In this document: positions 1 through 64,000 of the stretch, one piece after another | How positions within the stretch are numbered: position 1 is the stretch's first letter | Layout: each line of letters starts with the position of its first letter | Source: Boothiomyces macroporosus | Lineage: Eukaryota; Chytridiomycota; Chytridiomycetes; Rhizophydiales; Terramycetaceae | Assembly (NCBI GenBank): GCA_027604185.1 | Contig: JADGKB010000025.1 | Span: forward strand, 62,001-126,000 | DNA: 64,000 nt | Direction: 5' to 3' | Made by a program: the position numbers and the translations under genes | Notes under the pieces: model-generated | Told to the model about the DNA's origin: nothing | The model's database searches: none | The model's input: only the letters and a program-made list of their open reading frames with translations

Positions 1-156
1 CTCGCACTTGAGACTCATATTTAAAGACTTTTGGCACGAATAAAGCTCTGAAAGGGCTATCTAGATGGGGAACAGCTTTCAGGCACCGCTTTCACATTTT
101 GTCCGCATCCCGCCCACCTACAAAGTTAAATGGAGGTGGCTTTTGATTTTCTTTAG

Positions 157-1557
157 ATGAGCAAACCAGTGGTTGAAAAACAGTCGTCAGACGAAAGTAT
201 CAAGCTGGCTGAAAAGACACCACCAGTTACACCTCCGGAATGGAAAAATATACAGGAAATCGTCATTCATTCCTTAAAAGGAGCGACACGATCATTTCTC
301 GTTTCATTTTTGTTGCGTGGTGGAGTATCGTTCATAATCAGATTAATCGCTGTATATCGCAAAAAGTAAGATTCGCTAATGCAGGACGACATTATTTTCA
401 GCATTGAAAGCTTCGATGGGATTCGAAACGCAGCGATTTGCTAAAATGATTGCTAGTTTCTCCCTAACTTGGAAATTGATTTCCAACTTTCTTCATTTCA
501 AAACTAAAAAGAACTTGAAGCGTAATGGCGCTTTGGCAGGGGCGATTGCGGGATTGGCAGTGTTGATTGAATCGCCTGAAAACAGAGTTGCTATTGCACA
601 GCAATTCTCAATGAGGGCTTTACAAGGAGCGAAAAATGCTCTAAAGCAACGTAAATTGTTTTCTATGCCGCATGGAGATACTCTGCTCTTTTCACTAGCT
701 GTTGCTTCCATCATGTACGCTTACACCATGCATCCTGAGACCATCCCTAGAGAATGTATGCATTTTCTAACTATAGACTATAACTGGATAGTACAGCATG
801 GAAGAGTGCCAAAAGTAATTGTGGAGTTGAATCGGGAAAACACCAAAGGACATCAGGCGGGATACTTTCCAGCAAATATCGAAGGTTTAAAAGCAGCAAT
901 GGTTAAAACTCACGCAACCCCTGAAAATACGAAAAGACTCTTTGATTACATTGATGCGAATAACGGGATTGCTCCAAATTTGCCTTGCAGTGCAATTCAC
1001 GCGAGAGAAAATAGTTGCATTAAATATCAGGCCGGCGTATGGTACAAAACCTTTTTGGAAATGTCACCTGTATACTTTTCTTTGAATGCAGTGCCAACAT
1101 TGTTATTCAAATTCAAATCTGTGATTGAAAGGTACATTTTTCTAACTGCAGTCCCTTACAATCTCTTATTAGAATAATTAAATCAACCGCCATATCCTCT
1201 AGTTTCATTTCTACATATGTATACATGTTTCAAACAGGGCTATGTCTCCATAGAACCTTTTTCCCTCAGCAAAAAGAAAAGTACCTGTTTTACTATCTAG
1301 GAATAGTTACAGGGCTGTCCATCCTGATTGAACAAAAGCCAAAGAGGGCAGAGTTGGCTATGTATGTCCTACCAAAAGGCTTACAGTCTCTATATACATT
1401 GATGATTCAAAATGGTACGCTAATCCCAATTCCTCATTTGGATGTCATTGCAACCTGTGGAGCAATGAGCACAATCATGTCTCTTTACCAAACAGAACCA
1501 CACCAGCTATCTTCACTAATGTACAAGGTTATGAAAGGGGTAATTGGAACATACTAA
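157..1557 (+). CDS. TMEM135: TMEM135-like multi-pass membrane protein
   Basis: Exons 157-365, 385-1131 and 1152-1557 give 453 residues, close to the usual size of animal TMEM135. The introns are 19 nt (GTAAGATTCGCTAATGCAG) and 20 nt (GTACATTTTTCTAACTGCAG). Removing them restores one frame across what would otherwise look like two frameshifts. The duplicated TMEM135 pattern is visible: a Gly-rich start (SFLVSFLLRGGVSF), then GALAGAIAGLAVLIE, and later a second GIVTGLSILIE copy with PKGLQSLYTL. TMEM135 proteins sit in peroxisomal or mitochondrial membranes and affect lipid and mitochondrial dynamics; the role here is inferred from that family. The stop overlaps a TAATAAA signal. A possible extra 5' intron (GTGGCTTTTGATTTTCTTTAG is 21 nt in front of the ATG) would add only Met-Glu. 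Its 3' end faces MMSDH 32 bp away. Confidence 0.82.
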
Positions 1558-1589
1558 TAAATTCTTTTAAACATTCAACGGATATTGTA

Positions 1590-3136
1590 TTAATTCATCC
1601 AGTTTGCTTCTTTTGGGATTACCCACTTTGTGGTTGTCTTTCTTAGAGAAGTAAAGAACTCCATACCGCCATGGCCAGTGATATCAAAATCACCAAACTT
1701 GCTGCGGTTTATACCTCCAAATGAGAATGGTTCTCTAGGAACTGGGACACCAATATTCACACCAATCATTCCTGCAGAGAATCTTTTGGTGAACCACTCT
1801 GCAATAGCTCCGCTATTTGTATAGATACAAGCTACGTTAAAAAGGGATTACCAGCATTTCCATATGGGTTGGCATTTTCGATCGCTATAGCTTCTTCTTG
1901 ATTTTCGCATTCATAAATACTGATAACTGGCCCAAAGATTTCATCATGCAGAGCTTTGTCTTGTTTGTTTTTGTGCAAAATGACAGTTGGACCAACCCAG
2001 AACCCACCAGTGGCAACTAGTTTTTCGTCTTTTAACCAGGTACGTCCATCAAGCAATATTTGAGCTCCTGCTTTTTCACTTTCTTCAATATAACGAACTA
2101 TCTTGTCCCTTGAGGCAATATCAATGACTGGACCCATGGCGGATTTACCAGCTTGACCTGGCTGAAGTGCTTTTGCCTTTGCTACAATTGCATCCAATAG
2201 CTCAGGTTGTTTTCCTAAGGTTAAAAGTACGGATGCAGCCATACAGCGTTGGCCACTGCATCCAGTAAAGGATGCTACAATATCAGATGATGCCATATCA
2301 ATATTGCAATCCTTTGAAGCAATCAAATGATTCTTTGCTCCACCCAAAGCAATAATTCTCTTGTTTAATAATCTGCAGCGGTGAGATAATAATTCTGCAA
2401 CATGTGAAGTGCCAACAAAGGTGATTGCCTTGGTTTTAGGGTGATCGCAAAGCAATTGGACTGTATTTACTGTTCCGTTCACAATATTTACCACGCCTTC
2501 AGGGAACCCTGCCTCTTTGATTAACTCCATGGTTTTGTTCATTGTTAGAGGTACTTTTTCGGATGGCTTCAAGATAAATGTGTTTCCAGTTGCAATAGCA
2601 ATAGGAAGAGTCCACATTGGAACCATGAATGGAAAGTCTGGGTTAATTTGAATTACTGAAAGGAACAATAGATACAACTACACCATGCGGCCTTCTTACG
2701 TCTTGGCAATATACTCCTCTGGATACCTCAAGGGAATGTCCAAGAATGAGCTGCGGTAAGGAGAGGGCAAATTCTACAGTTTCATTTCCTTTGGCGATTT
2801 CAGCAAGAGCCTCTTCTTTAGTCTAATCAACGAATAACTACCTTGCCATGTTCAAGGACAATTAAATCTGCTAGTTCATCCTTGTGTTTAATCACTAATT
2901 GGTGGAATCTAATGAGATATTGCACTCTGTCTTTTACGGTACGATTGCTAGGTTAAATAAATCTACCTCCAAGCCAAAAAAGCTGTATGTGCCTTTTCTA
3001 CGGCATCGTTCACTTGATCTTGAGTGGATAATTGGACATGGGCAATTGTCTTTCCTGATCCAGGAGAGTGGACTGGGATTTTATCTCCTGCAACAGGAGT
3101 GTATTCGTTATTGATGAAATTGGTGATGGTTGCCAT
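1590..3136 (-). CDS. ALDH6A1: methylmalonate-semialdehyde dehydrogenase (ALDH6 family)
   Basis: Minus-strand exons are 3136-2967, 2947-2842, 2822-2657, 2637-1852 and 1831-1590, separated by introns of 19, 19, 19 and 20 nt; the protein is 489 residues. It is an NAD- and CoA-dependent dehydrogenase converting malonate or methylmalonate semialdehyde to acetyl- or propionyl-CoA in valine and pyrimidine catabolism. Supporting features are FPFMVPMWTLPIA, the FILKPSEKVP cofactor region and the catalytic-Cys motif GQRCMAAS. I start at the ATG at 3136 because an in-frame stop lies just upstream. The N-terminus (MATITNFINNEYTP) begins directly with the enzyme fold, so I see no mitochondrial presequence; animal homologues are mitochondrial. 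An unseen upstream exon could supply one. It is divergently oriented to RPS24 across about 640 bp. Confidence 0.9.
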
Positions 3137-3776
3137 TGGGAGATTCGAAAAGAAACAAAACCCGATGCGCTGCCGCAATTATAACCCATGATTTGTGACA
3201 TTCCCTCACTATTGAGAGTAGTACGAATGTGACACCCCAATGTGTGCTATTGAACTCTCATCAGAAGGTATGAAGGAACCAGCTCGCTTTGGACTATTAT
3301 AAAAGTTTTCTTGCTGGTCTATACCTACGCATTAACATAGCAGTCTATGAAATTCCACTTTATGACTACTACAAGAAACTTGTTATTCAATCGTGCTCAA
3401 ACAGCGTGGTATTTATCTTGTCATTAAAGGACTATGTTCCCTCACACGAATAGCTTAAATGCAGTCGCAAAACATAAGCATTACATAAGCAATTCATTAT
3501 CGCAAAACAGAAGCAATTCATTATCGCAAAACGGAAGCAATTCATTAGCGCAAAACAGAAGCAATTCATTATCGCAAAACAGAAGCAATTCATTAGCGCA
3601 AAACATAAACTTAATCATAATACTGAGTATACACTATCCAATATTGTTAACATTCGACTTATTTCAGTCCAATATTTTTCTCTCGCTTTTCATTGGCTGA
3701 AATTTTATTCTCCGAAAATTCAAGTGTGGCTTGTATGTAAAAATTTTAACAGAGCTCATTCAAGTTACCTTTGAAA
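3137..3776. promoter_or_regulatory. 640-bp divergent intergenic region MMSDH / RPS24
   Basis: This is the shared upstream region of two divergent genes, long for this compact window. It holds a five-copy 24-nt tandem repeat and otherwise no coding sequence I can support. A reading frame through the repeat exists only because 24 is a multiple of three. Confidence 0.5.
3488..3604. repeat. 24-nt tandem repeat, five copies
   Basis: Units begin near 3488, 3512, 3536, 3560 and 3584, with core AGCAATTCATTATCGCAAAA. Copies alternate mainly at one base (TTATCG or TTAGCG), and one has CGG in place of CAG. It lies in the MMSDH/RPS24 divergent intergenic region and is read here as a minisatellite, not as coding. 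Confidence 0.85.
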
Positions 3777-4191
3777 ATGTCTGATTCAGTCACCATTCGC
3801 ACTCGCAAATTCTTGACTAACCGTCTATTGCAACGCAGACAAATGATTATTGATGTAATTCACCCAGGACGCCCAAATGTTTCAAAAGCAGACCTCCGTG
3901 AAAAATTAGCTAAACTTTACAAATCTGAATCAGAAGTAATTGTTATTAATGTAGAACGTATTTGTATTTGGATTCCGTACTGCATTTGGTGGTGGTAAAT
4001 CAACTGGATTCGCTTTGATTTATGATACTCTCGACGCTGCAAAGAAGTTTGAACCAAAATACAGACTCATTCGTCACGGCCTTGGAGAAAAGAAGTCTGT
4101 TTCTTCTAAACAACGTAAAGAAAAGAAGAACCGTGACAAGAAGGTCCGTGGTACAAAGAAAGGAAAGAAGGAAGAAAAGTCCAAGAAATAA
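3777..4191 (+). CDS. RPS24: ribosomal protein eS24 (RPS24)
   Basis: Exons 3777-3935 and 3955-4191 encode 131 residues, the normal size for eS24 of the cytosolic 40S subunit. The start is the ATG of [12 protein letters not shown], matching the conserved N-terminus of the family. The 19-nt intron GTAATTGTTATTAATGTAG must be removed to join SESE to [19 protein letters not shown], the most conserved part of eS24. The C-terminus is Lys-rich ([11 protein letters not shown]), as usual. AATAAA overlaps the stop codon, suggesting a very short 3' UTR. Confidence 0.95.
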
Positions 4192-4372
4192 AATAATCAT
4201 TTGTCTTTCAACGGAATCAAATTGTTTGGATTGCGGATTTATTTTCGTGGTTATCTCTACCCATAGTCTGGGTATTGGATCCATTAGACTTGAGCGTACT
4301 ATAATTAGACTTTATCTTGATAGGCGCACTATAGTTATATAAGCCCAATTCAACTTATTACTTTGTCCGAAT

Positions 4373-6964
4373 ATGGAGACCATCTCTTTGCATTTCAAAA
4401 ATACGAAACCAATAACAGAGCTATTTGAGCTTGAAAGAGATTTTGCATTCTACGACTATTTCACTACAGTATTGGCATGCTACGATCAGTTTGAAATAAA
4501 GGAAAAATCAATCTTTGATGATTACCAATCAGTATAGATAGTTAACTCAGGTCATTGATAGAATCATTGGATTATCTCTCAACACTGACAACATAATACA
4601 ATTGGGATACACAAATTTATGCGGAAAAGGAGGAATAATCTCCACAGGCAACACCCATTACGAAATAGGATTTCCAAATACTCTTGTTCAAATTCTAAAA
4701 AACAGAGAATGGTGCGAATTATTCAACGTCATTGGTCAAGATAATCTTACATTTCTTCTCTTGAACTGCTCAGTGTTTGTTTCAGTGAAATCGAATTTGT
4801 ACCAATTATGTGGACCAATATTCACCAATGTGTTTAAAAAGGAAAAACAAGAAACAGTGGAAAAAATACAAACTGTTGATTGGCAGCGAGTCTTGTATGG
4901 AAATCCTACCTTTTCAAATGGGAAAATCAATTGCAAGCCAAATATAGACTTTAATATTTTCAAAATCAAAAAGAAAAAGAGATTTGAAAAAATTAAAGAG
5001 TTTGTTGAAAAGATTGAAAAAAGACATGAGCAGTGTAACTATAAAGAACTGATGAATGATGATCCGAAGGTGTTTGTTTATTCTGTTTTCAACCGGATAT
5101 TTGGAAATTGCTTTGGATCTCTTGGAAACAAAATGATAGTTGTAAAGCAGATTAACGCATTGATTGATTCTACGCGGTACCAGATATCACGTATTTCAAT
5201 GGATGGGATCAAGGTTTTTTGATTTTTATATCAGATTAGGGATATTGATTGGCTATATGACAGAAATAATTCAATTACTGGGTTTTACAAGATGCAAGAA
5301 TTGCTGTCCACATTTCTAGGGTGGTTGATTAATCATTTTGTGATCACTCTCCTAAAAACTAATTACTATGTGACTGAAACCAGCCATTTAAAAAACAAAT
5401 TAATTTATATAAAATACAGTGATTGGAAGAGGATGGAATATAAACTATACAATTTGGAAAACTTTACAAAATGTGAAACTGAAAACGCACATTCAGTAAG
5501 GCTGCTATTGAAGCAAACTGGTGCAAGGATTATTGTGAACCAAAGCAAGAAAAATATTCAAAAATTCAACTATAGAACTAGCTTGAATCAAATATTGAAA
5601 AATGCATTTTCCATATTTAATTATGAAAAGGTTAGTTTTAACTAACAAAGCAAGAAAACTGTGACAAATTTGGGAGTAGTTGCTTTGGAAAGAATGATAT
5701 TTTCAAAAGTCTTTTAACGATCAAGAATTATTTATTGCCAAAGAGTGCAGAAAAAACTGAATGTGGACAAATTTTATATTTCTGCAAGATTGATATCCAG
5801 GCTTGTTTCGATACCATCAACCAGCAATTGCTGATGGATACGATAGAGCAGTTTTTACAGAAGCCTGAATATTTGATTAGGAAATTTGGATTAATTAAAA
5901 AAAAGCGACTTGAATTCAAAAGAGCCGCTACTGATTCGAACAACTTTACAAATTTTCATGACTATGTATCTGAACTTGATGATATTGGTGAATCGATCTT
6001 TGTTGATTCTGTAAATTATCAATTTGAATCCAAGGATAAGATAATGAAACTGTTGGAAACTCACTTACTAAACCATACAATCAAGATTGGTAAAAGATGC
6101 TTTAAACAAAACCAAGGCATTCCTCAAGGCTCAATTTTATCCACCTTGCTTTGCAAGTAAGTTTCTTGTAATTAGTCTTTTTTATGGTAGGATGGAAAAT
6201 GAAAAATTATCAAAATATAAACAAGGATTAATGAGATATGTGGATGATTTTCTATTCATGTCCAAAGACAAGGATCAAGTGATAGAATTTTGCAATCTGA
6301 TGCATAAAGGGTTTGCTGATTATGGAATGACTGTGAATCCTGCGAAAACACTGTTGAATTTCAAACATAACTACAATGGCTTTGAGTTCAATTTCACAGC
6401 CAATGAATGGTTTCCATGGTGTGGATTGCTCATCAATTCCAGAACCCTGAATGTGCTCTCGGACTATTCCAAATTTCAAGGATTACATTTAAAGTACACG
6501 TTTTCTGCTGATTTAAACAAATCCCCCGGGAAAATATTCCTAAACAAAACGCTTCAGTGATATCATTTTAACTTAGGAGTTTTAAAAACAAGGCACATTC
6601 GCTTTACTATGACAGCGAATTAAATTCCCCACGAACGATTCTACTAAATATTTATCAAGCTTTCCTGATATGCGCGATGAGATTTTGCTCCTATTTGAAA
6701 TATCTTTTCACAAATAAGGAGTTTATGATGAAAATCATCAAAGAATGCATTGATTACCAATATGCTTTGGTAAGAACAAGATCAAAAGTTCGAATAACAA
6801 AAAAAGAAGTTCAGTGGTTGGGAACTCATGCTTTTATTCGAACGTTAAAATGGAGGAATAGTCAAATTGGTATCGAGTTGCTGAAGGATTTCAAGTACAC
6901 CAAAAGATATGAAGATCTGATACATGACCCAACTACCAAGGAAATGTTAAAAATTGAGTATTAA
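4373..6964 (+). CDS. TERT: telomerase reverse transcriptase, compact but complete
   Basis: Six exons (4373-4531, 4551-5213, 5235-5630, 5651-6156, 6176-6556, 6577-6964) with introns of 19, 21, 20, 19 and 20 nt give 830 residues, short for TERT. All canonical parts are seen in order. TEN domain about 50-155: PNTLVQILKNREWCELF, then NLTFLLLNCSVFV and YQLCG. RNA-binding domain: INCKPNIDF (CP-like), a QFP-like segment, and T motif GIKIRDIDWL. Reverse transcriptase motifs: 1 (NYYVTETSHLKNKLIYIK), 2 (ARIIVNQSKK), A (KIDIQACFDTI, Asp about 454), B (GIPQGSILSTLLC), C (RYVDDFLF, Asp 598/599) and E (WCGLLI). A C-terminal extension follows. The catalytic aspartates are intact. The 3' end stops 8 bp short of the converging kinesin gene. 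Confidence 0.93.
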
Positions 6965-6972
6965 TATTACAT

Positions 6973-9900
6973 TTACTTTTTCAGTTTCGCGATTTCATTA
7001 TCCAGCGATTTCAATTCTTTTAGCGTATTATGACGTTCATTTACAGCCTTTTCAACAGTTTTGGGGAGTTTAATTTCTGTTCTAAATTATTTCGTACGTA
7101 CACTTTTGGTTCAGGGGATTTACTGGGCTTTGGATCTGGCGATTTGGATATTGTCGGTAAAGCTAAATTCTTGGTTTCCTTTTCTTTTGATTTCTGTTTA
7201 CCATCTGATTTTGTTTTTGGTGATGGAGAATTTGCCCCTCTTTTTGATTTTGCAACAACTTTTGTTGGTTCAGGAGATTTTGATTTTTCTCGATGTGATT
7301 TCGTTCCTTGGTCTTTCGTATTAGCTACACTAACTGGCTTTCCCTCCAGTTTTTGTGATGTAGAATCCAATGGTTTTGATTTCTCTGCTTTATTTGGAGA
7401 ATGGTGGTCATTTGCTAGTGCTGAAGATTGGTTCTTTGAAATTGAACTTTGTACACTCTCACTTTCTTTTGGTTTGCTATGCTCCGGAGATGTGCCGCTT
7501 CTTGTTTTCTTTGAAACATCATGTTCAGGATATTTCGGGGTTAATTTGGGTTTGGAAGGTTCTGGAGATTTCGATTTTAGTAGGGATGACTTCAATGGTT
7601 CTGGTGACTTTGGATTGAGAGGTTGTTTTGATTTCACCGTATCGTGGGATATACTAGCCTCTGGTTGTTTATTTCGCTTTGGTGGCTCCGATGTTTTTAA
7701 CTCTTTCTGTTCTGATTTGCCAGGTTTAGTAAGGTCTTTTGTTTTGCTTTTGGATGGCTCTGGAGACTTTACCAACTGTGATTGACCAACTTCCTTTAGT
7801 TCCGGAGATTTTGATGTGGAAGGTGAATCTTTGCGATTTCCTGGCTCTTGCACTTTTGCAAATTTATGCTCATTTGGTTTAGATTTACTGGGAGTTTTGT
7901 CCATCTCAGCTTTCTTTTTCTCTGATTTTCTTTCATCTATGGAATCATAGTTTTTAGGGTGAGGTGTCTTTGGAGCCTTTACAGTGCTACTTTTTTCAGA
8001 AGCTGGATACTTAATTTCAACCTTTTTCTTTGCGTATCCATCATTAGATTTTACTTCTGTGAGAAACTTGTCCACTACAGGTTTAGACTCCCTTCTTAAT
8101 GGCCTATGTTTAAACATAATTACCTTTCAGGCTCTTGTGTCCTGCTTCGAGTATGGCGGGTAGAAGGCTTGATTTCTGGATATCCTGCTGGAGCGTAAGA
8201 TATCTTCATCTCATCAACTCTTTGCTTTGAAGGAGTTTTAGCCCCATCCTGCCGAGACGAAGCCCCTTTGCCAATATTGGGAAGTTTGATTGAATTTTTT
8301 CGCACCTTGTTTGATTTGCTGGGTGAGGCAATTTTCGGAGATTGGTTGAATTTGTGTTCATGGATGATCCGGTTATCAGCCTTTGCACTTTTCAAATTCC
8401 TTTCATTCATACGCTTCACATCACTCAGCCTAATTTCTTGTGTTATTCTCTCTGAATGTGCAGATTTGCGAGAGTAAGATGGAGATGCTGGCCTGCTTTT
8501 GTATTGCTTTGCATTTTCCTCGGATTCTTTTATTATTTGGTGTAAAATTGAAGAATATTGAGGATCATTTTCCAGTAAATGCCTGAGTTTCAAGTTCTCC
8601 TGCTTCAATCCTTTGATTTCCTTCTTGAGATTTAAAAGTAGCTCCTCTTGCGGATCCAGCTGGATCGAAGGCTTATTTGTTATCTTTCTAGCCTGTTGTG
8701 CGTACCGCAGTGTTTTTAGTGTTTCATTAAAGTTAGTCTGTGACGGTGATATGCAAGATATCATCAATGCTGAACCTTTACCTCCTAGAGAATCTGATAG
8801 GAGTTTTGTCAATTTTGAATCTCGAAACGGCACATGGCCTCCGCTTTTCTTGGGGTCAGCTAAGGCTGAGATGCATTTCCCCAAAGTCAAAAGTGATTTG
8901 TTGATGCTAAGCGCCTCAGTAAACGTATCCAAAGTTGGCTTTGATTCTTTAACTCTCTCGCTTCCTGCCAAATCTACAAAACTGATTTTACCATATCGCT
9001 GCTGTGGATGACCATCTGATTCATCGAATCCATTGATTTCCAAATAAATTGTGAGCAAGCTATGACTTCTCGACGAATGTTCGTTCATTTCGTGGCCACC
9101 TGTTGTTCGGTTCCTAATTCCTGTTTTAGCATAAAACCCAACCTTCTTCCAAAACTGCAAGGCAGTCATCCAAGTTATCACAATCAACAATAAACAATCG
9201 CTCAACGAAAAATCCTCTTTCCACCGTCCACCTAACTGGCAGCCCATAATCTTGCGGATTCAACAAGTCCAAAACCTTTACGTTATTTATTCCTTACATT
9301 CTCATTGTAGATTTCCAAATACGAAGCCTGAATTCGAATATCTGATATAGACTTTGATCCTTTTAGTTTGGAAATCTCTTCAAACATCCGGCTCAAGGCT
9401 CTTGGGACTATCCCCACTGTTTCTGGCGTCGTTTCTTCAGGTCCAGTTATTGTAAATGTTTTACCACTACCTGTTTGTCCAAATGCAAATATAGTTGTTG
9501 CGTAACCCTTTAGAGCCTGAACTATCAAATCATTAACTCCTGATTCTGCAAATACAGCTCGTTGATCTGCATCCTCACCAAACACACGATTGAATGACAT
9601 TACTGATATTTTTCCATCGGGATTATACAACTAAAAGTTAACGCTCTAATACTTGAACTGTTTTGCCGTCATCATTGACTCTTACCGCTGGCTTTGCGTT
9701 GATGCGATGATGTTTTTCCATTTCATTTAAAGGCCGCACTCTTGCTATTATATTTTGAATACCTTACGAGTACCTTCATATGTCCCGCATCATTCGAGTC
9801 GAGGGATGTTTGGGAATCATTGGCAATAACCGGTAGAGTCTTTGTCAGTTACCGCTTACATTACTGTTTTTCTGACCTTTTGAATTTTTTGCAGGGATAG

Positions 9901-9991
9901 GTGTTGTAGAAGGCGCCTGGATATTATGTGTAGTAGTCAAGTTGGTTTGTGCTATGCTCTCTCCGTCATCTTTATTATGTCGCTTGAACAT
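6973..9991 (-). CDS. kinesin motor protein with SPEP-repeat tail
   Basis: Eight minus-strand exons: 9991-9860, 9839-9763, 9740-9653, 9630-9298, 9275-9143, 9120-8124, 8103-7102 and 7081-6973. Introns are 20, 22, 22, 22, 22, 20 and 20 nt; the protein is 956 residues. The motor begins about residue 74 (MKVLVRVRPLNE) after a short polar extension. P-loop GQTGSGKT is at about 150-157, EIYNENVLDLLNP spans an intron, switch I is NEHSSRSHS (about 270) and switch II DLAGSE (about 304). The motor ends near 400. The tail is Lys/Ser/Pro-rich with many SPEP, SPDP or PEH units and ends in a short coiled-coil-like segment (VEKAVNERHNTLKELK). N-terminal motors walk to microtubule plus ends; I cannot assign a subfamily. 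The basic SPEP repeats may bind microtubules and be phosphorylated. Confidence 0.88.
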
Positions 9992-10039
9992 TCCTTACGC
10001 GTCCGAATTTGTTTTAGTTTTCGCGCTACAAGATAACTT

Positions 10040-11152
10040 ATGAGAGACAGAACATTAGATTTACAAGTAGTTACATCCTAATCGTTTCTAGCCAGCCAAT
10101 GGAGAACCCGTAGAAGATGTGGAATCGTCAAAGAAAAAGGGAAAGAAGGGAAAGGATAAAAATGTCGAATCCCCAACAAATACAGCAGCTACTATGAACC
10201 AATTCTTTGAGGAAATTGCGAATCTTAAAGAAAGTATCGCAACCATCAAAATATCTGTAGAAGAAATCAGGACTATTCACGACAGAACCTTGAATAATGT
10301 CACTAGCGAAAAGGAGGGTGCTGGTATTTATCAATTAATACATCTTAGAAATTGCCCGCGAACTTGATGCCGCAATGGACAAAACTAACAAGCAAACTAC
10401 TTATGTCAGGAATAAGCTAAAAGGTAAATACGTATTTATCTCAGAAATGGATGCAATGAACAAATCCCTTCAAAAGAAAGATCCAACATCGACCGATAAT
10501 TCCATCAGAACTTCTCAGGTTTGTTTAATTTCACAATAGCACGGAGTGCTGATGAAAAGCTTCCTCGAAGTTATGACTGAATATAAAAAGATTCAAGAAA
10601 TGTATCAAACGAAATTTAAGGACCGTATGCAAAGGCAAGCTTTGATAGGTTGGGAATAGCTAACCTTTAGTAAAGCCCAATGCCACCAAAGAAGAAATAG
10701 AGAAAATGACTGATGGCGAACATGGGCAAATGTTTGCGAAACAGGTATATCAAGATTAATTGAAGATTGTCAACACTGGTCAAAGGCAGGAGGCTAAAAG
10801 AGCATTGGAGGATATCCAAAACAAGCACAAAGAAGTCGTAAAGATTGAAAAAAGCATTTTGGAATTACAACAGCTATTCATGGACATGGCAGTAATGGTA
10901 GCTGCTCAAGGCGAAATGATTAATCAAATTGCTGTGCATGTCGATAGTGCTGTCAATGATACTGAGGCAGGTGTACAGGCTCTCACCAAAGCGGTAAAAA
11001 CACAAAAGAAAACCAGAAAGGTAGTCTATTGCTTACACAGAAAATGTGCATCATCATTTTCCTAATTGTTGCTATTATCGCGGTCTGTGTTGCGGTACCT
11101 TCAGTGCTGAGTAAATCTCAATTAACAGATAGAGGGTCTGCATATATTTTAA
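10040..11152 (+). CDS. syntaxin-1/Sso1-type t-SNARE, copy 1
   Basis: Nine exons (10040-10066, 10092-10323, 10349-10423, 10445-10518, 10540-10648, 10671-10744, 10766-11020, 11041-11103, 11129-11152) with introns of 25, 25, 21, 21, 22, 21, 20 and 25 nt give 310 residues. Syntaxins are plasma-membrane Qa-SNAREs for secretion. Visible parts: an N-terminal three-helix region (NQFFEEIANLKESI), a SNARE motif with zero-layer Gln (MVAAQGEMINQIAVHVD), basic KTQKKTRKK, and a C-terminal anchor (MCIIIFLIVAIIAVCVAVP). The last 25-nt intron is chosen because it yields a tail ending LHIF, like LHSF in copy 2. Reading through it instead would run in frame into copy 2, so the last exon is less certain. Confidence 0.83.
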
Positions 11153-11241
11153 TTCGACGATTGACTTCACTTAATAAATGGTTGCGATTCATGGCGGTTT
11201 TAAATTATGTTTGTTTTGTTTACTTTTCTGTTTTACAATCC

Positions 11242-12379
11242 ATGAGAGACAGACTAACTGACCTACAAGTAAATGAAAATTAACTAGTCAAACGAAGCTT
11301 TGGAATTGCCAAAACCAGAAGAGGAAAAATCCAAGAAATCCCCTTCCCTATTCAGAAAGTTCACGTCAAAAAGTAAAAGCAACACACCCAATCAGGTAAA
11401 GCTATTTCTGAAAAGTCAAATGAATCATTGAATACAGAAGGTGAAGAGAATAAAGAGTCAACCAGCAAAAAAGCGTTGTTTGGGAAGAAATCAAAGAAGG
11501 AAGGAAAGGTGGCTCCTGAAGTATCCAAAGTACCACCAACTATAGAGAATTTCTTTGAACAAGTAGCGAGTATCAAAGAGTCCCTCACCACAATTAGGTT
11601 TCTGATCAATGAAATTGAAGAAATTCATCACAAATCCATGCAGGTGATCTCAGATGAACAAGGAGAAGGTAACAAAGGATTCATAAAAGAAATTTCAGCG
11701 GAACTGGATAAGAAAATGGAGAGGTTGAAATCGGTCCAAACCTATGTAAGGGAAACTTTAAAGGACATTGAAAAGGGCACTAAACAGTTGAAACCTGGTG
11801 ATGCAAATATCCCTATTCGTAAATCACAAGTATAAATTATTAATATGAGTATGAAGTACTAGTCAAAAACTTTGTGCAACTGCTTGAAGACTTTAAAAAT
11901 GTTCAAGAGAAATATCAAACGAAATTCACAGAGAGAATGAAAAAATCTGCACTCATAGTGAAGCCTAACGCAACTCCTGCAGAAGTGGAGAATATGATAC
12001 AAGGGCAAATGTTTACCCACAAAGTTGATAATGCTGCCCAAAAAGCTGAAGCTAGGAATGCGTTGGAGGAGATTAACAGAACACACAAGGATGTATTGAA
12101 AATAGAATCAAGTATTAAAGAACTCCACCAATTGTTTGTTGATATGGCTGTATTAGTTGTAGCTCAAGGTGATTATATAGATAATGCAAATAAGCATGTT
12201 CAGAATGCAGTCACAGACGTTGAAAAAGGTGTTGAGAGTTTAGAAAAAGCTGTACATTCACAGAAAAAGACGAGAAAGGTATCCATCCATAACCATAGCG
12301 AATGTTTTGCATTGCTCTATTATTGGTCATTCTTATAGCGATCGGAGTTGCCATTCCAGCAGCCCTCCATTCATTTTAA
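11242..12379 (+). CDS. syntaxin-1/Sso1-type t-SNARE, copy 2
   Basis: Five exons (11242-11268, 11288-11395, 11416-11829, 11850-12278, 12299-12379), introns 19, 20, 20 and 20 nt, 352 residues. It is a tandem paralogue of the preceding gene: same first exon length (27 nt, MRDR..DLQ), same intron before the KSQ/YEVLVKNF junction, and same intron just before the membrane anchor. Copy 1 has four more introns. The N-terminal linker is longer and rich in Lys/Ser/Glu. The SNARE motif keeps the zero-layer Gln (VVAQGDYIDNANKHV), and the anchor is followed by VAIPAALHSF at the stop. Two expressed copies could serve different stages or membranes; that is inference. Confidence 0.86.
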
Positions 12380-12452
12380 CAGGCGATTTAATAAATAGCA
12401 GATTGAATGAAATAATTTGAGATATATATTGGAAAGGCTCATTCATTCCCAT

Positions 12453-13488
12453 TTACAAGAAATAATCTGGAATCGCTTTTTTAGCAGGCATACCGCGCGA
12501 ATCCTATTATTAAACTCTATTACTTGTGGAGCAGCATCAAATATCTTGAAGTTCCTATTCAAATGCTCATCGAGCTCCAAAATTGCTGCAACATTTCCAC
12601 ATCTAAAAGTTAAACGAACTTACCTATAGCAATAATTAGGTGCAGACCATACTGTGACTATTGTATCTTTAAACATTAGTTTGTATCCTTCCATTACCAA
12701 CTGATGTGCTCTCGCTATTAATTCTATTTTATTCGCATGATTAAACTAAGTTAGTGCTAATTTACAGTATCTACAACATCTCCTCCAAACAAATATCCTG
12801 CTCCTCTTGGAGACAATCCCCATCCTTCAATGTCATCTGGATCCGACCACAACAAGTCACACATTGCACCTTCATGAGGCACTTCTTGCTTGCGGTCTAT
12901 GATTCTTATTTGATCCAGATTGTTGATCGAAGGAGAGAGGCCACCATGAACACAGAATATTCTGTCATCTATAATGGCTGATAGTGATAAATAATCAAAT
13001 ATTTCGCAGCAGTATCTCCAGACATTTACTGATCCGTATTTCCTCAAACACTCATCATAAAATCCGTAAACCTGTGTGATTTGCCGTGACTCGTGGTTTC
13101 CTCTAATTAAGGTAATCTGATTAACTAAATTGTACTCTATCTGGATATCGAACTTTTAAAGCAACTAGAAGCAGAAACGTTTCTACACTGTAAAATCCGC
13201 GATCTACAAAGTCACCCAAGAACAAGTAATTGGTATCAGGGCATTTCCCGCCCACTTTTAAAAGTTCTTTTAAATCAAAGAATTGCCCGTGTATGTCTCC
13301 GCATATCTGGTTAGAAATCATGATACTGTAACTGGTGCATCCACTTTCTGCACATTGCTCTCTTCCACCAGAATTTCCCTCGCTTTATTACACAGCTCTT
13401 TGACTTGGGATTCAAGTAGTATTTCGCATCGCAATAGCTGCTGTACTTGCCTAATATTAGCTTGGAATAACTTGTCTAAATCAGACAT
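12453..13488 (-). CDS. PPP4C: serine/threonine protein phosphatase 4 catalytic subunit
   Basis: Six minus-strand exons (13488-13327, 13306-13136, 13116-12766, 12745-12624, 12602-12524, 12503-12453), introns 20, 19, 20, 21 and 20 nt, 311 residues. The PPP metal-binding signatures are intact: [24 protein letters not shown], then [28 protein letters not shown] and the C-terminal PDYFL (the carboxymethylation tail shared by PP2A, PP4 and PP6) plus [13 protein letters not shown] point to PP4. PP4 acts in DNA-damage signalling and at microtubule-organising centres. It lies 79 bp downstream of RCE1 on the same strand; the two may be separately transcribed. Confidence 0.93.
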
Positions 13489-13567
13489 TTGTGATTTTGG
13501 ATTGAAAGAAAAAAGTGTCCGACAAAACTATACATCCCGCAGCTTGCTTACGGAAGGCTGTATTTAT

Positions 13568-14325
13568 TCAGAGAATATAGAATAGCGACGTAAATAATAC
13601 AACGCCCGCAAGATAAGAGATCCACTCGCATTTAGATTGTGGTGGATCGGGAAATCCCATAAAATTACAAAACATATGCGACGCAATTGGGCCAGAGATA
13701 TTTTCTATGTTAAGGGCACTTACTTGTCTTTATGAGCATGAAGGTGGCAAAGAATCCAAACAAACTGGTATAAGTGAATTGCAACAGGGAAACCAATACT
13801 GCCCGTTTAGGATCAGCTCCTTTCCGAAGTTGCTCTATCAAGTGATGCAAGTGCGCAATTCCAAAAAACATGGGGCATAGGAATATGGTGGTAAATGGCG
13901 AATATTCCGCCATCACAATTGGCACCATGCAAGATCTAAAGAATATTTCTTCTATTGCTGGACCCTGAGTTATAATTATTTACTAGAATGTAGTCGCGGA
14001 GTTGAATTAGTGATAGCTTGTTTGTAAATTGGAAATATCTATACTCGTTAATAAGCGGTCCTAGAAACAGTGCTCCTGAACAAAGCAAAGAGACTCCAAT
14101 AGATTGATAAATGTTGGAATTAAACCCCATGAGTTCCATAGTGTGCTTGATGTCCTTGGAACGGTAAATATTGAATCCTATTCCCAACAAGCACGAACAG
14201 AGAGAGCTTTTCAGTCTATTAATAATTACCTGAGGGTCGTCTCTGTGGTTGGTGTTGTAGCCAAACAAGTAAAATGAGCCCACAAATGAAGCAGTCATTA
14301 GTGAGCATATTCCCACTGCGCTCAT
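13568..14325 (-). CDS. RCE1: CAAX prenyl protease 2 (Rce1)
   Basis: Minus-strand exons 14325-13984, 13964-13724 and 13704-13568 with two 19-nt introns give 239 residues. Rce1 is an endoplasmic reticulum membrane endopeptidase that removes the last three residues of prenylated CAAX proteins such as Ras and Rho. The family core is visible: RDDPQVI near the N-terminus, the catalytic EEIFFRS (Glu-Glu), PMFFGIAHLHHL with the conserved His, and the third motif SHMFCNFMGFP. Several hydrophobic segments fit the multi-pass topology. It is shorter than most homologues at the N-terminus; I start at the first in-frame ATG. The stop overlaps AATAAA (TGAATAAA). Confidence 0.9.
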
Positions 14326-14392
14326 ATTTTTTTGGCAAAAATCTACTTGTAAAAGAATCAAAATGATTACAAAAAAGGGGAATTATATTAGC

Positions 14393-14776
<384 letters not shown>

Positions 14777-17124
14777 ATGCTAATGGAATCGATCGAAAAG
14801 GAAAATTTAAAGTACAAATTCAAGTTGGATAGTAGAGTAGAAGCTGGGAATAGACGGCAGATGGAAAAAGACTTTATGGATGAACTAAGCCAGACAACGC
14901 CAAACAACTCCCATTTTGTACGATTGATTTGTTTGTTGGACGATCCTTCCGTTGAAATTATGAAGTTTGCTGCTACATTGATTTATGATCGGATCAACCT
15001 CATCAAGGAACCAGAACGGCTGATTAACAAGCTGATAGCCCTAAAAAGCAGAAACAGGATAGGGAGACTGGCGATTGTATGTCTAGGAAACTGTTGCATT
15101 GGATTGAAGGACTTGAAGCTACTGACGAAAATCAAACAGGAGTTGGAAAATGAAATTCCAGTATCTTTAAAGAGTTTAATATTATTGATCAATGAGAGTA
15201 AAGCAATAGCAAAGGATTGCTTTGGTTTATTGGGAAGGCTGCTGGAGATTATTTACGAAAAACCTAAAAATACCTGGGAATCAGATTCAGAGTCTGACAA
15301 CGAGTTGGGAAAGGATAGCAAAGTCACTGTCAATGCTTTAAATTGCTGTTTGGCATTGTCGAAACAGTGCCCAAAGCAAATGCAAGCCCATTGGGTCAAG
15401 TTCTTTGATTACAAGGACAAATCATTGCTGTATCTAATTACTACACATCCTAGCGATGCTGTAAAAATCCAGGCAATCAAAATACTTTATTCGTTTTACG
15501 AAGATTCTCAAAAGTACCTTTCGATTGCGTGCTATTCTTCCAAACCAACCTCGTTCACCTCTTTACAAGAGTCTCTAGCAAATCAAATTTCCAGTACACT
15601 GCAGATGATTTTGTATATTTCAAACAAGGAAATCATACCCCACCTTTGCTTGGTAATTAAGGATTAACTCAGCTCTTGAATATTTTAATCAAAAACGCAC
15701 CAATTAGAAATTTAGATAGAAATTACATTGCTGATATCTTTGCTTACATTCAAAAACAACCATTAAATCATGCTATCATTGAAGTTTTAGGCTCATTGGC
15801 TGAAGTAGTGAATGAAGCGGATGAGGAGCACGAAGCGATAATGAAATATGCTCTAAATGTGATTAAACAGCATCAGGATGACAAGGGCTCAAAAATTGCT
15901 GTTTTGGATTTGATAAAATCACTTTCAAAATCTAGTTGTGAATATGTGTGGAAGAACTGGTTGCTAATAAGCCCGTTGTTGTTTGAGTCTCTCGAATTGG
16001 AAACGCCGTTAATAGTTGCAAGTTTAAAGGCGTTAGAACAATTTTGTCACTCATCTGCGAATAATTTGGAGCTTCCTTATCAATTTTGGATAGATTTGAT
16101 TGAAAAGTCAAGTGTGCTTTTCAATCATGAATTCTACGCTGTTAGAACAATTACTTGTGCTTTAATTGGACACTTGCCTTCTTCTGTCGTTCAGGAAATA
16201 CCAAATAGACTACTAGTTTTTCTTTTATCGTCAATATTATCGTATTCTGAAGACGATCATCCGGAAGTTAGGGCAGCGTGTTGTGGCACAATCGGAGCTA
16301 TCGTAAGTAGCTCAAAGATTTACGAAGTAACCATAATTAATGTTAGGATATTTCTATTTTAGAGGACTTTGGTGAAAAATTAGTTAAGTTATCGCAAGAT
16401 TCATCGTTGAAAGTGCGAATTCGGGCTTGCTGGGCAATTGGAAATCTAGTGGAATTACAAAGCCAGCTTCCCAAAGAAATTATTGCTGATTTATTCAGAG
16501 TATCAATAAGCGGTGCAAATGACCACGAAAAGGTTCGTACACATGCGATCAGATCTTTGGGTTTAGTTGCATTACACTTTGACCAGCAGTTGTGGCAAAA
16601 GTGTTCCAGTTTAGCTGGGCAAGCCGTAGACTCTGTGCTGAAAAACGTAAAAAGCGGGTCATTCAAGGTCTGGATTTGTTTAATGGTAGATTAGATGGAA
16701 CGCGTGCCATAGCATAAAAAATATGCTGAGTTCCGATGGATTCCCTATAGGTTCTGGAATTAATTATTCTGATTCAATTTACAAGGTTCTGTGTGAAGCA
16801 GCAGAAGAAAGCATGAACTTTAAGGTAAAGATTGCAGCGATAAACGCGCTTTCTGTTTCAGGAAAACAGGCATATTCGACCCCGAGCCATTCTTACATGA
16901 CAAACATCCAGCACATATTGCAAACGATTTTAAATTCTGTGGTTTCAATCAAAGCCGTACTGCAGAAATCCACGTATGAGGAGCAAAAATATGTGAAGCA
17001 GTTCTTGCTGGCGATACGGGAATCGCTAGACCATTTCAAAGGTATATTGCAGGCCGAATTTACATTTGCTGACCTTGAGGAGCAGATTCAAGATAAAATT
17101 GATTTACTATCAAATAAAAGATAA
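14777..17124 (+). CDS. HEATR6: HEAT-repeat protein, HEATR6-like
   Basis: Four exons (14777-15652, 15673-16326, 16347-16667, 16690-17124), introns 20, 20 and 22 nt, 761 residues. Repeating helical pairs typical of HEAT repeats run through the protein, for example VRIRACWAIGNLVEL, KVRTHAIRSLGLVALHF and FKIRWNACHSIKNML, where the last is completed across an intron. The order and wording of these repeats match HEATR6. That family is poorly characterised, so no pathway is assigned. An acidic Ser-rich linker (ESDSESDNELGKDS) lies near residue 175. The ATG at 14783 is an alternative start two codons downstream. Confidence 0.75.
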
Positions 17125-17205
17125 CCAGCACAACATATTAAACTTAAAAACCTTTAATCGAAATGAGATTTAACTTATGAGGCTCTTGCTCGCAAAGGAA
17201 TGAAT

Positions 17206-17643
17206 TTAGGCGGCCAGTTTCTTTGCAGTTTTCAAACCAAAGTATCCAGCAGAAAACCAGAAAGTGGCCAATCCAGCAAAGAAGAGTGCTCCAAGTAGCC
17301 ACCAGAATAGGAAGAAGGCACCGAATGCCAACAAGGTACCTTGTACTACTACGACACCTGTTCCAGCAACTCCAAGAATAATAGCCGCGCTAATACCTGC
17401 GAAGCCCAAGAAGAAACTGATAGGAACGGATGAAAAGAGTGCAAGTGAGACAACAAACGCCTAGATTAATAATTATTTTACCTTTAGAGGTGGATATCTG
17501 TCCAGTATTTTGACGGTGGTTTGGTATGATGAAATAGCAGCATCTTTAGCTCCTACTACGATGGGTGTAAGTTTTTCTTGTGCAGTTGCTGTCCATGTTG
17601 ATAATGTGACAAGAGCTGAGGTTGACTTTGGTAAGATTGCCAT
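17206..17643 (-). CDS. promethin/LDAF1-like hairpin membrane protein
   Basis: Minus-strand exons 17643-17482 and 17460-17206 with one 21-nt intron encode 138 residues. An N-terminal amphipathic part ends in ILDRYPPLKAFVV, followed by two long Gly/Ala/Leu-rich hydrophobic stretches (ISAAIILGVAGTGVVVVQ and FGAFFLFWWLLGALFFAG) and a short basic tail (KTAKKLAA). That arrangement is typical of the promethin domain of LDAF1, a seipin partner at lipid-droplet assembly sites. The assignment rests on pattern, not on a catalytic motif, so other small hairpin membrane proteins remain possible. Everything beyond its 5' end for about 3 kb lacks a recognisable gene. Confidence 0.6.
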
Positions 17644-20604
17644 TAGTTTTTGAGATCAAGTTTTTTTCGCCGCGATTAAGTTAAGGTATAGCTTTCACAT
17701 GTCAATTAAATTTGAATATCCATGTTAATCAATGATCTAGTAGAAAAACTATTGAATATTCCATATATAAATGAGGGTATATATTCCTGTTAATATCAGC
17801 CTTGTAATACAGCATCCAGTAAATCAAAGATCTCACAGATAGCTAATTAGATTAACTATTGGCAGGCAAAAGGAGTTGAAAACTTGAGAGTTGATGGTAT
17901 AATGTAGCAATTGCCCATTAGAATAGAATTATGTTTTGACTATCCGAATAAACGCGCAACTATCCAGGAATTAGGGCGAAATAAGATATATAAAGGAAGA
18001 ATATCACATGGAACAGTTATTGTTAACTCTTGAGCCAAGCCTGATACTTCAAATATCTCTCAAGTAAGCTGTTCGTTCAAATATTGGATTACGCACTTTC
18101 AGCAAATTAAAGGGTGGGTCTCTTATACCAACTAACTCGCGTTCGATTCTTACAATTTAGAGACTCAGAATAGCAATCAGGACAGAAGATAATTGATGAT
18201 ATTAAATTAAAATAAAAGATACATCACAAATGCATTTATATGGCTAACAGATGATCTAACAGCTTGGTAGTCCACCGATAATTTAATCCTATCTGGAATA
18301 TCTACCAAATTCACCTGATTAAATGTAAAATAAGCTAAACCTATGCCCAGATTGTTCCAACACAGCAGTAATGTTTTCGAAAAGGAAAATTCCTACTTTT
18401 ACGAAGCTGTTTAATTGCACTACCATAAATTCGTACAAATTCAGAGTATCTAACCCACAATCAAATTTAGATAGATAGGGTAATTCTGATGAATATAATT
18501 CTAAATACTTCACCAATGACCATTAGAATTTGCCTCAACAGTGATATTTGAAGTGCAAACTGCAGTTTCTCAAATCGTAGTGATTCAATTCAAATTTCTG
18601 TAAATAAATGATATAAAGTTATGAATTAAAGGTTCCAGAAATTTTATTTCTGTAGCATTTTTCGCAGTCTTCATAGCAGAATTAATGAGGGACCTGTTTT
18701 CACAAAATAGTTATTCTCAGCAGGAAAAGAAAGGAAGGAGTTGAGTAGACCACTCAAGTTGAACACACAAATTGATTAAATAGATAGAGCTGCCAATAGA
18801 CTAATCATTATTTGGACACATCGTAGCGAAATTTTAAAATTCAACAGCAATAAATTTCCCAAAGAATTTGAAATGGGATAAAAATTTGGTTTGTAATGAA
18901 TGTACTTGAAATTACGTATTCAAAGAGTGCCTTTTGAAATATGAATAGTACGCTAATAAGTATTTAACTATTTTTTACTACCGTTACTAAATTAGGGATT
19001 TTTTTAATGATGCGTAGGAGATATTTTATATAACTATGATAGAATGAGTTTTATGTTTACCAAGAAACCAGAGAATCAACAATGGCGAGTGAAAAAATGA
19101 TTATATTGCTTCGCTGTTAATGCAATATTGCCCAGAGGTGACCTCTAATTTAGTAGTAGGAATTATTGAGCATCCTGATCGGAAATCTAAATCAATAAAA
19201 GACTTTAGTCGTTTCTTTAAAATGGAGTTTACGAAGATCATACGTAATAATATTAAAAGAGTTTCAACCGTTGTTTGCTCGCACCAGTTCCAAAGGAAGT
19301 GCAATCCACACTCTTTATAACTTTATCATTATTCTAATATGTTCCCTTTTTAAGTAATGAAAATATAACTGATATAACTTTGCTTCTAATCTAAATGTGC
19401 CCGTTCAACTATCAGGCTAATTGACTAAAGAAAACTCAATTCCATTTCCCGCTTGAAAAGAAATAAATTTGTGATAACATATCCTTTATGTGGTCAGTTC
19501 AATTTTTATGGGATGTGGATCTATTGCCGCTCAATATTTCATCTTTCTGAATAGAGGAAGTATCACGAGATTGAATTTCACTCAATAGAAATAGCTAATT
19601 TTCGTGTAGAAATTGCATTTTTGCATTCGCGTAACTTAATTTCAACTGATTAGATCTCTGCAGGTAGAAAAGAAAAAAACTGGTTCCTTAAATTACCTCA
19701 CTTCAAAAATTGTTTGGGAGGTAGAGTTAAATTTTGAATTTATTTTATTCCAGATAGAAAGAGTAACCAATGAAGGATATGCTAAATTCTTTGTAGCCGT
19801 TAGAATATTAGTATAAGTCTATTGAGGAAGTGAAGTGTAATGATTCCTTTATATTTTCTTACGGGACTCTTTGTTCAATGAGTGCTGAAATCCTCTCAAA
19901 GGGCTTTTCAAGCACTCACATTTATGCAACTATCTATATTAATGTGTGATAGTTCGGCCACATAAACCTTTGAATTGCTAAAGATGAATTCATGAGAATC
20001 ATTCATACACTGCTTGGAATCATATTACCCCATCAAGCCCGTATAGTTAAAGTTTTTTTTAGTTGAATCATAACGAACTTGCATATTCGTTCATTTTTGT
20101 CCAATTCCCAAAGCAATTTAACTAACCTCCAGTTCTAAAGTGTTGGAATGTTTATACCATCTTACGAGAGGTCACCAATCTATATCTGTGCCGGTAATTT
20201 AGATGGAATTGAACACTATTGTTCTTAATCAATACTGAGTCTATCTGTAGTATTTCAATCGAAATGAAGAATTGATATAGTTGGCTGATCTATTTGTCTT
20301 TATTCATCCTATCTGAATCAATATAGCATTGTATTTTAGTTTGCTTATTCCATTTTTATTTGAATCCTTATTTAAAAAATTGAACTTTGGAGGAAGTCGA
20401 TAGCGGTAACCATTAACTGGTTATCATGACCGATCATTTAAATTTTCAAACAGGTTTGACTGCCTGAAAGTTTTTCAACAGAAAATCTCATTTAATTCGA
20501 ATTCCATTGCAAGTTAATCTTAGTGATATAATTGATCTAATTTATTCCTGGTAAAAGAGACTTCAAGTGACTATGGGAAAGATATATTAACATTTAATCC
20601 CAGC
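17644..20604. other. about 3-kb stretch without a recognisable gene
   Basis: Both strands have frequent stops in all frames. The few frames of 60-70 codons show no family signature and cannot be extended by the 19-26 nt introns used elsewhere. I see no tRNA, rRNA, tandem array, terminal repeat or transposase remnant. Composition is AT-rich but not simple sequence. In a window where neighbouring genes usually lie under 200 bp apart, this length is unusual. Candidates are a long non-coding RNA, a centromere or origin region, or a decayed element; nothing in the sequence decides between them. Confidence 0.6.
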
Positions 20605-22948
20605 TTAAGGGCCATTATTTCTTCTTTCTCTTCTATCTAATCCACTACTTGTACCTCCTCTAAATTCCATGTATGCCATAGAGTCTCCTCCAGAAAGGGA
20701 TGAAATTTTTGATTCCAAACGGGTGAATTCAAAAGTTGGATTCAAGTCATCCTCCTCTTCTCCCTCTTCTTCAAACTCTTGTGTTTCTAATGATAAAAGT
20801 ACAGTATTCAGCAACGACAATTCTTCACTCAAGTGCTGATATACGCCATCTTCCATTCCTTGAATATTTGTAATAATTTTAAATTCATATCCTTGATCTA
20901 TTAAAAATTGTTGTCGCTTTGTCGCGTAATACATTTCTTCGGTATCCTTAGACACCAATGTGTAAAAGTAAGCATTCACTTTGGTAGCGCAATTCTTCTT
21001 TGGTCTCAGAATTCTACCAAGTCGTTGAGCTTCTTGCCTTCTGCTGCCAAAATGGCTTGAAATTTGTATCAAACAAGTTGCTTCAGGTATATCAATCGAG
21101 GTGTCTCCAATTTTACTGAGAAAGATGGTGTTTAATGCGGGATTGAACCTGAACTGCTGCAATAATCGAATACGCTCTGATTGTGATGTACCCCCATAGA
21201 GATATGGTTTCTGTAGTTTTTCGGCGTAATGCTAGCAATATAAGAAAATCAACTAACCTTTAGGGCAAATACATTATCAGAGAATACAATAATTTTATCC
21301 CCCTTGATATAAAATTCTAATTACCATTGCTTCATGAACAGCTATTAGATACTGGCATGCCTTGATTTTGTTTGGATTCATGGTGTACAGTAATTGCCTT
21401 TTTCTGAATGTCATACATCATTTTACCTGTATGGTTGTCGAAGATACTCTCTGTAAAATGGCTTGGTCATATCGCACCACACTTCATTGCACTATACGTT
21501 ACTGCACTAGTACTTGAACATTAGCAATGTATCCAAGAGAGGCAAGTTCCATCCAGTTTGCTTCAAACAACTTTGGGCCAATTAACCAGTTTAAATTATG
21601 AATTTTCTCATCCTCTCTCACCAACGTTGCTGTTAGTCCCAATTTTGCATGGGAGGAGATAATAGTTAAAGTTTTTTTGAACATGTCTTATTAATTTAGC
21701 AATACCTGCTGGTACCACATGCACTTCGTCCATCAATAGAAAGCCCCATTCTCTTGATTTGATGAATTCCAGCATGTTTTGAGCATCATAAGCTCTATTT
21801 CCACTGTGTGTAAGCATGGTATATGTTGATATTAAAACTCCTGCATCTCCTTCAAAGGGCTGTTTACACTCTGATGAAAATTTGGCGATATCCGAATCTT
21901 TAATTGTAGTCCAATATTTGAATTCACGAGTCCATTGCTCTACACTTAAACTATTATCAATTTGACAGTATACCTAGAGTTGCAAAGTACCAAGCAGCTT
22001 TTTTTGATGGTGCAAGCAGCAGTCACTCCCACAAGTGTCTTGCCAGCACCACATGGAAGAACGATGATACCAGATCTTGCTCTTCCATTTCCAAACATTT
22101 TCCCCAAACTCTTTTCTTGGTATGAACGCAACTTTGCATTTGGCTTCAAATCTTGATTAGCACCAAATACCTAAAGCCAGATGGGGATTGAAATGATCTG
22201 CGTGAAAGTCGTATTCCTCTAACATGGGATATGACAGCTCAGCACACTTTTTCTTTAAAGTTTCCACATCATTCTTTTTAATTTCAAATTTCCTGTCAGT
22301 CCTTATTTGTTCTAATAAGCTGTCAAGTGTAATAATATTGGTGTTTTCTCTCTCCTCCATGTTCCCGTCACTGGATTCCTCTTCCAAATCAATATCGTGG
22401 TCAAACACTGAAAATAAATCGATTGGAATAGCGTCTGCATTATTTGGCAGCGGAGTAACACCCAGTAAACTTGTTTCCAAAATACTTAATATATCAGCAT
22501 CTCCAAGTAACTTGTGCAGCAAAACATCATCTACACATTCTACAAAATATCGATTTTCAATTAAAATTAAGCGGACTTTTCCATAACAGGAAGTTGATGA
22601 TTTAATGAATTCCAATACTGAATCTGGTATTTCGGTTTTACAAAGTTTTTCCAATCCCTCGATAATTGTATCAGCATTCAATCCAACCGACACTGCCGCG
22701 TACAGTGAATAGGTTGTTAATTTGTATTCATGTATCCTAGCTGGTCTTGAAATAGGTTCTGCAATGGCCAACAATAAATCTTCCGCCTGCTGATGAATTG
22801 GGCTGAAGGCTGATATTAAGAATTATAAACCTTCCAATATAATCCTGTAATCTTCGTTTATCCACAGTGGACGAATTCCATGGTCAATTTTTAAGCTATT
22901 TTCAACCTCGTTTGAAAATTCAAGATCAGAGTCACTCTCAGTTTCCAT
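20605..22948 (-). CDS. ERCC3: TFIIH helicase XPB/Ssl2
   Basis: Nine minus-strand exons: 22948-22831, 22809-22171, 22151-21974, 21950-21706, 21686-21514, 21491-21427, 21403-21325, 21302-21258 and 21231-20605. Introns are 21, 19, 23, 19, 22, 23, 22 and 26 nt; the protein is 722 residues, slightly short for XPB. It is the SF2 3'-5' DNA translocase of TFIIH, used in promoter opening and nucleotide-excision repair. Visible: the N-terminal damage-recognition part ([18 protein letters not shown]), Walker A LPCGAGKT (about 287), DEVH box (about 386), [14 protein letters not shown], the helicase C-terminal half with [10 protein letters not shown], and [13 protein letters not shown] (motif VI). The C-terminal tail is acidic, then Ser/Gly-rich. 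It lies 47 bp downstream of UPRT on the same strand. Confidence 0.94.
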
Positions 22949-22995
22949 TAAAAAGTTGAACTTTTTAAAAATTGACTTTAAAAAGCTTGAGTTTA

Positions 22996-23690
22996 TTAAT
23001 GTGAGGTATTGAATAAACGATCTCCGGCGTCCCCCAATCCAGGATAAATGTATCCCCTGTCAGTCAATTCCTCGTCAATATGCCCAACGACGATATCAAT
23101 ATCAGGGTGAGCTTGTTGTAAAGCTTCTACACCCGATTTAGAAACAAGGATGGAGCAAAATACGATTCTCTTTAATCCCCAGTCTTTCAAAATATTCACT
23201 GCTGCAACAGCGGTACCTTGGTTACACTTGGCCATTACCTGCAGTTGCAATCATAGGATCGACAATGAAGCCAACGTCTAATTTGCACTCAGATGGCAGC
23301 TTGTTGTAGTATTCGACTGGCAAAAGGGTTGTCTAGCGTTATATCAGTTTACCTTGTCACGGAATAATCCCAAGTGATGGACAGTGGCCCCTGGTAGCAA
23401 GGTCAAGAAGGCTATCGTTAATAATTTGTACAATCAATCATTCCTTGCCCAGCACGCATAATTGGGAACACTCCAATTTCATCTTTCAACTTGATACCCG
23501 TATAAGGACCAATTGGGGTGTGCAATTGCTTTGTGGTTACGACATCTAGCCTTTCAGTAGCTGTAATGCCAAGGATTAGAGTTAATTCGCTGACAAGAGC
23601 TCTGAATTCTCTTGATTTCAGTTTTTCATCACGAACGCTAGACAATTTCTCCAAGAATATCGGATGGTTAACGATTCTGATCTGGCCCAT
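22996..23690 (-). CDS. UPRT: uracil phosphoribosyltransferase
   Basis: Minus-strand exons 23690-23432, 23411-23353, 23332-23239 and 23216-22996, introns 20, 20 and 22 nt, 210 residues. It converts uracil plus PRPP to UMP. The type is that of bacterial Upp: IVNHPIFLEKLSSVRD at the N-terminus, GVFPIMRAGQGMI, the PRPP loop VDPMIATAGTAVAAV, and the C-terminal YIYPGLGDAGDRLF that binds uracil. In the URC route the enzyme is counted as URC6, feeding the degradation pathway. It is divergent from URC1 across about 615 bp, so co-regulation from the shared region is plausible. AATAAA overlaps the stop. Confidence 0.95.
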
Positions 23691-24305
23691 TTTCAGTGAT
23701 TAGTTGATTTCAAGTTGAAGAAATGCGGACGCAAAGCCACCTCCTTATGAATCGGAATCCCCATTTAATGGCCGCATCAAGATAAACTAGTAAATAGCAC
23801 TAATGGATATTCGAATACGCCTATCCTTTCTCACTGCTTCTGCTCTGCCTGGCAGGAACGCATCGTTGAATTTAATGCAAATCTCCCCAGAAATGCATTT
23901 AATTTTCATCGGCCAAAGGGATATACTTTCCTCTAGTACATTGAAATTGGTTTGTATTAATTTTATTGATCTTGTTTTGCTCAATCTCGTTATATTTGAA
24001 ATAATGCGATGGGCAATGGCTCCCTTTAGTTTCCATAAACGCAGTGGCATGCTGCACATGAGCACCGTTTAGCGATAAGAATTTTCAAACGAAAGCTTCT
24101 TTTACTTGGGACACATTGGTTAGCTGAAGGGTTCCAACCAGGAGATTATGGCTGTTTGGTTGATTAGCTGCTTACCAAGCTGATACAAGAAATCATTTTG
24201 TTAATTTCGTAATTGTTGTACAAGGAATCAGGCCCACAATTAAAGCGATTGCGGTCCCTATGACCTGCCGTTCACCCTTTTCATTTTCTCTCCAGTGCCG
24301 CAAAA
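23691..24305. other. UPRT/URC1 divergent region with unresolved small ORFs
   Basis: The start codons of UPRT (minus) and URC1 (plus) bound this region. Overlapping frames of about 90 codons occur on both strands (23787-24065 minus, 23803-24072 plus), neither with a recognised family. A GTAAGC...CAG segment near 24154-24177 on the minus strand resembles an intron, but I could not build a consistent gene. A small unknown gene or a regulatory region remains possible. Confidence 0.35.
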
Positions 24306-25913
24306 ATGGATCTCAAACCAGTCGTCGACGCAATCAATAATTTATCAACCAGAGTAAGTTTGAATTAAGATAGCTTGATGAATATCAAAAAGAGACTCGT
24401 GCTGAACTAAACTTGCTAAAGAACAGCATTGTTCCTCCTTCCCCAACTTTCAAGATTCACCAATCGAGTACTAGTAGCTTTAATGCGTAGATATCCCCGA
24501 ACCATTAAACTTGGAAGCTGAACAGCAACCATTAACCAAGAGATCTTCCTTTGGTAATCGGGAAACAACAGCTGTTTCTCCAGCCCCAAAAGCTGGGAAA
24601 AGTCAATATCCAGATAGAATTATCTTGACTACTTACCCTGGAAACTCCAAGGTTAACCCAATTCCGTTGAACTGGGGGGCGGAAGATGCAGCTGCAAGAG
24701 GACCGATTGTTGCTTCACGCCATCCTCAATCACTCCCATTAAGAAACGCAATAGGGGCTCACGGTGGTGCATATTCCATCTATAGAGCGCTTGCAGTTGC
24801 TATGGGCCAATTGGATGCAAATCACAAACCAAACTTGGTTAATACAGAACCGGTTTTCCACGTCCCTCCAAACAAGTCTTGGTAAACGGACCTTAATATT
24901 AGGTTTGACCCAATGAAAATTGTTTCCATGGATCCTTGGGGGCATTTGGTTCAGGAAGCATTTGGCGACAAGTTGAAAGAAGGGTTGGATTTGCGACCAA
25001 CAATCGCACTTACTAAAGCACATATGCAGTTGGCTGAAATTGAATCTATGGTGAAAGATGGAAGCTTAAAAATTGATGGAAAAATTGTTCTTGACAAGAA
25101 GGGACAATTAATGGTTACTAAAGGTGCTGTAGAGCCAGTTTGGTACTTACCTGGTATCGCAAAACGTTTTGGGGTGGATGAAATTTCTCTAAGACGTGCG
25201 TTGTTTGAAGATACTGGTGGCATGTACCCTGAATTGATCACCAGAGGCGATTTGAAAGTATTTCTGCCACCTATTGGCGGCTTGTCGATCTATATTTTTG
25301 GGCCACCAGCTTATATCTCTGATCCTACCAAGAAATTAACTGTTAGAGTTCACGATGAATGTAATGGCTCGGATGTGTTTGGTTCAGATATTTGCACCTG
25401 CAGACCATACCTTATTTATGGTATTGCTGAATGTGTACGACAGGCTCAAGAAGGAGGTGTCGGTTTGATAGTTTACTTCCGTAAAGAAGGAAGGGCTTTG
25501 GGAGAAGTAACGAAATATTTGGTTTACAATGCAAGAAAGAGAGCAGAAGGTGGTGATACTGCAGCAAATTATTTCCTTAGAACTGAAAATGTTGCAGGTG
25601 TTAAAGATATGCGTTTCCAAGCTACAATGCCTGATGTTTTGCACTGGTTAGGAATTCAAAAGATTGATCGAATGATCAGTATGAGCAACATGGTAAATGG
25701 GGTTAATTGTAGAAATATGATGCCATAGTCGGCTCTGGTATATCAATTTTGGAAAGAGTGGAAATCCCTCCAGAGATGTTGCCTCCTGACAGTCAAGTTG
25801 AAATTGATGCTAAAATTGCTTCTGGTTACTTTTCTGCAACTTCTGCTAAATCTGCAGAGCCGCCAAACCTTGAAAATATCAAAGGAAGAACTTGGGATGA
25901 TATCAATCATTAA
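24306..25913 (+). CDS. URC1: URC1, GTP cyclohydrolase II-like uracil-catabolism enzyme
   Basis: Five exons (24306-24353, 24374-24467, 24491-24881, 24903-25692, 25713-25913), introns 20, 23, 21 and 20 nt, 507 residues. URC1 resembles GTP cyclohydrolase II (RibA) but belongs to the uracil-degradation (URC) route. The zinc-type pattern Cys-x10-Cys-x-Cys is present (ECNGSDVFGSDICTC), followed by RKEGRALGEVTKYLVYNARK; the RALGE variant is what separates URC1 from RibA's RGIGL. A large N-terminal part has RIILTTYPGNSKVNPIPL and RNAIGAHGGAYSIYRALAVA, also typical of URC1. The second intron could instead start six bases later, without changing frame. Neighbours UPRT and URC4 support the assignment. 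Confidence 0.92.
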
Positions 25914-25985
25914 TTCTAATAAAATAGTTTTGATTCGACTTGGTTTGTTTATTCATGTAAACAAATTGGAAACGAATTTTCCAAA

Positions 25986-26670
25986 ATGTCCACAGAAGGT
26001 ATCTAGGCATATAATTAAAGCAAAATATCAAGGACCAAGGTCTCAGCGATTTAAGGTAGTCCAATGTCTGATGTAGACTGACCGTTCCGCGACAAACGAT
26101 ATTGGACCTGGAGATTACGACCTCAGCGGCGTACATCTTTACTAATCCAGGATACCATGGCAGCAAAGACATTATTGAAGCCCACATCAAAGCTGGGGGT
26201 TGGGATTGTAAAGTCAATTCGCTTCCCAAACTATAAGAGCGATGTAAATGAAGCTAACATAGATTCCTGGCGCTGGCCAATACGAAACAAAATCATTTAT
26301 CGATTTGATTTCATCTAAATGCACCTCCACAAGAGAAACCTTTAATACGCGCGAGAAAAAGAACTGTGTAGATCTAAGGCTAAGGAAGGTGAGGCTATTT
26401 TAACAAGAACACTTGCTTCGATTCACCAGGACCCGCAATTTACAACATCAACTACGCTATTGGGCGGCATGTAGCTAATGATAATAAGTTTGCACTCGAC
26501 AAAAACACATGGATGAAAATGGTAAATGAAATTGATGATAGAGGGATATTGAAAATGCAGAGCAGATGCTAAACTTGAAAGACTTGATTGGGAAGCACGA
26601 CATATTCACAGACAAGAAGGCCTGTCGCCGAATGGCTTATTTATCTTTATATTATCCCCTTAAAGGATGA
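25986..26670 (+). CDS. STPGR (sperm-tail PG-rich) flagellar protein
   Basis: Seven small exons (25986-25998, 26021-26055, 26077-26130, 26151-26243, 26263-26388, 26408-26521, 26542-26670) with introns of 22, 21, 20, 19, 19 and 20 nt give about 187 residues. An in-frame GTAGCTAATGATAATAAG at 26471-26488 could be an extra 18-nt intron. Repeats of the STPGR/SHIPPO type are visible: GPGDYDLSG, IPGAGQYETKSF and SPGPAIYNINYAIG. Proteins with these repeats line or bind axonemal microtubules. The gene sits between URC1 and URC4, which have an unrelated function. AATAAA follows the stop by two bases. Exon 5 to 6 is the least certain join. Confidence 0.68.
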
Positions 26671-26778
26671 AATAAATGAGTATCCGATCCAATAATTGTA
26701 TTCCGCACTAGTGTAACATTCCTCTTTGAGCATATCCGTAGTCACGCTGCCGCTGGTGGCTTTCCCGCAATTCAACAA

Positions 26779-28086
26779 ATGCAATCAACCATTGAACACA
26801 TAAAGTCATTGGATTCAATCCGTCTCAGAACAAATTTAGTATTTTCGCACCCAGAATGTCTTCAAAACTTTGATATAGACTTGTCGAAACTCCCTGCTGT
26901 TGCTGATCTTGTCGTTGAATTGATCAAGAGGGATTACAAGTCCCCAGCAGAAATCCCACCTCATTCAAGATGGAGACATTTCGAGGCATCGCCAGTGTTC
27001 AATAAAACAATTGACCGTATTGGGGATTTGATCAAAAGCTGGAAGACTGCGGGAATTGATCATCTTGAAATTGTACGCAGATTGCTCGACTTGTTTGTAA
27101 CTTCCGTCTTGTTGGATGCTGGTGCAGGAGCAAAATGGAAATATACTAATAGCAGCGGCACCTACAATCGTTCAGAAGGTTTGGGAATTGCGTCGTTGGA
27201 TTTGTTTTTGGAAGGTGCCCTTTCATCTTCAAGCAACCCCTTCCAGTGTGATTCCAAAGGTCTTGAAAATATTACTGTTGAAAAATTAAGCAAAGTATTC
27301 CAAGTAAGTGAAGAAAACCCACTTGTCGGGCTAGAAGGACGATGTAACTTGTTGCAAAGACTTGGCTCCACTTTGTTGAACTACCCAGAGTTCTTTTCAA
27401 GAGATTCGGTTTCCAGGCCTGGAAATTTGGTTGACTATCTGATTAACCATCCTACAACCAAGACTGTCGATGGAACTCACCAAGTTCAAATTGAATGTTT
27501 ATGGCACGTGGTAGTAGTAGGATTTAGCGGGGTTTGGCCTGATACTAGAACCAAACTAGGTGATACCTCATTGGGAGATGTCTGGCATTGTAAAGCTTTG
27601 GAAGCTGTTTCTAAACTTCCATCAAAACCACTAGGGCAATGGCCTGGATCCGAATCACTAGTTACATTCCACAAGCTGTCCCAGTGGCTCACCTATTCGC
27701 TTATGGAGCCATTGCTGTTGGCCAATATTAAATTTATCGGTGTAGAAAAGATGACAGGACTTCCAGAATACCGCAATGGTGGGCTATTCGTAGATATGGG
27801 GGTTCTTACTTTGAAAAAGAGCATCCTATCTTCTGTACCTGCTGGAACCATTCCTAAGTTCCAAGTTTGGGATGACGCAATTGTGGAATGGCGTGCCTTA
27901 ACCATTCCACTTCTAGACAAGACCGCTGAATTGGTTAGACAGAGACTGAATATGACTGCAGAGCAGCTCCCGTTAGCAAAGGTTTTGGAGGCTGGAACTT
28001 GGAAAGCAGGAAGAGAAGTAGCAGCCAAATTAAGAAAAGACAAAGGCCCTCCAATCGAAATTATCTCTGATGGTACAGTGTTTTAA
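26779..28086 (+). CDS. URC4: URC4, DUF1688 uracil-catabolism protein
   Basis: A single intronless exon of 435 residues, full length for DUF1688. URC4 is required for uracil use as a nitrogen source in Lachancea kluyveri; its exact reaction is not settled. Family hallmarks: IPPHSRWRHFEA near the N-terminus, LLDAGAGAKWKY, RSEGLGIASLDLF, WPGSESLVTFHKLSQWLTYSL and EWRALTIPLLD. Its presence beside URC1 and UPRT makes the set convincing. It is one of very few intronless genes here. AATAAA begins at the stop (TTTTAAATAAA). Confidence 0.93.
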   Translation: MQSTIEHIKSLDSIRLRTNLVFSHPECLQNFDIDLSKLPAVADLVVELIKRDYKSPAEIPPHSRWRHFEASPVFNKTIDRIGDLIKSWKTAGIDHLEIVRRLLDLFVTSVLLDAGAGAKWKYTNSSGTYNRSEGLGIASLDLFLEGALSSSSNPFQCDSKGLENITVEKLSKVFQVSEENPLVGLEGRCNLLQRLGSTLLNYPEFFSRDSVSRPGNLVDYLINHPTTKTVDGTHQVQIECLWHVVVVGFSGVWPDTRTKLGDTSLGDVWHCKALEAVSKLPSKPLGQWPGSESLVTFHKLSQWLTYSLMEPLLLANIKFIGVEKMTGLPEYRNGGLFVDMGVLTLKKSILSSVPAGTIPKFQVWDDAIVEWRALTIPLLDKTAELVRQRLNMTAEQLPLAKVLEAGTWKAGREVAAKLRKDKGPPIEIISDGTVF

Positions 28087-28148
28087 ATAAACAACGCTAG
28101 TCGAATATTTCTTTATTTTCAATTGCTGTAGCATAACATTGTTGCTAT

Positions 28149-28322
28149 CTATGGGCCAACAAAGATTCCACAATGTCCAGTCGCACCCTTTTCTCCAAAA
28201 CATTTCAATCGAGGGCTATTACAAACATAGGGAGTACTTCCACCGCATTCATGTCCAAGTCCAACCGGAATAGTACTTGGCGCAGCAAAGAGTGAAGCAG
28301 TCAGTAGTAAAACTTTAAACAT
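28149..28322 (-). CDS. small secreted Cys-rich protein A
   Basis: An intronless 57-residue ORF. A clear signal peptide (MFKVLLLTASLFAAPS) is followed by a short mature peptide with four cysteines spaced C-x7-C-x6-C-x9-C. The spacing is close to that of protein B at 29007-29189, which also starts MFK and has C-x6-C-x5-C-x8-C. The two are divergently transcribed about 680 bp apart and may be an old duplicate pair. Function is unknown; secreted, possibly effector- or wall-related. Shortness limits confidence. Confidence 0.6.
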   Translation of the reverse strand: MFKVLLLTASLFAAPSTIPVGLGHECGGSTPYVCNSPRLKCFGEKGATGHCGIFVGP

Positions 28323-29006
28323 TAGATTTTAATGAAAAGTATCACGCTGCTTTATACCATTTGAGTTCCCTGATCGAACAGTTATGGAAACTGAGTGGTA
28401 ATTGGAAATATAATCAAATTTCTCGGGCGAGAGCCAGGGTTGATATGGAATCCCTTTTAATTGATTTGCATTTGCGCGGGCCAATTTGAGGCAAGTTAGA
28501 CTTGACAATTATCAAGGCTTTTACCTCCTTTAACTTCCTTTATTGGGAAGAATGCCAACTTGATTGCTGCGCCGTCAGAAGAAGTTGGGTACTACTGAGC
28601 CCAAGCAGCTAATTTTCAAGCATCAAATTGGTAGATGGTAATTCTGTAAAATTAATTCGGCCATAGTATTAATAGTTTGTAAAATAAAATATCCACAAAA
28701 CTTCTATCCATAAACCAGCATTTATAAATAGAGAGGCTGCTGAGATCCTTGGTCCTTTTTGCAACCTGTGAGACCTATCTAAAGCGTTTGATCTAGAGTG
28801 TAGAGCACAGGACGGTAAGAAACAGTCGGCCAAGAACACTTGAACCACAAAGATCTGCGAGTGGGATTTATTGAATGCATTCAAACTACCTACCCTGATA
28901 TATTTTCATTTTTGTGAAATTAATGATCCATGTGAGATACCTGTTATTTCGGAGAAATGCCGAGCGTAAACAGCATTTAAACAGAGATGAATCCTTTGGA
29001 CCCATA
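28323..29006. other. 684-bp divergent spacer between two Cys-rich genes
   Basis: This region separates the starts of secreted proteins A and B. I see no further gene, repeat or RNA gene in it; the 71-codon minus-strand frame near 28669-28884 has no family signature or signal peptide. Confidence 0.45.
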
Positions 29007-29189
29007 ATGTTCAAACTGCTTCTTATCTCTATTGCCGTAGCCATTCCTGCAACTGGCACAATCCAAGAAGGCGGTTTATGTCTTCGCAGACCACGGGATT
29101 GTGCACCAGGATTAGAGTGCCAAGCAGCAGGGCTTGACACACCTAGATGTTTGCCTCCTGGAAGCGGAGATGTTGGTGACTTTCCATGA
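29007..29189 (+). CDS. small secreted Cys-rich protein B
   Basis: An intronless ORF of 60 residues. I start at the ATG at 29007 because it gives a signal peptide (MFKLLLISIAVAIPATG); an upstream in-frame ATG at 28914 would bury it. The mature part has four cysteines in a pattern like GGLCLRRPRDCAPGLEC and ends Gly/Asp-rich. The pattern recalls small extracellular disulfide proteins generally, and I cannot name a family. The stop overlaps AATAAA (TGAATAAA), supporting a real transcript end. See protein A for the likely paralogue. Confidence 0.62.
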   Translation: MFKLLLISIAVAIPATGTIQEGGLCLRRPRDCAPGLECQAAGLDTPRCLPPGSGDVGDFP

Positions 29190-29761
29190 ATAAACCTAGC
29201 TTTTGTTTCTATTCATACTTTGCATACACATTTATTTTAATTCAAATTGAATCGGATTATCAAGTGATTTGCTGCTTCCAATAAGAAGACAAAACTCACC
29301 TTTTAACTTCAATTCAGACGATTCAAGCGCTCTTTATAAAGAAATCTTTCTGATCAGATAGACTCAAGTTCCAACAAAATAAATTTGGTTACTTCATCAG
29401 CAATATGATAGAATCCATTCCTACATCAAATCTAAATCCACTAATCAATTATGCGGTTAAAATAATGTCGGTACTCCAATATGCAAACCGCGTATGAAGA
29501 TCGACAAAATGTTCAAAATTTAAAGGATTCAATACTTGGAACAATCAGAAACTATATACAGCTACATTTATATTGTTTACCCAAAGACTTTCCCTGCTTT
29601 GATTCTATTGATAGAATACAATACACAATGTCCGTTGCTTTCACGACATTATCAGACTCGCCTTGTTATTTCAATGATGTTGTTATAAAATATTGCATAT
29701 TATATGAATGTGTTGCAGCGAGTACTATGACGTACATCATGCGTGCGTAAATTCTATTAAA
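29190..29761. other. 572-bp intergenic stretch upstream of permease
   Basis: An 89-codon plus-strand frame (29481-29750) overlaps the possible upstream permease start and has no recognisable feature. I treat it as chance. No RNA gene or repeat is seen. Confidence 0.4.
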
Positions 29762-31432
29762 ATGTTCAACAAGATATCCCAATTTATCCAAAAGTTACAG
29801 CTTGACCTATTCCAATTTACACTTATTAAGGTAGATGACGATTATCTAAAACAACGGTTACTGCATCCTTCCTGGATTTCAAAGTCATACCTACTCTTCT
29901 TTTCTATCGCAACTGTGATTAGCGGAGAGTATTCAGCTTGGAATATGGGGCTAGTAAATGGATGGGGCTCACTCTTTAGTGCTGCAATAATAGCAAATTT
30001 GTATTATTGGTGTCTGCTTTTATGTTTAGCTGAATTATCAACAGCAATGCCATTTTCAGGCGGACAGCTTACATTTGTAGCTGCCACTATGGGGAATGTA
30101 TTTGCGTATATTGTTGGGTTTACAGTGTTTATGCAGTTTCTGTTACTATATTCCCAAACCGCATTGGTGGTTGGTGACTTTTATATGACGCTGGCTGGCC
30201 TTACAAACCAGCAAATGGAATACTACCAATATTTTGTAAATTTGATAGTAATCCTGTTCTGTTCAGCTATTGCAACTGATTTAAAGTTATTTTGTAGAGT
30301 AGTTTGGGGGTTAACTGCAATTTCGATCATTATGATCGTAGTAGTACTAATTTTGATGATTCCAAAGTTTCACCTTGGGGCATTTCAAATGAATTTGGGG
30401 TTTGACAACGGACCATTTCTGAATAATGGAATCACCGGGATATTCCAGTCTATTCCTTATGCGATATGGCTTTTTATTGGAATAGAATGCACCCCTAATT
30501 TGGCAGAAGAGGTGGATGATGTAGAAACTACTATTCCAGCTAGTATGCTTGGTGGATTTGGTGTGCTAACTTTGCTTGCTTCAATAAGTATGGTACTGGT
30601 GGGATGTAACCCGGGAATTCAAGACTTGGAGGGTGCAATATACCCTTTAAATGACCTACTGTTTGCAAACTATAACGTTGACCCCAACTCCGCAACTGGT
30701 GTATTTTTCAAATGGATAATGTCATTTGGAATAACTGTGTCTACTTTGGGATGTATGATGGGATGCATTCGTTTGGTTTATGCTTTGAGTCGTGGAGGGT
30801 ACTTTCCGCATTACTTATCTCTTACATGTCAAAGTAGAGCAAAAGGCTCATTTGCAAATGGTACACCTCTCTTTGCAATCGCTGGGTCAGCAGTAGCAGC
30901 GTACGGAATGATGATTGTAACATTTTTGCTTGATTCAACACCAGTGGGAAGCTTTCTCGTATACGGATCAGCTTTTTATGGGCTGATTGCTGGAATGTTC
31001 ACATTCGCTTCATATCTAATTCTAAAAGTGCGTTCTCCGTCACTGAAAAGACCGTTTTCCCTTAAATATTCAGTAATATCTTACACTGTTCCGATTATTG
31101 GTCTGGTGTTGTCGATAATCAGTATCGGCGGCTGTTTTTCGGCGGATGCAAACAACACGATACTGTTGTATATTATGGTCATTCAAGTTATACTCTCACT
31201 CATTTATTATATATTTGTGGTGCGAAAAAGGCTGGTGTTATCTGCAGATCAGAAATTCATTAGGGCTCAAATCGCAAAGATTAAAATGAATTCTATACAG
31301 AAAGAACGTGAAATGCACACCAACAGCAGAAAAGAGGGAGTTACTTCAATTACTTCAAAAACACAAAGACTTTTCACACTCGATAAGCCTGCAGCCACTA
31401 AGAAGATCAATGAACACGAATTGCCAAGGTAG
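29762..31432 (+). CDS. APC-superfamily amino acid/amine permease
   Basis: A single exon, 556 residues from the ATG at 29762; an ATG at 29708 in the same frame is an alternative. About twelve hydrophobic segments are visible. SGEYSAWNMGLVNGWGS and LCLAELSTAMPFSGGQLTF match the first two helices of APC transporters of the ethanolamine/amino-acid type (EAT-like), and IGIECTPNLAEEVDD matches the helix 6 region with the conserved Glu. The C-terminal tail is cytosolic and Lys/Thr-rich. It probably imports amino acids or amines at the plasma membrane; substrate cannot be read from sequence. Confidence 0.85.
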   Translation: MFNKISQFIQKLQLDLFQFTLIKVDDDYLKQRLLHPSWISKSYLLFFSIATVISGEYSAWNMGLVNGWGSLFSAAIIANLYYWCLLLCLAELSTAMPFSGGQLTFVAATMGNVFAYIVGFTVFMQFLLLYSQTALVVGDFYMTLAGLTNQQMEYYQYFVNLIVILFCSAIATDLKLFCRVVWGLTAISIIMIVVVLILMIPKFHLGAFQMNLGFDNGPFLNNGITGIFQSIPYAIWLFIGIECTPNLAEEVDDVETTIPASMLGGFGVLTLLASISMVLVGCNPGIQDLEGAIYPLNDLLFANYNVDPNSATGVFFKWIMSFGITVSTLGCMMGCIRLVYALSRGGYFPHYLSLTCQSRAKGSFANGTPLFAIAGSAVAAYGMMIVTFLLDSTPVGSFLVYGSAFYGLIAGMFTFASYLILKVRSPSLKRPFSLKYSVISYTVPIIGLVLSIISIGGCFSADANNTILLYIMVIQVILSLIYYIFVVRKRLVLSADQKFIRAQIAKIKMNSIQKEREMHTNSRKEGVTSITSKTQRLFTLDKPAATKKINEHELPR

Positions 31433-31589
31433 CGACACTGTCACTGGCCATAAATAAAACCTTGTATTGATGCTTTGCCTCTGAGCATAATGGATATAGC
31501 AAATCTATGAATAATATGATTCACTCTTAAAAGTCACGCTTGGATTTACGCGTTTCTTCAAAAGTTTTTGAGTATAAACAACTTGTTGT

Positions 31590-34500
31590 ATGTCAGAAAC
31601 AAAACATATTGCACACGCTGCGTTGCCAACAAAACCATACAGCGACGAGCGTATAGCTTGGATAAAGCGCAAAGTCGAAAACAGTCTGGCGACAGAACTT
31701 GAACATGCAAAGGAGATTTTGGAGCAACTACCAAATTACGATCCAAATGAAAAAATGGACCTGTTTAAGGATTGTTTAACTCGAAATAACAATGAAAACT
31801 TGCAAATGCTAGTTGATTTTCTAGAGGATACATTCAAATCAAACACTGCTTTGTTATTTTGGACTGAAAAAGTTGTTTCTAAAGTTGAACTACCAGCTCA
31901 ACAGGATTCAAAGCAAAGTATTATGAATGAAACGCAAGTGACTGAAGTGAAGGCAGATGGTGAAGAAGTTCCTCAAGCAGACGAACCTCAAGCACAAGAA
32001 ACGAACCCTTCTATGCAGACAACCGGGGATATTCCATCAATAGAAAAACTGCCAGAATCGTCCGAAATTGATGCTGTAAATGAGACTGACCCTAGGATAT
32101 CCCAAACACTGTACAAGTGGAAAATTCCATATCAGAATCTAAATTTATGACATATGAAACTGTATCGTTATTCATGGCTGTTCAAAATATTCCAGAAAAT
32201 GTGGTAGAATCAAATGCAGTTTTCTTTATTAAAAATACCCCAGGTCCAGTACCTCAGGCATCTTCTCCAGCTAGTAATTTTTCTTTTATTCAGGCGCTGA
32301 TGATATCCTGCCAAATCATCTAGAAATCGGTTTGTTTTCCAATCAGGCCTTGATTATGCTTGAACAGGTGTTGGAAGATATTATCATTCCACTGCTTGGC
32401 AACATGGAGATCAGTACTTTCCAAGAAGAAAAGGAAAGCTTTGGAGAAAATCAAGACCGAAATGATCCTGGGAATTCAAGAAATGAGGAGCTTAAAGCTG
32501 AGCTGCTGATTACAATGCAGAGATTTGCCAGCCAAATCAACCACACTGTTCAACAGGTTGCTGGGGAAACTAGATTAAAAATTCCAGACGAACTGACAGA
32601 GTTGAACGTTTTGGAGCCAATACAAGTGATACAAGATAAAGAAATTGTAAATCGACTTGAAAAATTGGCGGAAGAATGGATAGAAACCGTTTCAGGAGCG
32701 CTTGGGAAAGATGCCAAAAAAGTTCCTCTTGGAAATGTAGGAATATCTAACGCTAGGGTCCTTTGGCGGAAATTGAATACTGGAGGGATCGCAGTGCTTC
32801 TCTTTCAACACTGTACGAACAGTTGAACCTTCCAATCGTCCATAAAATAGTAAAGACCTTAAACATGGCCAAAGTTCCTTGTTCGTCTTCCTTGGAATTC
32901 CAACTGTCTGAACTAAACAAAATATACTCTGAAACAAAAGATAATGTAAAATTCCTCAGTACACTGGAAAGACATTTTAAAAATATAGTGATCGGTAGTA
33001 TGACTAGTGTAGAGGTAGTTGACGCTTGACATTTAGGACTCGTTAATGTCATTGATGAATGCAATCAGAATGGTCTGGATTATTTCACGTCATTATAATC
33101 GCGACGAAAGAATGGTGCCTTTGATGAGCAGAATAGCATGGGAGCTCTCAAATAAGGTCGCCAATGCGGTAAACATTCAAACGATTTTACGAGAACCTTC
33201 TCTTGAAACAAAAAAGAAAATACTTGATGCAAAATCACTGCTAGAAAAATGGAGCTCGACTTACTTCCAAGTGCGTGAACGAATCGAGCAGTCTGGTAGA
33301 GATCAAAGGTGGGAATTTGATCGAAAAAAGCTATTTGAACATACAAATTACATGTCGCTGAGGTGCGGTGATTTATATGAAATTGCTGAAGTGATGGATC
33401 AGTTTTACTCGATTTTCGGACCAGAATTAAAGGCAGTCACCGGGGATCCACAGGCAATTGACGAAGTCATAAAGAGAGTCGAGGCTCTAATTGTTCCATT
33501 TGAAACTATTCCGTTTGACATTTTCGATAAGAGACATCAGAATGCTTGGGAAGGGGTAATGGGCAGATTCAGGGAGCAAATAATACAAATTGAAGAGATG
33601 GCAAAACAGTTTATTGACGCCTCCTTCAAAAAACTTCATTCTGCGGAAGGTGCTTTCGACTTGCTGCAAAATATCAAAAATATCAAATCTAGAGATTCAA
33701 TCAACAAGCAGCTTATGGGCAAGTGGTATGAAATTCTAGATCAATATGCTAGAGAAGTCGACATTATCGAAGATATTTTTAAAAAACACAAAGACAATCC
33801 TCCATGTTCCAAAAATCAACCAAAAGTAGCAGGTGCAATCGCATGGAGCCATTCACTGTTTGACAGGATAAAGAAAACTATCGTACGTTTTCAATCCTTG
33901 CAAGAAATGGTGGCAAGTGATCAAGGAAGAATGGTTACCAAGAAATATTTGACTGTTGCCAAAGCAATGAGGGCGTACGAAGAACAGGTAAGTGCTTTTT
34001 AAGTTAGCTCTATCATCAGTGGTGCATCTCAGTGGAAGCAAACTCACTACAACTGCTCAAAAACCACATTCTAACAAGGGATCAAGCTCCAAATGCCAGT
34101 GCAGTAACAGCCGTTGGAGATAACATAAGTGTGAATTTCCGTCCTGAATTAAAAGACATTATCAAAGAGACAAAATATCTCGACAAGTTGAGCCTCTCTG
34201 TTCCAGAAGCTGCACTCAATGTCGCGCTTCAAGAAGAAAAATACTATCATTTGGTGGAAAACTTGAATACAATGATAAGGTCATACAAGGCAGTAATGGA
34301 TCCTCTTGATTCTTCTGAAAGAAAGCTGTTTGCTGTGCATATTAATGAATTGAGAAGAGTGATGAAGCCAGGATTCACGAGATTAAACTGGAATTCTTTG
34401 GGAATCCCCGAATTTATTCAGCGCTGCAACATGGAGATAAACAAATTATCTTCGTTAGTCAATCAAACCCGCAAAAATTCTTCAAACATTAGCCGCGCAA

Positions 34501-37500
34501 TTGATCAGATAGCGAACGCAGTATTGCTTGTGGAACCACCAAAGACTGAAATTATAGATGCACATGAATATTTTGACTTGATCAATCGACACAGATCTAC
34601 AGTTTTGGATACAATGGTCGCCAGCTATAAAAGTATTGGCCCTCTCTTGATGAAAACAGAATCGCTGGTAGCAAACACCAACACTGGCAATAGTAAAATG
34701 CTAAAAGAATATTACGGATTCTGGGAGAAAAAAGTATTTGCAGGACTTACATATGTAACTCTGTTCTTACCTGTAGATGGTTTTGAATAACCTCCAAATT
34801 TTAGAAGGCTATTTGTCTGCTGGAAATTCCAAATTAAAAGGGAAGAAGAACTCTCGAAAAGTTCGTGCTGAGCCAATGTTCAAAGTAATTGCATCACTTT
34901 CTGCTCCTGAAATAATCATATCCCCCATGTCCCAGGAAATTCACAAAATGATATTTAAATTTGTTAGATCTATTGTAGATTCAACAAAGCTCTTTCATAG
35001 ATGGATGAATGGGACTTGTATCATTACCCCTCCTCAAAAAGTAAATGAAGATGAAGAAATGATAACCTTCACTTTTCACAGTGATTTGGTTGGCAATCCA
35101 CATATCGTTTCATTAATCAACCAGCTCAGTATGACTGTCAACAAGACTTTTGGAGAAGTCCACAAGTGGATCGATTCATGGAGGAAATACCGACCTTTGT
35201 GGAAAGTCGACAAAGTGGTCACTCTTGAAAAGTTTGCCCAGAAAAAACCAACACCGGTACACTATGACGAAAAGCTAATGTTTTACTATAAACTTGCCCA
35301 AGACGTAGAAAATCAGACAGCTTCAAAAGATATTGATTTTATAAGAGTGGTAGCAAACCCATTACAGCAAGCAATTTTGACAGAAGCCAAAAGCTGGGTG
35401 TCTTCAATTGGAAGCAATTTGAACAGCGTTTGCCTGGATAATTTAAATGCTTTGGAAGAGCGGTTTAAACAATATGAAAAAGATATTTCACGAAGTCCGC
35501 AATCCTTGGACGATTTAACGTTTGTACTTAATGTTATCTCGGACATTAACAATGCTTCCGAAGAAGTTGAATTGTTGTACAGAAACATAATTGAATCATA
35601 CAGGACACTAAAGATGTATAAGCTTCCGATAAATGATAACGAGTACACGAGATCTGAAAATCTACCTCAGAGATGGGAGGAAATGATCGCTATGGCAAAA
35701 GTCACAGATCACAAATTGATTCCAGTAAAAGAGAAATTCTCTATACAGACACAAGAGCAAGTCAAGCAATTCAAGAAGACAGTGCATGCTTTCAAAGAAG
35801 AATTTATCGTCAGCGGCCCTGGCGCAATAAATACTGATATGGATAGAGGTTTGGAAGCTTTGAAGGAATCTCATGATAAAATCATAAAGTTTTCGGGAAT
35901 TCGAGAAAATCTTGTTAGAGCAGAAAAATTGTTCAATATCGCCATATCATCTTATCCTGAATTATTCGAAATCGAACATCAACTGCGAGATTTGGACTTG
36001 ATTTACAATTTGTACAGCGATGTGAAAGCTGCAATTGTCGGATGGTCTAGCACTCTATGGGCGAACTTGGATATATCTGTGCTAAACAAAGGAATTGAAA
36101 CCTTTACTTTGCGCTTGAAAAAGCTACCCAAAGACTTGAAACAGCTTCCTCCTTATAACGCAGTCGCCGAGAAAATTATCACATTCAAAGACTCTATTCC
36201 TCTTTTTGCTGACTTGAAAAACGAAGCCCTTCGAGAAAGACATTGGAAACAGCTCATGGAAATTACCGGTAAAACGTTTGACATGAATCCTGAGACTTTT
36301 ACGCTTGAAAAATTGTTTTCAATGAACCTTGCAGACCATGCTGAAAAGATTGGGGAGATTGTTGGTGGAGCGATGAAGGAATTAAGCATTGAAAACGCCA
36401 TTAAAGAGGTGGAGAACACTTGGAGAAACTTGAAGTTTGTCGTTGTAAAATACATGAAAGGCACAGATGATAGGGGATATATCTTGGGTGCAATTGATGA
36501 GATTACCACTACGTTGGATGATAACGCAATGTCTTTACAGTCAATGGCTGCATCTAGGTTTGTTACTGCCTTTTTACCAGCAGTCCAGCAATGGGAAAAA
36601 ATTCTTTCCAGAATTGGAGAGGTTGCTGAAGTATGGATGGTCGTTCAAAGAAAATGGATGTACTTGGAGTCTATTTTTATTGGCGCTGGAGATATTCGAA
36701 TGCAGTTACCAGAAGAAGCGGCCAAATTTGACCGTATAGATAAAACATTCAAAAAGCTGATGGCTGAAACAGCAAAGCACAATTTGGTAGTGGAAGCTTG
36801 TAATGCAGAAGGCAGATTAGAACTCCTTCAAGGACTGTCTGAAGACTTGGAAGCTTGCCAAAAATCGCTATCCGACTATCTGCAATCGAAAAGAAACGCG
36901 TTCCCTCGTTTCTTCTTTATTTCTGATGAAGAATTGCTATCCATCTTGGGTAGCCACGACCCTAGGAATGTTCAAGAGCACATTATCAAAATGTTTGATA
37001 ATGTCCTAAAGTTGAACTTTGGAACAGGAAAGTTGGAGAAGTTTGTGGTTGGCATGTCTTCCTCTGAAGGCGAAGTGTTGGCGTTCAGGAAGCCAGCGCA
37101 GATAGAAGGAAGAGTGGAAGAATGGATGACAGTGGTTGAAGCGGAAATGAAACGGTCAAACAGAGCAATTACAAAAGAAGCAATATATCACTACGCCTCC
37201 ATGGATAGACTTCAATGGTTGCAGGCATATCTAGGTATGGTTGGTCTCGTTGGTGCTCAGGTTTGGTGGACTTGGGAAGTGGAGGATGTGTTCCAAAAGA
37301 TTAAAGCTGGAAACAAACTGGCCATGAAAAAATATTCCAAGACTCTAGGAGATCAGCTTGAGCAGCTGGTTATTAACGTGCGCTCTGATTTGTCTCCAAA
37401 TGAGAGACGAAAGGTCAATTCCCAAATAATCGTCGATGTACACGCAAGAGATATTGTTGACCGCTTTGTCCGAGATTCAATTATGGATGCAAATGAATTT

Positions 37501-40500
37501 GAATGGGAATCACAACTTCGGGTAATTCTTGATTAACAATAGTTTTATTGGGACAGGGACGTTGATGAACTATTAGCAGTTCAGGCTAACGGAACTTTTG
37601 AATATGGATATGAATATATGGGTCTGAACGGCCGGCTGGTAATCACGCCTTTGACTGATCGATGCTACTTGACCCTAACTTTGGCTCTTTCAATGAAATT
37701 AGGAGGAGCACCTGCCGGACCTGCTGGAACAGGCAAGACTGAAACCGTGAAAGATCTTGCAAAAGCATTGGGACTTTTATGTATGGTGACAAACTGTGGT
37801 GAAGGAATGGATTACCAAGCCATGGGTAAAATCTTTGCCGGTTTGGTGCAGACAGGGGCTTGGGGCTGTTTTGATGAATTTAATAGAATAGAGCTGGCCG
37901 TGCTATCAGTTATCTCTGCTCAAATCAAAACCATCCAAAACGCCTTAGTTACTGGGTTAAAGAGATTCCAATTTGAAGGACATGAAATTTCTTTGGACAA
38001 AAAGACTGGTATTTTCATTACTATGAATCCCGGGTATGCAGGTAGAACAGAGTTGCCTGACAATTTGAAGGCACTTTTCAGGCCAGTGGTTATGGCAGTC
38101 CCGGATTTGGAATTGATTTGTGAAATCATGTTGTTCTCTGAAGGATTTACCTTGGCAAAAAGTTTGGCAAAGAAAATGGTCGTATTGTACAAACTAGCAA
38201 AAGGGCAGCTTTCAAAGCAAAATCACTACGACTTTGGTCTGCGTGCTTTAAAATCTGTCCTGGTTATGGCTGGTGCTTTGAAGAGAGGATCTCCAGATCT
38301 GAATGAAGATGTGGTATTGATGCGAGCTCTTCGTGATATGAATTTGCCTAAATTTGTATTTGAAGATGTTCCACTGTTTTTAGGACTGATTTCGGATCTA
38401 TTCCCCGGTTTGGACTGCCCTAGAGTTCGATATCCCAACTTTAATGATGCTGTCGAAGAAGTGCTAAGAGATGGACAGTATTTAATTGTTCCAGAGCAAG
38501 TAGATAAGGTTATACAATTATATGAAACTATGCTTACTAGACATACTTCAATGGTTGTTGGGCCAACAGGTGGTGGAAAAACTGTGGTTATTGACGCTTT
38601 GGCAAAAGCGCAAACAAAGCTTGGAATAATTACAAAGTTGTATGTCCTCAATGCAAAAGCGGTATCTGTTGCTGAGCTTTACGGTGTATTAGACCCAGTA
38701 ACTCGTGATTGGACCGATGGATTGCTCTCCAATATTTTCAGAGAGGTCAACAAGCCTATCGGAGATAAAAAGGAACGCAAGTATATTGTATTTGATGGGG
38801 ATGTCGATGCTGTATGGTACGTAGTTTACTAAAATTAGGGTTGAAAATATGAATTCTGTAATGGACGACAATCGTCTCTTAACATTACCAAATGGCGAAC
38901 GTATTAGATTGCAAAAACATTCCTCCTTACTTTTTGAAGTGGGAGATTTACAGTACGCTAGTCCAGCTACCGTCTCAAGATGCGGTATGGTCTACATGGA
39001 TCCAAAGAATTTAGGATATGTGCCTTATTTCCACAAATGGGCAAATGCGAGAACATCAAAGCTAGAAACTGAATCCATGCTGAAGTTCTTCAACAAATAC
39101 ATAAATCCATTAACGGAATTTATCATGGAAGGAATGTTTGAAGGGTTCATTGGAGAGCCATTGAAAAGAGTTATCCCTATCAATCCATTAAGCATGGTTG
39201 TTCAACTATGTTCCTTGATTGAAAGCCACTTCAATGATGGCAAAGCCATCACCCAGGAAAATGTCATTGAAAATATTTTCATACAGTCAATTGTTTGGTC
39301 CTTGGGTGCCTCCATTCTAGAAGACGATAGAGGAAAGTTCTCAGATGCAGTAAAAAAGCTTTCTGAATATCCTTTGGTGAATACAAATATGGCAATTAAT
39401 TTAGGCCAACTTCCAGGAAGTGACAAGTCTTTGTATGATTATTTCTTTGATTTGGACGAGCTAAAGTGGGTATCATGGGATCAATATGTACCTGCCTATG
39501 AACACAATAGGCAGACTCCTTTCCACAAGATATTAGTGCCTACGATGGACACTGTTCGCCATACCTGGCTCTTGGAAAAACTGGTTAGGAACAAAAAGCC
39601 AGTCTTATTCGTTGGCGAGGTTGGCACGTCTAAAACGGTAACGGTGGCAAATTTCTTGCGCAGTCTACCACCAGATCGAAATATCATTTTGAATATCAAT
39701 TTTTCCTCCCGTACCAGCTCCCTAGATGTTCAAAGAAATCTGGAAGCAAATGTGGAAAAAAGAACCAAAGATACCTATGGTCCGGCTGGTGGGAAAAGAC
39801 TGTTGGTGTTTATTGACGACCTTAACATGCCTGCTAAAGATACCTACGGTACCCAGCAACCAATTGCTCTGCTTAAACTCTTAATTGAAAAAGGTGGATT
39901 ATACGATCGCGGAAAGGAATTAAATTGGAAATACTTGAAGGACTGCCAGTTCTTATCAGCCATGGGAACACCGGGAGGAGGTAGAAGCGAAATAGACCCG
40001 AGATTTGCCGCCTTATTTGCCGTATTTAACATTACTTTCCCAAAGGATGTCAGTTTGCTTAGAATTTACTCGAGTATAATTGAAGGGCAGACTTCAATAT
40101 TCTCTGAAGAGGTAAAGAAAAGCGCAGCTAAGCTGACACAACTCACTTTACAATTGTTTTATGAAATTTCCAAAAGCCTTATGCCCACACCAAGTAAATT
40201 CCACTATATTTTCAATCTTAGAGATATTTCTAGAATCTATGAAGGTATATGCTTGGCAACACCTGACCACTTTGACAAATCCAAGCAATTCGTACGTTTA
40301 TGGAGAAATGAATCGTTAAGAGTGTTCCACGATAGACTTGTTACAGAGCAAGATAAAGACTACGTCAACAAGCTTATTAATAGACTTGTACTAGATAATT
40401 TTGAAGCCAACGAAGAGTACATTACACGAAATCCAATTTTGTTTGGCGACTTTAGACACGCCCTCCAGGAAGAAGCTGCCCGGCTATATGAAGATTTGCT

Positions 40501-43500
40501 TGATTTCGCTGCTGTTCGATCGATATTCTTGGAAATACTCGAAGAATACAATGAAAAGCACAATAGAATGAATTTGGTCCTGTTTGAAGATGCACTCGAT
40601 CATTTAACTAGAGTACATAGGGTGATTAGACTAAACAGGGGTCACGCCTTACTCGTTGGTGTTGGAGGTTCTGGAAAGCAGTCGCTTACCAGACTAGCAT
40701 CATTCACTGCCGGATATCAAGTGTTTGAAATTACACTTAGCAGAGGCTACGGAGAACCAGAATTCAGGGAAAATCTAAAAACACTGTATGGTATGCTGGG
40801 GTCAGGAAAGAAGGTTGTATTCATGTTCACGGATGGGCATGTCGTTCAAGAAGGGTTCTTGGAATTGATAAACAACATGTTGACAACTGGAAGTGTACCT
40901 GCACTGTATGCTGACGATGAAAAGGATGCAGCATTATCTTCTGTTAGGGATGAAGTGGTAAAATTAGGGCTGGCACAAACAAAAGAAGTGATGTGGCAGT
41001 ATTTTGTCAACAAGTGTGCTGATAATTTGCACATTGTCTTATGCATGTCACCACAAGGGGACAAGCTCAGGGAAAGATGCAGATCGTTCCCAGGTTTGGT
41101 AAATAATACAATGATTGATTGGTTCCCGCCTTGGCCAGAACAAGCTTTATACTCGGTCGCAAACGCATTCTTAAAGGATGAAGGTATTCCCTCGGAAAAT
41201 AGAAGTGCCATAGTTTCTCATATGGTTGGTGTACATTTGTCGGTTGGAGTATTTTCATTGGAATTTCAACAAAAGTATCGCAGGGCTAATTATGTCACAC
41301 CCAAAAATTACCTGGACTATATCAGCACATATAATAAGCTCCTGCAAGATAATAGAGATTTAAATGGAAAGCTTTGTGCAAGATTGGAGTCGGGTCTCGA
41401 AAAGTTGGAGGAATCTTCACAGCAGCTGGAAGTACTGAACAAGCAGTTGGCCGAGCAAAACATTGCAGTAAAGAACAAAACTGAGGCATGCAACAAGCTA
41501 TTGGAGGTTATTACCGCGAATACTGCAGTTGCCGAGGAGAAAAAATCTCTTGCAGAGAAAAAGGAAATAGAACTGGACGCCCAATTGGTGCAGATCGCAA
41601 AAGATAAGGAAGAAGCTGAGGCAGCCTTGGCTGAAGCACTTCCAGCATTGGAACAGGCGCGTCTTGCCCTGGCAAATTTATCTTCATCTGAAATTACAGA
41701 AATTAGATCCTTTGCAAAACCACCAAAAGAAGTGCAAAAAGTTTGCGAGTGCATCTGTGTAATCAAAAATATAAAAGATGTTTCCTGGAAGAGTGCCAAA
41801 GCAATGATGTCGCAAAGTGACTTCAAGTCATCTCTTCAGAGTTTGGATGTAGATGCCATATCATCAAATCAAATTAAATTGGTAAAGAACATTTTGCGTG
41901 AAATGGATGTTTCAGTATCAAGAATGCAAGAAATTTCCAGTGCTGGGGCAGGTTTATTGACCTTTGTCTTGGCTGTTGTCGGTTATTGTAACGTGGCAAA
42001 GCAAATTGCCCCAAAGCGAGCGGCTGTAGCTTCTCTCGAAAAGAACTTGGCCCTGTCTAAGCATGAATTCGCAAAGTTAACCAAAGAGTTGAAAAGTTTA
42101 AGCACTGAATTGGAAACACTTCAACGGGATTTCCACACAGCAAAAGCGGAACAAATAGAACTCAAAGAAATGGCTGAAGTGATGGAAAGAAGATTAATTG
42201 CTGCAGACAAGCTGGTTTCTGGATTAGGATCTGAAAGAATCAGATGGGGAAAGGACTTGATCCTACTGAAGGAACAAAGAACTCAACTTCTTGGAGATTG
42301 TTTGTTAGTCTCTGGATTTTTAAGTTACACGGGTGCATTCAACTGGGAACTCCGAAATGAACTAATTTACAAGCGATGGCTAAAAGATTTAACCGAAAAA
42401 CAAGTTCCAATAAGCTCCAACTTTAAAGTTGAGAAAATATTGGTGACAGACGTAGAACTTAGCAAATGGGCTCAAGAAGGGTTACCAGCTGACGAGCTTT
42501 CCATTCAAAATGGTATTTTAACAACCAAAGCATCCAGATTTCCACTTTGTATTGATCCACAACAGCAAGCGCTAAACTGGATTAAGAAGAAAGAAGGTCC
42601 AAACAATTTGAAAGTTTCGACTTTTAACGATCCTGATTTCATCAAACAGCTTGAAATGGCAATGACTTATGGGTTTCCATTCTTGTTTGAAGATGTAGAC
42701 GAGTACATTGACCCAGTTATTGACAATTTGCTCGAAAAAAATGTTCGGGTGGTTGGACCGAGAAAGTTTATCGTTTTGGGCGACAAGGAAGTTGACTTTG
42801 ATCCAAATTTCAGATTGTATCTTGTATCGCGTTTGGCAAACCCAACTTATTCACCAAAAGTATTTGGCTCAGCAATGATCATCAACTATAGTGTCACATT
42901 CAAAGGGCTGAGTGACCAACTATTGAACGTTGTCGTTGGAAATGAAAGGAAAGAACTGGAAGAACAAAGAGAAAGATTGGTTATTGAAATGAGTGAGACA
43001 AAAGCCTTACTCAAAAACTTTGAAGATACACTACTGCGAGAATTAGCATCTTCAACAGGTTATTTGTAACTGACGTTAGGTCTTATGCTGGATAATGTTG
43101 ATCTAATCAGAACTTTAGAGGATACCAAATCAAAAGCAACTGAAATCGCAGGTAAACTAATCTTGGCAAATCAAACATCGCAAGAAGTCGAAATTTCAAG
43201 AGACGCATATCGCCCTGCAGCAACTTGCGGGGCAGTATTATTCTTTGTTCTGGCGGAATTGTCGACAATCAATCCCATGTACGAATACTCACTATCAGCA
43301 TTTTTGGAAGTGTTTATATCTTCTCTTCATCGAAGCAAGCCTGATCCTGTGTTGCAGAAACGTTTGGTAAAGATCAAGGACACCCTAAAGTACTCTGTGT
43401 ACAACTATGCTTGTACTGGTTTGTTTGAAAAGCATAAACTGATGTTCTCTTTCCAGATGACTATTAAGTTGTTGGAAGTTGAAGGGCAAATAGATGCTAG

Positions 43501-45699
43501 TGAATTGAATTTCTTCTTGAAGGGTGATATATCGCTGGAGCAGCCATCAACACCCAAACCATTTAGCTGGATTATGGATCAGGGATGGAAAGATCTTTTG
43601 AAACTGGCCACGATAAATCCAAACTTTGGAATGATTCCTACACATCTTAAAGCTAATGAGCAAGAATGGAAGACTTGGGCAAACCTCGATGCTCCAGAAA
43701 CTGTTCCACTGCCAATGGAGTATTCCGAAAGGCTCACTTTATTCCAACAGCTATGTTTGCTAAGATGTTTCAGAATCGACCGAGTATATAATGCTGTTAC
43801 CAACTTTGTGATTCAAAATGTAGGAGAAAAGTACGTTATGCCCCCAGTCATCAATTACAAAAACATCTTTGACCAGTCTTCTCCAACCAGTCCAGTGGTG
43901 TTCATCCTAAGTCCAGGTGCTGATCCGCAAAGCGACTTGCAAAAACTTGCAGAAACCCTGGGATTCGGTGGTTCCAGATTGAAATTCCTTTCATTAGGTC
44001 AAGGACAGGCCCCTATTGCCTTGCAATTGCTTGAAACTGCTGTAGCAAGAGGCCAGTGGTTAATGTTACAAAACTGTCACTTGCTAGTTGGTTGGTTGCG
44101 AACCTTGGAAAAAACTCTGGAAAAGATTGACAAACCACACAAAGATTTTAGATTGTGGTTAACTACTGAGCCTACCGAGGGATTCCCAATCGGAATTTTA
44201 CAAAAGTCGCTAAAGGTAGTGACTGAACCCCCAAATGGACTGAAACTAAACATTAGAAGCAGCTACTTTAAGTTAACGGAAGAAGTGCTGGCAGATTGCA
44301 ACCATGAAGCCTTTAGACCACTTGTTTATGTATTGGCATTTTTCCACGCAGTAGTACAAGAAAGAGGAAAATATGGAAAATTAGGATGGAGTGTTAAATA
44401 TGGTAACAGGTTGCTAATTTAGATTTCAACGAATCAGATTTTAGAGTGTCCACCAGTATTTTGAGAACCTACTTGAACAAGACTGCGACTTCAAAGGAAG
44501 GTAAAATTCCATGGACCACTCTCCGTTACTTGATTGGAGAGACTATTTATGGAGGAAGAGTGACTGATGATTATGATAGACGTATCTTGATGTGCTATCT
44601 TGAAGAATACCTTGGAGACTTCATTTTTGACACTTTCCAACCATTCTTCTTTTTCGCAAACCATCAATTCCAATACAAAGTACCAATGGTTGGATCAAGA
44701 GATGATTACATTACCAGTATAGATGTACTTCCACTAACTAATGCTCCTGATGTATTTGGCTTACATCCAGATGCTGAAATCGGATATTTGACAAATGCAG
44801 TAAAAGATATGTGGAGCCAGCTAGTTTCATTGCAGCCAAGAACTTCTGATGGTGCAGGAGGTATTAGCAGAGAAGAGTTTATAGCAAATATTGCATCTGA
44901 TGTTCAAGTCAAGCTTCCTGTTCCATTTGACATTCCAAGAATCGCAAAAGCAATAGGGACTCCAACACCAACACAAGTAGTACTTTTACAGGAATTGGAG
45001 AGATGGAATATGTTGGTTGATAGAATGGTCAGCTCGTTAAAAGACCTTAGACGAGCACTAAAGGGTGAAATTGGTATGAGCGCAAAATTAGATGAACTAG
45101 CGAATGCTCTATTCAATGGAGTACTGCCAAATTCTTGGAGAAGCTTGGCTCCCCAAACAGAAAAGGGTTTGGGAGGATGGATGATCCACTTTGAAAAAAG
45201 ATACCAGCAATACTCCTCGTGGATAAAGAACGGCGAGCCACTAGTCATATGGCTGTCGGGCCTTCAAGTGCCTGAGGCTTACATTACTGCCTTGGTTCAG
45301 ACTACTTGCAGAAAGAACATGTGGCCACTAGATCGCTCGACATTGTACACTCAAGTTACACACTTTACAGACCCTAAAGATATAACTGAACGACTAGCAT
45401 CCGGGTGCTACGTCCAGGGACTATACTTGGAAGGAGCAGGATGGGATATCAAGAAGGGAAACCTAGTTAGGTTAGAGTCTGGCGGAAGGTTAGTTCAGGA
45501 GTTGCCAATATTAAGAATCATTCCAATCGAATCACATAGGCTGAAATTGGTGAATACATTCAGGACACCTGTTTATACGACACAGCTAAGAAGGAATGCG
45601 GCTGGTGTAGGCTGGGTATTTGACGCTGATCTTTCCACTAGTGACCACATAAGTCACTGGATCCTACAGGGTGTATGCCTAGTACTAAACACTGATTAA
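31590..45699 (+). CDS. axonemal dynein heavy chain
   Basis: Eleven exons: 31590-32075, 32096-32273, 32294-32736, 32757-33014, 33037-33987, 34008-34754, 34777-37521, 37543-38816, 38839-43058, 43080-44402 and 44423-45699. Introns are 20, 20, 20, 22, 20, 22, 21, 22, 21 and 20 nt; the protein is 4,633 residues. The tail has [17 protein letters not shown]-loops: AAA1 [10 protein letters not shown] (about 1995), AAA2 GPTGGGKT (about 2276), AAA3 GEVGTSKT (about 2619), AAA4 GVGGSGKQS (about 2968). Coiled-coil stalk with microtubule-binding tip about 3190-3500, then AAA5-6 and the C-terminal domain. [14 protein letters not shown] in AAA1 and the tail motif suggest the inner-arm DNAH10/1-beta class, a guess without alignment. 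It drives flagellar beating. TTAATAAA overlaps the stop. Confidence 0.93.
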
Positions 45700-45758
45700 T
45701 AAATCCTTTATTACAACACTTGTGTAGATATACGTCTGCTTAAAGCAAGCAATCCCAG

Positions 45759-46114
45759 TTACAATACTTGCTGCATCATCTCCATACTCTTCCCAAACCC
45801 AATCCTGCTCATTCCTGAAACAATATCCAGACACTCTCTCGCATCAAAGACGCTTTCCTCCACGCTTTTGTTTATCTCTTTGGTCTCTTTCTACATTAAA
45901 CTAATCCTACTATTTCTAATACCAGTTTTCTTATTTTGTTGTTGCTGTGATCTTGTATTCTGTAGAGCGCAAGCGAGGTATCGTTGGATAGAGTGACTAG
46001 TAAATTGGAGAGTGAAGAGATTGCCTTATCGCTGCTTGAAACTGTTTCCTTATGGACGGAATCCATCCTCCGTGGTTTGAACATTTTTAAAGAAATTGGA
46101 GAATCTTGTATCAT
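45759..46114 (-). CDS. BORCS8: BORC subunit BORCS8-like
   Basis: Minus-strand exons 46114-45911 and 45890-45759, one 20-nt intron, 111 residues (human BORCS8 is about 119). The central TLSNDTSLALYRIQDHS corresponds to the conserved ALYRLQEHV-type segment, and the helical remainder (SVEESVFDARECLDIVSGM) fits the family. BORC recruits Arl8 and kinesin to lysosomes for outward transport. The start is the first in-frame ATG after an upstream stop. It lies 59 bp from the dynein 3' end, tail to tail. Confidence 0.6.
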
Positions 46115-46342
46115 CCAATCAGAATCAGAATCTAGAAGGACCACATCCTGCACTGCCCAAGAGTAATTTTAAAATTTTAAAAGGTGGTTATTGAAATAGA
46201 CTTGGGGTTGAATTAAACTGTAAATATACTTTCTATTTATATTAATGTAAACAGAACCTTTTTTTTGTTGTCCGTTTTTCCACCCCACCTTTATTGTGGC
46301 TATAGACTAAAGGGCGATTTTTTTCTTTTCTAATTGCCAATC

Positions 46343-47106
46343 ATGAAATTCCTGTTGGTTGCTTTATTATCTACTATTGTAGGGATCAGTGCGCAGACTA
46401 CAGGATCGTCAGGATCAACCACCGGCTCGGCCGGTAGCACTACTGGTTCAGGAAACAGCACCACTGGTACCGGCAGTACCAGTGGAGGAACCACTAGTGG
46501 AAGCACAAATGGCTCCACTTCTTCCGGTGATGGATGTGATCCTACTGAACAATTATGTCCAAATGTAAACTGCGATCAACCACAAACCACTGGACTTGTA
46601 TTAATCGCTTCACCAAACTCAACCACTTACTACTTTACTGGTAACCCAATCAACATTACTTACACATTCACCGCCACCTCTAACCCAGAGTAAGTTTATT
46701 ACTAACAAGTTATCCAAAGAAAACCATGAATTTCTATTACAGACCAACCGGCACTAATACCTGGACACCGTGGGGAAATGCTACCAGAGGAACAACCACC
46801 ATTATGTTGCAACTAAATAATGTAGTTCCCGGAAATTATGATGTAAGTTACCAAAGATCTATATTTTTAATCAGGTGCTAACCTTAGGTATTAGCTCTTA
46901 CCGATGGTATCGATCCTACTCAAAAATCACAAATTGGACCTAAAATCTCGTGTGTAGCTGATGGATGGCCATATTCCACATTCAACACTTTTGCCTTGTT
47001 GCAACCGCAGACCTTCTTACCTTACCAAGATCCATATCCACCTTATACTTCAAGTGCTGAGAAATTAAGTGTATTTATTGGTTTTATTGTCTTGTTTTTG
47101 CTTTGA
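46343..47106 (+). CDS. secreted, probably GPI-anchored Ser/Thr/Gly-rich protein 1
   Basis: Exons 46343-46689, 46710-46842 and 46888-47106; introns of 20 and 45 nt; 232 residues. Signal peptide MKFLLVALLSTIVGISA, then a low-complexity Gly-Ser-Thr-Asn region to about residue 63, then a Cys-containing folded domain (PINITYTF, ISCVADGWPY). The C-terminus is hydrophobic (SVFIGFIVLFLL) as in GPI-anchor signals. It is clearly paralogous to the protein at 50438-51131: after the last intron both have 219-nt exons and share CVxDGWPY. The folded part recalls cell-wall proteins of the Kre9/KNH kind, but only loosely. The 45-nt second intron is an outlier, chosen because it keeps homology. TGAATAAA overlaps the stop. 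Confidence 0.72.
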
Positions 47107-47132
47107 ATAAAAAATAGTACTCTCTAATTTGT

Positions 47133-48870
47133 TTATTGCCAGTAGTCGTTCAATGAGTCTAACCCGCCAACAAACTCTACAATGTTGCTCTTTACCAAAA
47201 TAAAGCATGGTTTCATGAAATAATTGGAAGACTGGACATACGCGCGTAGCCTGTCATTTGGATCCGCTACTACTGGGAAAGCTAAAAGGTCATGATCGTG
47301 GATGAATTTCTTGACTTGGGATTTCAGTGGAATGTCTTGCTGGCTGTCTACGCAAACCATTAGAGTTTGATAACCGGGAATAGGTTTGAAGGATTTCATT
47401 TGTGGAATACATGTTTGATCATACATTGCCCAGCAGATTAGACACAAGTCACCAGAGACAACTTGGCCATTGACGTAAATCGACGGATCACTTACAAGAT
47501 CTGGGAATTCTTGTCCAATGTATGGTGATTTAAATTCTCTTCTGAAACAAGCCATCATTTGCATATGTAAAGCAGTTTGCTTGAAATCATCCAGTTTCTG
47601 TTCATTCAATGGCCCCACATAGCTTATTCGATCTAAAAATACTGCTAAAACAGTTTCTTGGAAATCATACTTTTCATTTGCTGTCAAAGATTGAATTCCA
47701 GGAATTCCATTGCCAACAGTATAGACGATACAGTTTCCTTTTTCAGTATAGTATTCTTGCAATTCTTGCAATAAGCGAGTATCTGATGATACATTGAATG
47801 CAAGTATGTGGAATGAATATGCTTGCTTGTCAAGTCCAAAAGCAGCAAAGTCAAACTTTTCATCCATTAGTGGATGGACTTGTTCAGTCTCAACAACCAC
47901 AGTGTCTGTTTCCTTTGGAATTGATTGCTTCAAGTGCTCTAAAGTTTCTTCCTTCATTCCCATGAACGTAATGATTCCATCTTCAGCAACTAAACAGCTA
48001 GGAAGACCCAAAAACTGGGACTCTTTCACTAAATTGGAGAAACGATCATCCATATCCACATAATAATCAATGGAGCGGTCAAAGTCGTATTTGCAAATAG
48101 CAGCCTTGACAACTTCTTTGTCAGCTTTGGATTTAGCGCTTCGTTGATCAACGTTAACTGGCAAGAATGAATATCCCAATTCACGCAGCTGTTCTTTTAA
48201 TTGCTTTCCTTTTGTTAAAGTGTCTTGAATTAACAAAGAGTACCTAGACAAGGGTTGCACCAAGTAGCCCAGAAATAGACCAATACTTTGTTTAAAGGCT
48301 CATCACAAACATAACCAATATAATTGTCAGCATTGGTAAGGTCTGGAAGTGGTTGTCCAATCACTGGCGAAACGAATCCTCTTTGCATAAACGGAAACCT
48401 AAATTAAATCTTTTAAACCTTTTGATGTTATCTCCGTATTGTTTCAATTCAGTCAAATCTTTCAAAGGACCGACATGTCCAATATCTCTGACCATAACTG
48501 CCACCACAGCTGGTGTATCCAGATATCCCAATTCTTCAAAGTACTCTTCGATATCCAGTGATGATTTGATTGGGTTATCCATGGCATTTTCCTTGCTGGG
48601 TTCCAAATTGACACTGAAATATTCAGCAAGGTCTCCATAGTGCTCAAGCAGCTCATCGAGCTTTGCTTTCGTTTCTGTCAAGTCATCGTTGGGCTTGTAA
48701 AATACAATCAAGACAATTGATTTTAAGGTTGCTGGAACCAACTTGAACAATTCAAAGTTGAATGGTTCGTATAACAGAGGTGAAGTCCAGTCTGCCTGTT
48801 TGTAAGCTGGTTCTGGGACAACATAGCAAACATTTCCTACGCATACTACTCCAGGTTTGGATTCGCTCAT
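47133..48870 (-). CDS. multi-thioredoxin-fold protein
   Basis: Minus-strand exons 48870-48419, 48398-48244 and 48223-47133, introns 20 and 20 nt, 565 residues. At least two thioredoxin-like units are visible. The middle one begins SPVIGQPLPDLTNADNYIG and carries an active-type motif FWATWCNPCLDT, completed across an intron. The C-terminal one begins SPYIGQEFPDLVSDPSIYV but has WAMYDQTCIP in place of WCxxC, so it is probably not redox-active. An N-terminal region (about 1-150) has a related alpha/beta pattern without the motif. The role is likely redox or binding; I cannot name an orthologue. It converges on the preceding gene with 26 bp between stops. Confidence 0.7.
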
Positions 48871-49129
48871 TGGAGAGGCTTTTGTGTCTCAGCAGGTTTA
48901 AGTACCATTCCTAGTGTTACACAACCGCACAAATCAACCAACCCCTGTAGTTTAGTTGCAGTTCGCCGAATGCCAAACATCATAAAGATTTCTAATTGAC
49001 AGAGTCCCTTTTCGTTGCTCACAAATAAAGAGCCGCAAGACTTGAATCATATGCAACCATGAAAATAGAAAAAGATTTCAATATCTCTTCTCTTAAGAAT
49101 TCACTTGCAGTCAATTATTTTTCCACCAG

Positions 49130-50207
49130 ATGACTCGTCTCGCAAAATTATTGAACACCGAATTACCATGGTTGCAAGGTAAAACTAGACTAAAAAGCTC
49201 CCATGTTCCATTATTCTGGATGGCGGTTAGTTGCTGCTACTTCCAATGCGGGGATGCTTGGAGTATTAGCTCCTGAAGATCCAATCAGAATGCGCGAATC
49301 CATAAGATCAATTAAATCAAATACAAACAAGCCTTTTGGAGTGAATATTTACTTGCTACCAGAACACTTGGTAAAGAATCAGCCAACTGTTCCCCCAGCT
49401 GTTGTCAATAAATTAAATGAATATCGGAAAGAGTTGGGGTTACCTCTGAACCCGCCAACTCCTACTGAAGATAGCTACAAACAGCAAGTAGATGATCAGC
49501 TACAAATTGCTATTGGTGAAAAGGTTTCAACTGTAGTATTCACCTTTGGCATTCCAACTCTAGAGATTATTGATAAGCTAAGAAATGCAAATATAAATAT
49601 CTTGGGATCTGCTACTACAATTAGTGAAGCAGTAGCATTGGAAGAGGCTGGTGTAGATGCAGTGATTCTACAAGGTGTTGAAGCTGGAGGGCACCGCACT
49701 TCATGTAACTTGCCAGAGTATGGCCAAGTAGGCTTGTTATCCCTGATACAATTGGCAAAAAAGCAATTAAAGATTCCTTTTATCGCTGCTGGTGGAATAA
49801 CTTCGGGTAAAGCAATCAGGTTGGCTATAGAAGCAGGAGCAGATGGAGTTTCTATTGGGTCCCTATTTCTCACCAGTGAAGAATGCTCTACACCACTAGC
49901 ACACCGCAAAGCCCTTTACGAAGCTACTCCAGAATCTGCAACTGTACTAACAAGAGTCTTTACTGGAAGACCAGCACGAATGTTTAGGAATAGGTTCTTT
50001 AATGAAATGGATGCAATTTGGAAAGAGAATGGAGGGGTAGAGCAAATACCATGGAATTTCTATGCAAGGGATATCTTTGGTCAAGCCGCGAGAAGCAATA
50101 ATCCAGATTTGTTTATAGTTTGGGCCAATCAGTCTGTAGGCTTGCTAGGCGGAAGAGAAACCCAACCAGCAGCAGCGATAATCAAGACGCTTTGCAAAGA
50201 ATGTTGA
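49130..50207 (+). CDS. nitronate monooxygenase-like FMN enzyme
   Basis: Exons 49130-49178 and 49198-50207, one 19-nt intron, 352 residues. The 2-nitropropane dioxygenase/nitronate monooxygenase barrel is visible: APMFHYSGWRLVAATSNAG, VSTVVFTFGIP, DAVILQGVEAGGHR with the conserved His, FIAAGGITSGKAIRLAIEAG (FMN phosphate binding) and GADGVSIGSLFL. Such enzymes oxidise alkyl nitronates (for example propionate 3-nitronate) using FMN and oxygen. The exact substrate is not decided. No targeting signal is obvious. Confidence 0.88.
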
Positions 50208-50437
50208 TTCAACGGCGCAGATTTCGCAACTCGCACCAAATTGTTTACCACTGCCAAACTGGAATAAAATAACCAATCAAATTCTATTAAATTTACTCCA
50301 AGCAGATTGGGATTCGATGACAGCTGGTAGCCAAATGTTTGATTTTTCAAAGAGAATGAGGCTCAACCAAAAGGCGCACCACGCAAATCCCATTGACCGT
50401 TTTTACTTTTATACAAATTAAAAATACAAATTAGACT

Positions 50438-51131
50438 ATGAACTATCTATTGCTCGTTGCTGTGTTATTGACTGTGTTTGCACAAAATGGAAATTCTAAT
50501 GGCGGGAATGGCGGGAATGGCGGTTCATCCAATGGCAACTCTACTGACAGTGGTAATTCAACTACTAGCGGTAATTCAACGTCCAGTGGGAATTCCACTT
50601 GCGATGCATTCACACAAATATGCCCTACTACACCAGACAATTGCCTTCCATCTACCTATGGAACAACAGTGATTACTACACCATTAGACCAAGGAGGAGT
50701 GTACAATTACATGGACAGACCTATCAACTTCTCATGGACATATTCAGGCCAATATGATTCAGCATATCCTAGAAAGAGCGTTTATTTGTATTATAGGCAA
50801 GTTGGGCAAACCCCATGGACATTCCTAACTAAAGTCGGAAAAACCACAACTGCTAATGGAACAATCACACAAGCTATTCCAGGGAAGTACGAGGTAAATA
50901 CTATTAAACAAGGCTTTGATTATGCCAGACAATATCGATACTAATAATTTGTATGGGATTGGAGACACTGTTTCTTGTGTACCAGATGGCTGGCCTTACC
51001 CACAAAAGGTTGGATTTCTGCTGCTACAAAGCACTCAGTATCAAGTATTCCCAGACAGGTTCCCACCTGCTACAAGTGCTGCAATCATTCCAAAGGTTTC
51101 TCTCCTTTGCTTGATCCTATATATGATTTAA
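50438..51131 (+). CDS. secreted Ser/Thr/Gly-rich surface protein 2
   Basis: Exons 50438-50893 and 50913-51131, one 19-nt intron, 224 residues. Signal peptide MNYLLLVAVLLTVFA, then an Asn/Gly/Ser/Thr repeat tract (GGNGGNGG, SGNSTTSGNST), then a folded domain with INFSWTYSG, AYPRKSVYLYYRQVGQTPW and CVPDGWPYPQKVG. The C-terminal VSLLCLILYMI resembles a GPI signal. It is a paralogue of the protein at 46343 but lacks that gene's first intron. The Asn-x-Ser/Thr density implies heavy N- and O-glycosylation. It probably sits at the cell surface or wall; function is unknown. AATAAA overlaps the stop. Confidence 0.74.
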
Positions 51132-51132
51132 T

Positions 51133-51211
51133 AAATATACTATCTTAACCTTCTATTGATTTGTAAATATACTGTCTTAACCTTCTATTATCATCCTAAC
51201 CTTCTATTGAT
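51133..51211. repeat. short tandem repeat downstream of surface protein 2
   Basis: Two near-identical units of AAATATACT-TCTTAACCTTCTATT (51133-51157, 51165-51189) and a third partial CCTAACCTTCTATTGAT (51195-51211). They occupy the spacer between surface protein 2 and CCT3. Confidence 0.7.
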
Positions 51212-51288
51212 ATTGCTGTCCAGAGGCTGGCTCGTTTAGGCTGGCTTTTGAAAAATGGAAAACGAAAAATTCCTTCAAGATCTAAAAA

Positions 51289-53053
51289 ATGAATCCCAAC
51301 GTTATTGTAATGAGTAGGAATTTTTTAACGTAGATACAAACATGGAAAGACAAAGCGGTCACAAAGCGCAGCTTTCCAACATCCAAGCCGCAAAAGTAAC
51401 TCTTCTCTAACCAAGACTATTGCAGATATTATCAGATCTTGTCTTGGTCCACGAGCAATGTTGAAAATGTTGCTTGATCCTATGGGTGGCATCGTCTTGA
51501 CCAACGACGGAAATGCCATTTTAAGAGAATGTGAGGTTGCGCACCCTGCCGCCAAATCAATGATTGAATTGTCAAGAACCCAAGACGAAGAAGTAGGAGA
51601 CGGAACCACTTCAGTTATTATTCTCGGTAATCTTGATTTCATTGTAGCCGGTGAAGTTTTGGCTAGCTCGTTGCCTTTCCTTGATCGCCATATTCACCCA
51701 ACGATTATTATTTCTTCATTCAAAAAAGCACTTGAAGACGGTTTGCAAATTTTGAAAAACATCTCTGTTCCTATTAATATTAACGAAAAATCTGAAATGA
51801 TCAAGTTGATCAAGGCTTCTATTGGTACCAAAATGGTATCTGCATGGAGTGATCTCATGTGCGGTCTAGCTTACGATGCTGTAAAGACTGTCGTATTGGA
51901 AAAGAATGGCAAGAAGGAAATTGATATCAAAAGATATGCACGTGTCGAAAAGGTAAGCCAGATCATAGATCTATCAACAGAACAGGTTAACAATAGATTC
52001 CAGGAGGTACTGTTGAAGAATGTAAAGTGCTTGATGGAATTATGATCAACAAGGATGTCACTCACCCTAAAATGAGAAGAAGAATTGTAAATCCTAGAAT
52101 TGTTTTATTAGACTGCCCACTTGAATACAAAAAGGGAGAATCCCAAACCAATGTAGAAGTTACTGATGAATCCCACTGGGCCCGTTTGTTGGAAATTGAA
52201 GAAGAACAAGTCAAGCAATTGTGTGATGATATTATCAGAGTAAAACCAGACTTGGTATTCACTGAAAAGGGTGTGTCGGATATTGCGCAGCATTACTTGA
52301 TGAAAGCAAACATTACTGCTATCAGACGTACCAAGAAGATGGACAACTTCCGTATTGCTAGAGCAACTGGCGCAACCATTGTCAACAGACCTGAAGAATT
52401 AAAAGAATCAGATGTCGGCACTGAGTGTGGATTATTCGAAATTAAAAAAATCGGAGATGAATACTTTACTTATTTGGTTGAATGCAAGAACCCAAAAAGC
52501 TGTACCATTCTTTTGCGTGGTCCAAGTAAAGACATTCTCCAAGAAATCGATAGAAACTTGCAAGATGCTATGGCAGTCGCACGTAACGTTTTGTTTGAAC
52601 CATTGTTATGCCCAGGTAACTATAATTAACAAAGGTGGTGGTGCTAGTGAAATGGCTGTTTCTGCTGGTTTGATTGAAAAGGCAAAGACTTTGGAAGGCG
52701 TGAGCCCATTGCTTTACAAAGCAGTAGCCAACTCTTTACAAGTAATTCCACGTACCTTGGTCCAAAACTGTGGTGGAAATGCAATCAAGACATTGACTGA
52801 ATTGCGTGCCAAACATGCAGCAAAAGAAACCTCTTGGGGAATTGACGGCACTACTGGCAAAATTGTTGACATGCACTCCTATGGAGTGTGGGAGCCTTAC
52901 GCTGTAAAATCCCAAACATTGAAGACTGCTATTGAAAGTGCTTGTTTATTACTTCGCGTTGATGATATTGTAAGTGGTGTTAGCAAGAAAGGAGCTCCAG
53001 GACCTAGCGCTCAACAACAAATTGAACAAAATGAAATGATGGCTGAACAATAA
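51289..53053 (+). CDS. CCT3: chaperonin TCP-1 gamma subunit (CCT3)
   Basis: Six exons (51289-51313, 51334-51395, 51416-51626, 51648-51952, 51997-52615, 52635-53053), introns 20, 20, 21, 44 and 19 nt, 546 residues. It is one of eight subunits of the cytosolic CCT ring that folds actin and tubulin. Group II chaperonin motifs: CLGPRAMLKMLLDPMGG, LTNDGNAIL, the ATPase DEEVGDGTTSV, VTHPKMRRRIVNPRI (gamma-specific) and GGGASEMAV. The third intron is 21 nt without a stop, so retention would insert seven residues; homology (SVIILAGEVL) favours splicing. The 44-nt fourth intron is an outlier required to join RVEK to IPGGTVEECKV. Confidence 0.95.
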
Positions 53054-53459
53054 TTACGCTCTTTTTAATAAAGTCTTTTTTGATGAATTTCCTCTGATCA
53101 TCATTACTTTTTACATTGTCCATCGATAACACTGTGATGTAATCCAAAATTGAGTGAAAGGAGACATTCAGGAAAATGAGACTAGCAATAGATAGATACA
53201 TGTAGAATAGTGTGTTTATTCACAGTAAACTAACAACCCTTTACACATGTTTTGATTCCACAATCCTAATTTTTCTTTGGTGAGGATATATTGGCAAGAC
53301 ATACGGACTCAAACACTTACATGGAAATGGCCAGTAATATCTGGTACGACCCTCCACTATAATTATCTAATTTTTCCGACGGAAATTATTTTACACTAAT
53401 TATCTTACCCTTTGAAGAGCAGTTTATCTTTGAAATTACATCATTTCATTCTTTGCGCG
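53054..53459. other. 406-bp intergenic region
   Basis: It lies between the CCT3 stop and the start of the first tandem membrane-protein gene. A minus-strand frame of about 36 codons (near 53243-53350) ends close to a GTGAATAAA signal, but it has no ATG or recognised family. Nothing else is seen. Confidence 0.4.
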
Positions 53460-55757
53460 ATGACAGACAACTCCAAAGGTGAAATAGTTGATAAAGAGGT
53501 TCAAGACCGACCTCAATCGCTCAGTGACTCAAATTCAAAACCGTTGGATCCAATTAGTAAAATTCTCGAAAGTAGACCTCGTCCAAATGTATTCAAAGCT
53601 AATCTAGAACGCGATCGACCCGCTTCCCAAACTAAACGACAGAATGACAGTACATGGCTCATTTGTAACTCACTAATTAAACTAGAATGAGCGCGTAGAA
53701 TCCTTACCATCAATTCTGAAAAAGTCAAACTCTGCTCAAGTGCTTGAGAAACCAGCACATCACAAATCAAAAACTACAATCAATTTACCCTTCACGAGTT
53801 CTGTAAAATCGAAAAAGATTAGGCCGTATGATGACGAAGAAGAGGTAGTTGATATGCATGACAATGAACCAACAGCGAAAAACAAGAATGAGGATGGTAA
53901 CCATGAGTACCCAGAAAAGCCTTCTTATTCTAGGAAAGGCTCTGGAATATTTGGAAAAAGAAAAAGCGATGATAATATTTCGAGCCATTCATCAATCAAC
54001 TCACAGGGCAAACTGCTGAAAACACTGTACAGCCAGCTCATTAAAATTTATGAAAGCACTTTTTTCAGGCGGATTAGATTCTACTTTCACTCCATCACTT
54101 CGTCCCTCCTGTTTAATTTGACGGTATTCTTTATTCTGGTCCTGTTTGTCATCATCTCTACTTTTATCGTTCCTGGATTGACCCTACCAAGTTTTTCATT
54201 CTACAACGGTATATGCTGATTGATCTTAGTGTATCACATTGCTTTTACATTGGCTGGTCATATGCTTTTTGTTTCTACAAACAGTATACTCGAAGTGATT
54301 CATAAATGGATATTGGCCAGTCAACTAGCTTCACATGGGTGTACATTGAATGCCTTGGCCAGCGGTGTGCTATCTTCTGCTGCTCCTGGGTACCAAATTA
54401 GAACATGCATAAAGTTCATTGGCTTTGCTGTGCCTGTACTAATTTCTGTTACCGCATATTTCTTTGAGTGGACAGAATTATCATCGGTAGTTTCTACTGA
54501 TGCCTGCATCCCAGCTACGTATCCCAACCCTTCTAATATCGTTCCGGATATTGGCAATTTCTTACAAGGAGACACAGATCTGGCACTAATCTATTCTTAT
54601 GGTATTCCATTGGAAGACGGAATTGTTGGGGGATGGAGTGCATGGCCATTAATTAACCCTTATAGCCAATTTTCATTAGAAGGCAACGGTGTAGGATACG
54701 CGATTGGGGTAGAATGTTTTCAAGCGTACGCTGCTCCAGCCGCTTCGGAAGGAACTACTTTTTATTTGACTAGTAGCACCCAATACCAAAATTCAATTTA
54801 TGGTACTTTGAAAGTATACCTGCCCCACGGCAGCATGATCTTGGACACTACAAATATTGATGATGTGAATGGGTATATGCAGGAATGTACGTTTAACATC
54901 CAATTCTTTGAAGCCAATACTGTAAATTCATTTCAGTCTGACGAGTGGCAAATGGTTGCTGTACAGAACATCTTGTCAGTTACTGTCGGAAACGCAACGG
55001 TTACCTTGAATGATAACAAGAATAGATATGTGAGAGAATTCCTCCAGTATGGAAACAGTAATCTATTGATTGATAGTAGCGGACAAATGGAACTTGGCAA
55101 ATTACTATCACCCTATCATTGATATGATATTCAACTCCACCACGTATTATTCCAGCCAGGGAGCAAGCTTTTGCAATATCCTCCAATGGGCTACTTTACC
55201 TGATGGCTTTTATCACGATAGCATCATGTGGAAGGGAGTTGCTGCTGCGCTTGGAACTGCAGGTATACAACTATTAAACGATAGCACATTACCTTGTTTT
55301 GCAGTACGATTCTACACAAACAGCTACATGTGAATATTTTGCATTTCACGGTGCTGGATATTTGTATGGCCATCCTACTCTTATAACAACTGTCCAAGCT
55401 GTCGTAATCATACTTGGTGCCAGTGTCTTGCTGCATATCTGGTGGATATACTTGATCTTTGGGCTGGATACAGCAACATCGATGGCCAGCCATACTTTGA
55501 ATTCAAACGTTCGATTTGCTCATGATATTCACAAACACGGAGAAAAAATATTTGCTGGTTCTGTTTCTACTTTGGAAACATTTGACGAAGACTTGTTGAA
55601 AAAGATTGGAGAAAACAAAGTATACTATGGAACAACATTTGAGTCAATGAATGATGAAGTTCCCCAGCTCTTATTGGGCCCAAAGAAGCAAATTATAACC
55701 ATTAAAAAGCTCCTGCAGAGGAGGAAGGCTGCTCAAATTTCGCCCACCGATGACTGA
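53460..55757 (+). CDS. unknown multi-pass membrane protein, tandem copy 1
   Basis: Exons 53460-53649, 53699-54208, 54230-55057, 55080-55262 and 55285-55757; introns of 49, 21, 22 and 22 nt; 727 residues. A long polar N-terminus ends in ISSHSSINSQGK, followed by a strong hydrophobic helix (LLFNLTVFFILVLFVIIS). A middle hydrophobic segment FIGFAVPVLISVTAYFF comes next, then a large Cys- and Gly-containing domain (YSYGIPLEDG, GGWSAWPLINP, ILQWATLPDG). A last helix (about 603-625) precedes a cytosolic tail with ESMNDE and LGPKK. No family is recognised. It is 52-60% or so similar by eye to the next gene, with the last three intron positions shared. The 49-nt first intron is least certain. Confidence 0.75.
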
Positions 55758-56275
55758 GAAAAGTAATATGCTCTAGTGTAATTAATAAACCACGTTGTAT
55801 TATTTTCAAAGAAAACATTATTGATCCGTTGCGAATGCTTCCACCCATCAACGAACAAACGTAATATTTCATGTATAGAGTAAAAACTGCCTTAATCGAA
55901 TACCACACCCATTCAAGGTAATTCTAGATTTTCATACTGAACATATGACCATTCTGAAGGAGCTATATTTGATCAGGGAATCTTTCAGGATAGAGATACT
56001 GCAAGATCTGCAATTGGTCAAAGTTCAGTGTAGGTCTAAAAACATGCTTGAAAGAGAAAGCGAAGTTAAAAGTAATATTGAAAGCTTGGAAATACGCTCA
56101 TCAACAGTGCGAGGAAATGCTCATTTCGCTAGATTGTAAACAAAGGAAAAGTTCCAATGAATTACTTCAACACCAATGAAAATGAATTGCATTTGACCTG
56201 GTGTCTCGCTTTCAGGATTTGGTTTCCATCATCATCATTATTATTACCTAATTTACACGTAAATTGATTTTTCAA
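55758..56275. other. 518-bp spacer with a possible small coiled-coil ORF
   Basis: It separates the two tandem membrane-protein genes. A plus-strand frame at 55945-56139 (64 residues, starting MTILKELYLIRESFR, Glu/Lys-rich, helical) could be a small gene, but there is no homology I can name. A minus-strand frame near 55702-55908 overlaps coding sequence and is likely chance. AATAAA for copy 1 is near 55784. Confidence 0.35.
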
Positions 56276-58514
56276 ATGAGTAGTAGACAATTAATCAATG
56301 CTTACCCAATTACAGAAGAACAAATCAATTCCGCTAATGTCGAGTTATTGCAAGAAGGGAATTCGAATCCGGATGCGAATAGTGCGAAACTGAATAGTGT
56401 TGATCAAATGGGAAGCGAGCCATCTATTCAATCGGACATAATCCCTCAGTTCAAGAAATTTAGCTCCAATCCGTCAATATTGAAAAAGACAAACTCCGCA
56501 TCGGGGTCTGACAAATACGGGAGTCAGCGACTGGGAGATACGAAAAAATCAACGCTATTCAATTTTGGAGATTCCAATCTAATAACTACGGCAGTTGACG
56601 ATGAGGATGAAGATGAACATAGTAGCGTCGATATTCAGTTTAATTCACACAAAACGACAAGTCCAGCGGATTCACGGAAACCCGAACGCAGGGTTAGCAG
56701 CATCAGTTTTGATTTCGTTGGAAAAAGCACCGATAATGTATCCATGCATTCCTCTATAAATTCACAAGGTAAATTTATCAAAAATGTGTACAAAGAAATA
56801 ATGCGGGTATACGAGAGCTCTCTCGTAAGAAAGATTCGCTTCTATCTGAAATCCATATCCTTTTCATTGATAGTGAACTTGGTTTTATTCTGTATTCTCG
56901 TGCTATTTATCTCTTTGTCGATTTTACTCGTTCCTGGCTACACGCTCCCGAGTTTTTCATATTACAATGGTAAACCCTACTAATACAGTGTACCATATTG
57001 CGTTTAACTTGTCAGGGCATATGCTCTATGTTGTAACGAATAGCACGTTAAGCGTTTTACATAAATGGATAATTGCCAGTCAATTATCATCGCATGGAAC
57101 TCAACTTCAAAGTATATCTTCAAGTGCCGTGTCTTCTTCAGTTCCCGGGTATCGAGTTCGGCTTATTTTGAAATTACTTGGCTTAGTGGTGCCTATTATA
57201 GTTACTGTCACGGCATACTTTTTTCAGTGGACAAACTTGTCCTCTGTAGTCAGTACCGATGCTTGTATACCCGCAACCTACCCTAGCCCATCAAATGTTA
57301 TTGGCAATTTCGGTAATTTTCTACAAGGGGATACTGATTTTGCTTTGGTGTATTCCTATGGTATTCCACTAGAGGACGGGGTTATTGGGGGTTGGAGTGC
57401 TTGGCCATTGATTAATCCGTTCAGTGAATTTACTTTAAAAGGTAATGGCGTGGGATATGTGGTTGGATCGCAGTGCTTCCCAGCATATTCTGCGACTATT
57501 TCTTCTCCTGCAACAACCTTTCAATTAAGCGGCTTATCTCAATTCGAGAATTCCGTTTACGGCAGTGTAAAGGTTCAAACTCCAAAGGGAAGTATGATTT
57601 TGGACGATTCCAATATCGATGACATTCATGGATATATTCAGGAATGCACGTTCAACATACAATTTTTTGAAGCTGAAACTATAACTTCATTTCAATCTGA
57701 TCTGTGGGAGATGGTCGCTGTCAAGAACGTTGTATCTGTTACAGTTGGAGGCTCAACCATTACAACAGACACGAATAAAAATCGATATACGAGGGAATTT
57801 GTACGATACACCAATAGTAGTTTCATTACTAATCACAGCCGACAAATGGAACCTGGCTTCGTTTTACTTTCCGTTGGTGAATTTAATGCTCAACTCTACG
57901 ATGTACTATTCGAGCCAAGGGGCAAATTTCTGTAATATTTTACAATGGGCTACTCTGCCGGATGGGTACTACCATGACAATATAATGTGGAAAGGAATAT
58001 CAGCCGCCTTGGCTTCTGCAGGTAAATTATATTAATGGAAGCGCACTATTTAGTCCTGCAGTATGACCCAACCCAAACTTCATCTTGCAATTACTATGCC
58101 AAGCATGGTGCTGGATACTTGTCCTCTGATGCCAAGCTCGTGATACTAGTGCAGGTATTAGCTGCGATACTTGGGGTAGGTGTCTTGTTGCATGTTTGGT
58201 GGATCTATCTTATTCATGGACTGGACATAAGTGCATCTATTGCCAGCCACACATTGCACTCAAATGTCCGTTTCGCTCATGATAGCTATAGAAATGGAGA
58301 GCAGCTGTTTGCTGGCTCTGTTTCCACGATGGACACTTTTGACGAAGATATACTAAAAAGGGTTGGCGGGAACAAAGTCTTTTATGGCACAAAGTTTGAG
58401 TCAATGAATGATGAAGCTCCACAACTGATGTTGGGCCCAAAGAAATCCCTCATCTCTGTTAAAAAGCTGATGCGGAGAAGAAGGACAGCTGTGGGCGACA
58501 TTGAGAAAGAATAA
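56276..58514 (+). CDS. unknown multi-pass membrane protein, tandem copy 2
   Basis: Exons 56276-56969, 56989-57816, 57839-58021 and 58042-58514; introns of 19, 22 and 20 nt; 725 residues. Exons 2-4 have exactly the same lengths as exons 3-5 of copy 1 (828, 183 and 473 nt), proving tandem duplication. Shared landmarks: MHSSINSQGK, hydrophobic LVLFCILVLFISLSILLV, VYHIAFNLSGHML, VVSTDACIPATYP, GGWSAWPLINPFS, YYSSQGANFCNILQWATLP and a tail with FESMNDEAPQLMLGPKK. The polar N-terminal part is longer in one piece and acidic (DDEDEDEHSS). Topology probably places the Cys-rich central domain outside the cell. Function is unknown. AATAAA overlaps the stop (GAATAAAA). Confidence 0.8.
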
Positions 58515-58754
58515 AATTTTCGTCTGTATTACTGTTCAAGATGCGGACCAGCAAATGCCTTCATCAATCATAAGAGAGCGAAAATAGTAGCGATTCACTT
58601 TGTTAAAGTCCCCAAGCTTGCTTGTCTCCCAGTGTGAAAACACAGTTAAAAACCTATCGCTATAGACCAAGAACCAAGATATGCAAAGGCGGAATCACCT
58701 GTGCAAGCAGGTCGCTTTCGGTCCTTTGAGAGATGAGAAATTTTCCCAACCAAA

Positions 58755-60313
58755 ATGAACATCGTCAAAAGGTACATGTCTACCTTTAAAAAGATCACAG
58801 AGGCGGACATTACTCATTTCAAATCAATCCTAAACGACTCTGTCATTACTTCAGACTTGGAATTGTACAACAATGACTGGATGAACAAGTACAAGGGAAA
58901 CTCATCTGTTGTCTTGAGACCCAAAACGACGGAGCAAGTGTCGCAAGTCATGAAATATTGTTTCAAAGAAAACATCGCTGTTGTTCCGCAAGGAGGAAAT
59001 ACTGGGTAATATTGACTAATTCAGTCTTGTTGGAGGAAGCGTGCCTGTTAATGATGAAGTTATTTTGTCTACTCAGCTAATGAACAACATTAGGGACTTT
59101 GACCATGTATCAGGAATCTTGAATGCGGATGCCGGGTGTATTTTGGAGACTTTGGATAACTGGCTGCAAGAAAGAGGTTACATTATGCCTCTCGGTATCT
59201 ATTATTAACATTAGATTTGGGAGCAAAAGGAAGTTGCCACATTGGTGGAAATGTAGCTACAAATGCGGGTGGTATTAGATTGTTGCGGTATGGATCATTA
59301 CACGGAACAGTTTTGTCCTTGGAAGTTGTATTGCCTGATGGAACAATTATGCAACTAGGGAAGCCATTAAGAAAAGACAACACTGGGTACGATTTGAAAC
59401 AGCTGTTTATTGGATCAGAAGGAACCTTGGGTATCATAACTGGAGTTTCTATTTTGACTCCACCTAAACCGCAATCCGTTACTGTAGCATTGTTTGGATT
59501 GGACTCTTATGAAAAAGTACTGGAAGCCTTTAAAGCATCAAAGAAGAACTTGGGTGAAATCATGAGTGCTTTTGAATTTTTTGATCAGCCATCTCTCGAT
59601 TTGGTAAAGAAGCACTTGGGACTAAGGTAAGGTGTCTATTCTCTTTGAATAGCTCAATTAAGCAAAGCAGTGCTAACGATAGAGATCCATTTGAAGGGCA
59701 ATCACCTTTCTATTGCTTGATTGAAACCCAAGGGATGAATAAGGAACATGATGATCAAAAAATAGAAAAGCTAATTGAAAATCTAATGGAAAACGAAATC
59801 GTTAGTGATGGTGTATTGGCAATGGATCAATCCCAGCAGACTCACTTTTGGAAAATAAGGTAAAATAAACTAAAAGGAAGAGAAGGTATTCCTGAAGCGT
59901 GTGCAAAAGAAGGAGGAATGTACAAGTATGACTTGAGTGTACCAGTATCTCAATTGTACGAAGTGGTGCTGAACATGCGTCAGCATTTACGAGAAAAGGG
60001 CTTATACCATCCAGAAAAAGAAGCACCGATTACAAATGTAGTCGGTTTTGGTCATGTAGGTGATGGTAACTTGCATTTGAATATTCTTTCTACGGGAAGA
60101 ACTAAAGAACTCGAAGAAGCCATTGAACCATACGTATATGAACTTACACGCTCTTACGAAGGAAGCATTAGTGCTGAACACGGCCTTGGACTAATGAAAG
60201 CTCCTTACTTGGAATACAGCAAAGATATTGAATTCATCAATTACATGAAAATGATAAAGAAAGTGTTTGATCCAAAAGGAATCTTAAATCCATACAAGTA
60301 CTTGCCTCAATAA
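58755..60313 (+). CDS. D2HGDH: D-2-hydroxyglutarate dehydrogenase (FAD)
   Basis: Exons 58755-59005, 59025-59194, 59215-59626, 59653-59859 and 59881-60313, introns 19, 20, 26 and 21 nt, 490 residues. It oxidises D-2-hydroxyglutarate (yeast Dld2/Dld3 type) to 2-oxoglutarate. The FAD-binding PCMH fold is visible: VVPQGGNTG followed by LVGGSVPV across an intron, then [15 protein letters not shown] and [10 protein letters not shown]. The C-terminal domain has [15 protein letters not shown] (metal-binding His) and [12 protein letters not shown] basic N-terminus ([13 protein letters not shown]) suggests mitochondrial import. AATAAA overlaps the stop. Confidence 0.92.
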
Positions 60314-60623
60314 ACCTATTCATACAGTGTTGACTTTCTGGGTTGAATAACGATGACGATGTTGGCGTCGTGGGCTGTTTCAAAAACAAAGCCCAGATTA
60401 AACCTCCAAACTTTTCTTTCCATGAATCCCTATCGCAGCGAATAAAAGAAACCGTAGGGTCGAAGAAGCCTTTACTTTTCCTATTCCATATACCAACCTT
60501 TTAATACCTGGTGGTCACAAATAGTCTCTTTGTCTTTTGTGACAGTTTCCGCTTTGGGCGTGCGCCCATTGATATAAAAGCCATCCAAGCTCAAACCAAA
60601 TTTGTTTCCAATAAACTATAGAC
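60314..60623. other. 310-bp intergenic region
   Basis: It contains a small inverted repeat (GGGCT ... AGCCC near 60374-60396). No gene or RNA feature is supported. Confidence 0.4.
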
Positions 60624-61109
60624 ATGTTCAAAGTTATCCTCACACTCCTCACATTCACAGCGGCACAAGACTCCAATGCTAAACCACCAGCAGCTTGTGC
60701 ATCACAATGCAACTCTGTTTCATTCACCTCATGTAAACAATCGTCAACCCCAAAGAGCAATGCAGACTGGACCACGGCAGCAAACAACATGGCATCATGC
60801 GTTTGCCCAATTGTTGTCAAGGCTCAAGACTGCACCAACTGCTTGATTTCCAGCACTCCAGCTGCTGCAACCTACTTGGTAAAATTACAAAGAGATTGCG
60901 CTAACGGAGTTGCAGCTCAAACTCTTGCTTCATTATGGAATGTTACTATTACAGCATCAGCTGCTCCAGCTGGCGGCTCAGCCAACGCTACTGGAAGCGG
61001 ACCTTCCAGCGGTCTTTCAACCCCACCACCAAGCTACTCTACTCCAGCATCTGCAATTAAGAACGCTGCTGGACTAGGGTTAATTGTAGCTGTAGCTCTC
61101 GCCTTGTAA
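60624..61109 (+). CDS. 8-Cys secreted GPI-type protein (CFEM-like spacing)
   Basis: An intronless ORF of 161 residues. Signal peptide MFKVILTLLTFTAAQ, a mature region with eight cysteines (CASQC, TSC, SCVC, DCTNC, DC), then an Ala/Ser/Gly/Pro-rich stalk, and a short hydrophobic C-terminus (LGLIVAVALAL) as in GPI signals. Eight cysteines before a Ser/Pro stalk recall fungal CFEM surface proteins, but the spacing is not a clear match. Likely a cell-surface protein. AATAAA lies shortly after the stop. Confidence 0.66.
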   Translation: MFKVILTLLTFTAAQDSNAKPPAACASQCNSVSFTSCKQSSTPKSNADWTTAANNMASCVCPIVVKAQDCTNCLISSTPAAATYLVKLQRDCANGVAAQTLASLWNVTITASAAPAGGSANATGSGPSSGLSTPPPSYSTPASAIKNAAGLGLIVAVALAL

Positions 61110-61206
61110 CTTCAATAAAAAGTATTAAAATATCATGAAACAATGATTGGAGGGCATAAACAGCTCGTTTATTTGAGGCCCCTTGAAATTACTAAAAACA
61201 TTAAAT

Positions 61207-62903
61207 TTACATTGGTGAAACACTGCTGTTCTTGAACCAGCTATTGTTAGATATACAGTACGTTTTGATGCGGTTAAACACCGTGACGTCGTCCACAGCA
61301 TTCTTTGGCAAATTCTCCCTGCAAGTAATTCCCCAACTCTCCAAGTCCTGAACAATAGCCTTCCCAACATCTATAAACCGCAGCACATCTGTAGGAGTCC
61401 TACTAATCTGATAGGTCCCCCCATTAATCCCGCCGCCTAACTGAATAGTACTTGATTTAGTCTTCCAATCGTCATTTAAAAGCATATCTCTGTTCAAGGC
61501 TTCAAGGAATCCTTGTAGTTCTGGCTCATGCACTTGGGTGATTTCATCAAACGATGAACTGAATTTGCTAGTTGCTAGCCTCCTTCTTTCTTGCAACTGT
61601 TTCTTCAAATGTATAAATATTTGTAGAGCGTTTGAGGTCATGTTACGATGCAGCACTCTGCAAGCGAGTATTTTTACATGTCGGGGTCTTAGTACCATTC
61701 CCTGTTCCAAGAAATTATCTAGCAAATCGTGCAAGGTTTGGTCTGCAACGGCTCTGCTTAATGCATCATCAAAGCAGGCAACTATGTTAATATAAGGTAC
61801 TAGAAAGACGATGGTGTGGACCAAAAGTATCAAGGATCCAACTCCAAATAAAGTAAGGGCGAGATTTAAGATATGGTCTTGTGACGGGAAAGTTTGGATG
61901 TACTTTAGTATATGTGCATGTTTTACTGGGATCATCCAGCAAAGCTCGTTCAATAGCTTCATCTGAAATATTAAAGTGGTGAATAATCCTTTGGACGGCA
62001 GTGCTATCCCAACTAATATTCAATGATTCCATCCTGTTCAAGTAAGGGCCAAATAATTCATAAATTGTATCTTCAGCCAACACCTTTAGTTTGGTTTTTG
62101 ATACTAGATTGGCTAGAATTGAAAAGACGATTGGTCGTGCTCCAGCGATTCCTTTCTTTATAGTTCGATCTGTCAAATTGAATCCGACATCTAGAAAGTT
62201 TTGAACGTATTTTGTAGACATGGCATGTTCAAGCACCCTATCCATCACTCCTTCTTGGAATTCAGTTATATCCAAGCCGGTATAGCGCTGTAAATCGGAT
62301 ATCAAGACCAAGTCTATATTTCCCAGCAAATAGAGGGATTCAGCAACAATCCTATGGCTTTGATCAAGTGTAGGGAAAAATCCAAATTTAGTAATCAGGG
62401 TTTTTAGTTTTTCAATATTTTCCTTTGAATTTGGGTTGGGCACTCGAACAAGTCTTTCGAATTCGCGATGATCCTTATATTAGATAACTGTACATTTAAT
62501 TTGAAATTGGCGAGTTCCTTGTAAGAATTAAAGGCCTGGTTTACGAAAAACACGTAGAGAGGGGTTGATGGAGGGTTGTGCGTTTTAGATTGAAACTACG
62601 GTTAGGTATTAGTACATCTTGAACTGATAGCTGCGCAAGGAATCTGGGAAACAGTGCACCGTTTTTCAGCATTATAGATGTGATCGTAACGTCCAAAATA
62701 GATCTATGATACGTGTACGTTTTGTATAGCGCTTGGCCCTTTCCATAATATTTTAGAAACAAGATCGCCCTGTTTGTTGAATCGGTCGACAGTTTGTTGC
62801 AGTACTTGGAAGCGATGGAGAAGATCTGGGCGGAGTCTGGTGTCAAAAAGGTAAAGATTAAACTTGATATTTCATATGGTAGCGAGTTGAAACTTGGATC
62901 CAT
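61207..62903 (-). CDS. F-box-like protein of unknown function
   Basis: Minus-strand exons 62903-62616, 62595-62494, 62473-61801 and 61781-61207, introns 20, 20 and 19 nt, 545 residues. The N-terminus reads FNSLPYEISSLIFTFL, an F-box-like start (Leu-Pro-x-Glu-Ile), which in other proteins binds Skp1 in SCF ubiquitin ligases. The remainder is helical without a recognised substrate-binding repeat. Splicing joins three frames cleanly, which supports the model. The substrate, if it is an F-box protein, is unknown. Confidence 0.62.
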
Positions 62904-64000
62904 TTTAATTTATGAGGGAGTAAAGAAAAAAGTTTAATCAGTTCAAAGTGTGAGATGAACATTGACATTGACCTGGAAGTTGTTGGTGAAAAAACTGAAT
63001 AGAAAATCGACAGATCTCGCTTAATGCTAATATCCGATCGCGTATGTGGATATTGTCGTTTAGTAGTGTATTTGAGTAACCAAATATGACTTTTGGCATT
63101 ATCCACTTTTTGTATAACATTGATCTTGATCAGTGGCATTTGACTGACTCATCACAGTACAGCTATGCACCTGTTGCAAAAAACATTTTGGTGCCACCGA
63201 TTTTAATATAGACATGTTTTTGACCAGATCGTCTATTGATCTTTCAACGTAGAGATAATTCACGCTGTTATCAACCAGAGCTATTTCGGCCTGTATCTTC
63301 CAAAGATGTAGTAATACACACTTTCGTAAAGCTGCTGCTATTATTCACCGGCTAGGGTTTAATAGCGGTATAATTAATTGAACTATGCAGGAAATTAACT
63401 CTCCAGAAATTAACTTGACCGCTGCAAGAGTTAAGTCATTTGATAAAGCCTCAACATTGCGGCCCTAGAATTAATCTTTGTGAACGATAGGAAATTAAGG
63501 TCACAAGATAGCGGAACCGCAAAGATGAAGATCCCATGGTTGTGCGGAGAGTCAATGCTCTCGTCAGACTCTGAATTGGCTCAATCATTTCCCAACTTGA
63601 TAAGGGATAACAGTATCTCAATGGATTTATGGAACGTGGTCTTTGAGCGAACCAAAAAGGAAAGTGTGACGTTAAATATTAAATTCTGTGCCGCCCAGAT
63701 AAATAGGATAAGCTATCTATGATTATTTTATCAGAATTCATAATTCAAGTGTATTCGTTCCATTACTCATTGCGGCAGTGGAGTATTGAGCTGTTATTAA
63801 AATTTTCCCATGGTGCATCACCGTGTTTCAGATTTTTTGTAAATTTTTTTTGCTTGGTTCAGCATTGAGATACAAGTTGAATTCTGGACAAATGGTTTAG
63901 AATGCTTGTCAATGATGCATAAATCCCGCTGCGGCGAAAGGAAAGTCTGTTGAATTCCTTTCACGAGATAGTAGTTGGTCACACAAACATCCCTACTTTG
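62904..64000. other. 1.1-kb unresolved right end
   Basis: An ATG at 63385 opens a short frame (MQEINSPEINLTAAR), and another frame runs to a stop at 63722 (ends NRISYL). A 19-nt intron-like GTTAAGTCATTTGATAAAG lies between them, but no splice I tried joins the frames. The minus-strand frames near 62938-63139 lack a recognisable family. A gene continuing beyond the window is possible. Confidence 0.35.

Follow-up and report, generated by a model that had tools for sequence, protein, structure and literature searches.

Introns of mostly 19–26 nucleotides in a chytrid of the Terramycetaceae

Conserved genes in a 64,000-nucleotide stretch of chytrid DNA (hereafter the window, to whose full length all positions refer) are interrupted by very short segments that are confirmed as real introns by every sequence test that we ran. 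At a probability of roughly 95%, we read them as what would be ordinary U2-type spliceosomal introns, shrunk genome-wide to mostly 19–26 nt in a Terramycetaceae chytrid very near Boothiomyces. CCT3, Isy1, and XPB place the host among the true chytrids (Rhizophydiales, Terramycetaceae), and the proposal of the initial annotation, that a flagellated fungus-like genome has spliceosomal introns of this size class, is supported for a flagellated fungus. The size class is near the shortest known, though not the shortest.

Placement by homology used a spliced aligner supplied with homologous proteins, restricted to GT..AG ends and a minimum length of 12, and devoid of any branch-point or length preference. 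Homology alone placed 35 introns in eight genes; 32 of these measure 19–26 nt, and the other three are 44, 46, and 56 nt long. Within the window lie 29 introns in six genes, namely CCT3 (5), XPB (8), a PP2A-like catalytic subunit (5), uracil phosphoribosyltransferase (3), D-2-hydroxyglutarate dehydrogenase (4), and methylmalonate-semialdehyde dehydrogenase (4), while those outside belong to Isy1 (4) and to a 414-residue stretch of Prp8 (2). The most populated lengths in this set are 20 nt (n = 11), 19 nt (n = 9), 21 nt (n = 6), and 22 nt (n = 3). Removal of the GT..AG-bounded segments restores the conserved proteins, the rule at both ends being imposed by the aligner and the gene finder alike; the Prp8 stretch aligns to PDB chain 6zym_A free of gaps across both introns. 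A 49-nt Isy1 intron supported only by the protein of the nearest relative (P0121) was excluded from the set, and a 36-nt aligner ‘intron’ at 59979–60014 was dropped, as it possesses a GTC donor and coincides with a gap relative to the human protein.

Table 1 Introns and intron-bearing genes located in the window
Gene	Feature	Position	Strand	Support
CCT3	20 nt	51314..51333	+	5/5 homologs, identical junction
CCT3	20 nt	51396..51415	+	5/5 homologs
CCT3	21 nt, no in-frame stop	51627..51647	+	5/5 homologs; missed ab initio
CCT3	44 nt (longer), branch site 6 nt from 3' end	51953..51996	+	5/5 homologs
CCT3	19 nt	52616..52634	+	5/5 homologs
XPB/Ssl2 helicase	21 nt, GTT donor	22810..22830	-	7/7 homologs
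XPB	19 nt	22152..22170	-	7/7 homologs
XPB	23 nt	21951..21973	-	5/7 homologs; P0241, P0243 gene models differ there
XPB	19 nt	21687..21705	-	6/7 homologs
XPB	22 nt	21492..21513	-	5/7 homologs
XPB	23 nt	21404..21426	-	4/7 homologs (P0244, P0245, P0254, P0256)
XPB	22 nt, no standard branch motif	21303..21324	-	5/7 homologs
XPB	26 nt, GTT donor, no branch motif near 3' end	21232..21257	-	4/7 homologs
PP2A-like catalytic subunit	20 nt	13307..13326	-	spliced alignment, PDB chain 2ie3_C
PP2A-like	19 nt	13117..13135	-	spliced alignment, 2ie3_C
PP2A-like	20 nt	12746..12765	-	spliced alignment, 2ie3_C
PP2A-like	21 nt	12603..12623	-	spliced alignment, 2ie3_C
PP2A-like	20 nt	12504..12523	-	spliced alignment, 2ie3_C
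Uracil phosphoribosyltransferase	20 nt	23412..23431	-	homology
Uracil phosphoribosyltransferase	20 nt	23333..23352	-	homology
Uracil phosphoribosyltransferase	22 nt	23217..23238	-	homology
D-2-hydroxyglutarate dehydrogenase	19 nt	59006..59024	+	homology
D-2-hydroxyglutarate dehydrogenase	20 nt	59195..59214	+	homology
D-2-hydroxyglutarate dehydrogenase	56 nt (longer)	59627..59682	+	homology
D-2-hydroxyglutarate dehydrogenase	21 nt	59860..59880	+	homology
Methylmalonate-semialdehyde dehydrogenase	19 nt	2948..2966	-	homology
Methylmalonate-semialdehyde dehydrogenase	19 nt, exact ends ambiguous	2823..2841	-	ab initio; chosen over aligner's preferred overlapping 16-nt alternative 2816–2831
Methylmalonate-semialdehyde dehydrogenase	19 nt	2638..2656	-	homology
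Methylmalonate-semialdehyde dehydrogenase	20 nt	1832..1851	-	homology
Presumed ribosomal protein S24-like gene	19 nt; splicing gives uninterrupted protein from 3777	3936..3954	+	ab initio and translation
First gene of window	probable, 19 nt, GTAAGATTCGCTAATGCAG	366..384	+	segment located in sequence
Presumed dynein heavy chain	gene, ten predicted introns of 20–22 nt	31590..45699	+	ab initio

The sample drawn from the 15.2-Mb genome consisted of 264 kb and a handful of additional loci, and a narrow length class below about 30 nt is present throughout the ab initio calls made on the 264 kb. With a learned length model, 247 of 286 introns were ≤30 nt, and 238 of those 247 fell at 19–23 nt. Under a length prior held uniform over 14–120 nt on the same 264 kb (genes scoring ≥25 counted), 144 of 199 introns measured 18–26 nt, 3 were shorter, and 52 were longer than 26 nt, these last being mostly putative and in some cases wrong. 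Excision of the learned-model introns followed by the same flat search returned three calls, one of them at 18–26 nt. For the window, at a gene score of ≥5, 84 introns were called in 21 gene calls; all 70 that were ≤30 nt fell at 19–26 nt, some of them in weak calls that may be wrong, and two of the 14 longer ones (44 and 56 nt) agree with homology. Another two of the 14, in XPB (100 and 93 nt), are contradicted by homology, and the gene finder overlooks some genes, the first in the window among them. Adding four introns placed by homology brings the window total at ≤30 nt to 74. The 100 introns counted by the initial annotation were not reproduced; its size class of 19–26 nt held for 74 of 74 short window introns and for 32 of the 35 in the homology set. 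The commonest length is 20 nt, followed by 19 and 21 nt, which corrects the earlier ranking of 19, 20, and 22.

The motif GTA-N4..12-TAAY-N1..4-AG occurs 81 times on both strands of the window, as compared to a mean of 27.6 (range 18–39) in 20 first-order Markov simulations, and a GTA donor is present in nearly all introns. Motif statistics from the gene finder are partly circular, because its initial weights favor GTA and TAAY. The expectation that the branch site lies close to the 3' splice site was borne out: in 32 of the 35 homology-placed introns, a branch-site motif (27 strict YTRAY, 5 looser TRAH) sits 4–7 nt from the last base, which in short introns puts the branch A at about position 14–17. 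No such motif was found in the usual place in the other three, 21303–21324, 21232–21257, and 51627–51647. The three longer introns of the homology set keep a branch-to-3' end distance of 6 nt and add length only upstream; what the machinery demands therefore seems to be a low minimum length and not one set size. An intron of this build would be recognized in one piece, by intron definition, and U1/U6 pairing at positions 1–6 would lie within a few bases of the helix that U2 forms at the branch site. The loop of the lariat would measure about 14–17 nt, and the nearby AG past the branch site would serve as the 3' splice site, too close for a polypyrimidine tract to fit in between.

We also considered that only a subset of these introns is spliced, many being often retained or regulatory, in which case a genome-wide 20-nt class would be overstated. 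The three introns with no branch motif in the usual place are compatible with this, as is the single intron among the 35 with a length divisible by three (3n) and no stop, the retention of which would insert seven residues into CCT3 relative to its homologs. Retention of the other 34 would give a frameshift or a stop and break conserved genes, and such a reading is very unlikely. We think that the 21-nt class is underseen, since such introns can be free of in-frame stops, as in this CCT3 case. A stop occurs in 50 of the 60 introns of 3n length called ab initio and in 114 of the 187 others; since the program hardly sees stopless 3n introns and a rough correction removes any 21-nt deficit, we do not take a scarcity of 3n introns to signal nonsense-mediated decay, although the genome encodes Upf2. 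Comparison of intron-like motifs in exons with synonymous shuffles revealed no specific depletion: sense-strand YTAAY at 18–23 nt was counted 7 times where 12.7 were expected, with 7 shuffles in 100 giving as low a count. Other lengths, the antisense strand, and several control motifs were depleted to the same or a greater degree, so that the test says nothing specific.

Assembly errors or recent gene-breaking insertions would likewise put frameshifts or stops into many genes; they are hardly credible as the source of segments that have donor, branch, and acceptor motifs in common, that are located where their removal joins conserved protein, and that correspond to disturbances at or beside the same places in public XPB models of close relatives. 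In those models, from Boothiomyces and Terramyces, conserved segments are missing at or beside the junctions, from which we conclude that gene callers probably mishandled some introns in the relatives; the CCT3 and Isy1 models of both are sound. This suggests false joins in some of the public Terramycetaceae protein models, an error that would carry over into comparative studies of early fungi. The byp elements of some yeast mitochondria, which stay in the mRNA and are skipped by ribosomes, overlap these introns in size, and a similar bypassing here is extremely improbable in view of the GT..AG ends, a branch site that matches the U2 pairing stretch, and a genome that encodes U1, U2, and U6.

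Our survey of the splicing machinery covered three snRNAs and eight proteins. Genome searches detected two U2 loci above the cut-off, one U6 locus, and one U1 locus at 68.8 bits, slightly below its cut-off of 69.5; the U1 5' end, the branch-pairing stretch of U2, and the U6 ACAGAGA are as in other eukaryotes. All eight proteins sought (Slu7, Prp18, SF1, U2AF65, Cwc25, Isy1, Prp8, and Yju2) were found, U2AF65 through an exon-by-exon match of 230.7 bits that is under the family cut-off of 310.3. With eight of eight kept, the survey does not point to a reduced spliceosome of the mikrocytid or microsporidian kind. U2, SF1, U2AF, and Prp8, which the initial annotation had singled out for matching changes, are thus all present, residue-level alignment covering the 414-residue Prp8 stretch. 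Cwc25 retains its N-terminal glycine motif (GGG), its gene model beginning MGGGDLNLKKSWHP. The N-terminus of Isy1, as modeled from an uncertain first exon, is non-conserved: this chytrid and Boothiomyces JEL0838 have another sequence in place of the widespread start MAR[N/S].EK...L.RF, and Globomyces shows that start in partly altered form. The N-terminal tip of Isy1 is said to reach the spliceosome active site. It is a tentative and rather doubtful suggestion that introns of ~20 nt required or allowed remodeling of this tip, as a convergent signature of tiny lariats, and that no change in the Cwc25 glycine motif would be needed for introns of such a size.

Earlier examples of tiny introns come from ciliates, nucleomorphs, and parasitic mikrocytids. 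A chytrid family that has strains in culture, to judge by their names, and in which nothing points to a pared-down spliceosome would provide a fungal system for asking how U1, U6, and U2 can share 20 bases. Microsporidia possess a few short introns, of at least 23 nt, and the introns of chlorarachniophyte nucleomorphs are 18–21 nt. In the ciliates Paramecium and Nyctotherus, introns are around 25 bp (excerpt of PMC5014332); ciliates and nucleomorphs share the size class with this chytrid and are unrelated, non-fungal lineages. Among fungi, the available part of one intron survey gives Cryptococcus neoformans, with a mean of 63 bp, as a short example and contains nothing near 20 nt, and it describes chytrids as retaining many introns, likewise the case here (PMC8476143). 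For Bd and Bsal, the portion of PMC5364385 at hand gives intron counts without lengths, and no report of tiny introns in chytrids was present among the matches listed from the open-access literature, subscription papers and preprints lying outside that search. That few tiny-intron genomes are known, as first stated, drew on an incomplete list, from which mikrocytids (Mikrocytos and Paramikrocytos, 16–17 nt; excerpts of PMC10245619) and Stentor coeruleus (15–16 nt; excerpts of PMC9505925) were missing; the present introns are short, and not the shortest. Mikrocytids resemble this chytrid in their very short introns and conserved motifs, and differ in scale: for M. mackini, the same excerpts give 224 introns and just 17–19 identified splicing proteins (PMC10245619), whereas 286 introns were called in <2% of the chytrid genome and eight of eight splicing proteins sought were found. 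Closest in detail is Stentor, which, by the excerpts of PMC9505925, has in common with this chytrid introns that begin with GTA and end 5 nt beyond the branch A, conserved U1/U2 pairing stretches, and an Isy1 N-terminus reported as non-conserved; relative to Stentor, the chytrid has longer introns, most commonly of 20 nt, a clear branch motif, a Cwc25 that keeps its GGG, and a fungal host.

Judged by sequence, the introns near 20 nt that the initial annotation proposed for genes of the window are real, forming a genome-wide class in a fungus that would be removed by the major spliceosome. No earlier report of genome-wide ~20-nt introns in a fungus was found in the literature searched. Two routes support this class: homology placed 32 of 35 introns at 19–26 nt, and ab initio calling under a flat length prior placed 144/199 at 18–26 nt in genes scoring at least 25.

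For homology-only placement, the spliced aligner was supplied with GT..AG ends, a 12-nt minimum and a single fixed penalty. The references were homologous proteins for CCT3, XPB and Isy1, and PDB chains for PP2A, uracil phosphoribosyltransferase, D-2-hydroxyglutarate dehydrogenase, methylmalonate-semialdehyde dehydrogenase and Prp8. Identical introns were recovered with 5/5 homologs for CCT3 (five introns), 4/4 for Isy1 (four introns) and 4/7 for XPB (eight introns); the three discordant XPB homologs, P0241, P0242 and P0243, are gene models from the closest relatives. One aligner product was removed, one ambiguous end was settled from its motif, and P0121 was the only homolog to indicate a 49-nt Isy1 intron, which was excluded. 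The resulting lengths were 19 nt (nine introns), 20 (eleven), 21 (six), 22 (three), 23 (two) and 26 (one), followed by 44, 46 and 56 nt. The three longer introns lie at 51953–51996 (44 nt), 59627–59682 (56 nt) and, in the Isy1 locus L031 outside the window, 1761–1806 (46 nt); none of the 35 measures 27–43 nt, which may reflect a length gap or a second intron class, the numbers being small. At the 5′ end of Isy1, L031:1259–1307 resembles two tiny introns back to back, and the protein of the nearest relative is consistent with the whole 49 nt being spliced out as a single intron.

The ab initio route employed a purpose-written gene finder, trained on long open frames with a flat length prior of 14–120 nt and updating its donor and branch-site weights from round to round, on 264 kb (the window and twenty 10-kb stretches) of the 15.2 Mb, 216-contig genome. 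In the final flat-prior round, 174/248 introns were 19–23 nt, 16 were 41–60 nt and 43 were 61–120 nt, many of the long ones being doubtful. Ab initio calling recovered 25 of the 29 homology-placed window introns. Under a learned length model, 247/286 introns were at most 30 nt (58 at 19, 93 at 20, 57 at 21 and 21 at 22 nt). When these learned-model introns were excised and the flat-prior search repeated, three introns were called, one of 18–26 nt; sharing the same training, this control bounds false calls in exons and is no proof of splicing.

The placement of the branch point almost on the 3′ splice site was likewise borne out: the branch A lies 4–7 nt before the last G in 32/35 homology-placed introns (27 by strict YTRAY, five by a looser match), the distance staying at 6 in the 44-, 46- and 56-nt introns, and a polypyrimidine tract therefore has no room after the branch site. 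In the ab initio set the branch A falls at intron position 14–16 in 211/247, a statistic that is partly circular because the initial weights already favored GTA and TAAY; the flat-prior lengths are free of this circularity. Read by eye against the consensus, U2 snRNA contains GTGTAGTATCTGTTC, U1 snRNA starts with ATACTTACCTGG and U6 snRNA carries ACAGAGA on its own strand. The U2, SF1, U2AF and Prp8 genes, flagged initially as worth inspecting, are all present, U2AF65 at 230.7 bits, below the whole-protein cut-off of 310.3, as are Slu7, Prp18, Cwc25, Isy1, Yju2 and the decay factor Upf2.

The closest proteins belong to Rhizophydiales, Terramycetaceae: Terramyces sp. JEL0728 for CCT3 (94%) and Boothiomyces sp. 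JEL0838 for Isy1 (98%) and XPB (95%). A 21-row CCT3 tree, in which the first eight query residues are not DNA-derived, joins the window sequence to Terramyces (100/100) within a clade holding Globomyces and Kappamyces (100/99), with Gorgonomyces next out, then Bd, Homolaphlyctis and Entophlyctis. Counting gaps of at least 6 residues, XPB lacks residues 452–514 in JEL0866, the span between junctions 451 and 514; 292–312, 394–409, 452–474 and 500–514 in Terramyces; and 302–309 in JEL0838. In every such gap one edge or both coincide with a junction (311.7, 393.3, 451, 472.7, 499, 514) or fall no more than three residues from one; edges 292, 302 and 409 lie away from junctions. Those segments are intact in Globomyces, Entophlyctis, Bd and Gaertneriomyces, three of the four being gapped elsewhere (4–16 and 709–722; 173–178; 155–167). 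The simplest reading, drawn from one gene's proteins, is that these tiny introns are present in the relatives too and that some exons were misjoined during gene calling. Against a general gene-caller failure, the Terramyces CCT3 and JEL0838 Isy1 models fit all introns supported by distant homologs.

Other features of the window
Feature	Position	Strand	Remarks
Reverse-transcriptase-motif gene	4373–6960	+	Motifs QGIPQGSILSTLLCN, YVDDFL
Uracil phosphoribosyltransferase and adjoining genes	22996–28086		Uracil phosphoribosyltransferase checked by PDB chain alignment
Two neighboring similar membrane-protein genes	53460–58514	+	By eye

We take the first of these to resemble telomerase reverse transcriptase, and the genes adjoining uracil phosphoribosyltransferase to resemble GTP cyclohydrolase II (URC1) and URC4; the fungal uracil-catabolism cluster has such an arrangement. 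The membrane-protein pair is apparently a tandem duplication; by eye, a second such pair seemingly occupies 10040–12410. An AT-rich stretch without called genes (17900–20560) is long for so dense a genome, and an intergenic short tandem repeat (unit near cgcaaaacagaagcaattcatta) was seen by eye at 3457–3605.

Among 120 listed Isy1 homologs, 77 start with MAR and a K soon after, 36 start on the M of SMLxRF or close to it and are probably truncated, and seven start otherwise. P0148 and P0227 are canonical save the first residue; P0125, P0186 and P0218 are fragment-like or have different starts; the remaining two, Boothiomyces JEL0838 (MAPKTLAQKQEANILKKYDG) and Globomyces JEL0801 (MANNQKEKQKSVVHRF), are non-canonical. 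When L031:1–1450, which takes in ~1.2 kb upstream, was searched for the canonical start with splicing allowed, the score was 24, against 19–30 for 20 shuffles. In Stentor, the Isy1 tip is reported to reach into the active site and to lack conservation (PMC9505925); in this chytrid the tip is divergent. Because only two lineages are involved and the first exon is uncertain, a tie between this divergence and tiny introns serves as a lead only. Cwc25 sets the two systems apart: the chytrid protein keeps its N-terminal motif (MGGGDLNLKKSWHP), whereas the motif is reported lost in Stentor (PMC9505925).
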